The notes below the pieces were generated by a model. That model was not told the origin of the DNA. It saw only the letters and a list, made by a program, of their open reading frames with translations, and did not search any database. A DNA stretch of 64,000 nt, taken from positions 307,849 to 371,848 of the forward strand of contig NZ_LMRF01000002.1 of NCBI RefSeq assembly GCF_001424755.1, given 5' to 3'. The DNA is from Marmoricola sp. Leaf446. Lineage in GTDB: Bacteria > Actinomycetota > Actinomycetes > Propionibacteriales > Nocardioidaceae. The position numbers and the translations under genes are program-made. This document shows positions 1 through 64,000 of this stretch, one piece after another; position 1 is the first letter of the stretch; every line of letters begins with the position of its first letter.

Positions 1-2
1 GC

Positions 3-1145
3 ACCGCCCAGGCCCCGGTCACCGTGGTCGACACCGCGCTGACCCGCACCGCGACGTCGACCAGCGGCTGCGAGACCGCCGACTTCGCGGGCTTCCCCGC
101 GGGCAACATCGCGCTGCTGCAGCGCGGCACCTGCGACTTCGCGGTCAAGGCGGCCAACGCCGAGGCCGCCGGCGCCACCGCCGCGCTCATCTTCAACCGC
201 GGCACGACCGACAACGACACCACCCTGCTGGGCACGCTCGGCGAGCCCGGCATCGGGATCCCCGTGCTCGGCCTGAGCTACGACGCGGGCGTCGAGCTGG
301 CCAAGGCGGGCACCGAGGTGCGCGTCAAGACCGACACCGTCAGCGAGGTCCGCAAGACCTACAACGTGTTCGCCGAGACCAGCCGCGGCGACGCCGGCCG
401 CGTCGTGATGGCCGGTGCCCACCTCGACTCGGTCCCCGAGGGGCCCGGCATCAACGACAACGGCTCCGGCTCGGGCACGATCCTCGAGGTGGCCGAGCAG
501 CTGGCCAAGCAGAAGAACCTCAAGAAGAAGGTCCGCTTCGCCTGGTGGGGTGCCGAGGAGCTCGGCCTGCTCGGCGCCTACGACTACGTCGACGGCCTGG
601 TCGAGAACAACCCCGAGGCGCTGAAGGACATCGAGGCCTACCTCAACTTCGACATGGTCGGCTCGCCCAACTTCGTGCGCTTCGTCTACGACGGCGACAA
701 CTCGCTGGGCACCGGCGTCGAGGGACCCGCGGGCTCCGCGCAGCTCGAGGACCTGTTCGTGAACTACTTCAAGAGCCGCAAGCTCGCCTCGGAGCCCACC
801 GCGTTCGACGGCCGGAGCGACTACGGCCCGTTCATCGAGAACGGCGTCGCCGCCGGCGGCCTGTTCACCGGCGCGGAGGACATCAAGACCGACGAGCAGG
901 CGCGCGTCTACGGCGGCAAGGCCGGCGTGGCGTACGACGAGTGCTACCACCAGGCCTGCGACGACATCGACAACATCAACGTCCAGGCCCTGGACCAGAT
1001 GTCCGACGCGGTCGCGCATGCCGTCTACACGCTGTCGACGAGCACCGCGTCGATCAACAGCCAGGCCAAGGCGGCCAAGGGCGCCCAGCGCTCGGCCAAG
1101 TCCGTCAAGGTGACCGGCGAGGCGCACGGCCACAGCAAGCGCTGA
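3..1145 (+). CDS. Secreted M28-family metalloaminopeptidase with PA domain (5' end cut by window)
   Basis: Zinc aminopeptidase of the M28 family (Streptomyces aminopeptidase S / aminopeptidase Y type), probably secreted, releasing N-terminal residues from peptides. The frame is open to the window edge, so the signal peptide and true start lie outside. The first ~100 visible residues form a protease-associated (PA) domain (ALLQRGTCDFAVKA). The peptidase domain follows: AHLDSVPEGPGINDNGSG supplies a zinc His and the bridging Asp, WGAEELGLLG the catalytic Glu pair, LNFDMVGSPN the next Asp, and CYHQACDD the last His. All expected ligands are present, so it looks active. The tail is short and basic with no obvious domain. 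A strong hairpin follows, so it ends its own transcript. Confidence 0.93.
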   Translation, partial: TAQAPVTVVDTALTRTATSTSGCETADFAGFPAGNIALLQRGTCDFAVKAANAEAAGATAALIFNRGTTDNDTTLLGTLGEPGIGIPVLGLSYDAGVELAKAGTEVRVKTDTVSEVRKTYNVFAETSRGDAGRVVMAGAHLDSVPEGPGINDNGSGSGTILEVAEQLAKQKNLKKKVRFAWWGAEELGLLGAYDYVDGLVENNPEALKDIEAYLNFDMVGSPNFVRFVYDGDNSLGTGVEGPAGSAQLEDLFVNYFKSRKLASEPTAFDGRSDYGPFIENGVAAGGLFTGAEDIKTDEQARVYGGKAGVAYDECYHQACDDIDNINVQALDQMSDAVAHAVYTLSTSTASINSQAKAAKGAQRSAKSVKVTGEAHGHSKR

Positions 1146-1165
1146 CCGGTCCGCCCGGCCAGCAC

Positions 1166-1213
1166 GACCGGGCCCATCACCGGGCCCATCACCGGGCCCA
1201 CGACCGGGCCCGC
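1166..1213. repeat. Four 12-bp tandem repeats
   Basis: Four near-identical 12-bp units of the form (g/c)accgggccca(t/c) lie between the peptidase stop codon and its terminator. They are non-coding as far as can be seen and probably arose by slippage. Confidence 0.7.
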
Positions 1214-1221
1214 ACGACCCT

Positions 1222-1253
1222 GGGAGGTCGGCTCCAGCCGGAGCCGGCCTCCC
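1222..1253 (+). terminator. Hairpin terminator after M28 peptidase
   Basis: A 14-bp stem (gggaggtcggctcc with its complement, one G-T pair) encloses a 4-nt loop. No U-run follows, as is usual for actinobacterial terminators. Confidence 0.75.
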
Positions 1254-1285
1254 GGCCGGGCTCGTCCGAATTTCCACGACTTTTT

Positions 1286-1322
1286 CGATTTACCACCAAA
1301 TCGGACAAAGCCCTCTTAGGCT
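1286..1322 (+). promoter_or_regulatory. Putative promoter and operator for the 47-aa peptide
   Basis: In a locally AT-rich patch, CGATTT and AAATCG form an inverted repeat (1286-1291 and 1298-1303) around accacc. It sits near where a -35 box would be, upstream of a -10-like TAGGCT (1317-1322). The predicted transcript start is near 1329, about 44 nt before the start codon. The operator role is inferred from position only. Confidence 0.45.
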
Positions 1323-1372
1323 CGACCTCAACGACGGGCCGCCGGGGTCCGGGTTCACGGAGGGGAACACAC

Positions 1373-1516
1373 ATGAACATCAAGACTCGAGGCGTCAAGG
1401 GCGCCCTGCTCGCCGTTACCGTCGCGCTGGCCGTCTCGGCCGTGCCCGCCGCCGGTGGTGCGGCCGACGCCGCCCCCAAGGAGGGCAACCGCGCCATCCT
1501 GAAGGCGATCCTCTGA
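1373..1516 (+). CDS. Small secreted peptide, 47 aa
   Basis: ATG start with a good ribosome site (ggagggg, 8 nt upstream) and its own terminator. The product has a basic n-region (MNIKTRGVKG), a hydrophobic core (ALLAVTVALAVSAV) and a plausible signal-peptidase site near GGAADA-AP. That would leave only about 14 residues, containing KEGNRAILKAIL, a short basic amphipathic stretch. I recognise no family. It could be a processed extracellular peptide or a small wall-associated protein. Expression control, signal peptide and terminator together argue that it is real despite its size. Confidence 0.65.
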   Translation: MNIKTRGVKGALLAVTVALAVSAVPAAGGAADAAPKEGNRAILKAIL

Positions 1517-1542
1517 CCTCACCAGGTCCCAGCTGAGCGCGA

Positions 1543-1570
1543 GGGGCGTGCCGGACACCCGGCACGCCCC
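1543..1570 (+). terminator. Hairpin terminator after 47-aa peptide
   Basis: Perfect 12-bp stem (ggggcgtgccgg and its complement) with a 4-nt loop, followed by ttcgt. It separates the peptide gene from the purC promoter. Confidence 0.8.
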
Positions 1571-1592
1571 TTCGTCGCGTCCGGGGCCCCCG

Positions 1593-1598
1593 TAGTCT
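1593..1598 (+). promoter_or_regulatory. Leaderless -10 box of purC (TAGTCT)
   Basis: TAGTCT ends 6 nt before the GTG start codon, which puts the expected transcription start at or next to the start codon. Confidence 0.65.
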
Positions 1599-1604
1599 GG
1601 CGAG

Positions 1605-2501
1605 GTGGACAACATCCCGCCCGCGCCGGAGATCGAGGGCGCCACCCACCTGCACTCCGGCAAGGTCCGTGACCTCTACCGGCTCGACGACGGCGGCCTG
1701 CTGATGGTCGCCAGCGACCGGATCTCGGCCTACGACCACGTCCTGGCGACCACGATCCCCGACAAGGGCGAGATCCTCACCCGGATGTCGCTGTGGTGGT
1801 TCGACCAGCTCGCCGACCTCGTGCCCCACCACGTCGTCTCCACCGACGTCCCCGAGTCCGTCAAGGGCCGGGCGGTCGTGTGCGAGGAGCTGGCGATGTA
1901 CCCCGTGGAGTGCGTGGCCCGCGGCTACCTCACCGGCTCCGGCCTGGTCGACTACCGTGCCACCGGCGCGTTGTGCGGCATCGAGCTGCCGCCCGGCCTG
2001 ACCGAGTCCAGCCGCCTGCCCGAGCCGCTCTTCACGCCGGCCACCAAGGCTGCGCTGGGCGACCACGACGAGAACGTCTCCTTCGAGGCCGTCGCTGGCG
2101 ACATCGGCGGCCCGGCCGCGGCCGAGCTGCGCGACCTGACGCTCGCGGTCTACGCGCGGGCCGAGGCACTGGCGCGCGAGCGCGGCATCATCCTGGCCGA
2201 CACCAAGCTGGAGTTCGGCACGCGGCTCGACGCCGAGCGGGGCGAGCCCGGCACCGTCGTCCTGGGCGACGAGGTGCTCACGCCCGACTCCAGCCGCTAC
2301 TGGCCGGCGGACGACTGGGAGCCGGGCCGGGTGCAGGCCTCCTTCGACAAGCAGGTCGTCCGCAACTGGCTGACCTCGGCGGAGAGCGGGTGGGACCGCA
2401 ACACCGGCGAGGGGCCCCCGCCGCTGCCGCCCGAGGTGGTCGAGCGCACCCGGGCGCGCTACGTCGAGGCGTTCGAGCGGCTGACGGGGGAGCGGTTCTG
2501 A
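1605..2501 (+). CDS. purC: Phosphoribosylaminoimidazole-succinocarboxamide synthase (SAICAR synthase)
   Basis: Joins CAIR and aspartate with ATP to make SAICAR in purine synthesis, in the cytoplasm. The 298-residue product matches the actinobacterial family length. The N-terminal SGKVRDLY glycine loop, [16 protein letters not shown], the [11 protein letters not shown] motif and DTKLEFG are all recognisable. The start is GTG; there is no Shine-Dalgarno, but TAGTCT lies 6 nt upstream, so a leaderless mRNA is likely. Its stop codon overlaps the next start (TGATG), coupling it to a small SRPBCC gene. The other pur genes are 16-30 kb away in this window. Confidence 0.97.
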
Positions 2502-2926
2502 TGCCCAGCACCACCTTGACGTACGACGTCCCGGTCGACGTCGCCCTGGCCTACCTCAGCGACCCGGTCAACCGGCCCGAGTGGCAGTCCTCGCTGCGAC
2601 GGGTCGAGCTGGTGGACGCGGGCCCGCCCCGGGTCGGCCAGCGCTGGCGCGACCACACCGCCGTCGGGGTCGTGGCCCACATGGCCACCACGGCGCTCGA
2701 CGCCGGTTCCTGGGCCGAGTCCGGGTCGTGGCGCGGCATCACCGCCGACCTCACGCTGCGCCTGGAGCCCCACGGCGCCGGGTGCCGGGTCCACGCGGAG
2801 TTCACCGTCCGTGGACGGGGGCCGTGGGCGCCCGTCGGTGCCGCCGCCGGCGCGGTCGGCCTGCCGGCGGTCCGCGCCGACCTGGCCACGGCCGGTCGCA
2901 TCCTCTCCGAGCGGCACCACCCGTGA
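2501..2926 (+). CDS. SRPBCC-family protein
   Basis: A 141-residue protein beginning TTLTYDVPVDVALAYLSDP, the usual start of a START/Bet v1-like (polyketide cyclase/SRPBCC) fold with its N-terminal strand and first helix. The body alternates strands (RWRDHTAVGVV, CRVHAEFTV) and ends in a long amphipathic helix. Members bind hydrophobic ligands or act as cyclases or chaperones; no ligand can be assigned. The start codon overlaps the purC stop (TGATG) and its own stop overlaps the next start (GTGA), so it is translated in an operon with purC. Confidence 0.8.
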   Translation: MPSTTLTYDVPVDVALAYLSDPVNRPEWQSSLRRVELVDAGPPRVGQRWRDHTAVGVVAHMATTALDAGSWAESGSWRGITADLTLRLEPHGAGCRVHAEFTVRGRGPWAPVGAAAGAVGLPAVRADLATAGRILSERHHP

Positions 2927-3117
2927 TCCGCGTCCTGCTGCTGGCCCTGGCCGTCCTGATGGTGGTCGTCGGCGCGCTGTGGACCCTGCAGGGGCTCGGC
3001 TACGTGCAGGGCAGCCCGATGACCGGCGTCCGGTTCTGGTCGCTGGTCGGCCCGCTGCTCGCCGGGTTCGGCGTCGCGCTCGGCATCGTGGCGCTGCGCC
3101 GCGGCGACCGCCGCTGA
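2923..3117 (+). CDS. Small two-helix membrane protein, 64 aa
   Basis: A GTG start overlaps the preceding stop codon as GTGA, which fixes the start. The product is almost entirely two hydrophobic helices: VLLLALAVLMVVVGALWTL, and a second from about residue 37 (FWSLVGPLLAGFGVALGIVA), joined by a short polar loop (GLGYVQGSPMTGVR) and ending RRGDRR, so the C-terminus is probably cytoplasmic. Similar short conserved proteins are common in actinobacteria and have no known function. It is last in the purC operon and converges on eccC with only 4 bp between stops. Confidence 0.75.
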   Translation: MIRVLLLALAVLMVVVGALWTLQGLGYVQGSPMTGVRFWSLVGPLLAGFGVALGIVALRRGDRR

Positions 3118-3121
3118 CCGC

Positions 3122-6100
3122 TCAGAGCTCGGCGTCGCGCCAGGCCACCTGCACCACGTCGACCCCGCGGTCGCGCGTGATCAGCTGGCCGCGGCCCGCG
3201 ATCGACTTGCGCGGCTTGGTGGTGCCGATGAGCGCGCCCTCCTGCGGGTCGCCCGACAGCAGCAGGCCGGGCATGGCCAGCTCGCGCAGCGACTGGATGA
3301 CGGGCTCGTACACCGCGCGGGCCGCGCCACCGGAGCGACGCGCCACGACGAGGTGGAGACCGACGTCGCGGGCCTGCCCGAGCACCGGCACCAGCGCGGC
3401 GAGCGGAGAGCTCGAGCCGGTGACGACGAGGTCGTAGTCGTCCACGACGACGAAGACCTCGGCGCCGGTCCACCACGACCGGTCGCGCAGCTGCTGCGGC
3501 GTGACGTCGCTGCCGGGCAGACGCGTCTGGAGGTACGCCGCGAGCTCCTTCAGGACGGGCTCCGCCTGGTTGGCGTTGGTGAGGTACTCGACCTGGTACT
3601 CCTCGGGCACCTCGCCGAGCAGGGAGCGTCGGTAGTCGACGGTGAAGACCTGCGCCTGTGCGGCGGTGCGGGTGCGCATCACCTCGTGGAGGTAGGTGCG
3701 CAGCAGCGCGCTCTTGCCCGAGCGGGAGTCGCCGAAGACCAGCAGGTGCGGCTCGCTGTCGACGTCGAGCCCGACCGGGGCGAGGTCCTTCTCGTCGATG
3801 GCGAGGTAGACGCGCTGGTCGCCGGAGCCGGAGCGACGCTCGGCCTGGGCGAGCACGTCGGCCAGCTCGATGCGCTCGGGCAGCAGCCGGAGCTTCGGGC
3901 CGGTCTGGCCCTTCCAGGCCTTGCGGGTGCGCTCGACGTAGTCCTCGACGCCGCGACCCACGCTGCGGGGGTCGGAGGTGTCGTCGACGCGGGGGAGGGC
4001 AGCGAGGAAGTGCAGCTTGCTGCCCCAGCGCTGCACGATGCCGCGCCCCGGGCGGCCGGTGGGCACCAGCTGGGCGACCTTGCGGTCGATCTCGGAGTCG
4101 AGCGGGTCGCCGAGCCGCAGCTCGAACCGGTTGCCGAACAGGTCGCGGATGGCCGCGCGGTAGTCGGCCCACCGGCTCGCGCTGGTGACGACGTGCAGGC
4201 CGAAGGTCAGGCCGCGCTGGGCGAGCACCTGGATCTGCATCTCGAGGTCGTCGAAGTCCGAGCGCAGCGTGCCCCACCCGTCGACGACCAGGAACACGTC
4301 GCCGTACCCGTCGTCGGCGGTGCCCTCGGCGCGCCGCTGACGGTAGGTCTCGATGGAGTCGATGCCCTGCTGGCGGAAGTACTTCTCGCGCTTGTCCACG
4401 ATGCCGGTGACCTCGGCGAACGTACGCCGCACCACGTCGGGCTCCGACCGCGTGGCCACGCCCGCCACGTGGGGGGCGCTGGCCAGCGGCGCGAAGGTGC
4501 CGCCACCGAAGTCCAGGATGTAGAACTGCGACTCCTGCGGCGTCGTGGTGAGCGAGACGCTGGCCACCACCGTGCGCAGCAGCGTGCTCTTGCCCGAGCG
4601 CGGACCGCCGACGACGGCGATGTGGCCGCCGGAGCCGGAGAGGTCGGCCTCGAGCACGTCGCGGCGCTGCTCGCGGGGTCGGTCGACGATGCCGAGCGGC
4701 ACCACGAGCCCGCCCCGGGAGCGCCAGCCCGGGGAGTGCAGCCCGAGCTCGTCGCTCTCGGTCAGGTCGCCCATCAGCTGGTCGAGGGTGTCGGGCACGT
4801 CGAGCGGCGGCAGCCACACCTGGTGGGCCTCGGGGCCCTGGCCGACCATGAGGTCGACGGCGATGTCGAGGATCGACCGGGAGTCGGCGGCCTGCGCGGC
4901 CGGCACCGGGGTGGCGTCGTGCTGCTCGTCGGTGTCGACCCGGGGCGGCAGCACGTGGGCGGTGGTGAAGGGCAGGATCGTGGTCGTCGTGCCGCCCGAG
5001 CTGCGGCCGCGACGGCTGCGGCGCGGGGGCGGGCCGGAGACGTAGGAGGCCTTGAAGCGCAGCAGCGTGGACTGGTCGGGCTTGAGGTAGCCCAGGCCGG
5101 GCACGGGCGGCAGCTCGTAGGCGTCCGGGACGCCCAGGACGGCGCGGGACTCAGCCCCGGAGAAGGTGCGCAGGCCGACGCGGTAGGACAGGTGGCTCTC
5201 GAGCCCGCGCAGCCGGCCCTCCTCCAGGCGCTGCGAGGCGAGCAGCAGGTGCAGGCCGAGCGACCGGCCGAGCCGGCCGATGGCCACGAACAGCTCGATG
5301 AAGTCGGGCTTGGCCGAGAGCATCTCGGAGAACTCGTCGACGCAGATGAACAGGCTGGGGAGCGGCTCGAGGTCGGCGCCCTCGGCCCGGGCCTTCTCGT
5401 AGTCGCGCACCGAGGCGTAGTTGCCGGCCGCCCGGAGCATCTCCTGGCGCCGCACCATCTCGCCGGACAGGGCGTCCTGCATGCGGTCGACCAGGGTGAG
5501 CTCGCCCTCGAGGTTGGTGATGACCGCCGAGACGTGGGGCGCCTCGGAGAGGCCCGCGAAGGTCGCGCCGCCCTTGAAGTCGACGAGCACCATGTTGAGG
5601 TTCTCGCTGGAGTGCGTCGCCAGCAGGCCCAGCACCAGGGTGCGGAGGAACTCCGACTTGCCCGAGCCGGTCGCGCCGATCACCAGGCCGTGGGGGCCCA
5701 TGCCCTGCTGGGCCGACTCCTTGATGTCGAGGTGGATCGGGCTGCCGGCCTCGCCGACGCCGATGGGGACACGCAGCCGGTCGCGGGCCGGCCGGTGGGC
5801 CCAGGCCTTCGCGAGGTCGAGGTCGTGCACGTCGCCGAGGCCGAGGAGGTCGAGCAGCTCGGGGGTCGCGGCGCTGGGGTCCTCGCGGACGGGCCCGTCG
5901 TGCATCTCCAGCGGGGCCAGCCGGCGGGCGTACGCCTCGGCGGTGGCGGCGTCCATCTGGTCGCCGGCGGCCTTGGTGGGGGCCTCGCGCAGCCGCAGCG
6001 CCGTCATCGGCACCCGGCCGTCCTCCAGGACGGCCTGCTCCAGGTGGAGCCGCAGCCGGGTGGGGTCCTCCAGGTCGCCCCACGACGCGGGCAGGTCGAG

Positions 6101-7114
6101 CACGGTGATGCCCTCGAGGCCCTCCTCGGGCAGCAGGTTGTTGCCCGGGGGGAGCGCGCCGCCGTCGACGACGAGCAGCAGGTGGGGCAGCGAGTCCCGG
6201 CCCTCGCCGGAGAACCGGGGTCGATCGCGCAGCTCGGGCGGCAGCATCGAGAAGACGTCCTCGAGGGAGTCGCTCACCATCCGGCTGCGGCCGAGGGCGT
6301 CGTTCTGCTCGGGGCTGTGGGCGTGGGGCAGCCACTTGACCCAGTCCCAGGCCGCGAGGTTGTCGGGGGAGGCGAGCACGGCGACGAGCAGGTCCTGCGG
6401 GGCGTGGGCAGCGGTGGCCGAGCCGACCAGGGCCCGGGCGAGGGAGCGGACCTGCTCGGCGTCGCCGGTGAGCTCGACGCGGCTGAAGGCACCCAGGCGC
6501 AGCGCGGCGGGCAGGTCGGGCTGCACCCGGTGCACTGCGATGAGGCGGTGCAGGGCGGAGGCGGAGACGGGGTCGAGCTGGTCGATGGGCGCGGACTCCG
6601 GCGGCACCAGCTCCAGTGCCAGCGCCTGCGAGGTGACGCCGAACCGGACCTGGAGGAACTCCTCGTCGTCCTTGCCGCGCTCCCACAGCCGCGAGCGCTC
6701 CTCCGCCAGCGCCGGCAACGCGGTCGGCTCGGGGAAGCGCCAGGTCAGGCTGCGGCGCTGCTGGTCGGCGGCGTCGCGGACCTGGGTCCGCACCCCGGCC
6801 AGGTAGCGGAGGTACTCCCGGCGACCGCCGGAGACCTTGTTGTTGCGCTGCTTGCGCTGCCGGTCGATCTGGACGAAGACGAAGCCGAGGGTGGCGACCA
6901 GGAACATGCCCGAGGCGATGTAGCGGGTGGGGCCGGCCTGGCCGGCGGCGACGAACACGATGGCGCCGACGCTGCCGAGCATGGGCAGCGCCATCATCAG
7001 GGCGCCGCTGGCGCCCTCGTGGGGCTCGAGCTCCGGCGGCGGCTCGAGGTGCAGCGTGCCGCGTGGCATCTGCGGGACGTCGAGCGAACGATCGGATCCC
7101 AGAGTGGCGGTCAC
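3122..7114 (-). CDS. eccC: Type VII secretion ATPase EccC (fused, three ATPase domains)
   Basis: Motor ATPase of an ESX/type VII system that recognises substrates and drives export at the inner membrane. It has 1330 residues from a GTG start, the length of fused EccCa-EccCb proteins in non-mycobacterial actinobacteria. Two membrane helices lie at about residues 36-55 and 62-80. Three FtsK/SpoIIIE domains follow, with P-loops GATGSGKS (~480), GGPRSGKS (~835) and GDSRSGKS (~1127). Only the first has a normal Walker B (CVDEFSEM); the others read VVDGWG and VVDDYD and lack the catalytic Glu, in line with the family, where the distal domains are regulatory. It is transcribed divergently from the rest of the locus. 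A later in-frame start is unlikely because the membrane helices begin near residue 36. Confidence 0.95.
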   Translation of the reverse strand: MTATLGSDRSLDVPQMPRGTLHLEPPPELEPHEGASGALMMALPMLGSVGAIVFVAAGQAGPTRYIASGMFLVATLGFVFVQIDRQRKQRNNKVSGGRREYLRYLAGVRTQVRDAADQQRRSLTWRFPEPTALPALAEERSRLWERGKDDEEFLQVRFGVTSQALALELVPPESAPIDQLDPVSASALHRLIAVHRVQPDLPAALRLGAFSRVELTGDAEQVRSLARALVGSATAAHAPQDLLVAVLASPDNLAAWDWVKWLPHAHSPEQNDALGRSRMVSDSLEDVFSMLPPELRDRPRFSGEGRDSLPHLLLVVDGGALPPGNNLLPEEGLEGITVLDLPASWGDLEDPTRLRLHLEQAVLEDGRVPMTALRLREAPTKAAGDQMDAATAEAYARRLAPLEMHDGPVREDPSAATPELLDLLGLGDVHDLDLAKAWAHRPARDRLRVPIGVGEAGSPIHLDIKESAQQGMGPHGLVIGATGSGKSEFLRTLVLGLLATHSSENLNMVLVDFKGGATFAGLSEAPHVSAVITNLEGELTLVDRMQDALSGEMVRRQEMLRAAGNYASVRDYEKARAEGADLEPLPSLFICVDEFSEMLSAKPDFIELFVAIGRLGRSLGLHLLLASQRLEEGRLRGLESHLSYRVGLRTFSGAESRAVLGVPDAYELPPVPGLGYLKPDQSTLLRFKASYVSGPPPRRSRRGRSSGGTTTTILPFTTAHVLPPRVDTDEQHDATPVPAAQAADSRSILDIAVDLMVGQGPEAHQVWLPPLDVPDTLDQLMGDLTESDELGLHSPGWRSRGGLVVPLGIVDRPREQRRDVLEADLSGSGGHIAVVGGPRSGKSTLLRTVVASVSLTTTPQESQFYILDFGGGTFAPLASAPHVAGVATRSEPDVVRRTFAEVTGIVDKREKYFRQQGIDSIETYRQRRAEGTADDGYGDVFLVVDGWGTLRSDFDDLEMQIQVLAQRGLTFGLHVVTSASRWADYRAAIRDLFGNRFELRLGDPLDSEIDRKVAQLVPTGRPGRGIVQRWGSKLHFLAALPRVDDTSDPRSVGRGVEDYVERTRKAWKGQTGPKLRLLPERIELADVLAQAERRSGSGDQRVYLAIDEKDLAPVGLDVDSEPHLLVFGDSRSGKSALLRTYLHEVMRTRTAAQAQVFTVDYRRSLLGEVPEEYQVEYLTNANQAEPVLKELAAYLQTRLPGSDVTPQQLRDRSWWTGAEVFVVVDDYDLVVTGSSSPLAALVPVLGQARDVGLHLVVARRSGGAARAVYEPVIQSLRELAMPGLLLSGDPQEGALIGTTKPRKSIAGRGQLITRDRGVDVVQVAWRDAEL

Positions 7115-7354
7115 GGCCCTACCCCTACGCGTCGTGGAGTCGTCGGCGGGACGGGGTGACGACTTCGGCGTACGCAACTGCCCCCGTGCGGCATGATGAT
7201 AGGTGCCTGTTCGGGGCCCCATGGGCAGAACATCCGCATCGGTCCGGGCGTGACGGACACACGCCAACCGCGGCCGTACGCCGACGCGCGGGGGGCTCCG
7301 TGCGGCACGGTGTCGCCGAGCAGTCACGCACACGAGAGGGCACGGGGGGCTCGC

Positions 7355-8887
7355 ATGACCATGCAGTCGGAGGCGCCGACGCCGCAGCCGGGGACCGGGG
7401 GCGAGATTCCCCCGGTGCGCCCCACGCACGGCGCCGACCAGGCGCTGCGGCTCAGCATCCTCGGAGCCGCGGGGCGGCTCGACGTCGCCGTGCCGATGTG
7501 GCTCGACGTCGCCGCCCTCGCCCAGGAGTACGCCGACACGCTCGGCCTCCCGGTCGCACCCCGGCTCGCCCGCGCCGGTGGCCGTGACCTCGAGCCGGCC
7601 GCCACCCTCGAGGACGTGCTCGAGCAGGGCGACCTCGTCGTCGCCGCCGACGCCGCGCCCGCCGCCGTCACGACGTCGGGGGACGCCGCTCCCGTCGGCG
7701 GTCCGGCCCCGCGTCGTCCCGCCGGCCGCACCTCCGCCGCGCTGCTCGTGCTCGCCGGGGTCGCGGGCTTCGCCGCCGCCGCCGTCGGTGCCGGCCTCTC
7801 CTTCGCTGCGGACGCCCCGTCGTGGGTGCGCCCCGTGGCCGCCGCGGTCCTCCTGGTCGGCGCCCTGCTCGTGGCCGCGCCCCGTCCCGAGGTCGACACC
7901 GGGGCCGACCCGGGGGGAGACACGGGCGCCGACGGCGGCCCCGACCTCCGCACCGGCTCCCCGCGAGCCCGGCAGGACGACTGGTCGTTCCTCGCCGGTC
8001 CCGGCCTGGCCGGGGCGGCCGGCTTCGTCGCCGCGGCCTCTCCGGACGCCGGCGGGCTGCTGCTGGCGCTGGCCGTCGGCGGGCTGGCGGCGCTGGTGGT
8101 CGCAGCGCTCGCCCGCACCGGTCTCGAGGGTGCCGACGAGCACCTGGCCCGGCTGTGGCTGGCCACCGGGGGCATCGTCTGCGTGACCGCGGTCGCGTGG
8201 CTGCTGCTGGGCGCGAGCCCGCTCGCCCTCGCGGCCGTCGGCTTCGGCGCCGCCGTGGTGGCGACCCGCGTGCTCCCCAGCTTCGCCGTCGACGTCGACG
8301 ACGACGTCCTCCTCGACCTCGACCGCCTGGCGGTCACGGCCTGGTCGGCCCGCGAGCAGCCGCGCAGCGGCCGCAAGCGCAACCAGGTGCGTCCGCGCAT
8401 GGTCCGCGAGGTCGCCCGCCGCAGCCAGCGCACCGTCGGCACCGGTGTCGTGGTCAGCGCGGTCGCCGCCGCCGTGACGGCGCCGTTCGTGGTGCTCGGC
8501 CTCGGGGGCCAGCCCACGAGCTGGGCCCGCTGGGGCGGTGTCGCCCTGGTGCTGCTCGGGGCGTCGTCCCTGGCGCTGGTGAGCCGCAGCTTCCGCTCCT
8601 CCGGGCTGCGCACCCTGCTGGGACTGACCGCCGCGTGGCTGGTCGCGCTGACCGGCACGGCCGTCGCGACCGACCTCGGGGCCGACGCCCTGTGGTACGC
8701 CTTCGCCGCCGCGCTGGTCGTCGCGCCCGCGGTCCTCCTCGCCGCCGTGCGGCTCGGAGGAGGGTGGCGCTCGGTCTGGTGGGCCCGCGTGGGCGAGATC
8801 CTGGAGACCCTGACCGGTGTCCTCGTCCTGGCGCTGGTGCCCCTGGCCTGCGGCCTGTTCGACCTGGTCAGGACCTCGGTCGGCTGA
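7355..8887 (+). CDS. EccD-like type VII secretion membrane protein (first of two)
   Basis: A 510-residue protein with a ubiquitin-like N-terminal domain (~25-100, starting ALRLSILGAAGRLDVAVP), a polar linker, and then about eleven hydrophobic helices from ~125 to the end. This is the layout of EccD, the subunit that lines the membrane channel of ESX systems as a dimer. ATG at 7355 has a purine-rich ribosome site (cgggggg); upstream in-frame starts have none. It is divergent from eccC with about 240 bp between starts. Sequence similarity to the second EccD in this locus is weak by eye, mostly in architecture, so the family call rests on topology and context. Confidence 0.75.
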   Translation: MTMQSEAPTPQPGTGGEIPPVRPTHGADQALRLSILGAAGRLDVAVPMWLDVAALAQEYADTLGLPVAPRLARAGGRDLEPAATLEDVLEQGDLVVAADAAPAAVTTSGDAAPVGGPAPRRPAGRTSAALLVLAGVAGFAAAAVGAGLSFAADAPSWVRPVAAAVLLVGALLVAAPRPEVDTGADPGGDTGADGGPDLRTGSPRARQDDWSFLAGPGLAGAAGFVAAASPDAGGLLLALAVGGLAALVVAALARTGLEGADEHLARLWLATGGIVCVTAVAWLLLGASPLALAAVGFGAAVVATRVLPSFAVDVDDDVLLDLDRLAVTAWSAREQPRSGRKRNQVRPRMVREVARRSQRTVGTGVVVSAVAAAVTAPFVVLGLGGQPTSWARWGGVALVLLGASSLALVSRSFRSSGLRTLLGLTAAWLVALTGTAVATDLGADALWYAFAAALVVAPAVLLAAVRLGGGWRSVWWARVGEILETLTGVLVLALVPLACGLFDLVRTSVG

Positions 8888-8929
8888 CCCGCGCCGTACG
8901 GGCCGGCCCGCGTCACCAACCGGACAAGT

Positions 8930-8997
8930 CGGATGTCCGCCATTGCTGGACCGATTGCGGGATATCTGGTTTGACCCGCGTCCGCCGGGGATATCTT
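8930..8997 (+). promoter_or_regulatory. Putative promoter region of the esx operon
   Basis: Upstream of the first WXG100 gene are CGGATGTCCG (8930-8939) and two copies of GGGATATCT (8959-8967 and 8988-8996). TTTGAC at 8970 and TATCTT at 8992 have near-normal -35/-10 spacing (16 nt). CGGATGTCCG recurs at 13453, upstream of eccD. The functional roles are inferred. Confidence 0.4.
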
Positions 8998-9099
8998 CGC
9001 TGTGATCCGTTCCACCGTGCTCCATCGGGGGGTGCGCAGCATTCGGGGCCGGGAAGGGCTCGGAAACCCGGAGGGACGAACGAAAGGGGGCTGGCTGAC

Positions 9100-9411
9100 A
9101 TGGCCGGCGAGGTAACCAAGCAAGATCAGTCACTCAACCGCGGGGCCCAGATGGTGGCGTCCGCCAAGGGTGACCTCGACCAGCAGCTCACCGGGCTGCG
9201 GGGCAAGCTCTCCAGCATCGGCGCCCAGTGGCGCGGCTCAGGCTCGTCGGCGTTCCAGCAGACGATGCAGCGCTGGGACGAGAGCGCCCGCAAGATCACC
9301 TCGGCGCTCGACGAGTTCGAGGCCAACCTGAAGTCCTCGGAGCAGACCTACAACGCCAGCGACGAGCAGCAGTCCTCCACCTTCAGCAAGCTGTCCGGCC
9401 GTCTCGGCTGA
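9100..9411 (+). CDS. WXG100-family ESX protein (EsxA/EsxB-like), 103 aa
   Basis: Small helical-hairpin protein of the type exported by type VII systems, usually as a dimer with a partner. The central turn has the WxG motif as WRG (GAQWRGSG, residues ~46-49). The second helix ends in TYNASDE, which fits the YxxxD/E secretion signal. The length is typical. ATG follows a purine-rich site (gaaaggggg). The next gene, 27 nt downstream, is a second WXG100 protein, so the two probably form the exported heterodimer. Confidence 0.93.
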   Translation: MAGEVTKQDQSLNRGAQMVASAKGDLDQQLTGLRGKLSSIGAQWRGSGSSAFQQTMQRWDESARKITSALDEFEANLKSSEQTYNASDEQQSSTFSKLSGRLG

Positions 9412-9438
9412 CCCAGACCAGATCACAGGAGCAGGGAC

Positions 9439-9732
9439 ATGAACGCAGGAGAGCTCAAGGTCAACTTCGGCGGCCTCGACACGGCCGCCGCCGACATCAT
9501 GGGATCGGCCAACCAGATCGAGGGTCGGCTCGACACCCTCGAGTCCGAGCTGGCGCCGCTGCGCGCCGACTGGACCGGTTCGGCGTCGGAGTCCTACCAG
9601 GCCGCCAAGGCCAAGTGGGACGCCGGTATGGCCGACATGAAGCAGCTGCTCGCCGACATCGGCAACGCGGTGACGCAGTCCAACAGCGACTACCAGTCCA
9701 CCGAGAGCGCCAACGCCTCTCGCTGGGGCTGA
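9439..9732 (+). CDS. WXG100-family ESX protein, partner, 97 aa
   Basis: Second member of the WXG100 pair. The turn motif is WTG (RADWTGSA, residue ~45) and the C-terminal signal is YQSTE, matching YxxxE. The ribosome site is aggag, 7 nt before ATG. In known systems the two partners pack antiparallel as a four-helix bundle, and the YxxxD/E of one partner is read by the last ATPase domain of EccC. Here both partners carry a matching motif. Confidence 0.93.
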   Translation: MNAGELKVNFGGLDTAAADIMGSANQIEGRLDTLESELAPLRADWTGSASESYQAAKAKWDAGMADMKQLLADIGNAVTQSNSDYQSTESANASRWG

Positions 9733-9836
9733 GCGGCACCAGCAGCACCAGCACCACCAGCAGCACCTGGGTGGGTCGGGCGTACGTCGTCCGGCCCACT
9801 CGGCAGCCATGTCAGCACGATCAGGGGGATCACACG

Positions 9837-10421
9837 ATGGTCATGGTTCACGACGGCGGCGGCGGGGGCGGCCGCCAGGTCCTGATGCTCCTCGACGAGA
9901 TCGAGGCCATCGCGCGTCAGACGATGGGGGCGATGCAGTCCGACGCCAACGCGCAGACCTCCACCTTCCGCAACGGCAACCTCGCACCCGGCGCCTTCAA
10001 CGGCCTCGAGCAGGGCCTGGAGTTCCAGGCCCAGGAGCAGGCGGCCCAGCAGGTCTTCGTCGCCACGATCGAGAAGGTGATGACCGACCTGGAGACCTTC
10101 GGCCAGACGCTGATGGCCAACGTGGCCAACTTCCGGCAGGTCGACCAGTCCAACGCCGACACCATCACCGCCATGCAGGCCGACGAGCAGGCCGCCACGA
10201 GCGTGATGGACAACGTCAACCAGGAGTACTCCGCGCCCGACCACACCTTCGCGTCGCAGGAGACCTTCCAGGATCAGGTCACGGGCAACGAGGCGCTCGA
10301 CGTCGAGCAGGACGAGACCACGCAGGTCCCGCTCGACGGCGGGGTCGACCCCGAGGTCGACGCCGACCGGGGCGACGGGTCGCGCGGCGACGGTCAGGGC
10401 GAGGGCGTCTCGTTCGAATGA
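9837..10421 (+). CDS. Putative type VII substrate or accessory protein, 194 aa
   Basis: Not recognised by family. After a Gly-rich start (HDGGGGGGRQ), residues ~15-130 are strongly helical and rich in Gln, Ala, Met and Glu with few Lys or Arg. Next comes NQEYSAPDH, a YxxxD match at the end of the helical region, as in exported ESX proteins. The last ~50 residues are acidic and probably disordered. There is no WxG turn. It has a good ribosome site (aggggg) before ATG 9837, lies between the WXG100 pair and a mycosin, and overlaps the mycosin start as ATGA. Position, fold type and motif suggest a third exported factor; this is inferred. Confidence 0.7.
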   Translation: MVMVHDGGGGGGRQVLMLLDEIEAIARQTMGAMQSDANAQTSTFRNGNLAPGAFNGLEQGLEFQAQEQAAQQVFVATIEKVMTDLETFGQTLMANVANFRQVDQSNADTITAMQADEQAATSVMDNVNQEYSAPDHTFASQETFQDQVTGNEALDVEQDETTQVPLDGGVDPEVDADRGDGSRGDGQGEGVSFE

Positions 10422-11773
10422 GCATCCGCGCCGTCCTCGCCGCCGCGCTGGGGTCGACGCTCCTGGTGGGGAGCGTCGGCGCACCGGCGCTCGCCCGGCC
10501 CGCGGCGGACGGGGTCGCCCCGTCCGCGAAGCGCGAGCCGGCCCCGCGCCAGTGGTGGTACGACGCGATGCGCCTCGACCAGGCCCACCGCACGACCACC
10601 GGGAAGGGCGCCCAGGTCGCGATCATCGACACCGCCCTGGACACCAGCGTGCCCGAGCTGCGCGGGGCCGACGTCTCGCTGGGCACCGACTGCTTCGGCA
10701 AGAAGAGCAGGCCCGTGACCGGCATGGCCTCGGACCACGGGACCGCGATGACGGTCGGCGTCGTCGGTCAGGGCAACGGCGGCGTGCTGGGGGTCGCCCC
10801 GGACGCCACCGTGCGCTTCTACGGGATCGACCCCGACCCCGAGCGGCAGGGCTTCGAGTGCGACTCGGTCCTGATCGCCAAGCAGATCCGCAAGGCCGTG
10901 GACGAGGGCGCCGACGTGATCAGCATGTCGCTGGGAGCCGGTGACCAGACCGAGGAGCTCGCCCACGCCCGGGACAAGGGCGTGGTCGTGGTGATGGCCG
11001 CCGGCGCGCGCACCGAGGACAGCACCGCCATGGCGCTGCCGGCCGGGCTGCGGGGCTCGTTCGCCGTGCTGGCGGGCGGCAGCGACGGCCTCCCGTGGAG
11101 CGAGAACCCCGTCGGGCTGGCCGACCTCGACGCCTGGCCCACCATCACCGCACCCGGGATCGAGACACAGCTCGGCGGTGTCGTCGAGGGCCGTGGGTGG
11201 GTGCAGGGCGAGCCACGCACCGGCACGTCCGGCGCCACGGCGATCACCGCAGGCTCGTTCGCGCTGCTGAGGTCGCGCTATCCCGAGGCGACCGGCAACC
11301 AGCTGGTGCAGACGGTCATCCACCAGGTCGGCGGCAACGACTCGGGCGACCTCAGCTGGACCATGAAGGCGGGCTACGGCGGCCTGTCCGTCGTGCGAGC
11401 GCTGGAGACCGACCCGGCCGGCTACCCCGACGAGTACCCGCTGCTGCAGGAGAACCCGAAGGCCGTCATCGCGGCCTACCCCGCCAACGTCTACCAGGAC
11501 CCCGCGGAGAAGTCGGGGTCCGAGCAGACGACCGGGTCCGGGGACGAGCCCGACGGGACCTCGACCGCGAGCGGCGCCGACCAGTCCGCTGCGGCCGACG
11601 GTGCGTCCTCCGACGAGGGCGGCGTGCCGTTCCTGCCCATCGCCGGCGGCGCGGCGCTGCTGCTGGCCCTCGCCGGTGGGCTGGTGGCGTGGCAGCGCCG
11701 TACGCGTCGCCCAGCCGCTTCGCCCGACGCCAGCACGACCCGATCCACTCCGTCCGCACCGACCAGGGGGTAG
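10418..11773 (+). CDS. Mycosin, subtilisin-like membrane serine protease (first of two)
   Basis: S8-family protease of the MycP type, anchored outside the membrane and needed for stable ESX complexes. The 451-residue product has a signal peptide (ending ALARPA), a protease domain, a Ser/Asp-rich linker and a C-terminal membrane helix (PFLPIAGGAALLLALAGG) with a basic tail. Catalytic residues are Asp in AIIDTALD (~71), His in SDHGTAM (~108) and Ser in GTSGATA (~271). Where subtilases have the oxyanion Asn (AAGN), this one reads MAAGARTED, so that Asn is missing. The start overlaps the previous stop (ATGA). Confidence 0.9.
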   Translation: MSIRAVLAAALGSTLLVGSVGAPALARPAADGVAPSAKREPAPRQWWYDAMRLDQAHRTTTGKGAQVAIIDTALDTSVPELRGADVSLGTDCFGKKSRPVTGMASDHGTAMTVGVVGQGNGGVLGVAPDATVRFYGIDPDPERQGFECDSVLIAKQIRKAVDEGADVISMSLGAGDQTEELAHARDKGVVVVMAAGARTEDSTAMALPAGLRGSFAVLAGGSDGLPWSENPVGLADLDAWPTITAPGIETQLGGVVEGRGWVQGEPRTGTSGATAITAGSFALLRSRYPEATGNQLVQTVIHQVGGNDSGDLSWTMKAGYGGLSVVRALETDPAGYPDEYPLLQENPKAVIAAYPANVYQDPAEKSGSEQTTGSGDEPDGTSTASGADQSAAADGASSDEGGVPFLPIAGGAALLLALAGGLVAWQRRTRRPAASPDASTTRSTPSAPTRG

Positions 11774-11779
11774 CACGAC

Positions 11780-13378
11780 ATGGGACCGAAGGAAGCCGAG
11801 CTCAAGAAGGCGCTCGACAGCAACCCCGACGCCCTGCTCAACGCCGAGCAGCGCTGGCAGAGCGCCAGCGAGGGCCTGATCGCGGTGGCCGAGGCCCTGC
11901 GGTCGCGACGCAGCGAGCTCCAGGTCGCCTGGCCCTCGGGCGAGGACGGCGTGGCGGCCACGGCCGCCTTCGAGAAGCTGGCCAGCCACGTCGAGGACAA
12001 CGCCGACCGGCTGCAGCGCGGCGCGGACGCCTGCCGGGCCGCGTGGCGGGCCATGGACCAGGCGGCCAAGGACTTCCACAGCCTGCCCGAGCCGCCCGCC
12101 GGGTCGGCCGCGCTCGGCCCCGACGCCACGCCCCAGCAGACGAAGGCGGCGGACGAGGCCCGGACCGAGGGCCAGGCGGCCCGCGAGGCCGAGGCCGCGA
12201 AGTACGTCGGCCAGATGAACACCCGCTTCAGCACCGCCCAGTCCCGGATGGCCGAGGCGGCGCCGTACGACGCGGGCGTGAGCCAGCCCCCGCCGCCCTC
12301 GGGCACCGACCAGTCCTACTCGGGCAACGGCGGCGGTTCCTACGCCGCCCCGGGCAGCGGCGGCACCGGTCCCTACTCCACGAGCACCAGCGGCACCTTC
12401 GCCGGCTCGGCCGTGGGCATCTCCATGCTCGGCGGCCGCCCGGTCCTCGGTGGCACCGTGCGCCCGGGCAACGGCCAGGGCGTCGGCGGTGACGGCGCGA
12501 CGGCCGACGGCGTCGTCGGCGGAACGGTCCCGGGCGCCGGGACCGGCGGTGCGGGCGGGTCGGGCGCGACCGGCGGCTCCGTCGCCGGCGGCAGCGCGGG
12601 GCTCGGCGGCGGCACGGGCGGCGCCATGGGCGCCGGTGGTGCGGCCGCGATCCTCGGTGGCGGCAAGGGACTGCTCGGCAAGGTCGGCGGCGCCGGGGCC
12701 GCCGGCCGTGGCGCCGGCGCGGCCGGCGCCTCGGCCCGGGCCGCAGGCGGGGCCGCCTCGGCCAAGGGCGGCACCATCGGCGGCCGGTCCGCCGGTGCTG
12801 CCGCGTCCAAGGGCGTCCTCGGTGGTCGCAGCGCCGCCACCGCGGGCGGGGCGGGCCAGACGGCCGGCGGCCGCAGCGGTGTTGCCGGCGGCCAGCAGGC
12901 GGGAGGCCGCAGCGCAGGCGGTCAGCAGGCCGGTGGCCGCGGCGGCGCGGCCGGGGGTCAGCAGGCCGGTGGCCGCAGCGCGGGCGGCCAGCAGGCCGGT
13001 GGTCGGAGCGCAGGGAGCTCGGGCGGCCGTTCGGGTGGCGCAGCCGGACGCTCCGCGGGTGCCGCGGGTCGACCGACCTCCGGCGGCATGCAGGCCGGTG
13101 GTCGCAGTGCGGCGGCCGGCAGCAACGCGCAGGCCGGCAGCGGCGCGACCGGCAGGTCGGGCACCGCAGCCGGGTCCAGGTCCGCCGCGCCGGGGAGCAA
13201 CGCGGCCGGCGCCCGCAACGGCGGCGCCGGTGCCCGCGGCACTGGTCCCGGCTCGACCGGCCAGGCCGGGCGTGGCGCCCAGCGTGGTTCCGACGAGAAG
13301 GCGGACACGCGCAGGTCCATGGTCATGGCCGAGGACTGGCTCGACGACGACGACGTCGCGCCCGACGTCCTGCAGTAG
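11780..13378 (+). CDS. Large Gly/Ala-rich putative type VII substrate, 532 aa
   Basis: The N-terminal ~150 residues are helical, with a WXG/PPE-like look: RWQSASEGLIAVAEALRSRR, then AWPSGEDG and a third helix ending DACRAAWRAMDQA. From about residue 165 it is low complexity, rich in Gly, Ala, Ser and Gln, with a block of GGQQAGGR repeats (about residues 370-412). The last 15 residues are acidic (AEDWLDDDDVAPDVLQ). This layout resembles EspB/PPE-like ESX substrates of actinobacteria, whose helical head is exported and whose tail is disordered. It begins 7 nt after the mycosin stop with a ribosome site (caggggg). Function is not known. Confidence 0.75.
   Translation: MGPKEAELKKALDSNPDALLNAEQRWQSASEGLIAVAEALRSRRSELQVAWPSGEDGVAATAAFEKLASHVEDNADRLQRGADACRAAWRAMDQAAKDFHSLPEPPAGSAALGPDATPQQTKAADEARTEGQAAREAEAAKYVGQMNTRFSTAQSRMAEAAPYDAGVSQPPPPSGTDQSYSGNGGGSYAAPGSGGTGPYSTSTSGTFAGSAVGISMLGGRPVLGGTVRPGNGQGVGGDGATADGVVGGTVPGAGTGGAGGSGATGGSVAGGSAGLGGGTGGAMGAGGAAAILGGGKGLLGKVGGAGAAGRGAGAAGASARAAGGAASAKGGTIGGRSAGAAASKGVLGGRSAATAGGAGQTAGGRSGVAGGQQAGGRSAGGQQAGGRGGAAGGQQAGGRSAGGQQAGGRSAGSSGGRSGGAAGRSAGAAGRPTSGGMQAGGRSAAAGSNAQAGSGATGRSGTAAGSRSAAPGSNAAGARNGGAGARGTGPGSTGQAGRGAQRGSDEKADTRRSMVMAEDWLDDDDVAPDVLQ
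12866..13053 (+). repeat. In-frame GGQQAGGR(S/G)A repeats
   Basis: Four copies of GGQQAGGR lie within a longer GGR/SAGG low-complexity stretch. The DNA units are near-identical (ggccagcaggccggtggccg type), so copy number could vary by slippage without a frameshift if whole codons are gained or lost. Confidence 0.75.
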
Positions 13379-13452
13379 TCCGCCCCGCCCCGGGTCGACG
13401 CTGCTCCGTCCGCGCCGACCCGGGGTAGCGCATCCCTGGGTCCGCCGTGCGG

Positions 13453-13462
13453 CGGATGTCCG
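13453..13462. promoter_or_regulatory. CGGATGTCCG motif upstream of eccD
   Basis: Exact second copy of the 10-mer found at 8930. It lies 150 nt before the eccD start, compared with 170 nt before the first WXG100 gene. A shared regulator is possible; the evidence is only the matching sequence and position. Confidence 0.3.
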
Positions 13463-13602
13463 TCAGGGGATCCGCAGTTTGCCGCTTCGGGTGAGGCGGG
13501 TCCGTTTGTGCCGATATCGTCGTCCCGTCCCGGTGACCGCGTCCGACTGCTCGTCGTGCGCCGGCCCGGGGCGTCCAGTCCAGATCGACCCGGGGGTGCT
13601 CC

Positions 13603-14970
13603 ATGACGCAGGTCGCCGTGCCTGAGGGCGGTGTCGCGGGCGGCGGGCTGCTGCGCCTGACGGTCGTCGTCGGCGAGCGTCGCCACGACCTCGCGCTCCC
13701 GGGGCAGCTCCCCGTCGCCGAGCTCGTGCCCGAGCTCGCCCGGACCCTCAACCTGCTCGACGCGGAGTCGGTGTACGCCGGCTACGACCTCGTCGCCGCC
13801 GACGGTCGCCGTCTCGAGGGTGACCTGGGGCTGTTCGCGCAAGGGGTCGACCCGGGCAGCGTGCTGACCCTGACCGCCGGCGTCGACAAGCCCGCGCCGC
13901 GGGTCTACGACGACGTCGTGGAGGCGATGGCCGACGCCGTCGAGGCCGACATGCGTCCCTGGGACCCCGCCACCGGGCGGCGTACCGCCCTGGGAGCCGC
14001 GGCGCTCGTGCTCGGGCTGGGCGCCCTCGCGCTGGGCCTGCAGCGTCCCGACCTCGTCGCCGGTGCCGCGGCCGGCGTCTCCGGTCTCGTCCTCGTCGTC
14101 GCCGCCGTGGTGCTCGCCCGGGTGCGGGCCGAGCACGAGACGGCCGTGATGCTCGCCTGGGCCGGTGTCGTGTTCGCCGCCGTCGGTGGCGTCACCGCCG
14201 CCCCGGCCGGTCCGGTGCTGGGCCTGCCGGCCGCCGTCGGTGCCGGCGCCGCCCTCGCCGTGAGCCTGGTGGCGGTGTTCGGCCTGACCGAGCACCGTGC
14301 GTCCCTCGTGCCCGCGGCCGCCGTCAGTGCCGGTCTCGGCGTCGCCAACGGCGTCGTCGCCGCCACCACCTTCGGCGCGCAGGCCGTGCACACCGTGCTC
14401 CTGGTCGTCGTGGTCCTCGCCGGCAGCGCCGTCCCGTGGGTGGCGCTCTCCTCGACCAGCACCCGGGTCCCGCAGGCCCAGGACCACGCCCAGCTCACCG
14501 CGGAGGCGTTCCCGGTGGACGCGGGGGCCGTGCGCCGCGACGCCAAGATCGGCCACGAGGTGCTGCTGGCGGTCACGGCGACCGTGGGCCTGCTGCTCGT
14601 GCTGACCGCGCCGATGGCGGTCTCGCTGGGCGTGACCGGCACCTTCGTCGCGGTCTGCGCCTGCGTGGTGCTGCTGCTGCGGACGCGTCAGTACCGGGTG
14701 GGACCCGAGGTCGTGACCGGCCTTGGCTGCGCGGTCGCCGGCTTCGCCTCGCTCTGCGTCGGCATCGTGCTGTTCCAGCGCTCCTGGCTCCCGGTGCTGG
14801 CCGTCGTGCTGGCCGTCACCGCCGTGGTCCTGCTCGTCACCACCCTGGTCCCGCGACCGCCCTCGGTCCGCTGGGGTCGGCTCGGCGACGTCGCCGAGCT
14901 GACCGCGCTGGTGGCGATGATCCCGCTGGTGGTGGTCGCGGTCGGCGTCGTGGCGGCGGTGACCTCGTGA
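13603..14970 (+). CDS. eccD: Type VII secretion integral membrane protein EccD (second of two)
   Basis: A 455-residue protein with an N-terminal ubiquitin-like domain (residues ~15-92, LLRLTVVVGERRHDLALPGQ to SVLTLTAG), a cytoplasmic helix (YDDVVEAMADAVE) and about eleven membrane helices. This is the standard EccD arrangement and the clearer of the two EccD candidates here. In ESX structures EccD forms a dimer surrounding the pore, so the two different copies might form a heterodimer. ATG follows gggggtg. About 225 bp separate it from the preceding gene, so it may have its own promoter. Confidence 0.88.
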   Translation: MTQVAVPEGGVAGGGLLRLTVVVGERRHDLALPGQLPVAELVPELARTLNLLDAESVYAGYDLVAADGRRLEGDLGLFAQGVDPGSVLTLTAGVDKPAPRVYDDVVEAMADAVEADMRPWDPATGRRTALGAAALVLGLGALALGLQRPDLVAGAAAGVSGLVLVVAAVVLARVRAEHETAVMLAWAGVVFAAVGGVTAAPAGPVLGLPAAVGAGAALAVSLVAVFGLTEHRASLVPAAAVSAGLGVANGVVAATTFGAQAVHTVLLVVVVLAGSAVPWVALSSTSTRVPQAQDHAQLTAEAFPVDAGAVRRDAKIGHEVLLAVTATVGLLLVLTAPMAVSLGVTGTFVAVCACVVLLLRTRQYRVGPEVVTGLGCAVAGFASLCVGIVLFQRSWLPVLAVVLAVTAVVLLVTTLVPRPPSVRWGRLGDVAELTALVAMIPLVVVAVGVVAAVTS

Positions 14971-15022
14971 CCGCCCGTCCCAGACCTGCCTCGCCCGGCT
15001 CGACGTAGCCCCGGCCCGCGCC

Positions 15023-15028
15023 TACTGT
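15023..15028 (+). promoter_or_regulatory. -10 box (TACTGT) for the LPETG protein gene
   Basis: TACTGT lies in a short AT-richer patch 50 nt before the ATG. It predicts a leader of about 43 nt that contains the ribosome site gggggaga. Confidence 0.4.
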
Positions 15029-15077
15029 TCGTCACGTTTTGCATCTGTACGCACCGCACATCGGGGGAGAACCACAC

Positions 15078-15980
15078 ATGACCGACCGATCCACCACGCG
15101 TGTCGAGGCGCCCGCCCGGCGCCCGCGACGCACCCGCCGCGCCCGGCAGTCCCTGGCCGTGACCCTGATGGCCGTCGGCCTCGTCGTGGGGGCGTTCGCC
15201 GCTCCCTCGATGGCCGAGGACGCCGGTCTCGAGACCCAGGCCGCGAGCACGCTCGACGCGGCCGCGCAGGACGTCCTTCCCGCGGCCGATGGCCTCCCCG
15301 GGCTGCCGCCCGGTCAGGATGGCGAGAACCCGGGCCAGGGTGGCGACAACGAGCCGGGCCCGGGTGGGGACACCCCGGGCAACGGTTGCCCCGGCGACCT
15401 CTACGAGGGCAACGACACCTGTGACCTGATCGAGGTCACGTGTGACAGCAATTCTGAGCTGGATCCTCTTACGGGTGTGTGCCAGATCATTTCGACGGAT
15501 CCCGACGATGACGAGGACGGGGAGACCCCCAACCCGAACCCCAACCCGAACCCGAACCCCAACCCGAACCCGAACCCGAACCCGAACCCGAACCCGAACC
15601 CGAACCCCAACCCGAACCCCACCCCGGGCACTCCCCAGACGCCGGAAACCCCGCAGACGCCGGGCACCCCCAGCGCCCAGCCCGGGGGCTACAGCGGCCC
15701 CGCTGCCTCGCCCGGCAGCCTCAGCAACCCCCTCGGCGTGGCCGAGGGCAGCGTGCCCGGTGCCGAGGCTGCTGCGCCGGTGACCTCGTGCAGCGACTCC
15801 GTCATCTGCCAGTCGGCCCCGGCCGCGACCTCGGCGGGCACGGCGACGACCGGCCTGCCCGAGACGGGTGCGGCCGAGAACAGCCGTCAGCTGCTCGCCG
15901 TCGGTGTCGGCCTGCTGCTGGCCGGTGGCCTGCTGCTCAAGCCCGGCCGCCGTGGCCGTCACCGCCTCGTCGGCGCGTGA
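15078..15980 (+). CDS. Sortase-anchored surface protein with Asn-Pro repeat (LPETG)
   Basis: 300 residues. A basic n-region (RRPRRTRRARQS), hydrophobic core and AFAAPSMAED cleavage region make a signal peptide. Next comes a Gly/Pro-rich segment, then a short module with four Cys (CPGDL, DTCDL, VTCDS, GVCQ), an acidic patch (DPDDDEDGE) and 15 consecutive Asn-Pro pairs. After a Pro/Thr-rich stalk it ends with LPETG, a hydrophobic helix and RRGRRHR-like basic residues, a complete cell-wall sorting signal. A sortase would link the Thr to peptidoglycan; no sortase gene is in this window. The start is chosen for its ribosome site (gggggaga). It lies inside the ESX locus, between eccD and eccB, so a link to secretion is possible but not shown. 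Confidence 0.88.
   Translation: MTDRSTTRVEAPARRPRRTRRARQSLAVTLMAVGLVVGAFAAPSMAEDAGLETQAASTLDAAAQDVLPAADGLPGLPPGQDGENPGQGGDNEPGPGGDTPGNGCPGDLYEGNDTCDLIEVTCDSNSELDPLTGVCQIISTDPDDDEDGETPNPNPNPNPNPNPNPNPNPNPNPNPNPNPNPTPGTPQTPETPQTPGTPSAQPGGYSGPAASPGSLSNPLGVAEGSVPGAEAAAPVTSCSDSVICQSAPAATSAGTATTGLPETGAAENSRQLLAVGVGLLLAGGLLLKPGRRGRHRLVGA
15531..15620 (+). repeat. 15 x 6-bp tandem repeat encoding (Asn-Pro)15
   Basis: Fifteen units of aaccc(g/c) in a row. The unit is two codons, so gain or loss of units keeps the frame. Eleven units end in g and four in c. Confidence 0.95.
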
Positions 15981-16016
15981 CGGACAGCGACACCGCGCAC
16001 CAGCACCGCCCGTGAC

Positions 16017-16048
16017 GTGACGCCGGGGCCCTCGGGCCCCGGCGTCAC
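16017..16048 (+). terminator. Strong hairpin after LPETG protein gene
   Basis: A perfect 15-bp stem (gtgacgccggggccc and its complement) closes on a 2-nt centre. It separates the surface-protein gene from eccB, so eccB-mycP are probably transcribed separately. Confidence 0.85.
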
Positions 16049-16110
16049 CCACGGCGCAGCACCTGCACCACCTGCAGCGACGACCAGACCGAGGGGAGGG
16101 CGGGGACGCC

Positions 16111-17454
16111 ATGTCGAGCAAGCGTGACCTGGTGGAGGCCCACGGCTACAACCGCCGTCGTCTCGTCACCGCGTTCGTCAGCGGCGCACCGGGCGGCCGT
16201 GAGGTCGAGCCCGTTCGCTACGGCCGCACCATCATCGGCGGCATCGTGCTCGCCCTCATGGTGGTGGCCGGGGCCGCGGTGAGCGGGTTCCTCCAGAAGC
16301 CCCCTCCCAAGGACTGGGACCAGGCGGGCCTGGTGATCGGCAAGGACAGCGGATCCCGCTTCTACGCCTACCAGGGCTCGCTCTACCCCATCATCAACAT
16401 CGCCTCCGCCCGGCTGCTCCTGGAGCCCGGCACCAAGCCGGTGACGATCGCGGACGACGTGATCGCCGGCAAGAAGGCCGGGGCGACCATCGGCATCGCC
16501 GGCGCCCCCGAGGTCCTCCCCACTCCGAGCGAGCTCGTCGACCAGGGCTGGACCGCCTGCACCAACTCCGGTGGTGGCATCCGCGTCAGCCTGACCGACC
16601 AGCCGCTCTCGCGCCCCGCCGACGGTGCGGCCCTGCTGGTGGAATCCGAGGGCAGGAGCTTCCTCGTCGCGGGCGAGCGACGGTTCGCCGTGCCCACGGG
16701 CTCGGCCGGCCAGCAGGTGCTGCGCTCGCTCGGCCTCGACGGGATCGCGCCCGTGCAGGTGTCCGGGCTCTGGCTCGGCCTCGTGCCCGAGGGCAGCGAG
16801 CTCGGCACCGAGACGCTGCCCGGCTACGGCAAGGCGGTGGACACCGGCGTCGAGGGGCTCGACCGGGTCGGGACCCCCGTCGAGGTGGGCGACCTGCACT
16901 TCGTGGTCAGCGAGCGGGGCACCCTGCTGCGCACCACCGAGTTCGCCGACCTCGTCTACCGCGCGTTCCAGCAGCCGGTCGAGAAGCAGCTGGCCGAGCT
17001 CGAGCAGCTCGACACCACGTCCGGCTCGGCCGGGCACCCCGGCGACTGGCCCGAGTCCGCGGTGACGCCGTACAGCCAGTCCACGACGCCCTGCCTGCGG
17101 ATGGACAGCGGCGAGGAGCAGGCACCGGTGGTCCGGCTCGCCGAGGTCACCGACGACAGCGCCCTGTCCGACAGCACCGAGCTGGTCCGCAACGTCTCGC
17201 TCCGCAGCGGCGCCGTGGTCCGCGCGGTCAGCGGCGCCAACGTCATCGACCAGGGTGCGGTCTACCTGGTCGACGGGAGCGGCACCAGCTACGCCGTCGG
17301 CAGCCGTTCGGACGGCAGCGGGCTGGTCTCGCTCGGCTACGGCGACTACGCACCGCGGCCGGTCCCGGCCTCGTGGATGGACCTGTTCGCGCCCGGCCCG
17401 CAGCTCAGCCCCGAGGCGGCCTCGAAGCGGCCGGCGACCGTGAGCCAGTCGTGA
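16111..17454 (+). CDS. eccB: Type VII secretion protein EccB
   Basis: Periplasm-side core subunit of the ESX membrane complex. The 447-residue product opens with the family signature: a short basic cytoplasmic segment (SSKRDLVEAHGYNRRRLVTA), then YGRTIIGG and one membrane helix (~42-60), then a large extracytoplasmic repeat domain. KPPPKDWDQAG and GTSYAVGSRS are typical of the family. The ribosome site is ggggaggg before ATG. Its stop overlaps the GTG of the second mycosin (GTGA), so the two are coupled, as in many ESX loci. Confidence 0.95.
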   Translation: MSSKRDLVEAHGYNRRRLVTAFVSGAPGGREVEPVRYGRTIIGGIVLALMVVAGAAVSGFLQKPPPKDWDQAGLVIGKDSGSRFYAYQGSLYPIINIASARLLLEPGTKPVTIADDVIAGKKAGATIGIAGAPEVLPTPSELVDQGWTACTNSGGGIRVSLTDQPLSRPADGAALLVESEGRSFLVAGERRFAVPTGSAGQQVLRSLGLDGIAPVQVSGLWLGLVPEGSELGTETLPGYGKAVDTGVEGLDRVGTPVEVGDLHFVVSERGTLLRTTEFADLVYRAFQQPVEKQLAELEQLDTTSGSAGHPGDWPESAVTPYSQSTTPCLRMDSGEEQAPVVRLAEVTDDSALSDSTELVRNVSLRSGAVVRAVSGANVIDQGAVYLVDGSGTSYAVGSRSDGSGLVSLGYGDYAPRPVPASWMDLFAPGPQLSPEAASKRPATVSQS

Positions 17455-18701
17455 CCCCCGGCGCCCGCCGTCGTGCCGGGTCGCTGGCCGTGGCCGCGGT
17501 GCTCGCGACGGCCCTGTCGCTCGGTGTCGGCGCGACGACGAGCCCGGCAGCGGCGGCGGAGTGCGAGATCGGCAAGACGCAGTACTTCGACGGCCAGTCG
17601 CAGAACCTCGTGCGCCTCGGCATCCCCCAGACCTGGCAGCTGGCCCAGGGCAAGGGGGTGGTGGTCGCCGTCGTCGACTCGGGCGTGAACGACGACAACG
17701 CCCACTTCCCCGACGGCGTGCTGCTGCCGGGGACGTCCTTCGTCGCCGGGGACACCGACGGCACCGGCCGTACCGACGCGCTCGGGCACGGGACCGCGGT
17801 GGCCGGCATCATCGCGGCGCGCGCCCTGCCCCGGTCCTTCGGGTCGGGCATGATCGGCGCCGCTCCGGCCGCCCAGATCCTCCCGGTGCGGGTCTTCACC
17901 CGCGACCAGGACGTGCAGCCGGGGGAGACGCCGCTGACCGGCGACAACATCGCCCGTGGGATCCGCTGGGCGGTCGAGAACGGCGCCGACGTCATCAACG
18001 TCTCGCTGAGCGCCCCCAGCACCAACACCTCCCTCGCCGAGATCAAGTCGGCCCTCGCGCTCGCCGAGAAGCGCGACGTCGTGGTGGTCGCGTCCTCGGG
18101 CGACTCCGACGGCACCGAGCGCGTCGAGCAGCGCTTCCCCGCCGCGGGTCGCAACGTCATCGGGGTCGCTGCGACCAACGCCCAGGGGTTCGTCGACGAC
18201 TACTCCGTGCACGGCGAGGCCGTCGACGTGGCGGCCCCCGGGGCCAACGTGCTGGTCACCTTCCACGGCAACGGCGACTGCCAGACCGGCCCGGACGTGG
18301 CGCTGACCAGCTGGGCCGCGCCCTTCGTCGCCGCCCTGGCGGCGCAGCTGCGCGAGCGCTTCCCGAAGGACTCCGCGGAGCAGATCGCCTACCGCATCCT
18401 CTCCACCGCCGAGCGCCCGGTGGCCGGGCAGCGCGACGACGACCAGGGATGGGGCGTGATCCGGCCCTACGAGGCCCTCACCGCCACCTTCGACACCCGT
18501 CGTGCCGGGCCGGCCGCCCCCGACCAGGAGAAGACCGAGGCGGTCGCGCTCGAGCCCACCGGAGCCCGGCCGATGCAGGCCACCACCGATCCACTCGACC
18601 CCGCGCGGCGCGAGGTGCTCTGGTGGCTGATCGGCGGCGGCGGCCTGGCGGCCCTCGCCCTGGTCTCCCGGCCGCTGGTGGCCCGCGCCCGGCGCGACTG
18701 A
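17451..18701 (+). CDS. mycP: Mycosin, subtilisin-like membrane serine protease (second of two)
   Basis: A 416-residue type VII-associated protease with signal peptide (ending [11 protein letters not shown]), S8 domain and C-terminal helix ([16 protein letters not shown]) with basic tail. The triad is Asp in VVDSGVN (~75), His in LGHGTAVAG (~112) and Ser in [11 protein letters not shown] (~286). The oxyanion position reads ASSGDSD, with Asp in place of the usual Asn. The [13 protein letters not shown] segment is typical of the mycosin N-terminal extension. GTG start overlaps the eccB stop. Differences from the mycosin at 10418 are large, so this is not a recent duplication. Confidence 0.93.
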
Positions 18702-18788
18702 CCCCGCTCGTCGCCCGCCGGGCCGTGACAGGGCTCGGTCCGTCCCCGACCAGCCGGACGCAGGCGTCGGCCGGGAGCCGGGCGCCGA

Positions 18789-18794
18789 TAGACT
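18789..18794 (+). promoter_or_regulatory. -10 box (TAGACT) for purSQ
   Basis: TAGACT lies about 42 nt before the purS GTG. The resulting short leader includes the ribosome site agaagg. Confidence 0.5.
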
Positions 18795-18835
18795 CGGCGC
18801 GCCGTACGCCCACCGCCTGCAGAAGGATGCGCCCC

Positions 18836-19081
18836 GTGGCCCGAGTCGTCGTCGACGTCATGCCCAAGCCCGAGATCCTCGACCCCCAGGGCAAGGCGGT
18901 GCAGGGGGCACTGCCCCGGCTCGGCTTCAGCGGCGTGGTCGACGTGCGCCAGGGCAAGCGGTTCGAGCTCGAGCTCGACGGCGAGGCCACCGAGGCGGTG
19001 CTCGCCGAGGTGCACCAGATGGCGCAGACGCTGCTCTCCAACCCGGTGATCGAGGACTACGACGTGCGGGTGCTGCCGTGA
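18836..19081 (+). CDS. purS: Phosphoribosylformylglycinamidine synthase subunit PurS
   Basis: Small structural subunit of the three-part FGAM synthase, which bridges PurL and PurQ. The 81-residue product has the family features [19 protein letters not shown] and the [10 protein letters not shown] strand. GTG at 18836 is chosen over ATG at 18827 because the ribosome site agaagg ends about 9 nt before the GTG and because the resulting length fits the family. Its stop overlaps purQ (GTGA). Confidence 0.95.
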
Positions 19082-19749
19082 GGGTCGGCGTCGTCACGTT
19101 CCCGGGCTCGCTCGACGACGTCGACGCGCAGCGCGCGGTCCGCCTCGCCGGCGCCGAGCCGGTCGCGCTCTGGCACGGCGACCACGACCTCGCCGGGGTC
19201 GACGCGGTGGTGCTGCCGGGCGGCTTCTCCTACGGCGACTACCTGCGCGCGGGGGCGATCGCCCGGTTCGCGCCGGTGATGACCGAGGTCGTCGACGCGG
19301 CGCGGGGCGGGATGCCGGTGCTCGGCATCTGCAACGGCTTCCAGATCCTGTGCGAGTCCCACCTGCTGCCGGGTGCGCTGATCCGCAACGACCACCGCAG
19401 GTTCGGCTGCCTCGACCAGCGCGTCGTGGTCGAGAACGCCCGCACCGCCTGGACCACCTCGTACGCCGAGGGCCAGCAGCTCACCATCGTGCTGAAGAAC
19501 GGCGAGGGCTCCTTCGTCGCCGACGAGCACACGCTGGACGCCCTCGAGGCCGAGGGTCGGGTCGTCGCCCGCTACGTCGGCGAGAACCCCAACGGGTCGC
19601 AGCGCGGGATCGCGGGGGTCACCAACGAGGCGGGCAACGTCGTGGGGCTGATGCCCCACCCCGAGCACGCGGTCGAGGACCTCACGGGTCCCGGCACCGA
19701 CGGGCTCGGCTTCTTCACCAGCGTGCTGGGCGCGCTCGCGTCCCGCTGA
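19078..19749 (+). CDS. purQ: Phosphoribosylformylglycinamidine synthase subunit PurQ (glutaminase)
   Basis: Class I glutamine amidotransferase that supplies ammonia to PurL for FGAR to FGAM conversion. It has 223 residues. The nucleophile Cys is in [10 protein letters not shown] and the catalytic His/Glu are in MPHPEHAVE; the N-terminal [12 protein letters not shown] and [16 protein letters not shown] are family hallmarks. GTG start overlaps the purS stop. purL is not next: three unrelated genes lie between, and purL has its own promoter. Confidence 0.97.
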
Positions 19750-19764
19750 GCCGGCCGGGTCGGG

Positions 19765-21255
19765 TCAGAGCCGACCCCGCTCCAGCGCGGTCCAGGTCGC
19801 GGTCGAGACGACCCTGGTGGCGCTCACGCCGACGGCCCGCTGGTAGGTGCCGACCGCGGCGGCCGTGCGAGCGTCGTACCGGCCGGTGACGACCAGCGCG
19901 GAGCTCGTCGCCGCGTTGAGGGCGCGCTGCACCCGGACGACGTCGGCCCCGGTCGCGCCGGTGCGCAGCGCCCGACGGCTGTTGCCGGTGACGTGCAGGC
20001 TCACCCAGTCGCTGCGGCTGGCCCAGGTGCGGACCGGGTGGGCGACCCGGCGCTGGAACGCGTTCAGGGCCGTCGTGGTCGGGGTGTTCCAGGTGCCGGT
20101 GACGGCGTAGGGGTACAGCCGGCGCTGCTTGAGCAGGCACTGCAGCGCGACGAGGTGGTCGGTGCGCCCCGGCCCCGTGCGGGTGTACGCCGGGAGGCTG
20201 ATCGTCGACGGCGAGCACCTCGCGTCGGCCAGGTCGGTGCCGGTGTAGCGGGGGCCCGGGGTCGTGGGGACCGGGGCGGGCGCCGGTGAGGGGCCGGGCG
20301 CCGGGCTCGGCGCCGGGCTAGGTGACGGGAGCGGGGAGGGCGTGGGCGTGGTGGCCCCGGGCAGGCGGGGGGTGCGGAAGTCGACCCAGTTGCTGTCGAT
20401 CGTGATCGTCACCCCGCCCCAGGTCTCGCGGTGGTCGCCGCGGTACTGCTTGGCCCGGGCGTGGTCGGTCCACCCGGTGGTGCGCACCCACCGGGAGGTG
20501 GTGTCGGCCTTGCCGTCCCAGTCGGCGATCCAGATCTGGTCGGGCATCGCGATCGGGTTGCCGACGCGGACGCGGGCGTCGTCGAGCAGCCTGATGCCCG
20601 AGGCGGCGCTGGAGTAGTAGCCCGAGGCGTAGCCCAGGCGGTGCAGCTCGCGGGTCCAGGCGTCCATGAACCACAGCGCCGACTGCGTGCAGGCGGTCGA
20701 GGAGGTCGTGCTGAACGCCTCGAGGTCGTAGAAGATCGTGCTGCCCCGGACGATGCCGAGCGTGCCGGCGCGGCCGACCGCGCTGCGGGCCTCGGCGGCG
20801 CCCTGGGCGCGGGCGGCGGCGTACGTGCCGGTCGTGCTGGGGTTGATCGTCGGGTCGATGCTGCGTCCGTAGCGCGGGAAGCGGGTCGAGCACGACGCCT
20901 GCGGACCGAGCGTGATCGGCATCAGGTGCCAGCCGTCGGCCAGCTGGCTGGTCACCCACGACGGGGTGAGGTTCGCCTGGCGCTGGCAGGCGCGCGAGGC
21001 GCCGGAGATGTAGATGCCCACGGCGCGGTAGGGCGAGCTGCGTCGCCACGCGCGCATCGCGGTCTGGCTCGGCGCCTCGCACTGGTCGAAGCCCTTGCCG
21101 GTGAAGTCCCCGGGCGTCACCGGGTTCGCGGCGTACGACGGAGCGGGCGCGACGGCGAGGACACCGCCGGCCAGCGCGCCCACGACCAGCCCGGCGCCGG
21201 TGCGGTGGAGCCAGGTGCGCAGCCGGGAGGTCGTCCGGTGGCCGGGCAGACGCAT
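19765..21255 (-). CDS. Secreted DUF1906 glycoside-hydrolase-like protein with two peptidoglycan-binding domains
   Basis: 496 residues. The signal peptide ends PSYAANP. Residues ~45-300 are a DUF1906 (Rv2525c-like) TIM-barrel domain: GKGFDQCEAPS, YRAVGIYISGAS, TIFYDLEAFS with acidic residues at the expected active-site strand, and WIADWDG. A Pro-Ser/Pro-Ala linker (~300-340) follows, then two PG_binding_1-type helical modules (~350-420 and ~430-496). It probably acts on or binds the cell wall; activity of DUF1906 enzymes is still poorly defined. ATG has a ggag ribosome site. It faces purQ, with 15 bp between stops. Confidence 0.88.
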   Translation of the reverse strand: MRLPGHRTTSRLRTWLHRTGAGLVVGALAGGVLAVAPAPSYAANPVTPGDFTGKGFDQCEAPSQTAMRAWRRSSPYRAVGIYISGASRACQRQANLTPSWVTSQLADGWHLMPITLGPQASCSTRFPRYGRSIDPTINPSTTGTYAAARAQGAAEARSAVGRAGTLGIVRGSTIFYDLEAFSTTSSTACTQSALWFMDAWTRELHRLGYASGYYSSAASGIRLLDDARVRVGNPIAMPDQIWIADWDGKADTTSRWVRTTGWTDHARAKQYRGDHRETWGGVTITIDSNWVDFRTPRLPGATTPTPSPLPSPSPAPSPAPGPSPAPAPVPTTPGPRYTGTDLADARCSPSTISLPAYTRTGPGRTDHLVALQCLLKQRRLYPYAVTGTWNTPTTTALNAFQRRVAHPVRTWASRSDWVSLHVTGNSRRALRTGATGADVVRVQRALNAATSSALVVTGRYDARTAAAVGTYQRAVGVSATRVVSTATWTALERGRL

Positions 21256-21287
21256 GAGGTTCTCCAGAATGTCGGGATTTGCCCGTC

Positions 21288-21293
21288 ACCCTA
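21288..21293 (-). promoter_or_regulatory. -10 box (TAGGGT) for the DUF1906 gene
   Basis: On the minus strand TAGGGT lies 32 nt before the ATG, giving a leader of roughly 25 nt with a ggag ribosome site. Confidence 0.5.
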
Positions 21294-21326
21294 GTCACGT
21301 TCGTCCCAGCCGTAACACGCTCGCGA

Positions 21327-21346
21327 GAACTACAGGACCGTAGTTC
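21327..21346 (-). terminator. Small hairpin after the amidase-like gene
   Basis: A 7-bp stem (gaactac/gtagttc) with a 6-nt loop lies between the stop of the papain-like gene and the promoter of the DUF1906 gene. It is weak but well placed. Confidence 0.45.
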
Positions 21347-21358
21347 CCGGGGCGGGTC

Positions 21359-21976
21359 TCAGGGGGTGCGCACCCGGATCTCCTCGCCCAGCTCGGCGCC
21401 TCCGAGGAGCTCCAGCCCGTCGCCGGACCAGAAGTTGCCGGGGTCGTAGTAGTTGGTGGGGCGGTCGGGGTCCAGCAGTCCCATGGCGGTGTAGGTCCGG
21501 GCCACGACCTCGGCGCAGTAGGTCGTCTCCAGCCCGGCGTCGTGGTGGACGCGACCTCGCGCCCACCGCCCCGCCAGCGCGGCCGTCGCCGGGAACGGCG
21601 TGCCGTCGAGCTGCGAGATGGTGCGCAGCACGGCGTCCTCCTGCGCCCGGCTGACCGGCGCGTCCAGCTGGCGCAGCCACGCCCGCTGCTCGTAGCGGCC
21701 GCACCACTGCTGCACCGCCTCGCGCAGGTCGTGCAGCTGCACCCCACGGTGGTGGCTGCCGGTCCAGACGTCGCGCAGGCCCTTGCCGAGCTCGGCATGC
21801 CACATCAGCGGCGGCATGTCGTCGAGCACGACCGCCATCCCGACGTGGTTGACCGGTGCGTTGGTCAGCACCCGGATGGCCTGGTCGGCGGCCGACCGGC
21901 CGCGGAAGAGCCACAGGTCCCCGGTCCGGGTGAGGTCGACGGCGTCGTCCAGACTCAGGCTCGTGACGGTGTGCAT
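21359..21976 (-). CDS. Permuted papain-like (YiiX/YaeF, C92-type) peptidase or amidase
   Basis: 205 residues with no signal peptide. NHVGMAVV (~47) and TTYCAEVVARTY (~155) supply His and Cys in permuted order, as in the YiiX/NlpC-P60-like group that acts on lipid- or peptide-linked amides. The opening LTRTGDLWLFRGRS is typical of that group. The substrate is unknown. ATG is preceded on the minus strand by ggagg with a 9-nt spacer; that site is half of a palindrome shared with the divergent gene at 21992. Confidence 0.75.
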   Translation of the reverse strand: MHTVTSLSLDDAVDLTRTGDLWLFRGRSAADQAIRVLTNAPVNHVGMAVVLDDMPPLMWHAELGKGLRDVWTGSHHRGVQLHDLREAVQQWCGRYEQRAWLRQLDAPVSRAQEDAVLRTISQLDGTPFPATAALAGRWARGRVHHDAGLETTYCAEVVARTYTAMGLLDPDRPTNYYDPGNFWSGDGLELLGGAELGEEIRVRTP

Positions 21977-21979
21977 CGA

Positions 21980-21990
21980 GGAGGTCCTCC
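21980..21990. promoter_or_regulatory. Palindromic Shine-Dalgarno serving two divergent genes
   Basis: GGAGG-T-CCTCC reads as a ribosome site on both strands: 7 nt before GTG 21992 on the plus strand and 9 nt before the ATG at 21976 on the minus strand. Only 15 bp separate the two start codons. Confidence 0.7.
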
Positions 21991-21991
21991 G

Positions 21992-22213
21992 GTGAAGTTC
22001 TCGTGGTGGAAGCTGCTGGGCCTGGCGGGGGTGGGTGGCGTCGCCGCGACCGGCGCCATCATCGCGCGCGACCAGCGCCAGCGGGCGCAGCTCTCGCCCG
22101 ACGACGTGCGGGCGCGGCTGCACGAGCGGCTGGCCGAGGCCGACGACGGGACGGGCGGCGGGACGGGCGGCGGGACGGGCGGCGGGGGCAGGGGTCCGGC
22201 CCCGGTAGATTGA
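21992..22213 (+). CDS. Small membrane protein, 73 aa
   Basis: GTG start, fixed by ggagg 7 nt upstream. Residues ~4-24 form one membrane helix ([20 protein letters not shown]). A charged segment follows ([27 protein letters not shown]), predicted helical, then a Gly/Thr tail from a tandem gggacgggcggc repeat. No family recognised; function unknown. Its last codons contain the purL -10 box, so it ends 4 nt before purL. Confidence 0.7.
22206..22211 (+). promoter_or_regulatory. Leaderless -10 box of purL (TAGATT)
   Basis: TAGATT lies 6 nt before the purL GTG and overlaps the end of the upstream reading frame. Confidence 0.65.
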
Positions 22214-22217
22214 CGCC

Positions 22218-24536
22218 GTGCCCGAGACGACCTCGCCCGAGCCCGACCGTCCCTCCGACCCCGGTCTCGACGCTGGTCCCCAGACGGGCCTCGACACCGT
22301 GGCGGTCGCCGCGGCCGACCCCGAGCGCGAGCAGCCCTGGTCGACGCTGGGCCTGACCGCCGACGAGTACGCCCGGATCCGCGAGATCCTCGGTCGCCGG
22401 CCCACCTCCTCGGAGCTGGCGATGTACTCCGTGATGTGGAGCGAGCACTGCTCCTACAAGTCCTCCAAGGTGCACCTCAAGCAGTTCTCGGAGATCCCGC
22501 AGGAGACCCGGGCGGGCCGGATGCTCGCCGGCATCGGCGAGAACGCCGGGGTCATCGACATCGGCCAGGGCTACGCCGTCACCTTCAAGGTCGAGAGCCA
22601 CAACCACCCGTCGTACGTCGAGCCGCACCAGGGCGCCGCCACCGGCGTCGGCGGCATCGTCCGCGACATCCTGGCTATGGGCGCCCGCCCGGTCGCGGTG
22701 ATGGACCCGCTGCGCTTCGGTCCGCTGCACGAGCCCGACACCCACCGGGTGCTGCCCGGGATCGTCTCCGGGGTGGGTGGCTACGGCAACTGCCTCGGCC
22801 TGCCCAACATCGGCGGCGAGGCCGTCTTCGACCCGACCTACCTCGGCAACCCGCTCGTCAACGCGCTCTGCGTCGGCGTGCTGCGCCACGAGGACCTGCA
22901 CCTCGCCAAGGCGACCGGCGCCGGCAACCAGGTGGTCCTGTACGGCGCCCGCACCGGCGGCGACGGCATCGGCGGCGCCTCGATCCTGGCCTCGGAGACC
23001 TTCGACGCGACCAAGCCGTCCAAGCGCCCCGCCGTCCAGGTCGGCGACCCTTTCATGGAGAAGCTGCTCATCGAGTGCACGCTCGAGCTGTTCGCCGCGG
23101 GCGTGGTCGCCGGCATCCAGGACTTCGGCGCGGCCGGCATCTCCTGCGCCACCAGCGAGCTCGCGGCCGCCGGTGACGGCGGCATGCACGTCGAGCTCGA
23201 CCGGGTGCCGCTGCGCGACTCCTCGCTGGCCCCGGAGGAGATCCTGATGAGCGAGAGCCAGGAGCGGATGATGGCGGTGGTCGAGCCCGCCGACGTCGAG
23301 CGCTTCCTGGAGATCTGCGGCAAGTGGGACGTCGAGGCCACCGTGGTCGGCGAGGTCACCGGCGAGGGCCGGCTGGTCATCGACTGGCACGGCGAGACGG
23401 TGGTCGACGTCGACCCGCGCACGGTCGCCCACGAGGGCCCGGTCTACGAGCGTCCCTACGCCCGCCCCGACTCCCAGGACGTGCTCCAGGCCGACGGGGC
23501 CGAGGCGCTGCCGCGCCCGACCACGCCCGACGAGCTCCGCGAGACGCTGCTGCGGCTCGTGGCCAGCCCCAACCTGTGCGACAAGTCGTGGATCACCGAC
23601 CAGTACGACCGCTACGTCCGCGGCAACACCGTGCTCTCCCAGCCCAGCGACAGCGGCATGGTGCGCATCGACGACGAGACCGGTCTCGGGGTCGCGCTCT
23701 CGACCGACTGCAACGGCCGCTTCGCCCGCCTCGACCCGTACGCCGGGGCGCAGCTCGCGCTCGCCGAGAGCTATCGCAACGTCTCCACCGGCGGCGCCAC
23801 CCCGGTCGCGATCTCGGACTGCCTCAACTTCGGCTCCCCCGAGGACCCGGCCGTGATGTGGCAGCTGGCCGAGGCCTGCCGCGGCCTCAAGGACGCCTGC
23901 CTCGAGCTGGGCGTGCCCGTCACCGGCGGCAACGTCAGCCTCTACAACCAGACCGGCGACACCGCCATCCTCCCCACCCCGGTCGTCGCCGTGCTGGGCG
24001 TCATCGACGACGTCGCCCGGCGCACCCCGACCGGCTTCGGTCGCGCCGGCGACCGGGTGCTGCTGCTGGGGGAGAGCCGCGAGGAGCTGTCGGGCTCGGA
24101 GTGGGCGCACGTCGTCCACGGCCACCTCGGCGGGCTGCCGCCGCGCGTCGACCTCGCCGCCGAGCGGGCGCTGAGCGAGGTGCTGGTCGGCTCGGCCGCG
24201 CTGCTCACCTCGGCCCACGACGTCTCCGACGGCGGTCTCGCGCAGACGTTGGTGGAGTCCGCGCTGCGCCACCACGTCGGTGTCGAGGTCACGCTCGACG
24301 GCGTCCACGCCGACGTCTTCGTCGCGCTGTTCGCCGAGTCGGCGGCCCGCGCGGTCGTCACCGTCGACCCGGCCGACGAGGAGGCGCTCGTCGCGGCGGC
24401 CCGCGAGGCGGGCGTGCCGGTGACGGCGATCGGGACCACGGGCGGCACGACCGTGTCGGTGGCCGGCGCGTTCGACGTACCCCTGGACGAGCTGCACCAG
24501 GCCTGGGTCGCGACCCTGCCGCTCGCCCTGGGCTGA
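22218..24536 (+). CDS. purL: Phosphoribosylformylglycinamidine synthase subunit PurL
   Basis: ATP-dependent catalytic subunit of FGAM synthase (small PurL form, used with PurS and PurQ). 772 residues. After a ~40-residue variable Pro-rich start come [12 protein letters not shown], the ESHNHPS motif that binds metal and nucleotide, and [14 protein letters not shown], then the duplicated AIRS-like halves ([15 protein letters not shown] and [13 protein letters not shown] in the second). GTG start, leaderless by sequence. No frameshift was seen. Confidence 0.97.
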
Positions 24537-24652
24537 GAGGGCCCGACCCGGGGGTTGGTGCCCGTCGCGTGGTCCGGTCCGTCACAGTGGTGGGACGACG
24601 AGGTGCGAGCCGTCCGAGGCCGCGACCCGTCGCCGCCGACCTGGAGGACACC

Positions 24653-25174
24653 ATCACCACGCGCGCACTCGCCCTGATCCCGGGCCTCGCCCTGGCCCTG
24701 ACCCTGACCGCCTGCGGCGGCTCCGACAGCGGGTCCGACAGCGGGTCCGAGGGTGGCTCGGCCTCCGGCTCCTCCTCGGAGTCGGCGTCGGCGTCGCCCG
24801 AGGCCGCCGAGGCCACCGGGGAGGACTACGCCGCCCTGTTCACCGCCCTGACCGAGCAGCAGGGCAAGGTGCAGCAGCCGGGCTCGGCCGAGGAGTTCAA
24901 CGCGCAGGCCGACTTCCCCGACGGGGTCTCCGTCGCCGACTTCGACCCGCAGGCGCAGACGATCTGCGTCCAGGACGAGAACAAGGGCATCTCCGGCACC
25001 TTCACCGGGGCCGGCGACGTCGGCGTCGTGCTCTCCGACGGGGTGTGCGGCAAGGGCGAGGAGGTCTCCAAGCTGGTCCCGGACCCGGCGAACCAGGACA
25101 AGGTCAAGATCGAGGGCGACCAGGAGATCGGTCAGCCGGTCGCCGACGTCTTCGCCCAGCAGTCCGGCTCCTGA
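24653..25174 (+). CDS. Lipoprotein, 173 aa, with probable ATC start codon
   Basis: The signal peptide TTRALALIPGLALALTLTAC-GG with lipobox LTAC is ideal if translation starts at ATC 24653, where ggagg sits 5 nt upstream. There is no ATG, GTG or TTG near this point. The nearest in-frame GTGs (24569, 24587, 24590) have no ribosome site and would add 20 or more basic residues before the signal peptide. The mature protein has a Ser/Gly/Asp-rich linker and a ~120-residue domain with two Cys (TICVQD, DGVCGKGE) that may form a disulfide. No family is recognised. A terminator follows. Confidence 0.75.
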   Translation: MTTRALALIPGLALALTLTACGGSDSGSDSGSEGGSASGSSSESASASPEAAEATGEDYAALFTALTEQQGKVQQPGSAEEFNAQADFPDGVSVADFDPQAQTICVQDENKGISGTFTGAGDVGVVLSDGVCGKGEEVSKLVPDPANQDKVKIEGDQEIGQPVADVFAQQSGS

Positions 25175-25204
25175 CCCGGGCCCCGCGCCCGACGGAGACC
25201 CGTC

Positions 25205-25250
25205 ACGCACGACGGCCCCGGGACCGTGAGGTCCCGGGGCCGTCGTGCGT
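25205..25250. terminator. Bidirectional terminator, 21-bp perfect stem
   Basis: Arms 25205-25225 and 25230-25250 are perfect complements around gtga. It lies between the convergent lipoprotein gene and the membrane-protein gene at 25261. Confidence 0.9.
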
Positions 25251-25260
25251 CACCTGCGGC

Positions 25261-25806
25261 TCAGAACGAGGCGAGGCGGGTGCGCAGCTGCTGCGAGGGC
25301 TTCTGCTGCTCGCCCTGCTGGGCGCCCATGACGATCAGGGTGCCGGTGACGGCGGGGATCGCCCACTGGGTGATCTTGAGCTGGCGCTGGGCCTTCTTCA
25401 GGCCCTCGGAGGCGCCGGCGTGGGGCTCGGTGGCGCCGACGGCGCCCTGGTCCTGCTCCTGCTCGACCTTGCGGCCCAGCGCACCCGACCACGCCGTCAG
25501 GCCGGCGGCCACGACGGTGAGACCGAGCTTGACCAGCGTGTTGTTGGCCGCCTCGTCCTGCTGGCGGACCCGGTTGCTGTTGGAGGCGATGAGGCCGGCG
25601 CCGCCGATGGCGTGGACGCCGATGGCCGCGGCGGCCACGGGGGACCAGCGCTTCCAGCCCAGCGAGGACAGGCGCGTGCGCTCCTGCGGGTCGTGCGCCT
25701 CGGCGGTGGCGCCGTTGAGCCCGACGGCGCCCATGAGGGAGCCTCCGAACCAGGTGGCGAGGCCGAGGTCGTGCATGCTGCGGATGACGGTGTCGCGCTC
25801 GGACAT
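25261..25806 (-). CDS. Conserved membrane protein, 181 aa
   Basis: About four hydrophobic segments: LGLATWFGGSLMGAVGL, WSPVAAAAIGVHAIGGAGL, TLVKLGLTVVAAGLTAWSGAL and ITQWAIPAVTGTLIVMGA. A charged loop (EQEQDQGAVGATEPHAG) precedes the last one. HDLGLATWFGGS near the N-terminus looks conserved in actinobacterial proteins of unknown function. ATG is chosen for its ribosome site (ggaagga, 5 nt spacer). No function can be assigned. Confidence 0.75.
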   Translation of the reverse strand: MSERDTVIRSMHDLGLATWFGGSLMGAVGLNGATAEAHDPQERTRLSSLGWKRWSPVAAAAIGVHAIGGAGLIASNSNRVRQQDEAANNTLVKLGLTVVAAGLTAWSGALGRKVEQEQDQGAVGATEPHAGASEGLKKAQRQLKITQWAIPAVTGTLIVMGAQQGEQQKPSQQLRTRLASF

Positions 25807-25917
25807 GGATGTCCTTCCGATGGGGTGGGCCGCGCAGGGCTGCGGCGGCCGATACCGACCCGTACCCACGCCCGAGGGGCCTCACCGGCCTCCGACCCCT
25901 CGGGCTCACGCGCTGGC

Positions 25918-25923
25918 TAGCCT
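25918..25923 (+). promoter_or_regulatory. Leaderless -10 box (TAGCCT)
   Basis: Six nt before GTG 25930 of the sterol-carrier-like gene. Confidence 0.6.
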
Positions 25924-25929
25924 GGGGTC

Positions 25930-26289
25930 GTGCCCGCCCACCTCCGCCTCGCCGACCCCGGCGCGGTCGCCGACGCCCGGGCCCGGCTCGCCACGGGCGA
26001 CCACGGCCGCGCCGACCTCAAGCTGCTGGTCAAGCACTACCTGGCGGTGCTGGCCGAGCGCGCGCCCGGCGCCTCGGTCGAGGTCCGGGTCCCGCCGTAC
26101 GCCGCCGCGCAGGTGATCCCGGGCGTGCGTCACACCCGCGGCACCCCGCCGGCCGTGGTCGAGCTCGACGCCGACACCTGGATCGCGCTGGCCACGGCAG
26201 CCGTCTCGTGGTCGGAGGCGCTGGCCGCCGGACGGGTCCGGGCCTCCGGCGAGCGCGCCGACCTGACGGCGTACCTCCCGCTGGGGTAG
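25930..26289 (+). CDS. Sterol-carrier-family (SCP2-like) protein, 119 aa
   Basis: The segment SVEVRVPPYAAAQVIPGVRHTRG followed by PAVVELDADTWIALA matches the small actinobacterial proteins usually named sterol carrier family. In these the WIALATG-type helix resembles the SCP2 lipid-binding fold. The N-terminal half is helical (LKLLVKHYLAVLAERAPGA). The ligand is unknown. GTG start, leaderless by sequence. It stands alone between a divergent membrane gene and the M20 peptidase. Confidence 0.75.
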   Translation: MPAHLRLADPGAVADARARLATGDHGRADLKLLVKHYLAVLAERAPGASVEVRVPPYAAAQVIPGVRHTRGTPPAVVELDADTWIALATAAVSWSEALAAGRVRASGERADLTAYLPLG

Positions 26290-26314
26290 GCCGTCGGGCT
26301 CCCTCCGGGGCTCC

Positions 26315-26320
26315 TAGGGT
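26315..26320 (+). promoter_or_regulatory. Leaderless -10 box (TAGGGT)
   Basis: Six nt before the ATG of the M20 peptidase. Confidence 0.65.
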
Positions 26321-26326
26321 GGCGCC

Positions 26327-27688
26327 ATGGACATCGAGGAGCTGCGTTCCCGGGTGCAGGCCGAGCTGCCGCGCCTGCGGTCGGACCTGGAGGACCTGGT
26401 GCGGATCGAGTCGGTCAGCGCCGACCCGGCCCGCGTCGCTGAGGTGCAGCGCAGCGCCGAGGCGGTGGCGACGCTGTTCCGGGCCGAGGGGTTCGAGGAC
26501 ACCCGCATCGTGAGCGCCCGCGAGGACGGCGGCGCCCCCGCGGTGATCGCGCGCAAGCCCGCGCCGCAGGGTCGGCCCACGGTGCTGCTCTACGCCCACC
26601 ACGACGTGCAGCCCGAGAACGACCACGCCGAGTGGACCTCGCCGCCCTTCGAGCCGACCGAGCGCGACGGGCGGCTGTTCGCGCGCGGCGCCGCCGACGA
26701 CAAGGCCGGCATCGTGGCCCACCTGGCCGCGGTCCGCGCGCTCGGCGACGACCTCGGGGTCGGCGTCACCGTGTTCGTCGAGGGCGAGGAGGAGGTCGGC
26801 AGCGACACCCTGCCCGACCTGCTGCGCGAGCACGCCGACACGCTGCGCGCCGACGTCATCGTGATCGCCGACAGCGCCAACTGGGACATCGGCGTCCCCG
26901 CGCTCACCACCAGCCTGCGCGGCCTGGTCCGCGTCGACGTCACCGTGCGCACCCTCACCCACGCCGTGCACTCGGGCATGTGGGGCGGGCTCGTGCCCGA
27001 CGCGCTGATGGCGCTGACGCGGCTGCTGGCCAGCCTGCACGACGACGCCGGCGACGTCGCGGTGGAGGGTCTGGTGAGCGGGCCCGCCGCCGACGTGGAG
27101 TACCCCGCCGACCGGCTGCGCGCCGAGTCCGGCGCCCACCCCGGCGTGGAGCTGATCGGCACCGGCTCGGTCGTCGAGCGGCTCTGGACCAAGCCGGCCC
27201 TGACCGTGACCGGCGTCGACGCCCCGCGGGTCGAGGGCGCGAGCAACACCCTGACCCCGGTCGCCCGGGCCAAGATCTCGCTCCGCGTCGCGCCCGGCGA
27301 CACCACGGCACACGCGCTGGCGTGCCTGCGCCACCACCTCGAGGCCCACGTGCCCTGGGGGGCCCAGCTGGCCGTCGACCTGGTCGACACCGGTGAGGCG
27401 ACCCGCATCGACGCCACCGGTCCGGCGTACGACGCGGCGCGCCAGGCCTTCACCGAGGCCTGGGACGGCACCGCGCCCGTCGACATGGGCGTGGGCGGCT
27501 CCATCCCCTTCATCGCCGAGTTCCTCGAGACCTTCCCGGAGGCCAGCGTGCTGGTGACCGGCGTCGAGGACCCCGACACCCGTGCCCACGGCATCGACGA
27601 GGGCCTGCACCTCGCCGAGTTCGAGCGGGTCTGCCTCGCCGAGACGCGGCTCCTCGACCTGCTCGCCGGGGTGGGGGCCGCGGACTAG
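26327..27688 (+). CDS. M20-family metallo-dipeptidase
   Basis: Cytoplasmic di-zinc peptidase (dipeptidase / carnosinase-like M20 group). 453 residues. Metal and catalytic residues are visible: YAHHDVQPEND (His, Asp), RGAADDKAGI (bridging Asp), VEGEEEVGSD (catalytic Glu pair), VIADSANWD (Asp) and HGIDEGLHLAEF (final His). A lid domain (~190-310) contains HSGMWGG and ASNTLTPVARAKIS. All active-site residues are intact. Leaderless start. The histidine kinase gene follows with a separate promoter. Confidence 0.93.
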   Translation: MDIEELRSRVQAELPRLRSDLEDLVRIESVSADPARVAEVQRSAEAVATLFRAEGFEDTRIVSAREDGGAPAVIARKPAPQGRPTVLLYAHHDVQPENDHAEWTSPPFEPTERDGRLFARGAADDKAGIVAHLAAVRALGDDLGVGVTVFVEGEEEVGSDTLPDLLREHADTLRADVIVIADSANWDIGVPALTTSLRGLVRVDVTVRTLTHAVHSGMWGGLVPDALMALTRLLASLHDDAGDVAVEGLVSGPAADVEYPADRLRAESGAHPGVELIGTGSVVERLWTKPALTVTGVDAPRVEGASNTLTPVARAKISLRVAPGDTTAHALACLRHHLEAHVPWGAQLAVDLVDTGEATRIDATGPAYDAARQAFTEAWDGTAPVDMGVGGSIPFIAEFLETFPEASVLVTGVEDPDTRAHGIDEGLHLAEFERVCLAETRLLDLLAGVGAAD

Positions 27689-27691
27689 GGT
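27686..27691 (+). promoter_or_regulatory. -10 box (TAGGGT) for the sensor kinase gene
   Basis: Overlaps the M20 stop codon. The expected start near 27698 gives a ~40-nt leader with ggagg before GTG 27738. Confidence 0.5.
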
Positions 27692-27737
27692 GGCCGCGCG
27701 CCCGCCATGTCCCCGCGGGTCCGGGTGGAGGTGGGCC

Positions 27738-29921
27738 GTGCGAGCCGACGACGTCGAGGCGCGCGGACGCGACGCTGCGCCCGCCGTGGGGCGGCGTACG
27801 ACACTCCTGGTCGTGGCCGCGCTGGTCGTCGCCGGCGCCCTCGCCCTGCTGCTGCCCGGCACCGTGGCGGTCGCCGCCACCGCCCAGGTGCTCGGGGCGG
27901 CGCTCTTCGTGCCGGCCGTGCTGCTGTGCTGGCGCGCGGGCCGGGTGACCCGGGCGCGCTGGTCGCTGGCCTGGCGGCTGCTCGCCGGGGCGGCCGCCGC
28001 GTGGGCGGCCGGCAACGTGGTCACGGTCGTCTCCGCCGTGGTGCTGCCGGGCCGCGGCATCAACGCCGGCATCTACCCGCTGCAGGGCGCCGCGATGCTG
28101 CTGGTGCTCGCCGCGCTGCTGGTGCTCCCGCGCCCGCGCTGGACCCCGGGGCAGGCGGCCCGGGCCTGGCTCGACGTCCTGGTGCTCGTGGCCGGCGTCG
28201 GCCTGATCGGCTCGGTGTCGCTGGTGGAGCAGGCGGTCGAGGGGGCGTCGGGCGCCGTGCGCGTGTTCGCGCTGGCCTACCCGGCAGCGGCGCTCGCGAT
28301 GGTGGGGCTGGCCTACGAGCTGAGCCGACGCCACGTCTACCCGCCCCGACCGGAGCTGTTCCTGCTCTCGGCGTCGTTCGTCGCGTGGCTGGCCGGCGCC
28401 GCGGCGTACACCCTCACCCCGGACGCCTACGTCGCCCCGGCCGGGGTGACCTGGGCCGTCGGGGTCGGTACGACGCTGCTGGCGCTCTCGGCCCACCGGG
28501 TGGTCCGTCGCCGGCCGGACACCCTGGAGGTGGGTTCCCGGGTCTCGCGCGTGGTGCTCGCCGCGCCCGAGGCCGTGGTGGTCGTCGCCGCGGTGACCGG
28601 CATCGCCGTCGGGCTCGACCACTGGCCGCAGCGGGTGCTCGCCGCCGTCCTGACGCTCGCGGTGGTGGTGCGTCACGTGGTGGTCAGCTCCGACGCCCGG
28701 AGGTTCCACTGGCGCCTGGAGCGCGAGGTCGCCGACCGCACCGCCGACCTGCGCGACTGGACCGAGCGCTACGCCACCATCCTGGACACCGTCGGCGACG
28801 GCATCGTCAGCACCGACGGCCGGGGCGTCATCACCTTCGCCAACGCCTCCGCCTGCACCCTGCTGGGCCGCACGCCCGAGGAGCTGGTCGGTCGCGAGGC
28901 CTGCGGAGCGCTGTGCACCGCGCCGCGGCACGACTGCCCCTTCGACGCAGCCCTGAGGGGGTCGGTGGTCGACGGCGTCGACGCCGAGCTGCGCCACCGC
29001 GACGGGGCGGTCGTGCCGGTGGAGCTGCACGCGACGCCCCAGCCGTTCGACACCGCCGACCGGGCCGAGGCCGCCCACGACGGCGGGGTGGTGATCGCCT
29101 TCCGCGACGTCTCGGCCCGCGTGGCCGTGGAGCAGGTGAAGCGGCAGTTCGTCTCCACGGTCAGCCACGAGCTGCGCACCCCGTTGACCTCGGTGCGCGG
29201 CGTGCTCGAGATGTTCGTCGACGGTGACGCGGGCGAGCTCACCCCGGACGGCCACCGCCTGGTCGCCAACGCGAGCCGGGGCGTGGAGCGGCTGAGCCGG
29301 CTGGTGGACGACATCATCGACGCCGAGAAGCTGGCGACCGGCCAGTTCCGCCTGCACCGCACCCGGATCCCGCTGGCCCGGGTGCTCCACCAGACCGTCA
29401 CCGCGCTCCAGCCGCTGGCGGCCGGCGCGCACGTGGGCATCGAGGTCGGGGAGGTGGGCCCCGCCCAGGTGTGGGGCGACGCCGACCGCATCGAGCAGGC
29501 GCTGGTCAACCTCATCGGCAACGCCGTGAAGTTCTCGCCCGAGGGCGGGACCGTCGAGGTCGGGGTCACCACCGAGCGCGACGCGGTGCTGGTCACCGTC
29601 CGCGACCACGGTCCGGGGCTGCCCGAGGACCAGCTCGAGCACGTCTTCGAGCGGTTCCACCAGGTCACCAGCGGTGCGGCGACCGACCGGGGCGGCACCG
29701 GGCTGGGCCTGACCATCACCCGCTCGATCGTGCAGCAGCACGGTGGTCGGATCTGGGTGGAGAGCACCCTCGGCGAGGGCGCGCTGTTCAGCTTCACCCT
29801 CCCGGTGGCCCCGGGCTGGTTCCCCGGCGCCCGGGCCGGCACGACCGGCTCCGCCCCCGGCGCGGCGACCGGCTTCCTCACCGGGCCCGGCGACCCCGAG
29901 ACCGTCGGGGGGCCTCGCTAG
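27738..29921 (+). CDS. Membrane PAS-domain sensor histidine kinase, no adjacent regulator
   Basis: 727 residues. About ten membrane helices (~20-310) form a large sensor region. A PAS domain follows (~345-455, ILDTVGDGIVSTDGRG) with three Cys in EACGALCTAPRHDCPF. Next are a HisKA domain with the phospho-acceptor His in FVSTVSHELRTPLTS (~475) and a HATPase domain with N-box NLIGNAVKFSPEGG, G1 DHGPGLPEDQ and G2 GGTGLGLTI. The tail is Pro/Gly-rich. All kinase boxes are intact. There is no response-regulator gene nearby, so its partner is elsewhere. GTG is chosen for ggagg with a 7-nt spacer. Confidence 0.92.
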   Translation: MRADDVEARGRDAAPAVGRRTTLLVVAALVVAGALALLLPGTVAVAATAQVLGAALFVPAVLLCWRAGRVTRARWSLAWRLLAGAAAAWAAGNVVTVVSAVVLPGRGINAGIYPLQGAAMLLVLAALLVLPRPRWTPGQAARAWLDVLVLVAGVGLIGSVSLVEQAVEGASGAVRVFALAYPAAALAMVGLAYELSRRHVYPPRPELFLLSASFVAWLAGAAAYTLTPDAYVAPAGVTWAVGVGTTLLALSAHRVVRRRPDTLEVGSRVSRVVLAAPEAVVVVAAVTGIAVGLDHWPQRVLAAVLTLAVVVRHVVVSSDARRFHWRLEREVADRTADLRDWTERYATILDTVGDGIVSTDGRGVITFANASACTLLGRTPEELVGREACGALCTAPRHDCPFDAALRGSVVDGVDAELRHRDGAVVPVELHATPQPFDTADRAEAAHDGGVVIAFRDVSARVAVEQVKRQFVSTVSHELRTPLTSVRGVLEMFVDGDAGELTPDGHRLVANASRGVERLSRLVDDIIDAEKLATGQFRLHRTRIPLARVLHQTVTALQPLAAGAHVGIEVGEVGPAQVWGDADRIEQALVNLIGNAVKFSPEGGTVEVGVTTERDAVLVTVRDHGPGLPEDQLEHVFERFHQVTSGAATDRGGTGLGLTITRSIVQQHGGRIWVESTLGEGALFSFTLPVAPGWFPGARAGTTGSAPGAATGFLTGPGDPETVGGPR

Positions 29922-29924
29922 CCT
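29919..29924 (+). promoter_or_regulatory. Leaderless -10 box (TAGCCT)
   Basis: Includes the kinase stop codon TAG and lies 6 nt before GTG 29931. Confidence 0.6.
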
Positions 29925-29930
29925 GGAGCG

Positions 29931-30725
29931 GTGCCCCTGACCACCGACGCCGTCCTGACGCTCGTGCAGGAGGTGGCGGCCGAGGTGGTGACGCCCCGCT
30001 TCCGCTCGCTGTCGGAGTCCGACATCGACGAGAAGCAGCCCGGCGACCTGGTGACGGTCGCCGACCGCGAGGCCGAGGAGCTGCTCACCGCGGCGCTGCT
30101 CGAGGCCTACCCCGACGCCGTCGTGCTGGGCGAGGAGGCCTACGCGGGCGACGAGGGGCTGTTGCAGCGGTTCCGCGACGCGGCCCACGGCTTCACCGTC
30201 GACCCCGTCGACGGCACCAAGAACTTCGTGCAGGGCTCGCCCGACCACGCGGTGATGGTCTCCGAGGTCGTCGACGGCGAGACCGTACGCGGCTGGATCT
30301 GGCAGCCCGAGCACCGGGTGGCCTGGGTGGCCGAGCGTGGGGCGGGCACGCGCCGCAACGGCGAGCCCGTCGTCCGCGAGCCCGCCGGGCCGCAGCCGCG
30401 CGGCGCGACCTCGATCTGGTCGCGTCGGGGGCGCCAGCCCCTCGGGCTCCCGGCCCTGCGCGGCTCGTGGGTCTGCTGCGGCATCGACTACCCGCGGCTG
30501 CTGGAGGGCGAGGCCGACTACCTGCTCTACGGCCACACCAACGCGTGGGACCACCTGCCCGGCTCGCTGATGCTGCGCGAGGCCGGGGGAGCGGTGGCCC
30601 ACCGCGACGGCACCCCCTACACCGCCCGGTCGGACTCGCCCGGCCTCGTCGTCGCCGCCGACGCGGAGACGCTCCGCCTGGTGCTGGAGGCCTGCGAGGG
30701 CATCTGGCCCCGCACCGGTTCCTAG
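29931..30725 (+). CDS. Inositol monophosphatase-family phosphatase (possibly histidinol-phosphatase)
   Basis: Mg-dependent phosphatase fold, 264 residues. Metal sites: GEEAY (~67), VDPVDGTKNF (~86-95, the family DPxDGT signature) and NAWDHLPGSLMLREAGG (~205). Relatives hydrolyse inositol-phosphate, histidinol-phosphate or similar substrates, and sequence alone does not separate them here. Actinobacterial HisN proteins share this motif set. GTG start, leaderless. It lies directly upstream of purF but is transcribed separately. Confidence 0.88.
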   Translation: MPLTTDAVLTLVQEVAAEVVTPRFRSLSESDIDEKQPGDLVTVADREAEELLTAALLEAYPDAVVLGEEAYAGDEGLLQRFRDAAHGFTVDPVDGTKNFVQGSPDHAVMVSEVVDGETVRGWIWQPEHRVAWVAERGAGTRRNGEPVVREPAGPQPRGATSIWSRRGRQPLGLPALRGSWVCCGIDYPRLLEGEADYLLYGHTNAWDHLPGSLMLREAGGAVAHRDGTPYTARSDSPGLVVAADAETLRLVLEACEGIWPRTGS

Positions 30726-30767
30726 ACCGCTCACCGTCGCCGTGTCACGGCACCCGCCGCCGGGCCG

Positions 30768-30773
30768 TACACT
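30768..30773 (+). promoter_or_regulatory. Leaderless -10 box of purF (TACACT)
   Basis: Seven nt before GTG 30781. Confidence 0.65.
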
Positions 30774-30780
30774 CGGGCCC

Positions 30781-32343
30781 GTGGCCAGCCCCTCCAGCCG
30801 TCCCGGTGACGGCCGTCTGACTCACGACCTCGACCCCCACGAACGCTCACCGCAGGACGCCTGCGGCGTCTTCGGCGTCTGGGCCCCGGGGGAGGACGTC
30901 GCCAAGCTGACCTACTTCGGCCTCTACGCGCTGCAGCACCGCGGCCAGGAGTCGGCGGGCATCGCGGTCAGCAACAGCCGCCAGATCCTGGTCTACAAGG
31001 ACATGGGCCTGGTCTCGCAGGTCTTCGACGAGTCCACGCTGGAGGCCCTCAAGGGCCACCTCGCGGTCGGCCACTCCCGCTACTCCACGACCGGCGCCAG
31101 CACCTGGCACAACGCCCAGCCGACCTTCCGTCCGACCGAGCACGGCTCGATCGCGCTGGCCCACAACGGCAACCTGACCAACACCCGCGACCTGCAGGAG
31201 ATGGTCGACGCGATGCCGGGCGACCGCGGCGAGCTCGACCTCGGCGGCCGCAAGCTCGAGGTCACCACCAACGACACCTCGCTGGTCACCGCCCTGCTGG
31301 CCTACCACCCCGACACCAGCCTGGAGGAGCGTGCGGCCGAGCTGCTGCCGCTCATCAAGGGCGCGTACTCGTTCGTCTGGATGGACGAGGGCACGCTGTA
31401 CGCCGCCCGCGACCCCCAGGGCATCCGCCCGCTCGTGCTCGGCCGCCTCGAGCGCGGCTGGGTCGTGGCCAGCGAGACGGCCGCGCTCGACATCGTCGGC
31501 GCCTCCTACATCCGCGAGATCGAGCCCGGCGAGATGGTCGCCGTCGACGAGCAGGGCCTGCGCACCCGTCGCTTCGCCGAGGCCGCACCCAAGGGCTGCC
31601 TGTTCGAGTTCGTCTACCTGGCCCGCCCCGACACCCTGATCTCGGGTCGGCGCATCCACAGCGTGCGGGTCGAGATCGGCCGCCGCCTGGCCCAGGACTT
31701 CCCCGCCGACGCCGACCTGGTGATCCCGGTGCCGGAGTCCGGCACCCCGGCCGCGATCGGCTACGCCGAGGCCAGCGGCATCCCCTACGGCACCGGCCTG
31801 GTGAAGAACTCCTACGTCGGGCGCACCTTCATCCAGCCGAGCCAGACCATCCGCCAGCTCGGCATCCGGCTCAAGCTCAACCCGCTGCGCGACGTCATCG
31901 AGGGCAAGCGGCTCGTGGTCGTCGACGACTCCATCGTGCGTGGCAACACCCAGCGCGCCCTGGTCCGCATGCTGCGCGAGGCCGGCGCCCGCGAGGTGCA
32001 CGTCCGGATCGCCAGCCCGCCGGTGAAGTGGCCCTGCTTCTACGGCATCGACTTCGCCACCCGCGCCGAGCTGATCGCCAACGGCCTGAGCTCGGAGGAG
32101 ATCTGCTCCTCCATCGGCGCCGACTCGCTGGGCTACATCGAGCTCGACCGGCTGGTCGAGGCGACCACCGTGCCCAAGGACGACCTGTGCCGCGCCTGCT
32201 TCGACGGGGTCTACCCGGTCAAGCTGCCCGAGCCGGAGAACCTCGGCAAGCACCTGCTCGAGATGGCGCCGCTGCTCGACGCCGACGGGTTGGCGACGTC
32301 GCTGACCGGGGGCGGGGCGCCCGACGCCCTGGAGCGCCCGTGA
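30781..32343 (+). CDS. purF: Amidophosphoribosyltransferase
   Basis: First committed step of purine synthesis: PRPP plus glutamine gives phosphoribosylamine. 520 residues. The nucleophile is Cys26 in SPQDACGVFGVW, so a ~25-residue propeptide must be cleaved, as in other PurF of this class. The glutaminase domain includes YALQHRGQESAGI and HNGNLTN; the phosphoribosyltransferase part carries the PRPP motif VVVDDSIVRGNT. Four Cys (at PCFYG, EICSS, DLCRACFDG) fit the iron-sulfur type. GTG start at 30781 rather than further upstream because TACACT lies 7 nt before it. Overlaps purM (GTGA). Confidence 0.97.
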   Translation: MASPSSRPGDGRLTHDLDPHERSPQDACGVFGVWAPGEDVAKLTYFGLYALQHRGQESAGIAVSNSRQILVYKDMGLVSQVFDESTLEALKGHLAVGHSRYSTTGASTWHNAQPTFRPTEHGSIALAHNGNLTNTRDLQEMVDAMPGDRGELDLGGRKLEVTTNDTSLVTALLAYHPDTSLEERAAELLPLIKGAYSFVWMDEGTLYAARDPQGIRPLVLGRLERGWVVASETAALDIVGASYIREIEPGEMVAVDEQGLRTRRFAEAAPKGCLFEFVYLARPDTLISGRRIHSVRVEIGRRLAQDFPADADLVIPVPESGTPAAIGYAEASGIPYGTGLVKNSYVGRTFIQPSQTIRQLGIRLKLNPLRDVIEGKRLVVVDDSIVRGNTQRALVRMLREAGAREVHVRIASPPVKWPCFYGIDFATRAELIANGLSSEEICSSIGADSLGYIELDRLVEATTVPKDDLCRACFDGVYPVKLPEPENLGKHLLEMAPLLDADGLATSLTGGGAPDALERP

Positions 32344-33425
32344 GCGCCGGCACCGGTCCCGCGGGCACCGCCGGGGTGACGTACGAGTCGGCCGGGGTCT
32401 CCATCGAGGCCGGCGACCGTGCCGTGGAGCTGATGAAGGTCTGGGTCGACCAGGCCCGACGCCCCGAGATGATCGGCGGCATCGGTGGCTTCGCCGGACT
32501 CTTCGACGCCAGTGCGCTCAAGGCCTACGACCGCCCGCTGCTGGCCAGCTCCGCCGACGGTGTGGGCACCAAGGTGGCCATCGCCCAGGCGCTCGACAAG
32601 CACGACACCATCGGCTTCGACCTGGTCGGCATGCTCGTCGACGACCTCGTCGTGTGCGGCGCCGAGCCGCTCTTCCTCACCGACTACATCGCCACCGGCC
32701 GCGTCGTCCCCGAGCGCATCGCCGCGATCGTCAAGGGCATCGCCGAGGCCTGCGTGGCCGCCGGCTGCGCGCTGATCGGCGGCGAGACCGCCGAGCACCC
32801 CGGCCTCCTCGGCCCCGACGAGTACGACGTGGCGGGCTCGACCACCGGCGTCGTCGAGGCCTCCCAGCTGCTCGGCCCCGGGCGGGTCCGGCCCGGTGAC
32901 GCCGTGGTCGCGATGGCCTCGAGCGGGCTGCACTCCAACGGCTACTCCCTGGTGCGCCACGTGCTGCTCACCCAGGGCGGCCGGTCGCTGGACGAGCACG
33001 TCGACGACCTCGGCCGCACGCTGGGCGAGGAGCTGCTCGAGCCGACCCGGATCTACGCCAAGGCTTGCCTCGACCTCGCCCGCGACACCGAGACCCACGC
33101 GATGTCCCACATCACCGGCGGTGGCCTGGCCGCCAACCTCGAGCGGGTGCTGCCCGTCGAGCTGAACGCGACCCTCGACCGCACCACGTGGTCGCTGCCG
33201 CCGGTCTTCGAGCTGGTCTCGCGCACCGGGTCGGTGGCCCGCAAGGACCTCGAGCGCACCCTGAACTGCGGTGTCGGGATGGTCTCGCTGACCGCGCCCG
33301 AGGACGCCGACCGGGCCGTCTCGCTGCTCGCGGGCCACGGCATCGAGGCCTGGGTGGCCGGCACGGTCGCCACCGCCGACGAGCAGGACGGTGGCCGGGT
33401 CCGGCTGCGCGGCGACCACCGCTGA
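32340..33425 (+). CDS. purM: Phosphoribosylformylglycinamidine cyclo-ligase (AIR synthase)
   Basis: Closes the imidazole ring: FGAM plus ATP gives AIR. 361 residues, normal length. TYESAGVSIEAGDRAVELMK and SADGVGTKVAIAQALD are family signatures; MLVDDLVVCGAEPLFLTDYIA and GGETAEHPG follow, and HITGGGLAANLERVLP marks the second domain. GTG start overlaps the purF stop, so the two are coupled. Confidence 0.97.
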   Translation: MSAGTGPAGTAGVTYESAGVSIEAGDRAVELMKVWVDQARRPEMIGGIGGFAGLFDASALKAYDRPLLASSADGVGTKVAIAQALDKHDTIGFDLVGMLVDDLVVCGAEPLFLTDYIATGRVVPERIAAIVKGIAEACVAAGCALIGGETAEHPGLLGPDEYDVAGSTTGVVEASQLLGPGRVRPGDAVVAMASSGLHSNGYSLVRHVLLTQGGRSLDEHVDDLGRTLGEELLEPTRIYAKACLDLARDTETHAMSHITGGGLAANLERVLPVELNATLDRTTWSLPPVFELVSRTGSVARKDLERTLNCGVGMVSLTAPEDADRAVSLLAGHGIEAWVAGTVATADEQDGGRVRLRGDHR

Positions 33426-33546
33426 GCCCCCGCACCACCCCGCCCCGGGCCCCCACGGGCCCGCGCCACGACGCGTCCGGACCGCCCCGGCCACGCGGCG
33501 GGCTCGCCGATGCCCGCCCGATGTGCGCGAGTGACCATCGGGCGGC

Positions 33547-33552
33547 TAGGGT
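33547..33552 (+). promoter_or_regulatory. -10 box (TAGGGT) for the DUF3073 gene
   Basis: Located in the purM-DUF3073 gap. It predicts a leader of about 60 nt. Confidence 0.45.
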
Positions 33553-33620
33553 TGCGTCACGAACAGTTGACTCCGACCGGCAGCCGTCGAGCGCCGGCCA
33601 AACGTGCGAGGGGGCCACCC

Positions 33621-33821
33621 ATGGGGCGCGGCCGTGCAAAGGCGAAGCAGACCAAGGTTGCTCGCGATCTGAAGTACCGCACTCACGAGACGGACTTCGC
33701 GTCGCTGGCGCAGGAGCTCCACGGGAGTGACTCGGCCCCGGCCGAGAACACCGACCGTGTCGATGACTCCGACGAGTACGACAAGTGGGCCGACTACTCC
33801 GGCCCCTCCTCGCGCGACTGA
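33621..33821 (+). CDS. DUF3073-family small protein, 66 aa
   Basis: Starts MGRGRAKAKQTKVARDLKY, the basic N-terminal signature of DUF3073, and ends in an acidic half (DDSDEYDKWADYSG). The family is found across actinobacteria, often next to purM and bldC as here; its function is unknown. ATG is fixed by the ribosome site gaggggg. The basic/acidic split suggests nucleic-acid or ribosome association, but this is only inference. Confidence 0.88.
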   Translation: MGRGRAKAKQTKVARDLKYRTHETDFASLAQELHGSDSAPAENTDRVDDSDEYDKWADYSGPSSRD

Positions 33822-33865
33822 CCCTCGCCCGTCGTCTCCTCCCCGGCTCTCGGTGAGCCGGCACT

Positions 33866-33931
33866 GCGGCGTACTCCGAGACGATCGGCACCACGGGGGA
33901 GCCCCCGACGGTGCTTCTCGTCTCGGACTAC
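33866..33931 (+). repeat. 66-bp palindromic dispersed element, copy A
   Basis: Left arm gcggcgtactccgagacga (33866-33884) and right arm from 33910 (ggtgcttctcgtctcggac, then tac) are identical to copy B at 45290-45355. The centre is 25 bp in both. CCGAGACGA and TCGTCTCGG pair as an inverted repeat, so RNA or single-stranded DNA could form a long hairpin. Confidence 0.85.
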
Positions 33932-34098
33932 CGCGCCGCGGGGGCGACATGCGAGGGATGTCCGCCTTGGTGCGAATGCACCATACGGGGGTCTACGCAA
34001 GAGTGGACCCGAGCCGGTCTAGACGGCGATCGCCGAATTTCCCCGGTTTCCCGGAATCCGGACATATCAGGTTTCGATGGACCCCCCTCGGTGGCAGA

Positions 34099-34140
34099 CT
34101 CCCCTCAGAGCAAGTCGCTCTGAACTAGCACAAAGGGGAG
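34099..34140 (+). promoter_or_regulatory. Nested hairpin that can mask the bldC ribosome site
   Basis: Outer pairing: ctcccct (34099-34105) is the exact complement of aggggag (34134-34140), the bldC Shine-Dalgarno. Inside it, CAGAGC (34106-34111) pairs with GCTCTG (34117-34122). The stacked structure would hide the ribosome site. Seen in sequence; regulation is inferred. Confidence 0.55.
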
Positions 34141-34144
34141 CGCC

Positions 34145-34357
34145 GTGGTAACGCGACCGACTGAGACCGAATCCCTCCTCACGCCCGCTGAGGTGGCCGC
34201 CATGTTCCGCGTGGACCCGAAGACGGTCACGCGCTGGGCGAAGGCGGGCAAGCTGTCCGCCATCCGCACGCTGGGCGGCCACCGCCGCTACCGCGAGTCC
34301 GAGGTCAACGAGCTCCTGGGCGGCACCATCCCCGCCCAGCGCGGCGCTCGCGACTGA
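34145..34357 (+). CDS. bldC: Developmental regulator BldC (MerR-type DNA-binding domain)
   Basis: 70-residue protein made almost only of a MerR-like helix-turn-helix: LLTPAEVAAMFRVDPKTVTR, WAKAGKLSAIRTLGGHRRYR, then ESEVNELL. In Streptomyces BldC binds direct repeats and delays sporulation; non-sporulating relatives keep it as a general regulator. It lacks the effector domain of true MerR proteins, as expected. GTG start, with ggggag 4 nt upstream. The order purF-purM-DUF3073-bldC is also seen in Streptomyces. Confidence 0.95.
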   Translation: MVTRPTETESLLTPAEVAAMFRVDPKTVTRWAKAGKLSAIRTLGGHRRYRESEVNELLGGTIPAQRGARD

Positions 34358-34369
34358 CCTCGTGTCCTC

Positions 34370-34393
34370 GGCGCGGTGTGCTCGCACCGCGCC
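34370..34393 (+). terminator. First hairpin after bldC
   Basis: 9-bp perfect stem (ggcgcggtg) with a 6-nt loop, just after the bldC stop codon. Confidence 0.65.
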
Positions 34394-34406
34394 ACCCGAG
34401 GCCGAC

Positions 34407-34438
34407 CGAGGCTCCTCACCCACCGGTGAGGAGCCTCG
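34407..34438. terminator. Bidirectional terminator after bldC
   Basis: 14-bp perfect stem (cgaggctcctcacc) with a cacc loop, between bldC and the convergent DUF305 gene. Confidence 0.85.
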
Positions 34439-34474
34439 TGCACGTTCGGGGCCCTGTCCGGGTCCCCGCAGGTC

Positions 34475-35212
34475 CTAGGCGGACCGGAGGTCGTCGAGGA
34501 GCTGCTGCATCCGCGCGATCTCGGCCGTCTGCGTCGCGGTGACGTCGTCGCGCAGCTCGCCCACCCGGGCGTCGACCCCCTCGCCGGCGGTCTCGTCGGC
34601 CATCGCGACCGCTCCCTCGTGGTGGCGGATCATCGAGCTCAGGTAGAGCTCGTCGAAGGCCGCCCCGCGCGACCTCGCCAGCGCGTCCATCTGGGCGTCG
34701 GTGAGCATGCCCTCCATCGACGCGTGACCGTGCTTGCCGTGGTCCAGCGCCATGGGGTCCTTCGCGCTGGGCACCTCCAGCGCCCGCTCGTCGAGCCACG
34801 CCGCCATCATGGTGATCTCCGGCCCCTGGGCCGCTTCGATCCGCTCGGCCAGCCGCCGGACCCGAGGGTCCTCCGCGCGCTCCGGCGCCAGCTCGGACAT
34901 CCGCAGCGCCTGCGCGTGGTGCGGGACCATCATCTGCATGAACATCACGTCGTCGTGGGACCACTCGTCCTCGGCGACGGCGTCGTCCCCGCTCACCTCG
35001 CGGGCGTCCTCGCCCGGCTCGCCCCCCTGGACCACGCGCGGCCCGTCGGAGGCGGTGGACCCGCCGGAGGGCGAGGCCCCGGCGCCGGGATCGGCGTCGG
35101 TGCCGCCGCAGGCCGACAGGGTCAGGACCCCGAGCAGGGCCAGGGCGGCGAGGCGCGGCACGGGCCGGACGGGTCGGAGAAGGCGTGTGGGGGTGCATCC
35201 CGAGACGGACAC
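34475..35212 (-). CDS. DUF305 lipoprotein
   Basis: 245 residues. The lipobox LTLSAC sits after a signal peptide; a Gly/Ser/Asp linker leads to a DUF305 domain (ferritin-like four-helix bundle). Its two signature helices are MMVPHHAQALRM (~95-106) and MIRHHEGAVAMAD (~190-202); the Met/His clusters suggest copper or another metal is bound at the cell surface. GTG start with gaggag 9 nt upstream. The exact role is not established for the family. Confidence 0.9.
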   Translation of the reverse strand: MSVSGCTPTRLLRPVRPVPRLAALALLGVLTLSACGGTDADPGAGASPSGGSTASDGPRVVQGGEPGEDAREVSGDDAVAEDEWSHDDVMFMQMMVPHHAQALRMSELAPERAEDPRVRRLAERIEAAQGPEITMMAAWLDERALEVPSAKDPMALDHGKHGHASMEGMLTDAQMDALARSRGAAFDELYLSSMIRHHEGAVAMADETAGEGVDARVGELRDDVTATQTAEIARMQQLLDDLRSA

Positions 35213-35360
35213 GGTGGGGCTCCTCGATCGGTAACGAATCCAGCACGACCTGCGCGAAACGGGGTGCCGGGACCTTTACACGGACAGGACAGGACGGTCA
35301 GGGTACGACGAACCGGTACCGACGGAGAACCCGTCGGCCCGTCACGAAAGGTTCTCGGGA

Positions 35361-36902
35361 ATGCACCTCCAACGACGGCGTGCCCGCACGCCCCTGCGCC
35401 GTACGGCGCTCCTGTCCAGCGTCGCGGCCCTCGGCCTGATCGCCACCGCCGGCCCCGTCCTGGCCCACGAGGGCGAGTCCTCGAGCGCCAGCCAGGCCGA
35501 CCCCCGCTGCACCGACGCCGAGAAGAAGAAGCTGGCCAAGGCCGGCGACAACTTCGCCGCCGGCTGCCTGCCCGGCCAGGACTTCCGCAAGGTCGCCCCC
35601 AGCCAGGGGCAGCTCGCGCCGGGCCAGAGCGCCAGCAGCGCCAACATGAAGCTGGTCGCCAACGTGCCCAAGCAGGGCGCCTTCGCGGAGTCCTCGGCGT
35701 ACAACAGCGACCTGGCCTTCAAGGGCGACTACGCCTTCGCCGGCAACTACAACGGCTTCACCGTCTTCGACATCAAGAACCCCAAGAAGCCCAAGGCCGT
35801 GACGCAGTTCCTGTGCCCCGGCGGCCAGGGCGACGTGTCGATCTCGGGCGACATCCTGGTCTTCAGCGTCGACTCCAGCCGCAGCAGCTCCTCGTGCGCC
35901 GACAGCACGCCGCAGCCCGCGACGGAGAAGTCGTCGTGGGAGGGCCTGCGCATCTTCGACATCAGCGACCCCAAGCGGCCCGAGTACGTCTCCGCGATCG
36001 AGACCGACTGCGGCTCCCACACCAACTCGCTCGCCCCGAGCAAGGACGGCAAGTCCGTCTACGTCTACGTCTCGTCGTACTCCCCGCGGGCGGACTTCCC
36101 CGACTGCCAGCCGGCCCACGACAAGATCAGCGTCGTGAAGATCCCGGCCGGTGCGCCGCGTGACGCCAAGGTCGTCAACGAGCCCGTCCTCTTCCCCGAG
36201 GGTGGCAACCCGGGTGGCAACGGCTCCAGCGCCACCACCGGCTGCCACGACATCACGACCTACCCCGCGAAGGACGTCGCTGCCGGCGCCTGCATGGGCG
36301 ACGGCGTGCTGCTCGACATCAAGGACCGTGAGAACCCGAAGGTGACCGAGACGGTGCGCGACACCACCAACTTCGCGTTCTGGCACTCCGCGACCTTCAA
36401 CAACGCCGGCACCAAGGTCGTCTTCACCGACGAGCTCGGCGGTGGCGGCAGCCCGACCTGCAACCCGGCCGTGGGGTCGACCAAGGGTGCCAACGGCATC
36501 TACGACATCGTCGCCGGCCAGCTGGAGTTCCGCAGCTACTACAAGATGCCGCGCACCCAGGCCGACACCGAGAACTGCGTGGCCCACAACGGCTCGCTGA
36601 TCCCGGTCGAGGGCAAGGACGTGATGGTCCAGGCGTGGTACCAGGGCGGGACGTCGGTCTTCGACTTCACGAACTCCTCCAAGCCCACCGAGATCGGCTG
36701 GTTCGACCGGGGTCCGCTGTCGGCCACCGCGCTGCAGCTGGGTGGTTCGTGGTCGTCGTACTACTACAACGGCTACATCTACTCCAACGACATCCAGAAG
36801 GGCTTCGACGTGTTCGAGCTGCGTGACAAGCGCACCGACCCGGCCCGCAAGGTGAGGATGACCGAGCTCAACCCGCAGGCCCAGACCTCGTTCAACGGCT
36901 GA
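35361..36902 (+). CDS. Secreted LVIVD-repeat beta-propeller protein
   Basis: 513 residues with a signal peptide ending GPVLAHEGES. Repeats of the form FTVFDIKNPKKPKAV, LRIFDISDPKRPEYV, LLDIKDRENPKVTETV and SVFDFTNSSKPTEIGWF are LVIVD motifs that build a beta-propeller. Several paired Cys (e.g. DPRCTD/AGCLPG, TDCGSH, TGCHDI) suggest disulfides. Related actinobacterial proteins are exported and of unknown function. The ribosome site is weak (aaagg). A strong terminator follows. Confidence 0.88.
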   Translation: MHLQRRRARTPLRRTALLSSVAALGLIATAGPVLAHEGESSSASQADPRCTDAEKKKLAKAGDNFAAGCLPGQDFRKVAPSQGQLAPGQSASSANMKLVANVPKQGAFAESSAYNSDLAFKGDYAFAGNYNGFTVFDIKNPKKPKAVTQFLCPGGQGDVSISGDILVFSVDSSRSSSSCADSTPQPATEKSSWEGLRIFDISDPKRPEYVSAIETDCGSHTNSLAPSKDGKSVYVYVSSYSPRADFPDCQPAHDKISVVKIPAGAPRDAKVVNEPVLFPEGGNPGGNGSSATTGCHDITTYPAKDVAAGACMGDGVLLDIKDRENPKVTETVRDTTNFAFWHSATFNNAGTKVVFTDELGGGGSPTCNPAVGSTKGANGIYDIVAGQLEFRSYYKMPRTQADTENCVAHNGSLIPVEGKDVMVQAWYQGGTSVFDFTNSSKPTEIGWFDRGPLSATALQLGGSWSSYYYNGYIYSNDIQKGFDVFELRDKRTDPARKVRMTELNPQAQTSFNG

Positions 36903-36912
36903 TCTGCACCGC

Positions 36913-36959
36913 ACGCACCGCGGCCCCCGGACCGAGCTGGTCTGGGGGCCGCGGTGCGT
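36913..36959. terminator. Bidirectional terminator, 21-bp stem
   Basis: Arms 36913-36933 and 36939-36959 are complementary with one G-U pair. It lies between the LVIVD gene and the convergent lipid-kinase gene. Confidence 0.88.
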
Positions 36960-36974
36960 CCGCGGGTGGGTGCG

Positions 36975-37946
36975 TCAGGCGGCGCGCTGGCCGTCGTACG
37001 ACGCGGCGGTGCTGGCCCGTGGCACGACGACGTGGACGGCGTTGCGCTCGACCCGGAAGTCCACCGGCGTGCCGAGGGCGACCTCGCCGTCGAGGTTGAA
37101 CGGCTGCGGCACCGAGGTGTGCACCCGCACCCGGCGGGTGAGCAGGTGGTGGACGCGGTCGTGCTCCACGAAGCTGCCGTCCTTGAGCAGTCGCGCGATC
37201 GAGACGTGGTCGCGCAGCCGGCCGCGGGTGATGGCGTAGAGGTCGAGGGTGTGGTCGTCGACCGAGGCGCTGGGGGAGACCGCGTTGCCACCGCCGTAGT
37301 GCCGGCCGTTGCCGACCGCGACCTGCAGCAGGTCGTCGAGCTCGAGCGTCGGGTGGTCGCCGTCGGGGAACTCCAGGCGCACCGAGAACGGCTCGTGGTG
37401 GCGGTACGCCGAGAGCGTGGCCACCGGGTAGGCCAGCGGCCCGAGCCGGCGCTTGAGCCGCGCGCTGAGCCGCTCGGTCACGCCGACCGAGAGCCCGGTC
37501 GAGGCGACGTTGAGGAAGGGCCGCGACACCGCGGCGGTGCCGGGACCGAAGGCGCGCGCCCGGCCGAGGTCGACGTCGACGACCTTGCCGGTGCTGAGCG
37601 TGCGCACCGCCTCCTCGAGCACGCCGGGGATCTGGCAGGTGCGGGCGAAGTCGTTGGCGGTGCCGAGCGGCAGCACGCCCAGGGGGGTGCCGGTGCCGGC
37701 GACCTTGCCGGCGGCGGCGCTCAGGGTGCCGTCGCCGCCCCCGACGACCAGCAGGTCGGGCCCGGTCTCCAGCGCGGCGTCGAGGGCGGCGTCGAGCGCG
37801 CTGCCGACGGGCACGGCGTCGAGCCGGGCGTGGCCCAGGCCCGCGGCGGCGAGCAGGCGGCGTACCTCCTCGACGGCGTCGGCACCCCGGCGGGACGCGG
37901 TGTTGAGCACCACGCAGACACGGTCGCGGGCAGGGTCGGTGGGCAT
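36975..37946 (-). CDS. Diacylglycerol/lipid kinase family protein (YegS-like)
   Basis: 323 residues with the DAGK catalytic signature LLVVGGGDGTLSAAA (~66-80), then GVLPLGTANDFARTCQIP, which forms the nucleotide site. The C-terminal domain ends with FNLDGEVALGTPVDF, where the Asp/Glu of DGE are typical active-site residues. It would phosphorylate a lipid such as diacylglycerol or a sphingoid-like alcohol; the substrate cannot be read from sequence. ATG start, leaderless: TACCGT lies 6 nt upstream. Confidence 0.9.
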   Translation of the reverse strand: MPTDPARDRVCVVLNTASRRGADAVEEVRRLLAAAGLGHARLDAVPVGSALDAALDAALETGPDLLVVGGGDGTLSAAAGKVAGTGTPLGVLPLGTANDFARTCQIPGVLEEAVRTLSTGKVVDVDLGRARAFGPGTAAVSRPFLNVASTGLSVGVTERLSARLKRRLGPLAYPVATLSAYRHHEPFSVRLEFPDGDHPTLELDDLLQVAVGNGRHYGGGNAVSPSASVDDHTLDLYAITRGRLRDHVSIARLLKDGSFVEHDRVHHLLTRRVRVHTSVPQPFNLDGEVALGTPVDFRVERNAVHVVVPRASTAASYDGQRAA

Positions 37947-37952
37947 GCGTCC

Positions 37953-37958
37953 ACGGTA
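37953..37958 (-). promoter_or_regulatory. Leaderless -10 box (TACCGT)
   Basis: Six nt before the lipid-kinase ATG on the minus strand. Confidence 0.6.
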
Positions 37959-38025
37959 GGCCGGGGGTGTGAGGACGCCGTGTGAGCGACCTGATGCGAG
38001 CCTGAGGACCGCGCTCGCCGACGGC

Positions 38026-38979
38026 TCAGGCGACGCGCTCGCGCCGGTCCCACAGCCGTACGCCGCGGCGCGCGGGCGCCGGGGTCGCCTGCGCGGCGCG
38101 CTGGGCCTGCTCGACCCGGTGCATCTCCTCCAGGGCCCGGTGGGCGGCCGCGCGACCGTCGGCGACGTGCTCGCGGGTCGCGGAGAAGTCGGTCATCCGC
38201 ACACCCCGGTCGGGGGTGGTCATCCGGTGGACCGGGACCGACGGGCCGAGGTCGGCCTGCGGGCCGACCCGGATGGCGACGCCGAGGCTGGCGACGAGCA
38301 CGTCGATCGGCGTACGACCTCGGGGGAGGCGGGCGGGGACGCTGGCGTCGAGCACGAACACGCGGGTGGGTGCCAGGTCGGCCGCGCCGGCCACGGGCAC
38401 GTTGTCGGCCACGCCGCCGTCGACGTGCAGCCCGGGGTGGCCGCAGCTCGCCGGCAGCTCGACCGGGGCGAAGACCGCGGGGACCGCCGCCGAGGCCAGC
38501 AGCAGCCGGGCCAGGTCGCCGTGGCGGTGGTAGACCGCCCCGTCGCCGGCCAGCGGCGTGGTGACCACCCGCACCGGCGTCGGCAGGTCCTCGAGCCGGT
38601 CGACGGGCTTCCAGTCCTCGACCAGCCGGGTCAGGGCCGCCGAGGAGAACAGGTAGGGCCGCTGGCGGACCAGGTGTCCCACCCGGGTGAGCGTGCCACC
38701 GGGGAAGATGTCACGGGTGGTCAGCTGCAGCCACTTGCCGCGCAGCTCGCGCACCCGGTCGTGGGTCGGGTCGGCAGCGAGGTAGGCCGCGTTGAGCGCG
38801 CCCACCGAGGTGCCGACGAGCGCGTGGGGCACGATCCCGGCGTCGAGCAGCACCTCGAGCATGCCGACCTGGACCGCTCCGCGGGAGGCGCCACCGGAGA
38901 GCACGAAGACGTTGCGGTGCCCGGTGGGCGGCCCCGCCGGGGGCGGGGTCGTCGCGTGGACGTCGCCGGTCGCGCTCAT
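38026..38979 (-). CDS. Patatin-like phospholipase
   Basis: 317 residues. VFVLSGGASRGAVQVGML gives the oxyanion glycine loop, VGTSVGALNAAYLA the nucleophile Ser (~66), and LHVDGGVADNVPV the Asp of the Ser-Asp dyad. Both catalytic residues are intact. Likely a cytoplasmic or membrane-associated lipid acyl hydrolase. The ATG at 38979 has a strong ribosome site (ggagggg); an upstream ATG at 39015 has none and is not preferred. The C-terminus is basic. Confidence 0.9.
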   Translation of the reverse strand: MSATGDVHATTPPPAGPPTGHRNVFVLSGGASRGAVQVGMLEVLLDAGIVPHALVGTSVGALNAAYLAADPTHDRVRELRGKWLQLTTRDIFPGGTLTRVGHLVRQRPYLFSSAALTRLVEDWKPVDRLEDLPTPVRVVTTPLAGDGAVYHRHGDLARLLLASAAVPAVFAPVELPASCGHPGLHVDGGVADNVPVAGAADLAPTRVFVLDASVPARLPRGRTPIDVLVASLGVAIRVGPQADLGPSVPVHRMTTPDRGVRMTDFSATREHVADGRAAAHRALEEMHRVEQAQRAAQATPAPARRGVRLWDRRERVA

Positions 38980-39133
38980 CGCCCCTCCAGGTGGTCTCGT
39001 GTCCTGGCCGCGCATCGCGGACCCAGACCCATAGTGGCGTCTCCTATGTCCGTTTTGCTGGGAAACCCCGGGATTGGCCGAGCGGGCTGCTGTGCGCGCC
39101 GGAACGCCGACCGGGCTCGCGTCGTACGCCGGG

Positions 39134-39955
39134 TCAGCGCTGCTCGACCGGGCACCACCACGTGGTCCGGCTGCCGACCGTGGCCCGGGTCATCTCCGCG
39201 CCGCAGCGCGGACAGTGCCGACCGGCTCCCCGGTGGGGGACCACCTCGCCGGTGTGGACGCCGCCGAGCCGGATCGCGCGGCGGATGCCGGCCCGCAGCT
39301 CGCGCCGCAGCGCGTCGAGCTCCTCGGTGGACAGCTCGCCCGCGGGACGGCGCGGGTCGAGCCGGCTCTGCCACAGCACCTCGTCGGCGAGCAGGTTGCC
39401 GACGCCGGCCAGCACCGACTGGTCGAGCAGCCGCGCCTTGAGCGGTGCCGTGCCGCGGCCCACGCGCCCGCGGAACTCCTCCCGGCCGATCTCCCCGGCG
39501 TCGGGACCGAGCGCGTCGAGGTCGGGGTCGAGCCGGACCCGGCCGAGCCGCCGCTTGTCGAACAGGCGCAGCCGCCCGCCGTCGTCGAAGGTGAGCGTGA
39601 AGCGGTACCACTCCTCCTTGCGCACCCGGCCGGCCGAGCCGCCCTGGTGGTCGCCGCCCTCGACCTCGCTGTCGTCCGGCTCGACGACCAGGATCCGACC
39701 GCTCATCCCGAGGTGCAGCCCCAGCAGCGGACCGTCGCCCTGCCGCGAGCGCCGTCCGGTCGTCTCGCACCACATCAGCTTGCCGCGCCGGTGCACCGCG
39801 CGGATCCGGCGGTCGAGCAGCGCCTCGGCGATCTCGCCGGGTGCGTGCGGCCGGCACTCGTAGGTGTCGTGGTCGTCGACCTCGACGATGCGTCGGTCGA
39901 GCGCCCCGCGCTCGATGACCTGGCGGGCGGACTCGACCTCGGGCAGCTCGGGCAC
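39134..39955 (-). CDS. Fpg/Nei-family DNA glycosylase with altered zinc finger
   Basis: Base-excision repair enzyme, 273 residues. PELPEVESAR gives the catalytic Pro and Glu after Met removal, RGKLMW carries the conserved Lys, and DQSVLAGVGNLLADEVLW is the helix-two-turns-helix. The C-terminal finger reads HCPRC...WWCPVEQR: the expected last Cys (CPxCQ) is Glu here, so a four-Cys zinc site cannot form in the usual way. Substrate class (oxidised purine or pyrimidine) is uncertain. GTG start with CACACT 6 nt upstream. Divergent from acylphosphatase. Confidence 0.9.
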   Translation of the reverse strand: MPELPEVESARQVIERGALDRRIVEVDDHDTYECRPHAPGEIAEALLDRRIRAVHRRGKLMWCETTGRRSRQGDGPLLGLHLGMSGRILVVEPDDSEVEGGDHQGGSAGRVRKEEWYRFTLTFDDGGRLRLFDKRRLGRVRLDPDLDALGPDAGEIGREEFRGRVGRGTAPLKARLLDQSVLAGVGNLLADEVLWQSRLDPRRPAGELSTEELDALRRELRAGIRRAIRLGGVHTGEVVPHRGAGRHCPRCGAEMTRATVGSRTTWWCPVEQR

Positions 39956-39961
39956 GCTCCC

Positions 39962-39967
39962 AGTGTG
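39962..39967 (-). promoter_or_regulatory. Leaderless -10-like box (CACACT)
   Basis: Six nt before the glycosylase GTG; the same box and spacing occur before the zincin gene at 45244. Confidence 0.45.
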
Positions 39968-39986
39968 CCGACCTCACCCCACCCGG

Positions 39987-39992
39987 CATCCT
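39987..39992 (+). promoter_or_regulatory. Leaderless -10-like box (CATCCT)
   Basis: Six nt before the acylphosphatase ATG. Confidence 0.4.
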
Positions 39993-39998
39993 GGACGC

Positions 39999-40268
39999 AT
40001 GCGTGCGGTGGAGGTGCTGGTGACCGGCAAGGTGCAGGGCGTCGCGTTCCGGGCGTACGCCGCCCGTGAGGCCGAGCGGCTCGGGGTCGCCGGCTGGGTC
40101 CGCAACCGCAGCGACGGCACCGTGCACGCGCTCGTCGAGGGCGAGGAGGGTCCGGTCGAGGACATGCTCAGCTGGTTGCGCCGCGGCTCCCCGAGCGCCC
40201 GCGTGCACCACCTCGCCACCGTCGACACCGACCCCGCCGACCTCGTCGGGTTCACGGTCGAGGAGTAG
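39999..40268 (+). CDS. acyP: Acylphosphatase
   Basis: 89-residue enzyme that hydrolyses acyl-phosphate bonds. VTGKVQGVAFRAYAAREAE contains the catalytic Arg in the phosphate loop, and GWVRNRSDGTVHALVEG holds the catalytic Asn. Length and both residues are normal. The start is the ATG with CATCCT six nt upstream; there is no Shine-Dalgarno. A 28-bp palindrome begins 10 nt after the stop codon. Confidence 0.95.
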   Translation: MRAVEVLVTGKVQGVAFRAYAAREAERLGVAGWVRNRSDGTVHALVEGEEGPVEDMLSWLRRGSPSARVHHLATVDTDPADLVGFTVEE

Positions 40269-40277
40269 CGAGCGCGC

Positions 40278-40305
40278 TGATTACCCGGACGTCCGGGTAA
40301 TCAGT
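40278..40305. repeat. 28-bp perfect palindrome
   Basis: Half-site ctgattacccggac is followed directly by its exact reverse complement, with no spacer. The outer ends are AT-rich and the core is GGACGTCC. It could be an operator for a dimeric regulator or a terminator hairpin. Confidence 0.85.
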
Positions 40306-40342
40306 CACTTGACGTCTGTTGCAACGCCCGCCAAGTGACTGA
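40302..40342. repeat. 11-bp inverted repeat overlapping the palindrome
   Basis: tcagtcacttg (40302-40312) is complementary to caagtgactga (40332-40342) across a 19-nt loop. It shares tcag with the end of the 28-bp palindrome, so the two hairpins exclude each other. Confidence 0.75.
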
Positions 40343-40416
40343 GAAGGCCGTCCAGTCCCGGCCGGGAGCGGGCGGCCGCCCGGGCTCGCCAGGACCGCAC
40401 GTGGTTGGGTCGTGCC

Positions 40417-41124
40417 ATGGACGACCCCCTGGTGCACCAGCGGCAGCTCAGCGAGGAGGCGCGCGACGCGCACCTGCGGTGGCTCATCACCGCGCTCGAC
40501 GTCGACCTGGTGCTCGACGTGGGTGCCAACCGGGGGCAGTTCGGGCGCGGCCTGCGCGAGGGCGGGTACGCCGGTCGGCTGGTCTCCTTCGAGCCCGCCG
40601 CCGCGCCCCGCAGCCGGCTCGAGGAGCTGGCCGCGGGAGACCCCGCGTGGGAGGTGCGGCCGTGGGCGCTCGGTGACGTCGAGGGCGAGGCGGTGCTGCA
40701 CGCGGTCGACGAGGAGACCGAGCTGGGGTCGCTGCGCGAGAGCTCGGAGTTCGGGCGCGCCTGGAAGGACGTGATGTCGCGGACGCGCGAGGAGCGGGTC
40801 GCCGTACGCCGCCTCGACGCCGCCTGGGACGAGCTCGCCGGCGACGCCGCCCGGGTGCTGCTCAAGCTCGACACCCAGGGCTTCGACCTGGCCGCCTTCC
40901 GGGGCGCGGGCCCGCTGGTGCAGGCGGACGGCCCCGTGGTCGCGGTGCTGTCCGAGGTGGCCTGCCTGCCGATCTACGACGGCGTGCCGCTGCTGGCCGA
41001 GCACCTGCAGGAGTACGCCGCTGCGGGCTGGTCGCTCGCCGGGCTCTACCCCGTCTCCTTCGAGCGCGCCAGCCTGCGGGTGATCGAGCACGACGCCGTT
41101 CTCGTCCGCACGCCGCCGGACTGA
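40417..41124 (+). CDS. FkbM-family methyltransferase
   Basis: 235 residues. LVLDVGANRGQFGRGLRE is the SAM-binding glycine motif, VSFEPAAAP the next acidic strand, and VLLKLDTQGFDLAAFRGA the FkbM signature. Members methylate sugars or small-molecule hydroxyls; the substrate is unknown. ATG 40417 is preferred: TTGGGT lies 6 nt upstream, as in the leaderless genes here, and no Shine-Dalgarno is present. It converges on a VOC gene, 7 bp between stops. Confidence 0.88.
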   Translation: MDDPLVHQRQLSEEARDAHLRWLITALDVDLVLDVGANRGQFGRGLREGGYAGRLVSFEPAAAPRSRLEELAAGDPAWEVRPWALGDVEGEAVLHAVDEETELGSLRESSEFGRAWKDVMSRTREERVAVRRLDAAWDELAGDAARVLLKLDTQGFDLAAFRGAGPLVQADGPVVAVLSEVACLPIYDGVPLLAEHLQEYAAAGWSLAGLYPVSFERASLRVIEHDAVLVRTPPD

Positions 41125-41131
41125 TCGACCC

Positions 41132-41530
41132 TCAGCCGAGGTCGGTCGGGAGCCCGCTGTCCAGGCACAGCACGTTGTCCTCGCTGTCCCTGAACCACGC
41201 GGCGTGACCCATCCCCTCGGTGAACGAGACGTCGCCGTCCCACTCCATGCCCGGGGCCTCGAAGTGCTCGAACCGCACGCCCTTCGCGGCGAGCTCCCGA
41301 GCGACGGCGGGGACGTCGTCGACGTGCCACTGCGCGATGGTGTGACCGGCCCGGCCGGCGTGCTCGGTCTGGTAGATCGTGAACACCGACCCGCGGCCGA
41401 CGCGGTAGAGCAGGGCGACGCCCGACATCTCCTGGGCGGGGGTGACGCCGAGCTTGTCGGCGTAGAACGCGCGGGCCCGGGCGAGGTCGGCGGCGGGGAT
41501 GTTGGCGGTGACTTCGGCCTGGTCGAGCAT
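41132..41530 (-). CDS. VOC-family (glyoxalase-like) protein
   Basis: 132 residues with the paired beta-alpha-beta-beta-beta fold: NIPAADLARARAFYADKLGV in the first module and QWHVDDVPAVARELAAKGV in the second, ending FRDSEDNVLCLDS (Glu/Asp at the usual metal site). His in QWHVDD and the acidic residue near the end could bind metal. Substrate unknown; related proteins include dioxygenases and resistance proteins. ATG has a ggaggg ribosome site. Confidence 0.85.
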   Translation of the reverse strand: MLDQAEVTANIPAADLARARAFYADKLGVTPAQEMSGVALLYRVGRGSVFTIYQTEHAGRAGHTIAQWHVDDVPAVARELAAKGVRFEHFEAPGMEWDGDVSFTEGMGHAAWFRDSEDNVLCLDSGLPTDLG

Positions 41531-41676
41531 GGGGGTCCCTCCGGTGGGGGAGGCGCCGCCAGCATCCCGGGACCGTGACGCCGCCTCGGCGGTCATGGCC
41601 CACCCGACTCTCCCCTGGCCGTGCGAGCGCCACAAGGGCCCCGACCCACCGGTCTACCCCGGGGACGGACGGCGAA

Positions 41677-41705
41677 GGCCCGCCGGTCGCACGGACCGGC
41701 GGGCC
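41677..41705 (-). terminator. tRNA-Phe terminator
   Basis: 12-bp perfect stem (ggcccgccggtc) with a 5-nt loop, followed on the minus strand by tt, just downstream of the tRNA. Confidence 0.85.
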
Positions 41706-41712
41706 TCCTCGG

Positions 41713-41789
41713 TGGTGGGCAGGGGCGGGGTCGAACCGCCGACCTTCCACTTTTCAGGCGGACGCTCGTACCAGCTGAGCTACCTGCCC
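41713..41789 (-). tRNA. tRNA-Phe (GAA)
   Basis: All four arms are visible: acceptor gggcagg/cctgccc, D-arm tagctcagctggtacga, anticodon stem tccgc/gtgga with loop ctgaaaa (anticodon GAA), and T-arm ggcggttcgaccccgcc. Discriminator A and CCA are encoded. Confidence 0.97.
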
Positions 41790-41887
41790 TCACCAGGCTC
41801 CTGCGGCGGACCGGAGGAACCGAGACGGAACTGTACCGGACACCTCCGGCACGCCCGCAACCGTGTCCGGGGCGATCGCGGCACCCG

Positions 41888-43477
41888 TCATCGCGACGGC
41901 CGCCAGCCCCGGGTGCGCTCGTGCGCCAGCGCTGCGCGGGCCGCGTTGGCGCCGGGGGCGCCGTGGACGCCGCCGCCGGGGTGGGCCGAGGCGGAGGCCA
42001 GGTAGAGCCCGGGCACGCCGGCCTCGGCGCGACCCAGGCCGGGCACCGGACGCAGCACCAGCTCCTGGGAGATCCGCGAGGTGCCGCCGTTGATCGCGCC
42101 CCCCACCAGGTTGCCGTCGCGGGCCTCGAGCTCGTGCGGCCCGAGCACCCGCCGGGCGAGCACGGTGCTGCCGAAGCCGGGCGCCAGCCGCTCGATCCGC
42201 GCCTGCATCCGGTCGCCGAACCGCTCGAGGTCGTCGTGGTCCCAGCGGCCGCTGAGCTCGCCGGCGGCGTCGCTGCGGTGCTGGGCGGGCTGCGGCACGT
42301 GGGTGTAGGCCCACAGCGACTCGGTGCCCGCCGGCGACCGGGTGGGGTCGCTGGTGGTCATCTGGCCGGTGAGCAGGAACGGGTCGGACGGTACGACGCC
42401 CGCGGCGACCTGCTCGGTCACCTCGACCATCTGGGCGACGGAGTCGGCCACGTGCACGGTGCCGGGGGCGGCCGCGGGGGTGCTCGCCCAGGGCACCGGC
42501 GCCGACAGCGCCCAGTCGACCTTGACGGTGGAGGGGTCGAGCTGGAACCGCTTCATGCCCCAGCGCACCCGGCGCGAGACGTCGCGGGGCCGCAGCAGGT
42601 CGGCGTACAGGTGGGGGGCGACGACGCTGGCCACGACGGCCCGCGTCGCGTCGTACGTCGTCCCGGTGGCCGTGCGGACGGTCCGGGCCTGGCCGTCGCG
42701 CAGCTCGATGCCGGTGACGGGCGTGCCGAGCTCGACCCGGCCGCCCTTCTTCTCCAGCCGCCGGGCCAGCGCCGCGGTCAGGGCCCCCGCGCCACCGACG
42801 GGCACGGGGAAGCCGTGGACCTGCCCGGTCATGGTGAGCATCAGCGCGAACACGCCTGAGCCGATGCCGGTGAGCGGCAGGTCGGCGTGGCCGGCGTTGC
42901 CGGCGAGCAGGGTGCGCGGGGCGCGGCCGCCGAAGCGGCTCTCGCCGAGGCCGGTCACCGAGCGCAGCAGGTCGCCGACGAGCCGCGCACCCCCGGGGCC
43001 CGGGAGTGCGGTCAGGCCGCGCAGCCCGGCACGCACGGGTGGGAACGGGCTCAGCAGCGCCTCGACGATGTGGGGGCCGACGCGGTCCCACTCGCGGCAC
43101 AGCTCCAGCCACGCCTCGCCGTCGCCGGGGTGCTGCTCGTCGAAGCGGGAGGCGGTGGCCTCGCGGTCGCGGGTCTGCAGCGCCCACTCGCCGTCGGGGA
43201 AGGGGTGGCCCAGCACCGCGGGGGCGTGGGCCCACTGCAGCCCGTGCTCCTCCAGGTCGAGACCGCGCACGACCGGGGAGGCGGCGGCGAGGGGGTAGAA
43301 CGCGCTGAAGGTGTCCTGCACGAAGGCCGGGTGCAGCTCGCGGTCGCTGCGCACCGCGCCGCCGAGGGTGTCCTGGGCCTCCAGCACGACGACCGACCAG
43401 CCGGCGTCGGCGAGCAGGTTGGCGGCGACCAGCCCGTTGGGGCCGGCGCCGACCACCACCGCGTCGTACGTCGTCAT
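41888..43477 (-). CDS. Phytoene-desaturase-like FAD oxidoreductase
   Basis: 529 residues. VVVGAGPNGLVAANLLADAG is the FAD Rossmann motif and VVLEAQDTLGGAVRS the second dinucleotide contact. The C-terminus (GLYLASASAHPGGGVHGAPG) is the usual FAD-binding end of the CrtI/PYROXD2 group. No other carotenoid genes are near, so a role in carotenoid synthesis is not supported; a general amine- or alkene-oxidising role is possible. ATG overlaps the stop codon of the upstream SRPBCC gene (ATGA). Confidence 0.88.
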   Translation of the reverse strand: MTTYDAVVVGAGPNGLVAANLLADAGWSVVVLEAQDTLGGAVRSDRELHPAFVQDTFSAFYPLAAASPVVRGLDLEEHGLQWAHAPAVLGHPFPDGEWALQTRDREATASRFDEQHPGDGEAWLELCREWDRVGPHIVEALLSPFPPVRAGLRGLTALPGPGGARLVGDLLRSVTGLGESRFGGRAPRTLLAGNAGHADLPLTGIGSGVFALMLTMTGQVHGFPVPVGGAGALTAALARRLEKKGGRVELGTPVTGIELRDGQARTVRTATGTTYDATRAVVASVVAPHLYADLLRPRDVSRRVRWGMKRFQLDPSTVKVDWALSAPVPWASTPAAAPGTVHVADSVAQMVEVTEQVAAGVVPSDPFLLTGQMTTSDPTRSPAGTESLWAYTHVPQPAQHRSDAAGELSGRWDHDDLERFGDRMQARIERLAPGFGSTVLARRVLGPHELEARDGNLVGGAINGGTSRISQELVLRPVPGLGRAEAGVPGLYLASASAHPGGGVHGAPGANAARAALAHERTRGWRPSR

Positions 43478-43905
43478 CGGCGCTCGGCGAGGTAGGCGAG
43501 CCGGCGCAGCGTCTCGGTGTTGCGCCACGCGATCCCCGGGTCGGCCACCAGGCGGGGCACCAGGGCGCCCGGGCCGCTGACGGCCTCCTCCTCGATCGTG
43601 ACGCGGGTGCCGGCGCCCTCGGGGACCAGCGTGAGGGTGACGCGGGCCTCGCCCATCGGCCAGCCGCGGGCGGTCAGGACCAGCTCGCGCGGCTCCTCGG
43701 AGGCGATCACCGACGTGGTGTCGTCCAGGAGCATCGGCCAGCTGCCCACGGAGTGGTGGAGCTTGGCGTCCTCGGCGGGCCAGGTCTCGTCGACCTCCCG
43801 CATCCGTGAGGCGCCCACGACCCACACGGGGTAGAGCCAGCCGTCGGCCAGCACCTCCCAGACCTTCTCGGGGGACACGGTCATCACGCGCTCGACAGTA
43901 GCCAT
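43474..43905 (-). CDS. SRPBCC-family protein
   Basis: 143 residues. ATVERVMTVSPEKVWEVLADG starts a START/Bet v1-like fold, with WLYPVWVVGASRMREVDETWP and a long C-terminal helix (RNTETLRRLAYLAERR). These proteins bind hydrophobic ligands. ATG at 43905 is preferred to longer frames, which would run through tRNA-Asp. It is coupled by an ATGA overlap to the FAD oxidoreductase, so the pair may act on the same lipid-like substrate (inferred). Confidence 0.85.
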   Translation of the reverse strand: MATVERVMTVSPEKVWEVLADGWLYPVWVVGASRMREVDETWPAEDAKLHHSVGSWPMLLDDTTSVIASEEPRELVLTARGWPMGEARVTLTLVPEGAGTRVTIEEEAVSGPGALVPRLVADPGIAWRNTETLRRLAYLAERR

Positions 43906-43953
43906 GGGTGCGCGGTACCCGATGTGGCCGCTCGTCGTCGCGGTCCGCAGACG

Positions 43954-43990
43954 CCACGAGGGCGAGGTCATGGTGACCTCGCCCTCGTGG
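43954..43990 (-). terminator. tRNA-Asp terminator, 17-bp perfect stem
   Basis: Arms 43954-43970 and 43974-43990 are perfect complements around tgg, immediately after tRNA-Asp and before the SRPBCC gene on the minus strand. Confidence 0.88.
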
Positions 43991-43993
43991 TGG

Positions 43994-44070
43994 TGGCGAC
44001 CCCGACGGGACTCGAACCCGCGGCCTCCGCCGTGACAGGGCGGCGCGCTAACCAACTGCGCTACGGGGCC
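43994..44070 (-). tRNA. tRNA-Asp (GTC)
   Basis: Acceptor ggccccg pairs with cggggtc, anticodon stem ccgcc/ggcgg encloses ctgtcac (anticodon GTC), and the T-loop is ttcgagt. Discriminator G and CCA are encoded. Confidence 0.97.
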
Positions 44071-44160
44071 TCGTGCGACTTCGTTTTGCGAAGCCACGGA
44101 ATGCTAACGCACGACCACGGCCAGCCTGAAATCGGCACCCCTCCGTGTCCGGCCGGGGAG

Positions 44161-44730
44161 TCAGGACCGCTCGGCGAGGGCCGTCAGCCGGGCGACGTAC
44201 GCCGGCCAGTCGGGGTCGTCGGGGAGGTTCGTGGACCACGGCAGCATGCCCACGGCCCCGTCGACCTGCTCGCGCAGGACGTCGGCGTGCCCGGCGTGGC
44301 GCTGCAGGTCGACGACGGTGTGCACCATCACCTGGTGCAGCGTCACCTCCTCGCCTCCCCAGTGGGCGACGTGGCCGACGGCCTCGAGCGGCAGCGACGC
44401 GATCGTCTCGTCGGCGAAGGCCTGCACCCGCCGGTAGAGGTCGAGGATGCCGGCCGAGGACTCCTCGGCCGTGGCGTACCAGTCGGCCTGGGGGTCCGCC
44501 CCGTCGTCCGCGACGAGCTCCTCGGGCGTGGCCCAGGTCCGGCCGAAGGTGGGGCCGAAGTAGACCGCCTCGACGTTGAGGGCGTGCTTGACGATGCCGA
44601 GCAGGTTCGTGCCGGTGGGGGTCCGCGGCAGCCGTTGCTCCCGCTCGGAGAGGCTCTCGAGCTTCCAGACGAGCGCGTGCCGCGCTCCCCGGAGGTAGGT
44701 GGTGAGCACGTCCTTGGGGCTCGGGGGCAT
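44161..44730 (-). CDS. DinB-family (DUF664) protein
   Basis: 189 residues of a DinB four-helix bundle. His ligands appear in GIVKHALNVE (~49) and HTVVDLQRHAGHAD (~135-148), the usual three-His metal site. Family members include mycothiol- and bacillithiol-dependent transferases, which fits an organism that also has mycothione reductase; the actual reaction is unknown. ATG, with CATGAT 6 nt upstream, looks leaderless. It lies 35 bp downstream of tRNA-Glu on the same strand with no clear terminator between them. Confidence 0.85.
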   Translation of the reverse strand: MPPSPKDVLTTYLRGARHALVWKLESLSEREQRLPRTPTGTNLLGIVKHALNVEAVYFGPTFGRTWATPEELVADDGADPQADWYATAEESSAGILDLYRRVQAFADETIASLPLEAVGHVAHWGGEEVTLHQVMVHTVVDLQRHAGHADVLREQVDGAVGMLPWSTNLPDDPDWPAYVARLTALAERS

Positions 44731-44764
44731 GGCGCCATCATGCCGCCGCCGGTCGGTCCGCGAG

Positions 44765-44837
44765 CACCCCCAACGGGATTCGAACCCGTGCTACCGCCGT
44801 GAAAGGGCGGGGTCCTGGGCCACTAGACGATGGGGGC
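44765..44837 (-). tRNA. tRNA-Glu (TTC)
   Basis: Acceptor gccccca/tgggggt, anticodon stem ccgcc/ggcgg with loop ctttcac (anticodon TTC), and T-arm acgggttcgaatcccgt. CCA is not encoded, unlike the three other tRNAs in this window. Confidence 0.97.
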
Positions 44838-44893
44838 CCGCCGCCCCGGAGGACGACGCGCAGAGTCTAGGACACCCCTCGGTCGGGAGGACC

Positions 44894-45244
44894 TCAGGCG
44901 TAGCCGAGCTCGTGCAGCGCCGCGTCGTCGATGCCGAAGTGGTGGGCGATCTCGTGCACCACGGTGATGCGCACCTCCTCGACGAGCTCCTCGGGCGTCT
45001 CGCACATCCGGGTCAGCGGTCCGCGGAAGACCAGGATCCGGTCGGGCTGGGCGAAGGTGTAGCTCGTGTCGCGCTCGGTCAGCGGGATGCCGTCGTACAG
45101 GCCCAGCAGCTCGGGCTCCTCGGCCGGCGGCTCGTCCTCGACGAGCACCACGACGTTGTCCATCAGCGCGGCCAGCTCGGGAGGTACGCCGTCCAGCGCT
45201 TCGCCCACCAGCTCCTCGAACTCGGTCTGCGTCGTCTCCAGCAC
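44894..45244 (-). CDS. Zincin-like metallopeptidase, 116 aa
   Basis: Small minimal-zincin family protein with active-site motif VVHEIAHHFGIDD (HExxHxxGxxD, ~95-107). The rest is an N-terminal helix (FEELVGEALDGVPPELAALM) and a strand region. Family members are of unknown substrate. GTG start with CACACT 6 nt upstream, the same arrangement as the glycosylase gene. The catalytic motif is intact. Confidence 0.9.
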   Translation of the reverse strand: MLETTQTEFEELVGEALDGVPPELAALMDNVVVLVEDEPPAEEPELLGLYDGIPLTERDTSYTFAQPDRILVFRGPLTRMCETPEELVEEVRITVVHEIAHHFGIDDAALHELGYA

Positions 45245-45289
45245 GTGCTCAGTGTGGCCGGGGCGCCAAGCGGGTGGGGTGCGGCCGTG

Positions 45290-45355
45290 GCGGCGTACTC
45301 CGAGACGAAAAGCACCCCCAGAGAGCTCCCGGGGGTGCTTCTCGTCTCGGACTAC
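45290..45355 (+). repeat. 66-bp palindromic dispersed element, copy B
   Basis: Arms identical to copy A (33866-33931), with a 25-bp centre that differs. In this copy, aagcaccccc and gggggtgctt extend the pairing, so the hairpin stem is about 24 bp with few mismatches. It lies just beyond the desaturase stop codon. Confidence 0.87.
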
Positions 45356-45365
45356 CCGGTCGTGG

Positions 45366-46526
45366 TCAGGCCGCGACGGTGGTCTCCGAGCGCTCCCGGG
45401 CGGGGAGCGGGGTGGGGTTGACCTTGCGCGACAGGAAGTCGTTGGGCAGCGAGAGGCGGATCACCTTGTGCCACGCGGACGCGACCTGCTTGGGCAGCGA
45501 GCCGGTGGTGTAGGTCAGGCCGTAGCGCTCGAACAGCGCCTCCACCTTGGGCGCGATCTCCTGGTAGCGGTTGCTCGGGAGGTCGGGGAAGAGGTGGTGC
45601 TCGATCTGGTAGCTCAGGTTGCCGGTGGCGATGTGCATGGCGCGCGAGCCGGTGATGTTGGCCGAGCCGAGCATCTGGCGGACGTACCACTCGCCCTTGG
45701 TCTCGCCCTCGATCGACTTCTTCTCGAAGGTGGAGACACCCTCGGGGAAGTGGCCGCACATGATCACCGAGTGGGTCCACAGGTTGCGGCCCAGGTTGGC
45801 CACGAAGTTGGCGGCCAGGGTGTTCAGCGCGGAGGGGCCCGAGAGCAGCGGGTGGACGACGTAGTCCTTGGTGGCCTGCTTGCGGATCTTGCGCAGCGTC
45901 TGGCTCAGCTTGGCCTTGAACTCGGGCGTCTTGGTGCGCTTGCGCTTGATGTTCTTGCCCAGCTCGAGGTCGTACGCCGCGATGCCGTACTCGAAGAAGC
46001 ACGCGTTGATGAAGTTCCACAGCGGCTGCGCGACGTAGAACGGCACCCACTTCTGGTCCTCGTCGACCCGCATGATGCCGTAGCCGAGGTCGTTGTCCTT
46101 GCCGACGACGTTGGTGTAGGTGTGGTGCAGCTCGTTGTGCGAGTGCTTCCACTGCTCGGCCGGGGAGGCGTTGTCCCACTCCCAGGTGGTCGAGTGGATC
46201 TTGGGGTCGCGCATCCAGTCCCACTGGCCGTGCATGACGTTGTGGCCGATCTCCATGTTCTCGAGGATCTTGGCGACCGTCAGGCCCGCGGTGCCGGCGA
46301 TCCACGCCGGCGGGAACAGCGAGAACAGCAGCACGGCGCGCGAGCCGAGCTCGAGCTTGCGCTGCACGTCGATGACCTTGCGGATGTACGCCGCGTCGCT
46401 CTCGCCGCGGGCGGCGACGACCTCGGCGCGGATGGCGTCGAGCTCGCGGCCGATCTGCTCGATGTCCTCCGGCGTCAGGTGGGCGATCGGGTTCTCGGCG
46501 GTGGTCTTCTTCTGGAGCACGGTCAT
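45366..46526 (-). CDS. Membrane acyl-CoA (fatty acid) desaturase
   Basis: Di-iron desaturase, 386 residues. Three His boxes: GHNVMHGQ (~94), HSHNELHHTYTN (~130) and QIEHHLFPD (~313). Membrane helices are around SRAVLLFSLFPPAWIAGTAG and FINACFFEYG. The sequence resembles mycobacterial DesA3 (Rv3229c), a stearoyl-CoA delta-9 desaturase; the QIEHH box also occurs in front-end desaturases, so the double-bond position is not certain. It is coupled in an operon to the reductase upstream (55 nt). The ribosome site is aaggaga. Confidence 0.92.
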   Translation of the reverse strand: MTVLQKKTTAENPIAHLTPEDIEQIGRELDAIRAEVVAARGESDAAYIRKVIDVQRKLELGSRAVLLFSLFPPAWIAGTAGLTVAKILENMEIGHNVMHGQWDWMRDPKIHSTTWEWDNASPAEQWKHSHNELHHTYTNVVGKDNDLGYGIMRVDEDQKWVPFYVAQPLWNFINACFFEYGIAAYDLELGKNIKRKRTKTPEFKAKLSQTLRKIRKQATKDYVVHPLLSGPSALNTLAANFVANLGRNLWTHSVIMCGHFPEGVSTFEKKSIEGETKGEWYVRQMLGSANITGSRAMHIATGNLSYQIEHHLFPDLPSNRYQEIAPKVEALFERYGLTYTTGSLPKQVASAWHKVIRLSLPNDFLSRKVNPTPLPARERSETTVAA

Positions 46527-46581
46527 GGTGTTCTCCTTCGTGGTCGTGGGTCGAGCTGGGGGGTGACCCGGGGTCGGGGGG

Positions 46582-47721
46582 TCAGTGGTCGATGCGGCAC
46601 GGGCCGGCGGCGGCCGAGATGCAGGTCTGGATGTTGACGCCGTCGCCCTCGACGGCAGTGGTGATGTCGCCGCTGCGCAGGTCGCGGACGACGCCCTCGC
46701 GCAGCGGGAGCACGCAGCCGAAGCAGACGCCCATCCGGCAGCCGCTGGGCATCAGCACGCCGGCGTCCTCGGCCTGGTCGAGGATGGGTCGGTCGCCGGT
46801 GGCCTCCAGCGCGATGCCGGACTTGTCGAAGCTGACGGTGCCGCCCTCGCCGGTGACCAGCGTGGCGACGCGGAACTGCTCGGTGAGCAGCTCCAGGCCG
46901 CGCTCGGCGTGGTGCGCGCCGAGGGCGTCCAGCAGGCCGGCGGGGCCGCAGGCCAGCGTGACGCGGGCGTCGAGGTCGGGCACCAGGTCGACGAGGTCGG
47001 CGACGTCGAGCACGCCGTGCGTGTCGTCGTACCGCGCGACCAGGGTGATCAGGCCGGCGCGGTCGAGCTCGCGCAGGTTGGCCAGGAAGATCGAGTCGGG
47101 CTCGGTCGGGGCGACGTGCACGACGGTGATGTCGTACGCCGCGCTCCGCGGCAGCGCGACGGCGCCGGAGTCGGTGACCGGGAACAGGTTGCGCAGCATC
47201 CCGATGACCGGGGTGATGCCCGAGCCCGCGGTGACGAAGAGGAACTTGCCGCCCTCGGGGGGCAGCACGAACTCGCCGGCGGCCTGCTCGAGGTGGACGA
47301 GCGTGCCGACGCGGGCGTCGTGGACGAGGTGGTTGCTGACCTTGCCCTCGGGGACGGCCTTGACGGTGACCGAGATCCTGCCGTCGGCGCGGGGGCCGTG
47401 CGTCAGGGAGTAGGCGCGCCACTGGCGGACGCCGTCGACGTCGATGCCGATCCGGACGTACTGGCCGGGCACGTGCCCGGCCCAGTCGGCACCGGGGCGG
47501 ATCACGATGGTGGCCGCGTCGGCGGTCTCCGCGTGGATCGACTCGATCCGGCCCCGCAGGTCGGCGCCGCGTCGCAGCGGGTCGATGATGTCGAGGTAGT
47601 CCGAGGGCACCAGCGGGGTCGCGGCCAGCTCGGCGACCTTGCGGGCACCGTCCTTGAGCGACGTCATCCAGCGGGGGGTCCCCGGGCTGGTGAGTCGCAC
47701 GAACGCAGTGGTGGTGGCCAT
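46582..47721 (-). CDS. Ferredoxin reductase-type oxidoreductase for the desaturase
   Basis: 379 residues. After an N-terminal ~65-residue extension comes an FAD domain (WRAYSLTHG), an NAD(P) domain (FVTAGSGITPVIGML, CGPAGLLDAL) and a C-terminal plant-type [2Fe-2S] domain (MPSGCRMGVCFGC, then TCIS). This single-chain electron carrier matches mycobacterial Rv3230c, partner of DesA3. It would pass electrons from NADPH to the di-iron desaturase encoded just downstream. Divergent from the PucR-type regulator. Confidence 0.93.
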   Translation of the reverse strand: MATTTAFVRLTSPGTPRWMTSLKDGARKVAELAATPLVPSDYLDIIDPLRRGADLRGRIESIHAETADAATIVIRPGADWAGHVPGQYVRIGIDVDGVRQWRAYSLTHGPRADGRISVTVKAVPEGKVSNHLVHDARVGTLVHLEQAAGEFVLPPEGGKFLFVTAGSGITPVIGMLRNLFPVTDSGAVALPRSAAYDITVVHVAPTEPDSIFLANLRELDRAGLITLVARYDDTHGVLDVADLVDLVPDLDARVTLACGPAGLLDALGAHHAERGLELLTEQFRVATLVTGEGGTVSFDKSGIALEATGDRPILDQAEDAGVLMPSGCRMGVCFGCVLPLREGVVRDLRSGDITTAVEGDGVNIQTCISAAAGPCRIDH

Positions 47722-47731
47722 GGCTCTACTC

Positions 47732-47802
47732 TTCGTGAGTCAGGGGTTAAAGTCATGAGCCTGCGGCGTGAATCGAACGCCTCGTCTTGTTCGTGAGGAA
47801 CA
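47732..47802. promoter_or_regulatory. Divergent control region with TTCGTGAG repeats
   Basis: Direct repeats TTCGTGAG at 47732-47739 and 47790-47797 are 58 bp apart. The second lies inside the inverted repeat TGTTC-GTGAG-GAACA (47788-47802). This is the only gap between the reductase and regulator genes, so operators for self and target control are expected here. Confidence 0.45.
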
Positions 47803-47806
47803 AAAG

Positions 47807-49009
47807 ATGGCACGACAGCGCACGCTCCGCCTCACCCGACGCACTGTCACCGACCTGCGTGCCTCCCTGCCGCAGGTGGCCGACCGGACGGTCTCGGCCA
47901 TCACCGACGAGGTGCCGAGCTACTCCGAGGCCTTCACCGGTCACATGGGCGAGACCATCCGCGGCGCGGTCGAGCTGGCCCTCGGCGGCTTCCTGTCGCT
48001 GGCCGAGCGGTCCCGCGGCGCTGAGCAGTCGCCGACGGCCGTGGCGGCCGACGGGGCCTACCAGCTGGGTCGCGGCGAGGCCCGGAGCGGCCGGTCGGTC
48101 GACGCGCTGCTCTCGGCGTACCGCATCGGGGCGCGGGTGGCGTGGCGCGAGATGTCGACGACCGCGGTGGCGGCCGGGCTGGACGCCGAGAACGTCGGCC
48201 GCTTCGCCGAGCTGGTCTTCGCCTACATCGACGAGCTGTCCGCGGCCAGCGTCGCCGGGCACGGCGACGAGCGCGAGACCACCGGGCGGGTGCGGCAGCG
48301 GCTGCTCGAGCGGCTCGCGGCGCAGCTGCTCGCCGGGGCGGACGCCGAGGCCGTCGAGCGGGCGGCCGAGGAGGCGGGGTGGCCGGTGCCCGAGACGTTG
48401 ACGGCGGTCCTCGTGCCCGACTCCCAGGCCCGCGCCGTGCTCGCGTCGCTGCCGCCGGAGACGCTCCAGGTGGCCGAGCCGGTCGAGGTCCACGGCGAGG
48501 AGGGGCTGGCGGTGCTGCTGGTGCCCGACGTCCACGAGCACCGGCGCGGCGCGCTGCTGCGCGCCCTGGAGCACCGCTCGGCCGTGGCCGGCCCGGCGCG
48601 CCCCTGGCCCGCGGTCGGCGCCTCGCTGGCGCGCGCGGTGCGGGTGCGCGAGCTGGGCCGGGGGCCCGACTCCGAGGCCCACCTCGCCGAGCTGGTGCTC
48701 TGCGCCGACGCCGTGGCGCTGGAGGACCTCCGTGCGCGGGTGCTCGCCCCGCTCCGCGAGCTGCGGCCCGGCAGCGCGGAGAAGCTGGTGGAGACGCTGC
48801 GCTCGTGGCTGCTGCACCAGGGCCGCCGCGACGCCGTGGCCGCCGACCTGTTCGTGCACGCCCAGACGGTGCGCTACCGGATGACGCAGGTGCGGGAGGT
48901 CCTCGGCGACCGCCTCGACGACCCGGTGGCGGTGCTCGAGCTCACCGTCGCCCTCGGCACCCTCGACCCCGAGGCATGGGCGGCGGAGACGGCCGACGAC
49001 GCCGGCTGA
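47807..49009 (+). CDS. PucR/CdaR-type transcriptional regulator
   Basis: 400 residues. The C-terminal ~60 residues are the PucR helix-turn-helix (WLLHQGRRDAVAADLFVHAQ, TVRYRMTQVREVLG). The middle is a GGDEF-like degenerate region, and the N-terminal ~160 residues form a helical sensor domain (RSGRSVDALLSAYRIGARVAW). ATG 47807 has gaggaa 5 nt upstream. Being divergent from the desaturase operon with an 85-bp gap, it probably controls it; direction (activation or repression) is unknown. Confidence 0.88.
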   Translation: MARQRTLRLTRRTVTDLRASLPQVADRTVSAITDEVPSYSEAFTGHMGETIRGAVELALGGFLSLAERSRGAEQSPTAVAADGAYQLGRGEARSGRSVDALLSAYRIGARVAWREMSTTAVAAGLDAENVGRFAELVFAYIDELSAASVAGHGDERETTGRVRQRLLERLAAQLLAGADAEAVERAAEEAGWPVPETLTAVLVPDSQARAVLASLPPETLQVAEPVEVHGEEGLAVLLVPDVHEHRRGALLRALEHRSAVAGPARPWPAVGASLARAVRVRELGRGPDSEAHLAELVLCADAVALEDLRARVLAPLRELRPGSAEKLVETLRSWLLHQGRRDAVAADLFVHAQTVRYRMTQVREVLGDRLDDPVAVLELTVALGTLDPEAWAAETADDAG

Positions 49010-49018
49010 GCAGCCTGC

Positions 49019-50506
49019 CTACAGCGCCGAGTGGACCAGGTCGCCGGCCACCCAGGTGGCGTCGGAGCGCACGGCGCGCAGCACCTTCGCCTGCTCGACG
49101 GGGTCGCCGGCCGGCAGCGGGTCGGTGTCGAGCAGCGCGAGGTCGGCGACGTCGCCGACCGCGACGGTGCCGCGCCCGTCGGTGCTGGCGGCCAGGGCCT
49201 CGGCCACGCTCAGGTGCTGCTCGGGGTGCCAGGCGTCCTCGTCGGGCGCGCCGCGGTGGACGGCGGCCGCGATCGCGAGCCAGGGGTCGAGCGGGGCGAC
49301 GGGGGCGTCGCTGCCCAGCACCACCTCGACGCCGTCGTCGACGAACCAGCGCAGCGCGAAGCAGCGCTCGGTCCGGTCGGGCCAGATGGTCTCGGTGAGC
49401 AGCCGGTCGTCGATGAGGTGGGCCGGCTGCACGCTGGCGCGGACGCCCAGCTGCGCCATCCGGCGCGAGTCCTCGCGGCGCACGAGCTGGGCGTGCTCCA
49501 CCGACCCGCGGACCCCGGTGGCCTCGAAGGCGTCCAGCGCCTGCCAGACGGCCGCGTCGCCGATCGCGTGCACGGCGACGTCGAGGTTGCTGCGACGGGC
49601 GTGGTCCAGCGCCCAGTGCAGCCCGGAGGCAGAGATGTTGGCCGCGCCGTGGCCGCCGCCGGCGTACTCCCGGCAGCACCAGGCCGTCCGGGTGTTCAGC
49701 GAGCCGTCGGAGATGATCTTCAGCGGCCCCATGGTGACCAGGTCGCCGCACTCGGGCAGAGGCTGGCCGGTCTGCATCCCGGCGGCGGAGAACTCGTCGA
49801 GGGTGTCGACGTAGGCCCCGACCCGGACGCGCAGCAGCGCCGCCCCGGCCTCGACGCGGGCGGGCCAGGCGCTGAAGGACTGGTCGAACTCGAGGTCGAC
49901 GAGGCCGGTGACCCCGCGGGCCGCCGCCTCGCGCATCACGTGCAGGTAGGCCTCGGGGCTGGTGCCGTCGGTGCCGACCAGCCGCACCAGCCGGGGGTAC
50001 GTCGCGAACCACTCGCCCTCGCTGACCATCCCCTCGCGCTCGGCCAGCGACAGCGCGCGCATCGCGACCCGGTTGAGCCAGGCGTGGTGGCCGTCGCCGG
50101 CGATGAGCACGACCGCCCGGTCGCCGGCGAGCTCGTCGAGCACCTGGGTGGTGGGCGGCTCGGACCAGGTGGCGGGCCGGTGGCCCCAGCCGACGACGGG
50201 GAGCCCGGCCACGGCGTCGAGCCGCTCGGCGACCTGGTCGAGCACCTCCTGCCGCGACCTCGTCGTGGTGAGGTCGAGCCGCTGGGCCGCGAGCGCCCAC
50301 TGGCCGAGGTGCACGTGCTGGTCCCACAGGCCCGGCACCAGCCAGCGGCCGTCGGCGGCGACCTCGGGCAACCCCTCGGCGCGCAGCCCCTCGCCGACCT
50401 CGCGCACGCGGCCGTCGACGACCCGCACGTCGACCGGCCCCGGCGGGACGGCGGCTCCCGGGCCGACGGGCACGAGACGGGCGCGACGGAGCAGGAGGTC
50501 GGACAT
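49019..50506 (-). CDS. Amidohydrolase (YtcJ-like)
   Basis: 495 residues. WDQHVHLGQWALA supplies the HxH metal pair, LKIISDGSLNTRTA the Lys region, VHAIGDAAVW and VEHAQLV the later His ligands, and VLGSDAPVAPLDPW the final Asp. This is the YtcJ/Nfda-type amidohydrolase 3 group, acting on N-acyl or exocyclic amines; substrate unknown. ATG with TAGCGT 7 nt upstream is leaderless; that box overlaps the stop codon of the fluoride channel gene. Confidence 0.88.
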   Translation of the reverse strand: MSDLLLRRARLVPVGPGAAVPPGPVDVRVVDGRVREVGEGLRAEGLPEVAADGRWLVPGLWDQHVHLGQWALAAQRLDLTTTRSRQEVLDQVAERLDAVAGLPVVGWGHRPATWSEPPTTQVLDELAGDRAVVLIAGDGHHAWLNRVAMRALSLAEREGMVSEGEWFATYPRLVRLVGTDGTSPEAYLHVMREAAARGVTGLVDLEFDQSFSAWPARVEAGAALLRVRVGAYVDTLDEFSAAGMQTGQPLPECGDLVTMGPLKIISDGSLNTRTAWCCREYAGGGHGAANISASGLHWALDHARRSNLDVAVHAIGDAAVWQALDAFEATGVRGSVEHAQLVRREDSRRMAQLGVRASVQPAHLIDDRLLTETIWPDRTERCFALRWFVDDGVEVVLGSDAPVAPLDPWLAIAAAVHRGAPDEDAWHPEQHLSVAEALAASTDGRGTVAVGDVADLALLDTDPLPAGDPVEQAKVLRAVRSDATWVAGDLVHSAL

Positions 50507-50513
50507 GGGGTGA

Positions 50514-50519
50514 ACGCTA
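50514..50519 (-). promoter_or_regulatory. Leaderless -10 box (TAGCGT)
   Basis: Seven nt before the amidohydrolase ATG on the minus strand. Confidence 0.6.
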
Positions 50520-50861
50520 GAAGAGGGTCGCGGCGAGCGCGTATCCGGTGGTCGCCAGCAGCAGGCAGCCGCCCACCGTCGCTGCGGCGTACGCCGTCCC
50601 GCGCCGTGCCCCCAGGTCCACCGACTGCACCGCGAAGCTGGAGTAGGTCGTCAGCGCACCGCAGAACCCGGTGCCCAGCAGCGCCAGCACGTGGCCGCCC
50701 ACGGCCGCCCCGACGAGGCCGCCCAGCACCAGCGAGCCGACCAGGTTGACCAGCAGCGTCCCGTGGGGCCAGCGGCCGTCCCAGCGGTGGGCGGCGAGCA
50801 GCCGCAGCGGGGCGCCGACCGCCGCCCCGAGGGCGACCAGCAGCGCGGTGCCCGCGGTCAC
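50517..50861 (-). CDS. crcB: Fluoride channel subunit FluC/CrcB (second of pair)
   Basis: 114 residues, four membrane helices. NLVGSLVLGGLVG and GFCGALTTYSSFAVQ are the CrcB signatures (central polar Asn and the TTxSSF track). FluC works as an antiparallel dimer; organisms with two genes may build it from both. GTG start overlaps the upstream crcB stop (GTGA). No fluoride riboswitch was seen in front of the operon. Confidence 0.93.
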   Translation of the reverse strand: MTAGTALLVALGAAVGAPLRLLAAHRWDGRWPHGTLLVNLVGSLVLGGLVGAAVGGHVLALLGTGFCGALTTYSSFAVQSVDLGARRGTAYAAATVGGCLLLATTGYALAATLF

Positions 50862-51253
50862 CGGGCCGCTCCCCGCACGGCCCGGCTCACCAGCAGCACG
50901 GCCAGCAACGCACCCACCAGCGTCCCCAGCACGTACGCCGCCCCGGCGACCGGCCTCCCGGCGTCGAGGAGCACCACGGTGTCCACCGACGCGGCCGACA
51001 TCGTGGTGAACCCGCCGAGGACGCCGGTGCCGAGCAGCGGAGCCGCCCAGTCGCGGCGGCGTACGACGGCCAGGGCGGGGAGGGCGGCCAGCAGCCCGCT
51101 GCCGACGACGTTGACGACGACCACGACCCACGGCAGCGCGCCGGGCGCCGCCGGCCACGCGAGCGTGAGCGCCCACCGCAGCAGCGCCCCGACGGCGCCC
51201 CCGACCGCCACGGCGAGCAGGTGGGAGGCAGGGAGCGGGGCGGACCCGCTCAC
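50858..51253 (-). CDS. crcB: Fluoride channel subunit FluC/CrcB (first of pair)
   Basis: 131 residues with four membrane helices. Signatures VGGAVGALLRW, VNVVGSGLLAAL and GVLGGFTTMSAASVD are present, with the TTxS track as TTMSAAS rather than TTYSSF, so the pore-lining residues differ from its partner. This fits a two-gene heterodimer. GTG overlaps the stop codon of the ATPase-like regulator (GTGA). Confidence 0.92.
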   Translation of the reverse strand: MSGSAPLPASHLLAVAVGGAVGALLRWALTLAWPAAPGALPWVVVVVNVVGSGLLAALPALAVVRRRDWAAPLLGTGVLGGFTTMSAASVDTVVLLDAGRPVAGAAYVLGTLVGALLAVLLVSRAVRGAAR

Positions 51254-52203
51254 GCCGTGGTGACGACCGACGTGGGGCCGTCCCAGGGCAGCGGGGCATC
51301 GCCGCGGCCCTGGCGCTCGAACTCGGTGAAGTACCAGTTCTGCAGCTCCACGATCACCTCGGGCGGCCGCAGCGCCAGCAGGTGCTCGTCGGCGAACTCG
51401 CGGTAGATCTCGACGTAGAGGTCCCGGAGCCGGGCCATCGTCACCGGCGCCGTCGCCGGCACCAGGTAGTCGAGGTCGACGGTCTCGAGGTTGTCGGCGA
51501 TGGCCTGGTCGAGCGTGGAGACCCCGACGGCGACCCGTCGCTCGCGGTCGGCCTGCACGTAGGCGGCCGTCATCTCGTGGGCGAGCGGGTAGTTCTCGGG
51601 CGAGGTGAGCGAGAGCAGCCGCAGCTCGCGGCGGGTCTCGTAGTAGAAGGTGCGCAGCAGGCTGAACAGTCGCGGCGGCAGCCGCAGCAGGCGGATGTTC
51701 AGCTGCGGCTCGTCACCGGCCTCGGTGCTGTCCTCGAGACCGAAGTCGGGGTCGAAGTCGAAGATCTCGCCGGTGCGGCCTCCGTGGTCGCCGTCGCCCT
51801 GCGGCTCGAACCACACCGACTTGCTGCTGCCGTCGTGGGCCAGGTCGGAGCCCCAGCGGGCCGACATCATCGCCACCAGGTCGAGGCCGCGCCCGAACGT
51901 GGTGACGTTGAGGTCGTCGACGTCCTCGGGCTCCGGCGACATCTCCGAGCGCTGCGGCGGCACGGGGGAGGAGTCGACGACCTCGATGCGGGGGTGGTCG
52001 ACGGTGCCGCGGATCCGCACCGACAGCGGCGGCTGGGAGTGGATCAGCGCGTTGGTGACCAGCTCGGAGACGCCGAGCGCGGCCGACTCGACGAGGTCGT
52101 CGCGGCCGATCTCCGCGAGCACGCGTGTGACCCACGAGCGCGCCAGCTTGACCGACGGGGGACTCGCGGGGAGGACGAGTGATCGCTTGGTCAGCGGCAC
52201 CAT
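51250..52203 (-). CDS. Anti-sigma-type (HATPase_c_2) regulatory protein
   Basis: 317 residues. The first ~140 form a GHKL ATPase domain of the RsbW/SpoIIAB type: SVKLARSWVTRVLAE, LGVSELVTNALIHS (N-box), then VVDSSP and TFGRGLDLV (G-box-like). The second half (~170-300) is helical and has no clear family (LNIRLLRLPPRLFSLLRTFY). Such proteins bind sigma factors or phosphorylate anti-anti-sigma partners. It is translationally coupled to two fluoride channel genes, an unusual neighbour. ATG could also be read as GTG one codon later. Confidence 0.8.
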   Translation of the reverse strand: MVPLTKRSLVLPASPPSVKLARSWVTRVLAEIGRDDLVESAALGVSELVTNALIHSQPPLSVRIRGTVDHPRIEVVDSSPVPPQRSEMSPEPEDVDDLNVTTFGRGLDLVAMMSARWGSDLAHDGSSKSVWFEPQGDGDHGGRTGEIFDFDPDFGLEDSTEAGDEPQLNIRLLRLPPRLFSLLRTFYYETRRELRLLSLTSPENYPLAHEMTAAYVQADRERRVAVGVSTLDQAIADNLETVDLDYLVPATAPVTMARLRDLYVEIYREFADEHLLALRPPEVIVELQNWYFTEFERQGRGDAPLPWDGPTSVVTTA

Positions 52204-52266
52204 CCCTCGCCTTCGCCCGCGACACGTGGAAGACGGTCGCCTGGTCGCGACCGCCCGCTGGAGTTC

Positions 52267-52272
52267 AGCGTA
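52267..52272 (-). promoter_or_regulatory. -10 box (TACGCT) for the ATPase-fluC operon
   Basis: Lies 64 nt before the ATPase-gene start on the minus strand, in the 96-bp gap after the mycothione reductase gene. Confidence 0.4.
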
Positions 52273-52299
52273 GGGGAACCGGCACTCCCGCGTCTCGGA

Positions 52300-53664
52300 T
52301 CAGACCACCAGCTGGAGGACGGCGTTCTCGACCACCTCGGCCAGCGAGGGGTGGATCCAGTACTGGCCCCGCGCGAGGTCGGCCGGGCTGGTGCCCAGGC
52401 TCATCGCCTGCACGAGCGGCTGGAGCAGCAGGCTGGCCTGCGGACCGATGACGTGCGCGCCCAGGATGGTGCTGCCGTCCTCGCTCGCGACGAGCTTGAG
52501 GAACTCCTCGCCAGGGGTGCTCTCCATGGCCCAGCCGTAGGCCACGTCGGCGAAGTCCTGGCGCACCACGCGGTGGGCGACGCCCTGCTCGCGGGCCGCC
52601 TCCTCGGTGAGCCCGATGCTGGCGATCTGCGGCGACGTGAAGACCGCGCTGGGCACCGGCCCGAGGTCGTTGCGGCGCAGGTCGCCGGGGTGCAGCAGGT
52701 TGTGCTTGACGATCTTGGCGTCGTGGTTGGCGACGTGCTTGAGGGCGTGCGGGCTGCTCACGTCGCCCAGGGCGAAGATGCCGTCCACGGTGGTGCGCTG
52801 GTGCTCGTCGACGACCACCAGCCCGTCGTCCGTGACCTCGACGCCGGTGTGCTCCAGGCCCAGCCGGTCGGAGTTGGGCACCCGTCCGGTGGCCATCAGC
52901 AGCACGTCGGCCTCGACCTCCGTGCCGTCGGAGAAGGTCACGACGACGCCGTCGCCGCGGCGGGCGACCTCGGCCGGGCTGCGGTCCAGCCGCACGTCCC
53001 AGGCCTGCGAGGCCGCGGCGGTGAAGGCCAGCGAGATCTCGCGGTCGTGCGCCATCAGCAGCCGGGAGCCGCGCTGCACCTGGGTGACGTGGGTGCCGAG
53101 CGAGCTGAAGACGTGCGAGAGCTCCGCGGCCACGTAGCCCCCGCCCACGACGACCATCCGGGCGGGCAGCTCCTCGAGCCGCATCACCGTGTCGCTGGTG
53201 TGGAAGGGCACGTCGTCGAGGCCGGGGATGTCGGCGACCTGCACCCGGCTGCCGGCGGCGATCACGACGCGGTCGGCGGTGACCTGCTGGCCCTGGCCGG
53301 TGTCGAGGGTGTGGTCGTCGACGAAGGTGGCGTGGGACTCGAAGACGTCGACGCCGTCCTGGCCGCGGCGGTAGTCGCGACCGCCGGCCTCGATCGGGTC
53401 GATCCGGCCGAAGATGCGGTCGCGCACCTCACGCCAGCGCACCCCGTCGTACGCCGTGTCGACGCCGAGCTCGGGGGCGTGCCTCGCCGACCGGGCGAGG
53501 TCGGCGGGGTAGACGAACATCTTCGTCGGGATGCAGCCCACGTTGAGGCAGGTCCCGCCGAACCTCGCCTCCTCGAAGAGCGCGACGCGCCACCCCGAGA
53601 AGCTGTCGTCGACGATCGTGTTGCCGGAGCCCGTGCCGATGACGGCGAGGTCGTAGTGCGTCAC
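52300..53664 (-). CDS. mtr: Mycothione reductase
   Basis: NADPH-dependent flavoenzyme that reduces mycothiol disulfide. 454 residues. The redox pair is in FGGTCLNVGCIPTKMFVY (~36-53), the NADPH motif is VVVGGGYVAAELSHVFSS, FAD contacts are DLAVIGTGSGN and GIFALGDVSS, and the C-terminal active-site His is in YWIHPSLAEVVENA. The NVGCIPTK-FV form is typical of mycothione reductase, and supports an actinobacterial host. GTG start with CACCAT 6 nt upstream; longer frames upstream lack signals. Confidence 0.95.
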   Translation of the reverse strand: MTHYDLAVIGTGSGNTIVDDSFSGWRVALFEEARFGGTCLNVGCIPTKMFVYPADLARSARHAPELGVDTAYDGVRWREVRDRIFGRIDPIEAGGRDYRRGQDGVDVFESHATFVDDHTLDTGQGQQVTADRVVIAAGSRVQVADIPGLDDVPFHTSDTVMRLEELPARMVVVGGGYVAAELSHVFSSLGTHVTQVQRGSRLLMAHDREISLAFTAAASQAWDVRLDRSPAEVARRGDGVVVTFSDGTEVEADVLLMATGRVPNSDRLGLEHTGVEVTDDGLVVVDEHQRTTVDGIFALGDVSSPHALKHVANHDAKIVKHNLLHPGDLRRNDLGPVPSAVFTSPQIASIGLTEEAAREQGVAHRVVRQDFADVAYGWAMESTPGEEFLKLVASEDGSTILGAHVIGPQASLLLQPLVQAMSLGTSPADLARGQYWIHPSLAEVVENAVLQLVV

Positions 53665-53761
53665 CCGGCCATGGTGCCCGAGGGGTCCCACCCCGGCGCT
53701 GTGATGCACTCAACCACCCAGGATTGGTGGTAGCAGGACGCATCGGGGGAACATGGGTGTT

Positions 53762-55216
53762 ATGGCTGACGTGAACACCACCACGAACGGGCGTCATCAG
53801 GTCGTCGTCATCGGCTCCGGCTTCGGCGGGCTCTTCGGGACCAAGGCCCTGCGCCGCGCCGACGTCGACGTCACCATGATCGCCAAGACGACGCACCACC
53901 TGTTCCAGCCGCTGCTCTACCAGGTGGCGACCGGCATCCTCTCCGAGGGCGAGATCGCGCCGGCCACCCGCGAGGTCCTCTCCGGCCAGGACAACGCGAC
54001 GGTGCTGCTCGGCGAGGTCACCGACATCGACCTCGACGCCCGCACGGTCACCCACCACGTGCTCGGTCGGCGCACCGTCACCTCCTACGACTCGCTGCTG
54101 GTCGCGGCCGGTGCCGGCCAGTCCTACTTCGGCAACGACCACTTCGCCGAGTTCGCCCCCGGCATGAAGAGCATCGACGACGCGCTCGAGCTGCGCGGAC
54201 GCATCTTCGGCGCCTTCGAGCTCGCCGAGGTGATGGCGGGCAAGGGTGACGACGTCGACCACCTGCTGACCTTCGTCGTGGTCGGCGCGGGCCCCACCGG
54301 TGTCGAGATGGCCGGCCAGATCGCCGAGCTGTCGCGCAAGACGCTGCGCAAGGACTTCCGCCACATCAACAGCCGCGACGCCCGCGTCATCCTCGTCGAC
54401 GCCGCCAGCCAGGTGCTGCCGCCGTTCGGCGCCACGCTCGGCGAGAAGAGCAAGAAGGCGCTGGAGGACCTCGGCGTCGAGGTCCAGCTCGGCGCCATGG
54501 TCACCGACGTCGACGAGCGTGGCCTCGAGGTGCAGGACAAGAGCGGCCAGAAGCGCCGCATCGAGTCAGTCACCAAGATCTGGGCCGCGGGCGTGCAGGC
54601 GAGCTCGATCGGCAAGACCCTGGCCGAGCAGTCCGGCGCCTCGCTCGACCGCGCCGGTCGCATCGGCGTCAACCCCGACCTCACCCTCCCGGGCTACCCC
54701 GAGGTGTTCGTGGTCGGCGACATGATCGCGCTCAACAACCTCCCCGGTGTCGCGCAGGTCGCGATCCAGGGCGCCAAGTACGCCGCCAAGGAGATCAAGG
54801 GCCGGCTCACCGACCAGCCCGCCCAGAAGCCCTTCAAGTACTTCGACAAGGGCAGCATGGCCACGATCTCGCGCTTCGATGCCGTGGCACTGATCGGCAA
54901 GGTCAAGCTCAGCGGCTTCATCGCCTGGCTGATGTGGCTCGGGGTCCACCTGATCTACCTCACCGGCTTCAAGAACCAGTTCACCGCGCTGATCCACTGG
55001 GCCGTCACGTTCCTGTCCAACGACCGCTCCCAGCGCACCGCCACCGAGCAGCAGATCTTCGCCCGGATGGCGCTCAAGCGGCTCCCCAAGGGCGCGACCG
55101 AGCTGGTCAGCGAGCCCGGCACGTTCGGCAGCGACCAGCGTCGCGCGGAGCTCGAGGCGCAGGCGCTGGAGGAGGCCCGGCTCACCGACGCCGGCGTGCG
55201 GGGCCGCGCGAGCTGA
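53762..55216 (+). CDS. ndh: Type II NADH dehydrogenase (NDH-2)
   Basis: Single-subunit membrane NADH:quinone oxidoreductase. About 484 residues. VVVIGSGFGGLFGTKAL is the FAD motif, LVAAGAGQSYFGNDHFAEFA a family hallmark, FVVVGAGPTGVEMAGQIAEL the NADH motif, and AVQVAIQGAKYAAKEI-like residues with FKYFDKGSMATISR form the quinone end. The amphipathic membrane anchor is near SGFIAWLMWLGVHLIYLTGF. Very close to mycobacterial Ndh by eye. The start may be ATG 53753 or 53762; ggggga suits neither perfectly (2 or 11 nt), and 53762 is preferred. Confidence 0.95.
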   Translation: MADVNTTTNGRHQVVVIGSGFGGLFGTKALRRADVDVTMIAKTTHHLFQPLLYQVATGILSEGEIAPATREVLSGQDNATVLLGEVTDIDLDARTVTHHVLGRRTVTSYDSLLVAAGAGQSYFGNDHFAEFAPGMKSIDDALELRGRIFGAFELAEVMAGKGDDVDHLLTFVVVGAGPTGVEMAGQIAELSRKTLRKDFRHINSRDARVILVDAASQVLPPFGATLGEKSKKALEDLGVEVQLGAMVTDVDERGLEVQDKSGQKRRIESVTKIWAAGVQASSIGKTLAEQSGASLDRAGRIGVNPDLTLPGYPEVFVVGDMIALNNLPGVAQVAIQGAKYAAKEIKGRLTDQPAQKPFKYFDKGSMATISRFDAVALIGKVKLSGFIAWLMWLGVHLIYLTGFKNQFTALIHWAVTFLSNDRSQRTATEQQIFARMALKRLPKGATELVSEPGTFGSDQRRAELEAQALEEARLTDAGVRGRAS

Positions 55217-55232
55217 CCCTCGCGGGCGTGTC

Positions 55233-55255
55233 GTGCCCGATCCGGCGGGGATCGG
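55233..55255 (+). terminator. ndh terminator
   Basis: 9-bp perfect stem (gcccgatcc/ggatcgggc) with a 5-nt loop, 17 nt after the ndh stop codon. Confidence 0.75.
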
Positions 55256-55280
55256 GCGTCGGCTGGGCTTGACTGCCCCG

Positions 55281-55988
55281 ATGAGCTCCTTCCCCCGAGC
55301 GGCTCGGCTGGCCGCCGTGCTCGCGCTCGCCGTCTCCGGCGTGTTCCTCCCGACCGTCGTCGAGGCGGCCCCGGTCGCCCGGTCGGCGACCGCCGGTGTC
55401 GCGGCGGTGCAGCCGCGCGTCGTACCCGGTCGGGTGCTGGTGCCCGCCGCGTCCGTGCAACGTCGTCGCGCGGCGATCGTGTTCGACAAGGACCCGGCCC
55501 GGCCGTTCCGGTCCCGGGTCCTCTGGCGCTCGTGGACCCGGGCCGGTGCCGGCGCCCCCTGGAAGCTGGTCGAGGAGGTGGCGTGGCGCGCCGGCTCGGG
55601 CACGGGGCCCCGGGGCACGGACAGCTGCGTGCGCAACGAGGGCTGGCTGCCCGACGGCGACTACTCGTTCGTGCAGCAGGACCAGCGCGACGGCAACTAC
55701 ATCGACGGCCGCGTCTTCCAGCTGGAGGACAAGCGGTGCCGCAACGGCACGCCGCGCCAGTCGCTGTTCATCCACTCCGAGCAGACCGTCACCAACGGGC
55801 AGTGCCGGGACACGCGTGGTGACCAGCGGTGCCGCTGGGAGGTGCCGATGTACAACGACTACCGCTCCGCGGGCTGCATCAAGATGTCGCCGGGCGACCT
55901 GGCCGCCCTGACCCGCCGCTTCCACCGCTACTACGACGCCGGCGTGCGCTACCCGACGAGCACGGTGAAGGTGCGCGTCACCGGCTGA
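55281..55988 (+). CDS. L,D-transpeptidase-like (YkuD) secreted protein
   Basis: 235 residues with a signal peptide ending TVVEAAPVA. The YkuD features are LFIHSEQT (His, ~168) and YRSAGCIKMSPGDLAAL (Ser-x-Gly-Cys, nucleophile Cys ~198). Four more Cys (DSCVRN, KRCRNG, GQCRD, RCRWE) suggest disulfides. It would cross-link peptidoglycan stems or belongs to a close variant. ATG with TTGACT 6 nt upstream and no Shine-Dalgarno. The catalytic His motif is HS rather than the common HG. Confidence 0.82.
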   Translation: MSSFPRAARLAAVLALAVSGVFLPTVVEAAPVARSATAGVAAVQPRVVPGRVLVPAASVQRRRAAIVFDKDPARPFRSRVLWRSWTRAGAGAPWKLVEEVAWRAGSGTGPRGTDSCVRNEGWLPDGDYSFVQQDQRDGNYIDGRVFQLEDKRCRNGTPRQSLFIHSEQTVTNGQCRDTRGDQRCRWEVPMYNDYRSAGCIKMSPGDLAALTRRFHRYYDAGVRYPTSTVKVRVTG

Positions 55989-56082
55989 CTTCCCCGCGGG
56001 TCGTCACCGTGGTCCACTGGAGGGGCGTGCCAGCCCCGGACCCGGTCGGGACGCCTCCTCGAGAGACGACCGGGAGGGACGA

Positions 56083-56280
56083 GTGCGACCCCACACGCAC
56101 CACACGCCGGAGGGCACCACGGCCCAGGAGCTCGCCGTCGGCTGGTACCGCCACCCCAGCCGGCCGCTGGAGCACCGCTTCTGGGACGGACGGGCCTGGA
56201 CCGACTGGGACGAGCAGGCCGTGGCTCCGGCGGTGCCCCCGCAGCGCGAGGAGCGACCCAGCCCAGGTCAGACCTCCTGA
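56083..56280 (+). CDS. DUF2510 small protein, 65 aa
   Basis: Contains one DUF2510 motif: GWYRHPSRPLEHRFWDGRAWTD (W-Y, D-G, W-T pattern), common near the start of actinobacterial membrane proteins. Here it stands alone with no membrane helix. GTG has a strong ribosome site (gggaggga). Its last 13 bp overlap the convergent gene at 56268. Confidence 0.75.
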   Translation: MRPHTHHTPEGTTAQELAVGWYRHPSRPLEHRFWDGRAWTDWDEQAVAPAVPPQREERPSPGQTS

Positions 56281-56528
56281 CGCTGCGACCCGTCCTCCGA
56301 GGACCCCGGCGGCGGCTCGGCGCGCGGGTCCGTGGACCGGATCGACGTCGCCATCACGGTCGCGGTGTGCGACCCGTCGCCGGGGAGCACGTAGTCGACG
56401 TGGGCCCACCAGGTCGCGCCCCGGCGGATCCAGGACCGCAGCTCTCCCGGGAGCCACCGCGTCCCGATGCGCACCTCCACGGCCGGTCGTCGTCCCGGCG
56501 CGAAGCCCAGGTAGGCGCGGTCCCCCAT
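56268..56528 (-). CDS. Small protein of unknown function, 86 aa
   Basis: Sequence is strand-rich (AVEVRIGTRWLPGELRSWIR, WWAHVDYVLPGDGSHTATV) with a short Pro/Ser/Glu tail, and looks like a compact beta domain. No family recognised. ATG with CAAGAT 6 nt upstream; a longer frame would run into tRNA-Lys and is rejected. It overlaps the convergent DUF2510 gene by 13 bp. Confidence 0.6.
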   Translation of the reverse strand: MGDRAYLGFAPGRRPAVEVRIGTRWLPGELRSWIRRGATWWAHVDYVLPGDGSHTATVMATSIRSTDPRAEPPPGSSEDGSQRQEV

Positions 56529-56549
56529 GTGGGGATCTTGCCCAGGTAT

Positions 56550-56567
56550 GAGCGTTTTCACACGCTC
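56550..56567 (-). terminator. Short hairpin after tRNA-Lys
   Basis: 6-bp stem gagcgt/acgctc directly after the encoded CCA on the minus strand. Confidence 0.5.
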
Positions 56568-56643
56568 TGGTGGGCCCCGTGGGACTCGAACCCACAACCC
56601 GCGGATTAAAAGTCCGCTGCTCTGCCCATTGAGCTAGAGGCCC
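56568..56643 (-). tRNA. tRNA-Lys (TTT)
   Basis: Acceptor gggcctc/ggggccc, anticodon stem gcgga/tccgc with loop cttttaa (anticodon TTT), and T-arm gtgggttcgagtcccac. CCA is encoded. A -10-like TAGGCT lies about 67 nt upstream on the minus strand (56710-56715). Confidence 0.97.
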
Positions 56644-56870
56644 GGTGCATGGAAGGAACTCAGGGAAGCAAGCAGGGAGCAACCCTGGGGAAGAACCCAC
56701 ACCGGGCGGAGCCTAGCGAGTGGCCCGGGGAGGGGCAGCGACACCGGAGACGGCCGCCGGTCGGGTTGGGCTCTGAGGCGACTGCTGCAGGAGGACATCC
56801 CCCTCCGCCTTCGCGACCCGCGCTGCCTTCCGCTTCTCGAGTCGTCCCACCGGCGCGAAGGAGGAGGACA

Positions 56871-58055
56871 GTGGACCCCATGCACCCGCCCCGACGCCGC
56901 AGCCTGCGACGGGCCCTGCATGTCGCTACCGTCGCCACGACGGCAACGATCCTGGCCGCGTGCACCGGCACGGGCACAGGCACCGATGACAGCGACAACA
57001 CCGGCGGCACCGGCGGGGACCGGGTCGACGCGGACCGGATGGCCGAGGTCGCCGAAGACAGCGGCGCGACCGCCGACGAGATCGTCGACGCCGGCCGCCC
57101 GGTCGACGCCGCCACCGGACCCGACCGCACCCACCTGATCACCTACACCGTCGACCCGCCGACGAGCGAAGGACGCTCCGCCAGCGCGTGGCGCCTCTAC
57201 GACCACCGCGGCCGCGACCTGGCCACCGGACTGTCCGAGGTCACCCTCGAAGGCGCCGCCACCCCGTTCGTGCGCGCGGTCGGCGACGGCTACCTCCTCA
57301 TCGGCCCCGCCGGACGTGCCACGTTCCACATCACCGCGACCGGCACCGTCAGCCACGTCCGCGGCGCCACGTCGCGGCCCGCGGCCGCCGGTGACCTGGC
57401 CCCCATCTACGGCTCCGCCCGCCTGTACCGGCCCGAGGGCCGGATCATGTTCACCCCCACCCCCGCCGCCGGGGACTGGCAAGGGTGGGCGGTGGCCGCC
57501 GACGGCAGCGTGGTGCGCCAGCTCGGCTACGCCGACGGCGAGATCCAGTTCCAGCGCTCGGACGACGGCCGCAGGTGGGAACCCATCGCCGGGCACAAGA
57601 CCACACCCCGGACCGTCATCCCCTCCCTGACCCTGACCGCCGTCGGCGACTACGTCGTCGCAGCCCTCACCACCGAAGGCTCGGACCTCGAGCACGCGAC
57701 CCTCGACGGGCTCCTGGTGCGTCGTACCGACGCACCCTCCGACGCCGCCTGGGAGTTCCTGCCCACTGACGTCCCTGGCGACGCTGACTCCGGCGGGGAC
57801 CGGTGGTGGGAGCCGGCCGTGCGCGCCCTCGACGACACGACCGTCGCCCTGGTGCCGACCGGCGACTCGGCCGCCAGCGGCACGTTCCTGGTCGACGTCA
57901 CCACCCGCACGTGGACACGGCTGCCGGCACCAGGCACGGAGGGCGGCTGGGAGTACGAGTTCGAGGACGGTCGCATCTACGCCATCCACCCCGAGCGCAG
58001 CCACACGCGCGTCAGCACCGACCTCGGCGCGACCTGGACCCGACTCCCACACTGA
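56871..58055 (+). CDS. Lipoprotein with BNR-like beta-propeller features
   Basis: 394 residues. An Arg-rich n-region (HPPRRRSLRRALH), short hydrophobic core and lipobox ILAAC place it on the outer face of the membrane. A Gly/Thr/Asp linker leads to a beta-rich domain with repeated AVGDGYLLIG, AVGDYVVAALTT and ending TRVSTDLGATWTRLPH, an Asp-box/BNR-like motif. No enzyme residues can be assigned. GTG is chosen for aaggagg with a 6-nt spacer. Confidence 0.78.
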   Translation: MDPMHPPRRRSLRRALHVATVATTATILAACTGTGTGTDDSDNTGGTGGDRVDADRMAEVAEDSGATADEIVDAGRPVDAATGPDRTHLITYTVDPPTSEGRSASAWRLYDHRGRDLATGLSEVTLEGAATPFVRAVGDGYLLIGPAGRATFHITATGTVSHVRGATSRPAAAGDLAPIYGSARLYRPEGRIMFTPTPAAGDWQGWAVAADGSVVRQLGYADGEIQFQRSDDGRRWEPIAGHKTTPRTVIPSLTLTAVGDYVVAALTTEGSDLEHATLDGLLVRRTDAPSDAAWEFLPTDVPGDADSGGDRWWEPAVRALDDTTVALVPTGDSAASGTFLVDVTTRTWTRLPAPGTEGGWEYEFEDGRIYAIHPERSHTRVSTDLGATWTRLPH

Positions 58056-58090
58056 AACCCCAGCGCTGCCGACCGCCGGGGTCGGCTAGG

Positions 58091-58122
58091 CCCACCGTCT
58101 GTCTCGGGTGCCAGACAGTGGG
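58091..58122. terminator. Bidirectional terminator
   Basis: 11-bp stem cccaccgtctg/cagacagtggg (one wobble) with a 10-nt loop, between convergent lipoprotein and L,D-transpeptidase genes. Confidence 0.7.
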
Positions 58123-58137
58123 ACGTGCGCCGCGAGG

Positions 58138-59340
58138 TCAGCTGAGCGCCGACCCTGCCCGATAGTCGCGAAACGAGGTGTTCCAGTCCCCGAAGCCGTT
58201 GGTGAGGTCCATGGGCTTGTCCGTCCCGACGTATTCGATGACGTCGCCCACGTTGGTGTTGTTGTACAGCCACTCGGCATTGGCGGTGCTCATGCCGGTG
58301 CAGCCGTGGCTGACGTTGGCGCTGCCCTGGGAGCCGACTGACCACGGAGCTGCATGCACGAACTCACCGCTGGTCGTCAGCCGCATGGCGTACTCGACGT
58401 CGTCGAGGTCATAGCCATCGGCGCTGTCGGGATCGATCCCCACTGTCGCGGAGTTCATCCGCTTGCTCCGGTACTTCTCGCTGATGACCTTGATGCCGGA
58501 CCTCGTGGTGAACTTCGGCTGTTCCCCGGTAGTGATCGGGATCGTCCTGGCCAGCTTGCCGTTGCGGAACACCTGCATCTGGTGAGCATTCATGTCGACT
58601 TCACTGACCATCGCATCTCCGACCTGGAAGGTCATCCTTCGATCCTTCTGCCCGTAGATGCCGCTGCCGGCCGGCACCCCGCCGATGTCAGCCTCCACTG
58701 TCACGTCGGTGCCCGGGCGCCAGTACGCCTTCGGCCGCCAGTGCACCTCCTGACCGCTGACCCAGCGGAAGGCACCGGCCTGCGCTGGACGGCTGGTCAC
58801 CTTCAGGTGCCGCTCGATCGATGCCTGATCGGTGACGGGGATGTCGAACCGGATGACGACCGGCATGCCGACCCCGACGGTCTGCCCGTCGGCGAGCGCG
58901 AAGCTGGGGTAGGTCTGCTCATCCAGGGTCAGCTCGCGTGTCCGGAAGACCGACTCGAAGGTGCCCTCCCGGCTCTCGGTGTCCGTGGCCGTGCTGGTGA
59001 TCCGGTAACGCGAGTTCGCCCGCAACGGGGATCTGGCGGCCCAACGTGTCTTGTCCGGTGAGAGACGCCCCTCGATGCTCGAGCCCTCGGGGCCGGTGAC
59101 TTCGACTGCCTCGAACGTGCCCGCCTCGACTCGCAGCCTCAGCTTGCGGTCGACGTCCACGTTCGTGGCACCGCGAGGGATGTTGCTGACGATCTTGGCG
59201 TTCGAGGACGCGCTGACCTGTGAGGTCGGACGCTCGGGGCCGGAGGAGGCGGTCCTGGGCGCGCTGCAGGCTGAGACCGCGGCGAAGGCCGCGGTGACTC
59301 CGAGGATCAACAGTCGTGTGCGTGAGGACCGGCAGGACAT
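58138..59340 (-). CDS. L,D-transpeptidase lipoprotein (Ldt, Ig-like domains plus YkuD)
   Basis: 400 residues. The signal peptide ends with lipobox AAVSAC. Two Ig-like domains (~45-145 and ~150-245, with PVVIRFDIPVTD and VHWRPKAYWRPG) precede a YkuD domain whose catalytic segment is HAAPWSVGSQGSANVSHGC, then TGMS (His, Ser-His-Gly-Cys). This is the layout of mycobacterial LdtMt2-type enzymes that make 3-3 peptidoglycan cross-links. All catalytic residues are present. ATG with ggag 7 nt upstream. Confidence 0.95.
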   Translation of the reverse strand: MSCRSSRTRLLILGVTAAFAAVSACSAPRTASSGPERPTSQVSASSNAKIVSNIPRGATNVDVDRKLRLRVEAGTFEAVEVTGPEGSSIEGRLSPDKTRWAARSPLRANSRYRITSTATDTESREGTFESVFRTRELTLDEQTYPSFALADGQTVGVGMPVVIRFDIPVTDQASIERHLKVTSRPAQAGAFRWVSGQEVHWRPKAYWRPGTDVTVEADIGGVPAGSGIYGQKDRRMTFQVGDAMVSEVDMNAHQMQVFRNGKLARTIPITTGEQPKFTTRSGIKVISEKYRSKRMNSATVGIDPDSADGYDLDDVEYAMRLTTSGEFVHAAPWSVGSQGSANVSHGCTGMSTANAEWLYNNTNVGDVIEYVGTDKPMDLTNGFGDWNTSFRDYRAGSALS

Positions 59341-59973
59341 CAGTTGGCTCCATCAGGTGAATGAGTGCTCGTGAGTTCGGAATGTGAGGCGAGAGTTCCG
59401 TCGGGCCAGCGTCCGCCTGCCCTGCTGCCGGGCGGCGTCTGCAGGCGGACCACGTCGGCTCGTGCTGCTCGCTCCGGTCCCGCTGCCAGGCGGAGCTTGG
59501 TCAGGGTGGTTCTGCATCGAGTCCTGCGCGCCGTGCGGGTCCCGGCGAGCAGGAGCGAGGTGTTCTGACGGGTTCGCTCGCGATCCACGAGATGGATCGC
59601 GCAGCTCACGGGCACCGCCAGCGAGCGTTCCTTCGGAATGATCTCCACACTTCCTACACGCCACGGAAGTTCGGATGGTTGCTCCCGGTCCGGCGCGGAC
59701 ATCGCACCTCGTGAGGTCTCGCCCTGGCTGACGCACACCGCAGGGACACTGACGCCACCCCGCGTGACCCGGTCGACTTCGTCGGCCGGCCCTCGCGCGG
59801 CACGGCTGACGACGTCCTGGCTGCCGGGTGATCCTCAGGCCCGCAGACACGCTGCACGAGTGCGAGCGGGTCCGGCATCGCTCGCTGGCTCCGTCGACAG
59901 GCCTGGAAAAGTGTGCTGCCCGACGCAACCTGCTGACCAGATCGGGCGCCTGTAGAGGTAGGAGGTGGTGCCG
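59341..59973. other. Gene-poor stretch between Ldt and ECF sigma genes
   Basis: About 630 bp with frames open on both strands, but none has a good start, signal or family match; GC is lower than nearby coding DNA. It may hold the sigma-factor promoter (ggaaaa near 59905, gtaggagg at 59958 as ribosome site) and perhaps a decayed gene. Nothing further can be supported. Confidence 0.5.
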
Positions 59974-60480
59974 GTGCCGACGTACGCCGATGCCGACGCG
60001 ATGACGTTCGACGACTACGCGGCCACGGAGTGGCCATCGCTGTACCGTCGCGCGTTCCTCCTTGCTGGAAATCACGCAGACGCCGAGGATCTCGCCCAGC
60101 AGACCCTCATCAAGGTCCACGGCGCCTGGTCGCGGGTGAGTCGGTCCGACGTGCCCGCCGCCTACGTCAGGCGCATCTTGATGAACACGTTCCTGTCCGC
60201 CAAGCGCCCCAGAGGGCGAAGGCTGGAACTGCTCGTGGGCGACGACGCACCCGAACCGGCCTCACCGCTCATGGCGGGTCCCGAAGAGCGGATGTCCCTG
60301 TGGCCACAGGTACGCCTGCTGCCACCGCGGCAGCGAGCCGTGATCGTGCTGCGTTACTACGAACAGCTCAGCGAGGCAGAGATCGCCGACGTCCTCGACT
60401 GCTCCCGCGGCAACGTGAAGTCCACCGCCCACCGCGCCCTGCAGAATCTGCGAACCGCTCTCGGACAGGAGGAAAGCTGA
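59974..60480 (+). CDS. ECF sigma factor, SigE-family
   Basis: 168 residues. Sigma region 2 (~15-80): LYRRAFLLAGNHADAEDLAQ, then QTLIKVHGAW. Region 4 (~105-165): LPPRQRAVIVLRYYEQLSEA, then EIADVLDCSRGNVKSTAHRA. Several GTGs lie near the start; 59974 is chosen because gtaggagg ends 8 nt before it. It is coupled by TGATG to a one-helix membrane protein that is the likely anti-sigma factor, so it probably responds to an envelope signal. Confidence 0.92.
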   Translation: MPTYADADAMTFDDYAATEWPSLYRRAFLLAGNHADAEDLAQQTLIKVHGAWSRVSRSDVPAAYVRRILMNTFLSAKRPRGRRLELLVGDDAPEPASPLMAGPEERMSLWPQVRLLPPRQRAVIVLRYYEQLSEAEIADVLDCSRGNVKSTAHRALQNLRTALGQEES

Positions 60481-61190
60481 TGCACTCCGACCTCGAGCGC
60501 ACCCTGATCGGCGAGCTGGACGAAGTGGCCAGCAACCTCGTCGTCCCCCCGCTCCCCAGCCTGGAGGCGACCGCCTCTGGTCGACGGCGCTTGCGCGCTG
60601 TCCACCTCGGGCGAGGCGATCGGTTCGCGCCTCTCCTCGTCGCTGCCGCAGTAGTGCTCCTGCTCGTGAGCGTCACGCTCGCCACCCCCGAGCGCGATGA
60701 GCAGCCGCGGGCGACGGCGCCGAGCGCCACCCAGGAGCCGGACCTCCCTACGACGTCTCGCGCACCGGACGACGTGACGCCGCCGGCGGAGCCGAGGCTC
60801 ATCTCCTACGACGGTGACGGGTCCGGCCGCGCCCAGGTCCGCACGAGGGCCGATGCGAACAACCTGGCCGGCGCGCCCGACTCCTTCAAGGAGTTCATCG
60901 GCGGCACCGCCGAACGACTCAGCCGGGGCGCCGCCTGTGACCAGGGCTTGGTCGGGGTGGCCGTCCAGTCGTTGCGCACCGACGGGTACGCGGTCGGCGC
61001 GGTCAACGACTGCGACGGCGGTTACGTCGCGATGTGGGCGATGGTCGACGGAGGGTGGACGGAGATCCAGGCCACCCAGGATCTGTGGAGCTGCGCCGTG
61101 CTCGCGCAGTACCGGGTGCCTAGCGACATTGCCGGAGACACCTGCTACGACGACGTCGCGCGGGCCCAGCGCCCCTACCAGCGGCGATGA
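60480..61190 (+). CDS. Putative membrane anti-sigma factor, 236 aa
   Basis: Cytoplasmic N-terminus of about 55 residues (HSDLERTLIGELDEVASNLV), one membrane helix (APLLVAAAVVLLLVSVTLA, ~58-76), a Pro/Thr linker, and an extracellular domain with four Cys (GAACDQG, VNDCDGG, LWSCAV, DTCYDD) that may form disulfides. There is no HxxxCxxC zinc anti-sigma motif. Position right behind the sigma gene with a TGATG overlap and the aggaggaaa ribosome site supports the anti-sigma role; this is inference from operon and topology. Confidence 0.75.
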   Translation: MHSDLERTLIGELDEVASNLVVPPLPSLEATASGRRRLRAVHLGRGDRFAPLLVAAAVVLLLVSVTLATPERDEQPRATAPSATQEPDLPTTSRAPDDVTPPAEPRLISYDGDGSGRAQVRTRADANNLAGAPDSFKEFIGGTAERLSRGAACDQGLVGVAVQSLRTDGYAVGAVNDCDGGYVAMWAMVDGGWTEIQATQDLWSCAVLAQYRVPSDIAGDTCYDDVARAQRPYQRR

Positions 61191-61312
61191 ACGACCACCA
61201 TGCCGAACGCGCGTTCCGGCGGGGCCGATCGCCGGAGAACCTGCATCTGCTCGCCGCGGATTGAGTGACAGCTGCCACCGGCGGGTCGTGGAGCGGCTCC
61301 CTCAGCAGGGCC

Positions 61313-61765
61313 TCAGACCGTGCCCCACACGGTCTGTTGGAACGAGATGCAGCCGATCCCGCGGCCCTGGTAGTACTTCGGCCACCTCATCGCGTTGCGC
61401 GTCTGCGGGCCGTACCCGCCATCGACCGTGATGCCGTGGCGCCGCTGCACCATCTCGATCGCAGCCTTGGTGCGGCTGCCGTAGTGACCATCGACGCTCA
61501 AACCGGTCGCGTAGCAGGCGTTCAGAGCGCTCTGCAACGTCTTGACGCCCGAGTACGACGTCGACGCGAGCCAGATGCCGGCCTCGCACTGAGACGAGCC
61601 GCTCGAGGTCACCGGGTAGTAGAAGTTCGGCGACGTGCTGCGGTACGCGGTGTTCGTGCACGCCGAGTACGCCGAGGCGGGGCCCATCGGCAGGAGTAGA
61701 GCGAGGACGAGACCGAGCAGCAGTCCGAGGGCCGCGAAGCGGCCGCGGGGGGCGCGAGTGTTCAC
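61313..61765 (-). CDS. Secreted peptidoglycan-binding-domain protein, 150 aa
   Basis: Signal peptide with hydrophobic core (ALGLLLGLVLALLLPMG) and cleavage near ASAYSA. Residues ~35-70 carry paired Cys. The C-terminal region has a PG_binding_1-like module: GVKTLQSALNACYATGLSVD, then GHYGSRTKAAIEMVQRRHGI with GGYGPQTRNAM as the second turn. No catalytic domain is present. Likely a small wall-binding protein. GTG with gggagaga upstream. Confidence 0.85.
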   Translation of the reverse strand: MNTRAPRGRFAALGLLLGLVLALLLPMGPASAYSACTNTAYRSTSPNFYYPVTSSGSSQCEAGIWLASTSYSGVKTLQSALNACYATGLSVDGHYGSRTKAAIEMVQRRHGITVDGGYGPQTRNAMRWPKYYQGRGIGCISFQQTVWGTV

Positions 61766-61956
61766 TTCTCTCCCGAGAGGTAGGGCGACCCGGGCGGGCC
61801 GTGCCCGCACGGTACGCGGTGGACGGCCGGAGCGGCCACCGTCCGGCGCCGTCGGGCGAGAACCGAGGGGCGTCCCACGGAACGGCGGTAGTCAGCGCGG
61901 AGTCCCGCGTCGTTCCGCATCCCGGGAGCCCAGCGAGGGTGGCACCCGAGTACAGC

Positions 61957-61962
61957 TAGCGT
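61957..61962 (+). promoter_or_regulatory. Leaderless -10 box (TAGCGT)
   Basis: Seven nt before the Nudix GTG. Confidence 0.6.
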
Positions 61963-61969
61963 CGGGCGC

Positions 61970-62464
61970 GTGCCCATCCCGCCGTACGTCGCCGCACTGC
62001 GCTCCCACGTCGGCCACGACCTGCTGTGGCTGCCCGGCGTGACGGCGGTCGTACGCCGCGCCCGCGGGCCCGCCACCGAGGTGCTGCTGGTCCGGCGGGT
62101 CGACGACGGGACGTGGACACCTGTCACCGGCATCGTCGACCCGGGGGAGGAGCCCGCCGTGGCGGCCGCCCGCGAGGCGCTGGAGGAGGCCGACGTGGTG
62201 ATCCGGGTCGACCGGCTGGCCCGGGTGGGGGTGACCGATGAGGTGGCCTACCCCAACGGCGACCGGTCGGTCTACCTCGACCTCACCTTCGCCTGCACCT
62301 GGGTCTCGGGCGAGGGGCGGGTGGCCGACGACGAGTCCACCGACGTGCGCTGGTGCACGCGGGACGAGCTCGAGGACCTCCGCCCGACGCTCGCCGCCCA
62401 CATGCGGGCCCGCATCGAGGCGGCCCTCTCCGGGGAGTCGGCCGCGAGGTTCGTCACCGGCTGA
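61970..62464 (+). CDS. Nudix hydrolase
   Basis: 164 residues. The Nudix box is GIVDPGEEPAVAAAREALEE, followed by ADVV: the REUxEE core is intact, while the final Gly of the consensus is Asp. The N-terminal VTAVVRRARGPATEVLLVRR strand pair is typical. It probably cleaves a nucleoside diphosphate-linked compound; substrate unknown. GTG, leaderless. Confidence 0.9.
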   Translation: MPIPPYVAALRSHVGHDLLWLPGVTAVVRRARGPATEVLLVRRVDDGTWTPVTGIVDPGEEPAVAAAREALEEADVVIRVDRLARVGVTDEVAYPNGDRSVYLDLTFACTWVSGEGRVADDESTDVRWCTRDELEDLRPTLAAHMRARIEAALSGESAARFVTG

Positions 62465-62602
62465 GGGTGGACGTGCGGCGCCTCGTGGGCCAGCGGCGGG
62501 CGGCAGGCGCCGAGGACGACCTCGGGCGGCACGTCGAAGCCCGGTCGACCAGGCCCTCGCGGGAGGCCTGCGCGGAGGGGCCGGACCTGCGACCATCGGC
62601 GC

Positions 62603-63559
62603 ATGCAAGGGGTACGCCGCACCGCGGCCGCGGCAACCGGTCTGGCCGTGCTCGCGCTCACCGGCTGCGCCGACGGGTCGGCCGACGACCCCACCACCGC
62701 CCGAGGCCAGGTCCAGCTGCTGACCTCCGCCCTGGTCGAGGTGGACGCGGCGCAGCTCAAGGACGTGGCGGTCCCGGACTCGCTGTCCTTCTCCGACGAG
62801 CTGCTGGTCGACGACGTGCTCGAGCAGGGGGCGCTGGCGCGCCGGGACGTGACGATCGACGGCGAGGGCAGCGGCCTGGGCTACGTCTCCTACACGCTCG
62901 ACACCGACCCGCCCGTCCGCAGCGGGGGGCCGTGGCTGCGGCTGAACGCCCGCACCTCGGGCAGCTTCAGCGGCTCGGTGCTGCCGACCGTCGAGCTCAC
63001 CGGGCAGGGCATCACCGCGCTGCGGGTCGGCGAGGCCACGGTGCCCGTCGCCCCTCTGCCGGCCGAGGGTCGGAGGTACTACCTCCCGCCCGGCGAGTTC
63101 ACCGTCGCCGCCGTCGGGCCCGAGGGCCTGGTCGAGCACGACCCGGGCCAGCAGGTCGACACCCGCGACGTCGACCCCTACGCGCTCGATCTCGGCGGCA
63201 CGCTCACCGCGGCGGCCCAGGCGCAGGTGCAGCAGGCGGTCCGGTCCTTCGTACGCCGCTGCACGCGACCCCTCGGCGACGCCCCGCGCCCACGCGGCTG
63301 CCCGGCCCGGCTGGCGTTCGTCGGCGGACTGACCTCGTCGTCGTGGACGCTCGACGGGCCGGTCCGGGTCGAGGTCGAGCCCGACCGCACGGGGTGGCGC
63401 ATCACCACCCCTCGGCCGCCCCTCGCCCGGATGGTCGGGCAGGTGCGCGACCCGGACACGGGCGACCTGCTGCCGGTGTCCGACCGTGTCAGGTTCCGCG
63501 TCGAAGGCGTCGTCGAGGCCCGCGGCGACCGGCTCGACATCGCCATCCCGGGCTACTGA
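62603..63559 (+). CDS. Lipoprotein of unknown function, 318 aa
   Basis: Lipobox LALTGC after a short signal peptide. The mature protein is mostly beta strands (VSYTLDTDPPVRSGG, LRLNARTSGSFSGS) with two Cys (RRCTRPL, RGCPARL) and resembles secreted actinobacterial proteins without a named family. It may be surface-anchored. ATG has no Shine-Dalgarno; GACCAT sits 6 nt upstream, a weak match to the leaderless pattern. Its stop overlaps the convergent gene at 63553 by 7 bp. Confidence 0.75.
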   Translation: MQGVRRTAAAATGLAVLALTGCADGSADDPTTARGQVQLLTSALVEVDAAQLKDVAVPDSLSFSDELLVDDVLEQGALARRDVTIDGEGSGLGYVSYTLDTDPPVRSGGPWLRLNARTSGSFSGSVLPTVELTGQGITALRVGEATVPVAPLPAEGRRYYLPPGEFTVAAVGPEGLVEHDPGQQVDTRDVDPYALDLGGTLTAAAQAQVQQAVRSFVRRCTRPLGDAPRPRGCPARLAFVGGLTSSSWTLDGPVRVEVEPDRTGWRITTPRPPLARMVGQVRDPDTGDLLPVSDRVRFRVEGVVEARGDRLDIAIPGY

Positions 63560-64000
63560 GCCCGGGCGGGCTCCGGGCTCTCCGGCTCGGCCCGCTGGGT
63601 GCGGACCCGCTCGACGACCTGGCCGAACCGCCGCGGTTCGACGTCGGAGCGGCGTACGACCACCGGGTCGTGCTCGCCCGAGGTGAAGGTGCCGGTCCAC
63701 GAGCGTGACGCCGGGTCGTCGAGCTCGACCACCAGGTCGGGGTCGCGCAGGTCGACCTCGCGGGTGGTGCCGCCGCGCTCGACCAGCAGCGTGCCCTCGC
63801 GCACCGTGACGGTGGTGGGGTCCCACCGCGACAGCACGACTCCGGCCGCCACGGCGAGGCCCGCCAGCAGCAGGACCAGCAGCACCCCGCCCGCCGAGGG
63901 GTCCTCGAGCGCCAGCACCGCCAGCAGGACCGCACCCACCCCGGCGAGGGCGAGCACGGCTCCGGCGGCCAGAGGGACCAGGCCGGAGGGGGAGTACTCG
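63553..64000 (-). CDS. Membrane protein, PH-like domain (5' end cut by window)
   Basis: The frame is open to the window edge on the minus strand. Two membrane helices (VLALAGVGAVLLAVLALE and GVLLVLLLAGLAVAAGVVLS) are followed by a strand-rich domain (TTVTVREGTLLVERGGTTRE) that looks like a PH-like fold common after such helices in actinobacteria. The visible C-terminus is a Glu/Pro-rich tail. Function unknown. Confidence 0.7.
   Translation of the reverse strand, partial: EYSPSGLVPLAAGAVLALAGVGAVLLAVLALEDPSAGGVLLVLLLAGLAVAAGVVLSRWDPTTVTVREGTLLVERGGTTREVDLRDPDLVVELDDPASRSWTGTFTSGEHDPVVVRRSDVEPRRFGQVVERVRTQRAEPESPEPARAQ

Follow-up and report, generated by a model that had tools for sequence, protein, structure and literature searches.

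An ESX-4-like type VII secretion locus with a candidate PE/PPE-like cargo module and a putative sortase-anchored wall accessory

Positions 3122-18701 of the window (the whole stretch of 64,000 nucleotides that was analyzed) hold an ESX-4-like type VII secretion (T7SS) locus with two distinctive parts: a module comprising a WXG100 pair, hel, mycosin 1, and a PPE-like gene, and a sortase-signal protein encoded between eccD2 and eccB. The reading we favor, at a probability of roughly 0.55, is an ESX-4-type exporter that has a PE/PPE-like module for its cargo, uses one of its mycosins for processing, and includes an accessory protein fixed to the wall. The sequence itself shows the gene identities, the catalytic triads, the sorting signal, and that anchor and module occur together, and all of the functional steps are ones that we infer. 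Much of the locus is ordinary, as a second EccD, a missing EccE, and two mycosins all have precedent. The genes named by the first-pass annotation (eccC, WXG100 pair, eccD, eccB, the duplicates, and the LPETG gene) were all located, at or near the coordinates it had reported:

eccC, 3122..7114, minus strand: fused EccCa+EccCb ATPase with three FtsK/SpoIIIE-type NTPase domains
eccD1, 7355..8887, plus strand: divergent EccD paralog; ubiquitin-like N-domain and about 10 TM helices (hydropathy)
WXG100 protein A, 9100..9411, plus strand: WRG, C-terminal YNASD; PF06013 E 3e-14, 53.5 bits
WXG100 protein B, 9439..9732, plus strand: WTG, C-terminal YQSTE; PF06013 E 7e-22, 77.9 bits
hel, 9837..10421, plus strand: helical-hairpin protein of 194 aa containing YSAPD; candidate PE-like partner for the PPE-like protein
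mycosin 1, 10418..11773, plus strand: second mycosin-like subtilase with a C-terminal TM helix; TIGR03921 E 6.8e-41
big (PPE-like), 11780..13378, plus strand: 532 aa; N-domain of about 165 aa, Gly/Ala-rich tail, and acidic C-terminus ending in WLDDDDVAPDVLQ
eccD2, 13603..14970, plus strand: canonical EccD; ubiquitin-like domain and 11 TM helices (hydropathy)
LPETG protein, 15078..15980, plus strand: Pro/Asn-rich; Sec-like signal, LPETG sorting signal, TM helix, and basic tail
eccB, 16111..17454, plus strand: PF05108 205 bits, TIGR03919 187.2 bits
mycosin 2, 17451..18701, plus strand: mycP adjoining eccB; TIGR03921 258.7 bits, E 8e-77

Genes were called with a home-made gene finder that misses some (e.g., L242 7704-10135), and the GTG start of eccC at 7114 was picked by hand in place of the predicted 7069. 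A scan for terminators and promoters found none, with shuffled sequences giving about one and zero. EccC scores 945.8 bits against NCBIfam EccCa (TIGR03924; cut-off 509) and 834.9 bits against EccCb (TIGR03925; cut-off 347), and its three Walker A motifs lie at residues 480, 836, and 1128. EccB exceeds its Pfam and NCBIfam cut-offs (27 and 154), as do both members of the WXG100 pair adjoining the core (cut-off 27.3).

Profile scans (Pfam/NCBIfam) of the locus genes returned no EccA. A TIGR03923 search of the entire 3.8-Mb host genome, in which no positive control matched, detected no EccE, extending to the flanking DNA the earlier remark that no EccE-like gene was seen; the EccE that characterizes ESX-1, ESX-2, ESX-3, and ESX-5 was found in neither locus nor genome. 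Matches to the same profile occur in 33 of 148 class genomes, 19 of them over the cut-off. The suggestion that loss of EccE and EccA marks a new subtype was rejected because ESX-4, as its composition is given in the excerpt of PMC4791881, is already without them, both having joined only later clusters. The same excerpt places Propionibacteriales among the carriers of ESX-4 clusters and describes insertions as frequent outside Mycolata.

The LPETG protein displays the full set of sortase-substrate features: an N-terminal signal (judged by eye and hydropathy), the LPxTG motif, a TM helix, and a basic tail, with hydrophobic helices at residues 25-43 and 272-290 and a TIGR01167 score of 18.5 bits (cut-off 15.9). 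Four sortase matches were retrieved from the host genome, one of them clearly class E. Profile scans of the protein revealed neither a WXG domain nor a convincing adhesin domain; with a Sec-like signal of its own, it is likelier to be an accessory at the wall than to be cargo. No description of a sortase substrate within an ESX locus was recognized in the open-access literature searched.

A simpler possibility is an ordinary ESX-4-like system beside whose eccB a passenger surface-protein gene has settled, with no part in secretion. The anchor is of low complexity and might be a wall protein of any kind that was brought along, and the anchor sequences share little between families: a profile built from own-family C-termini picks up two of the six anchors from other families, at E 3e-5 and 5e-4, and scores unrelated proteins at 0.003-0.006. 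The position of the gene speaks against a passenger. In 12 of 13 EccB-positive own-family genomes outside the related genus g6, the slot between eccD2 and eccB contains the gene of a sortase-signal protein, and such a gene is also found there in an Intrasporangiaceae-like family (five genomes) and a third family (one genome). It is always the sole gene in that slot and on the same strand (18 distinct loci, three families). Convincing LPXTG proteins, this one included, number only about three in the 3.8-Mb host genome. Recurrence of the LPETG gene inside the locus, on which the first-pass annotation had staked its distinct subtype, is thus borne out, and because a wall-anchor-type protein occupies the same place in similar clusters of some other families, the LPETG protein may genuinely belong to the machine. 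None of 49 g6 loci has the anchor, and a mycosin-1-type gene occurs in one of the 49, the plasmid-like L051, so that the expected conservation in related loci fails in g6 and holds in its sister lineage, where both anchor and mycosin 1 are kept. A tree of EccC groups the own family's ten complete anchor loci as a single clade (support 96) next to the g6 core loci; the two are joined by a branch with support 80, and the root was placed at the midpoint. Three proteins of genus g19 in the anchor slot have LPDAG or LPAAG in place of LPxTG, and in G170, a g19 genome in 400 contigs with 8% contamination, eccD2 adjoins eccB with no anchor between; both count against our reading. The sorting-signal test is itself a home-made pattern that variants can escape, as did a secreted-looking protein in the anchor slot with no clean motif (L242:11894-12751), and it also picks up two g6 proteins, in L060 and L067, that lie elsewhere and are unrelated.

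Co-occurrence with the module bears on the same question. The count covers 108 distinct loci with usable context; L040, L015, and L043 were left out because contig ends cut off the module (in the genomes of the first two, G086 and G123, mycosin 1 lies on another contig). All 16 loci with an anchor also have mycosin 1, as do 31 of the 92 without one (Fisher p 3e-7, kinship ignored). Mycosin 1 was called at >150 bits to its own profile, a cut-off that leaves some loci with hel or PPE-like genes among those scored as having neither. The 31 anchorless mycosin-1 loci, like the g6 loci, are what a passenger gene would leave behind; an anchor accompanied by mycosin 1 at every locus whose context can be read is not, and we consider the passenger explanation unlikely, if a serious contender.

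The module itself, as an ordered set of WXG100 pair, hel, mycosin 1, and PPE-like gene, is found in several actinobacterial families in either orientation. Its internal order is constant even though it is inverted in most Micrococcales loci read, and it therefore behaves as a unit, if not always a whole one: in f33, loci L287, L293, and L301 contain WXG and hel/PPE-like genes and lack mycosin 1. The YxxxD/E tail motif is present in hel as well as in the two WXG proteins. The two candidate substrates had been described as large, which fits the low-complexity one (532 aa) and not its helical partner (194 aa). Hel has no family match of note among Pfam and NCBIfam profiles; its model, with helices at 11-46 and 58-130, is poor (mean pLDDT 65.7) and weakens the case, and a fold search gave weak PDB matches (best E 0.3 and above), several of them Esx or PE proteins. 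The N-domain of the PPE-like protein was modeled at pLDDT 90, and PPE41 chains showed the highest TM among the 50 matches listed (0.68-0.71). Against this assignment, the domain is a helical bundle for which no Foldseek match fell below E 0.001 and Z values tied with BAR and ESCRT-III folds. The PPE sequence family PF00823 scored 13.5 bits against a cut-off of 26, and PE (PF00934) was not found in the host genome by a weak search whose control matched only in E. coli.

Two mycosins as such do not set the locus apart: the notion that they are unprecedented was rejected, as the excerpt of PMC4182475 reports two mycP copies in a Micromonospora lupini cluster. Both are clear relatives in TIGR03921 (140.5 bits for mycosin 1), below the equivalog cut-off of 278.75. 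The D, H, and S residues are present in both and are kept in 11 of 11 mycosin-1-type rows; the Ser is lost in six of 43 mycosin 2 rows (four Ala, one His, one Glu), a difference that fits a catalytic role for the one and a structural role for the other. The oxyanion Asn is replaced in both window mycosins, which counts against our reading. Mycosin 1 might be no cargo protease and instead play a structural part alongside mycosin 2, the two building mixed caps: each has N- and C-terminal hydrophobic helices, and the ESX-5 mycosin is structural, with three copies per complex, in the part of PMC8131196 available. The retained triad, together with a gene that sits inside the cargo module, away from eccB, and inverts with it, makes mixed caps a doubtful proposition.

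EccD2 is canonical (TIGR03920 116.9 bits, cut-off 95; PF19053 123.8; YukD 57.7), and EccD1 is divergent (PF19053 55.4 bits, cut-off 30; NCBIfam EccD 25.9, cut-off 95). Plain BLAST gave no significant match between the two (E 0.28), and a profile comparison aligned 435 columns at E 3e-21. PF19053 is matched by all 15 aligned EccD1 proteins; eight of these, the window's own not among them, match YukD at E 0.01. The second EccD, once taken as a sign of a special subtype, proved commonplace, with both paralogs in 44 of 45 ordinary g6 loci (the exception is L083) and in f13, f33, and f28 genomes, and that idea was rejected. EccE is absent from 8/8 genomes with two EccDs in one locus and matched in 17/23 other EccD-positive genomes. 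These counts support a broader, tentative proposal that we think unlikely to hold in full: in a T7SS branch widespread in actinobacteria, two ancient EccD paralogs would replace the identical EccD pair and EccE clamp, with the bent and extended states fixed by gene, and some members would add a dedicated sortase-anchored wall component that takes secretion, or the assembly of cargo, past the thick wall. Family f17 (G329, G361, G376, G387), whose EccD loci have no paired EccD and no detectable EccE, counts against the exchange, and replacement of EccE by EccD1 as a general rule was rejected on these genomes.

In the working that we propose for the cargo-module exporter, EccB, EccC, the EccD1-EccD2 pair, and mycosin 2 would form the core of a T7SSa (ESX-4-like) machine into which the cargo module, consisting of the WXG100 pair, PE-like hel, mycosin 1, and the PPE-like Gly-rich protein, is set. 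EccC would recognize helical dimers via their YxxxD/E tails and drive these through a raft of paired EccD proteins in the membrane. Mycosin 2 may cap and stabilize the EccB ring, like MycP5, with mycosin 1 presumably processing the PPE-like cargo on the outside. The low-complexity anchor protein, exported by Sec, would be attached by a housekeeping sortase to peptidoglycan, where it might serve as a wall-spanning scaffold or a receptor for exported cargo. That it is instead a displayed effector or adhesin exported or assembled with T7SS help, making the machine's product wall-tied as the first-pass annotation imagined, is improbable: an LPxTG-type signal and low-complexity stalk are typical of displayed proteins and the strict association with mycosin 1 would suit it, but its own Sec-like signal and the lack of WXG or convincing adhesin domains in the profile scans do not.

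To our knowledge, the crossing of the cell wall by T7SS cargo after the membrane complex is unsolved. In environmental actinobacteria, a wall-anchored protein encoded at a constant place within the locus of the machine offers a candidate for a component on the wall side that can be tested directly. A natural EccD pair without EccE offers a handle on which parts of EccD asymmetry matter, and the two mycosins may split structural and proteolytic roles combined in the one mycosin of mycobacteria.

Compared with known systems, the locus shares EccB, EccC, EccD, MycP, and a WXG100 pair with the ESX-4 of mycobacteria and other Actinobacteria (excerpt of PMC4791881), and differs in its two EccD paralogs, the second mycosin with the PE/PPE-like module, and the sortase-type protein inside. 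The Micromonospora lupini ESX-4-type cluster likewise has eccC, esxA, esxB, eccD, eccB, and two mycP; it possesses eccE and one eccD, and the excerpt of PMC4182475 mentions no anchored protein. The ESX-5 and ESX-3 membrane complexes, as far as the available portions of PMC8131196 and PMC6986878 describe them, have EccB, EccC, and EccD in common with this locus (and MycP in ESX-5), and each protomer contains two EccD that differ in state (inner/outer; bent/extended). In those complexes one protein supplies both copies and contacts with EccE maintain one of the states, whereas here two genes are present and no EccE was found. As in the PE25-PPE41 and PE8-PPE15 cargo pairs, a predicted long-helix PPE-like domain has a smaller helical partner gene nearby; identity is 15-20%, the partner genes are split by the mycosin 1 gene, and the PPE profile score stays below its cut-off. 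The anchor has the signal peptide, LPxTG/LAxTG motif, hydrophobic helix, and basic tail of the LPXTG/LAXTG sortase substrates of Actinobacteria in the excerpt of PMC10924467, the difference being that it is encoded at a fixed position within a T7SS locus.

What sets this ESX-4-like locus apart is a sortase-type protein encoded at a fixed position within it and linked to a mycosin 1/PPE-like module (WXG pair, hel, mycosin 1 and PPE-like gene); no description of such a protein in this slot was found in the literature searched. The genes are arranged as follows:

3122-7114, minus strand: eccC
start 7355, plus strand: eccD1
starts 9100 and 9439, plus strand: WXG100 pair
start 9837, plus strand: hel, a helical protein
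start 10418, plus strand: mycosin 1
start 11780, plus strand: PPE-like protein
start 13603, plus strand: eccD2
start 15078, plus strand: LPETG (anchor) protein
start 16111, plus strand: eccB
17451-18701, plus strand: mycosin 2

EccB (PF05108) was matched in 163 of 294 Nocardioidaceae genomes. Strong positives outside g6, a large genus that is probably Nocardioides sensu stricto, number 13 (four in g1, the Nocardioides aequoreus group; seven in g19, Aeromicrobium; one each in g11 and g23), with a further non-g6 match at 6e-4 (G015) outside this set. A family sample of 60 regions comprised 11 from non-g6 genomes and 49 from the ~149 EccB-positive g6 genomes. The first-pass annotation described a non-canonical type VII locus; the arrangement is real and well conserved in the lineage, but partly ordinary, as 45 of the 49 g6 loci are of an ordinary type (eccC reversed, then eccD1, two WXG genes, eccD2, eccB and mycosin 2) and 44 of these 45 carry both EccDs (L083 has no labelled eccD1). 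In all 45, eccD2 directly adjoins eccB. The other four (L046, L048, L050, L051) represent a different, plasmid-like type with two to three other genes between eccD2 and eccB; L051 holds the only mycosin-1-type gene among the 49. L072 and L077 possess hel- and PPE-like genes but have neither mycosin 1 nor the anchor. All 10 complete non-g6 loci, the window included, contain hel, mycosin 1, the PPE-like gene and the anchor gene. An alignment search with mycosin 1 across the 294 genomes exceeded 500 bits in 12, namely the 13 non-g6 EccB genomes minus G170, which yielded a fragment scoring 130 bits at the edge of a contig; that region (L245) bears eccC, eccD1, the WXG pair and hel, as well as the beginning of mycosin 1. 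In one Aeromicrobium locus an additional WXG100 pair separates the PPE-like gene from eccD2 (L038:12177-12826).

In 12 of the 13 non-g6 EccB genomes the eccD2-eccB slot encodes a low-complexity protein whose N-terminus is Sec-like and whose C-terminus is of the sorting type, the motif being LPxTG in nine and LPDAG or LPAAG in three, all Aeromicrobium. No anchor was found in G170 (400 contigs, 8% contamination), where eccD2 adjoins eccB (L043). Scanning 99 loci that contain eccB with a sequence pattern recovered the anchor in 16, a figure that includes two duplicate records, and extended it beyond the family to L236 (family f28, LAKTG) and to L237 and L239 (Intrasporangiaceae-like f33, LARTG). 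EccB occurs in 33 of 149 f33 genomes; among 30 f33 loci read, five display an LAxTG protein in the slot (four in g66, one in g205), 21 have eccD2 directly beside eccB, one has a 427-aa unlabelled gene between them, and three were unlabelled by the profiles made here. The anchor was not found in 17 named Micrococcales loci showing eccD2 and eccB. With duplicates removed, 111 loci remained, 18 with the anchor; three of the 111 are truncated by contig ends, and the other 108 comprise 16 with anchor and mycosin 1, none with the anchor alone, 31 with mycosin 1 alone and 61 with neither (Fisher p 3e-7, kinship ignored). The EccB tree requires four anchor-label changes, at least three by well-supported branches, and thus this slot has lost or acquired the gene on several occasions. 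Elsewhere in such loci, L237:6071-8224, L239:12385-14547 and L242:12780-15005 contain three-gene helical/WXG-like sets, alike by eye between f33 and family f13, which are possible effector sets.

Among the best 80 of 187 relatives, which supplied the 79 loci of the named scan, the module also appears in Microbacteriaceae, Cellulomonas, Occultella, Phycicoccus and Nostocoides, usually in inverted orientation with respect to eccB. In those groups hel and the PPE-like gene were often assigned by position rather than profile, and many of the scan's lower rows are subtilases unrelated to the module. The EccC tree (72 rows, midpoint root) places the 10 loci that have both anchor and module in a single clade with support 96; next to it are the g6 core loci, joined by a branch with support 80, and the 15 Micrococcales rows fall outside. 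This placement suggests, short of proof, that the module was early and later lost in g6. A mycosin-1-like gene in Nocardioides gilvus (L099:10001-11143) has no labelled type VII gene within 10 kb.

Judged by sequence reading, the locus presumably lies between purC with two small genes at one end and purS/purQ at the opposite end. A purS match was obtained in 22 of 24 genomes of the window's genus, at 23 places. A type VII locus ends upstream of purS at four of these, and purC-side genes adjoin purS directly or one gene off at three (L187, L190, L193); the locus is therefore an island that may be present or absent at the purC-purS site. Fifteen of the remaining 16 places have other genes upstream (1.5 kb viewed), and one (L189) is a contig end. 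Gene content upstream of purS differs between genus members (L187-L205), and the site may be an insertion hot spot.

Catalytic Asp, His and Ser are retained in all 11 mycosin-1-type rows (L051 counted). Across 43 mycosin-2-type rows, Ser is retained in 37 (Ala in four, His in one, Glu in one) and His in 41 (Gln in one, one row cut), with the oxyanion position being Asn in 30, Asp in 12 and cut in one. The g6 copies without the catalytic serine (L052, L056, L057, L062, L061, L071) are suggested by these substitutions to be pseudoproteases. In the window the oxyanion residue is Ala for mycosin 1 and Asp for mycosin 2, and both enzymes may therefore be slow or altered. Leifsonia-type loci encode, close to mycosin 2 and on the opposite strand, a membrane protein (L114:3867-4571, L115:3997-4680, L125:3909-4586) with repeated TVVVDR/TVIVDR-like motifs, which we take to resemble FHA phospho-threonine targets. 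The ESX-5 complex is described as containing six EccB, six EccC, 12 EccD, six EccE and three MycP, with MycP stabilizing assembly (PMC8131196).

EccD exceeded the cut-off in 31 of 118 genomes of the class sample, eight of which (G000, G019, G006, G029, G044, G305, G339, G368) have two EccD matches within ~10 kb, the second in G006 just under cut-off. The class-sample profile search matched EccE in none of these eight versus 17 of the other 23, some under the model's cut-off (e.g., G330, G347); the association of pairing with EccE absence (Fisher p 4e-4) ignores kinship and takes the 31 genomes, from their handle numbers, to lie within the 148 searched for EccE. Six of the 23 (G320, G329, G361, G376, G387, G389) are unpaired and without an EccE match, and G061 of g6 gave a sub-threshold match of 19.8 bits. 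The ESX-3 protomer is reported to contain two conformationally distinct EccD3 copies, one held extended through EccE3 contacts (PMC6986878); on the boldest reading, the paralogous EccDs would stand in for the EccE clamp.

The LPXTG model returned seven matches with E values of 1 or below in the window's genome, four over its cut-off, yet one of these (L177) lacks LPXTG on reading, leaving about three convincing proteins. Four sortase matches were retrieved, one clearly class E and ~32 kb from the anchor gene. LAETG is reported as the cleavage site of the Streptomyces class E sortase (PMC10924467), a specificity that suits the LAxTG anchors of f33 and f28 better than the LPETG of the window.
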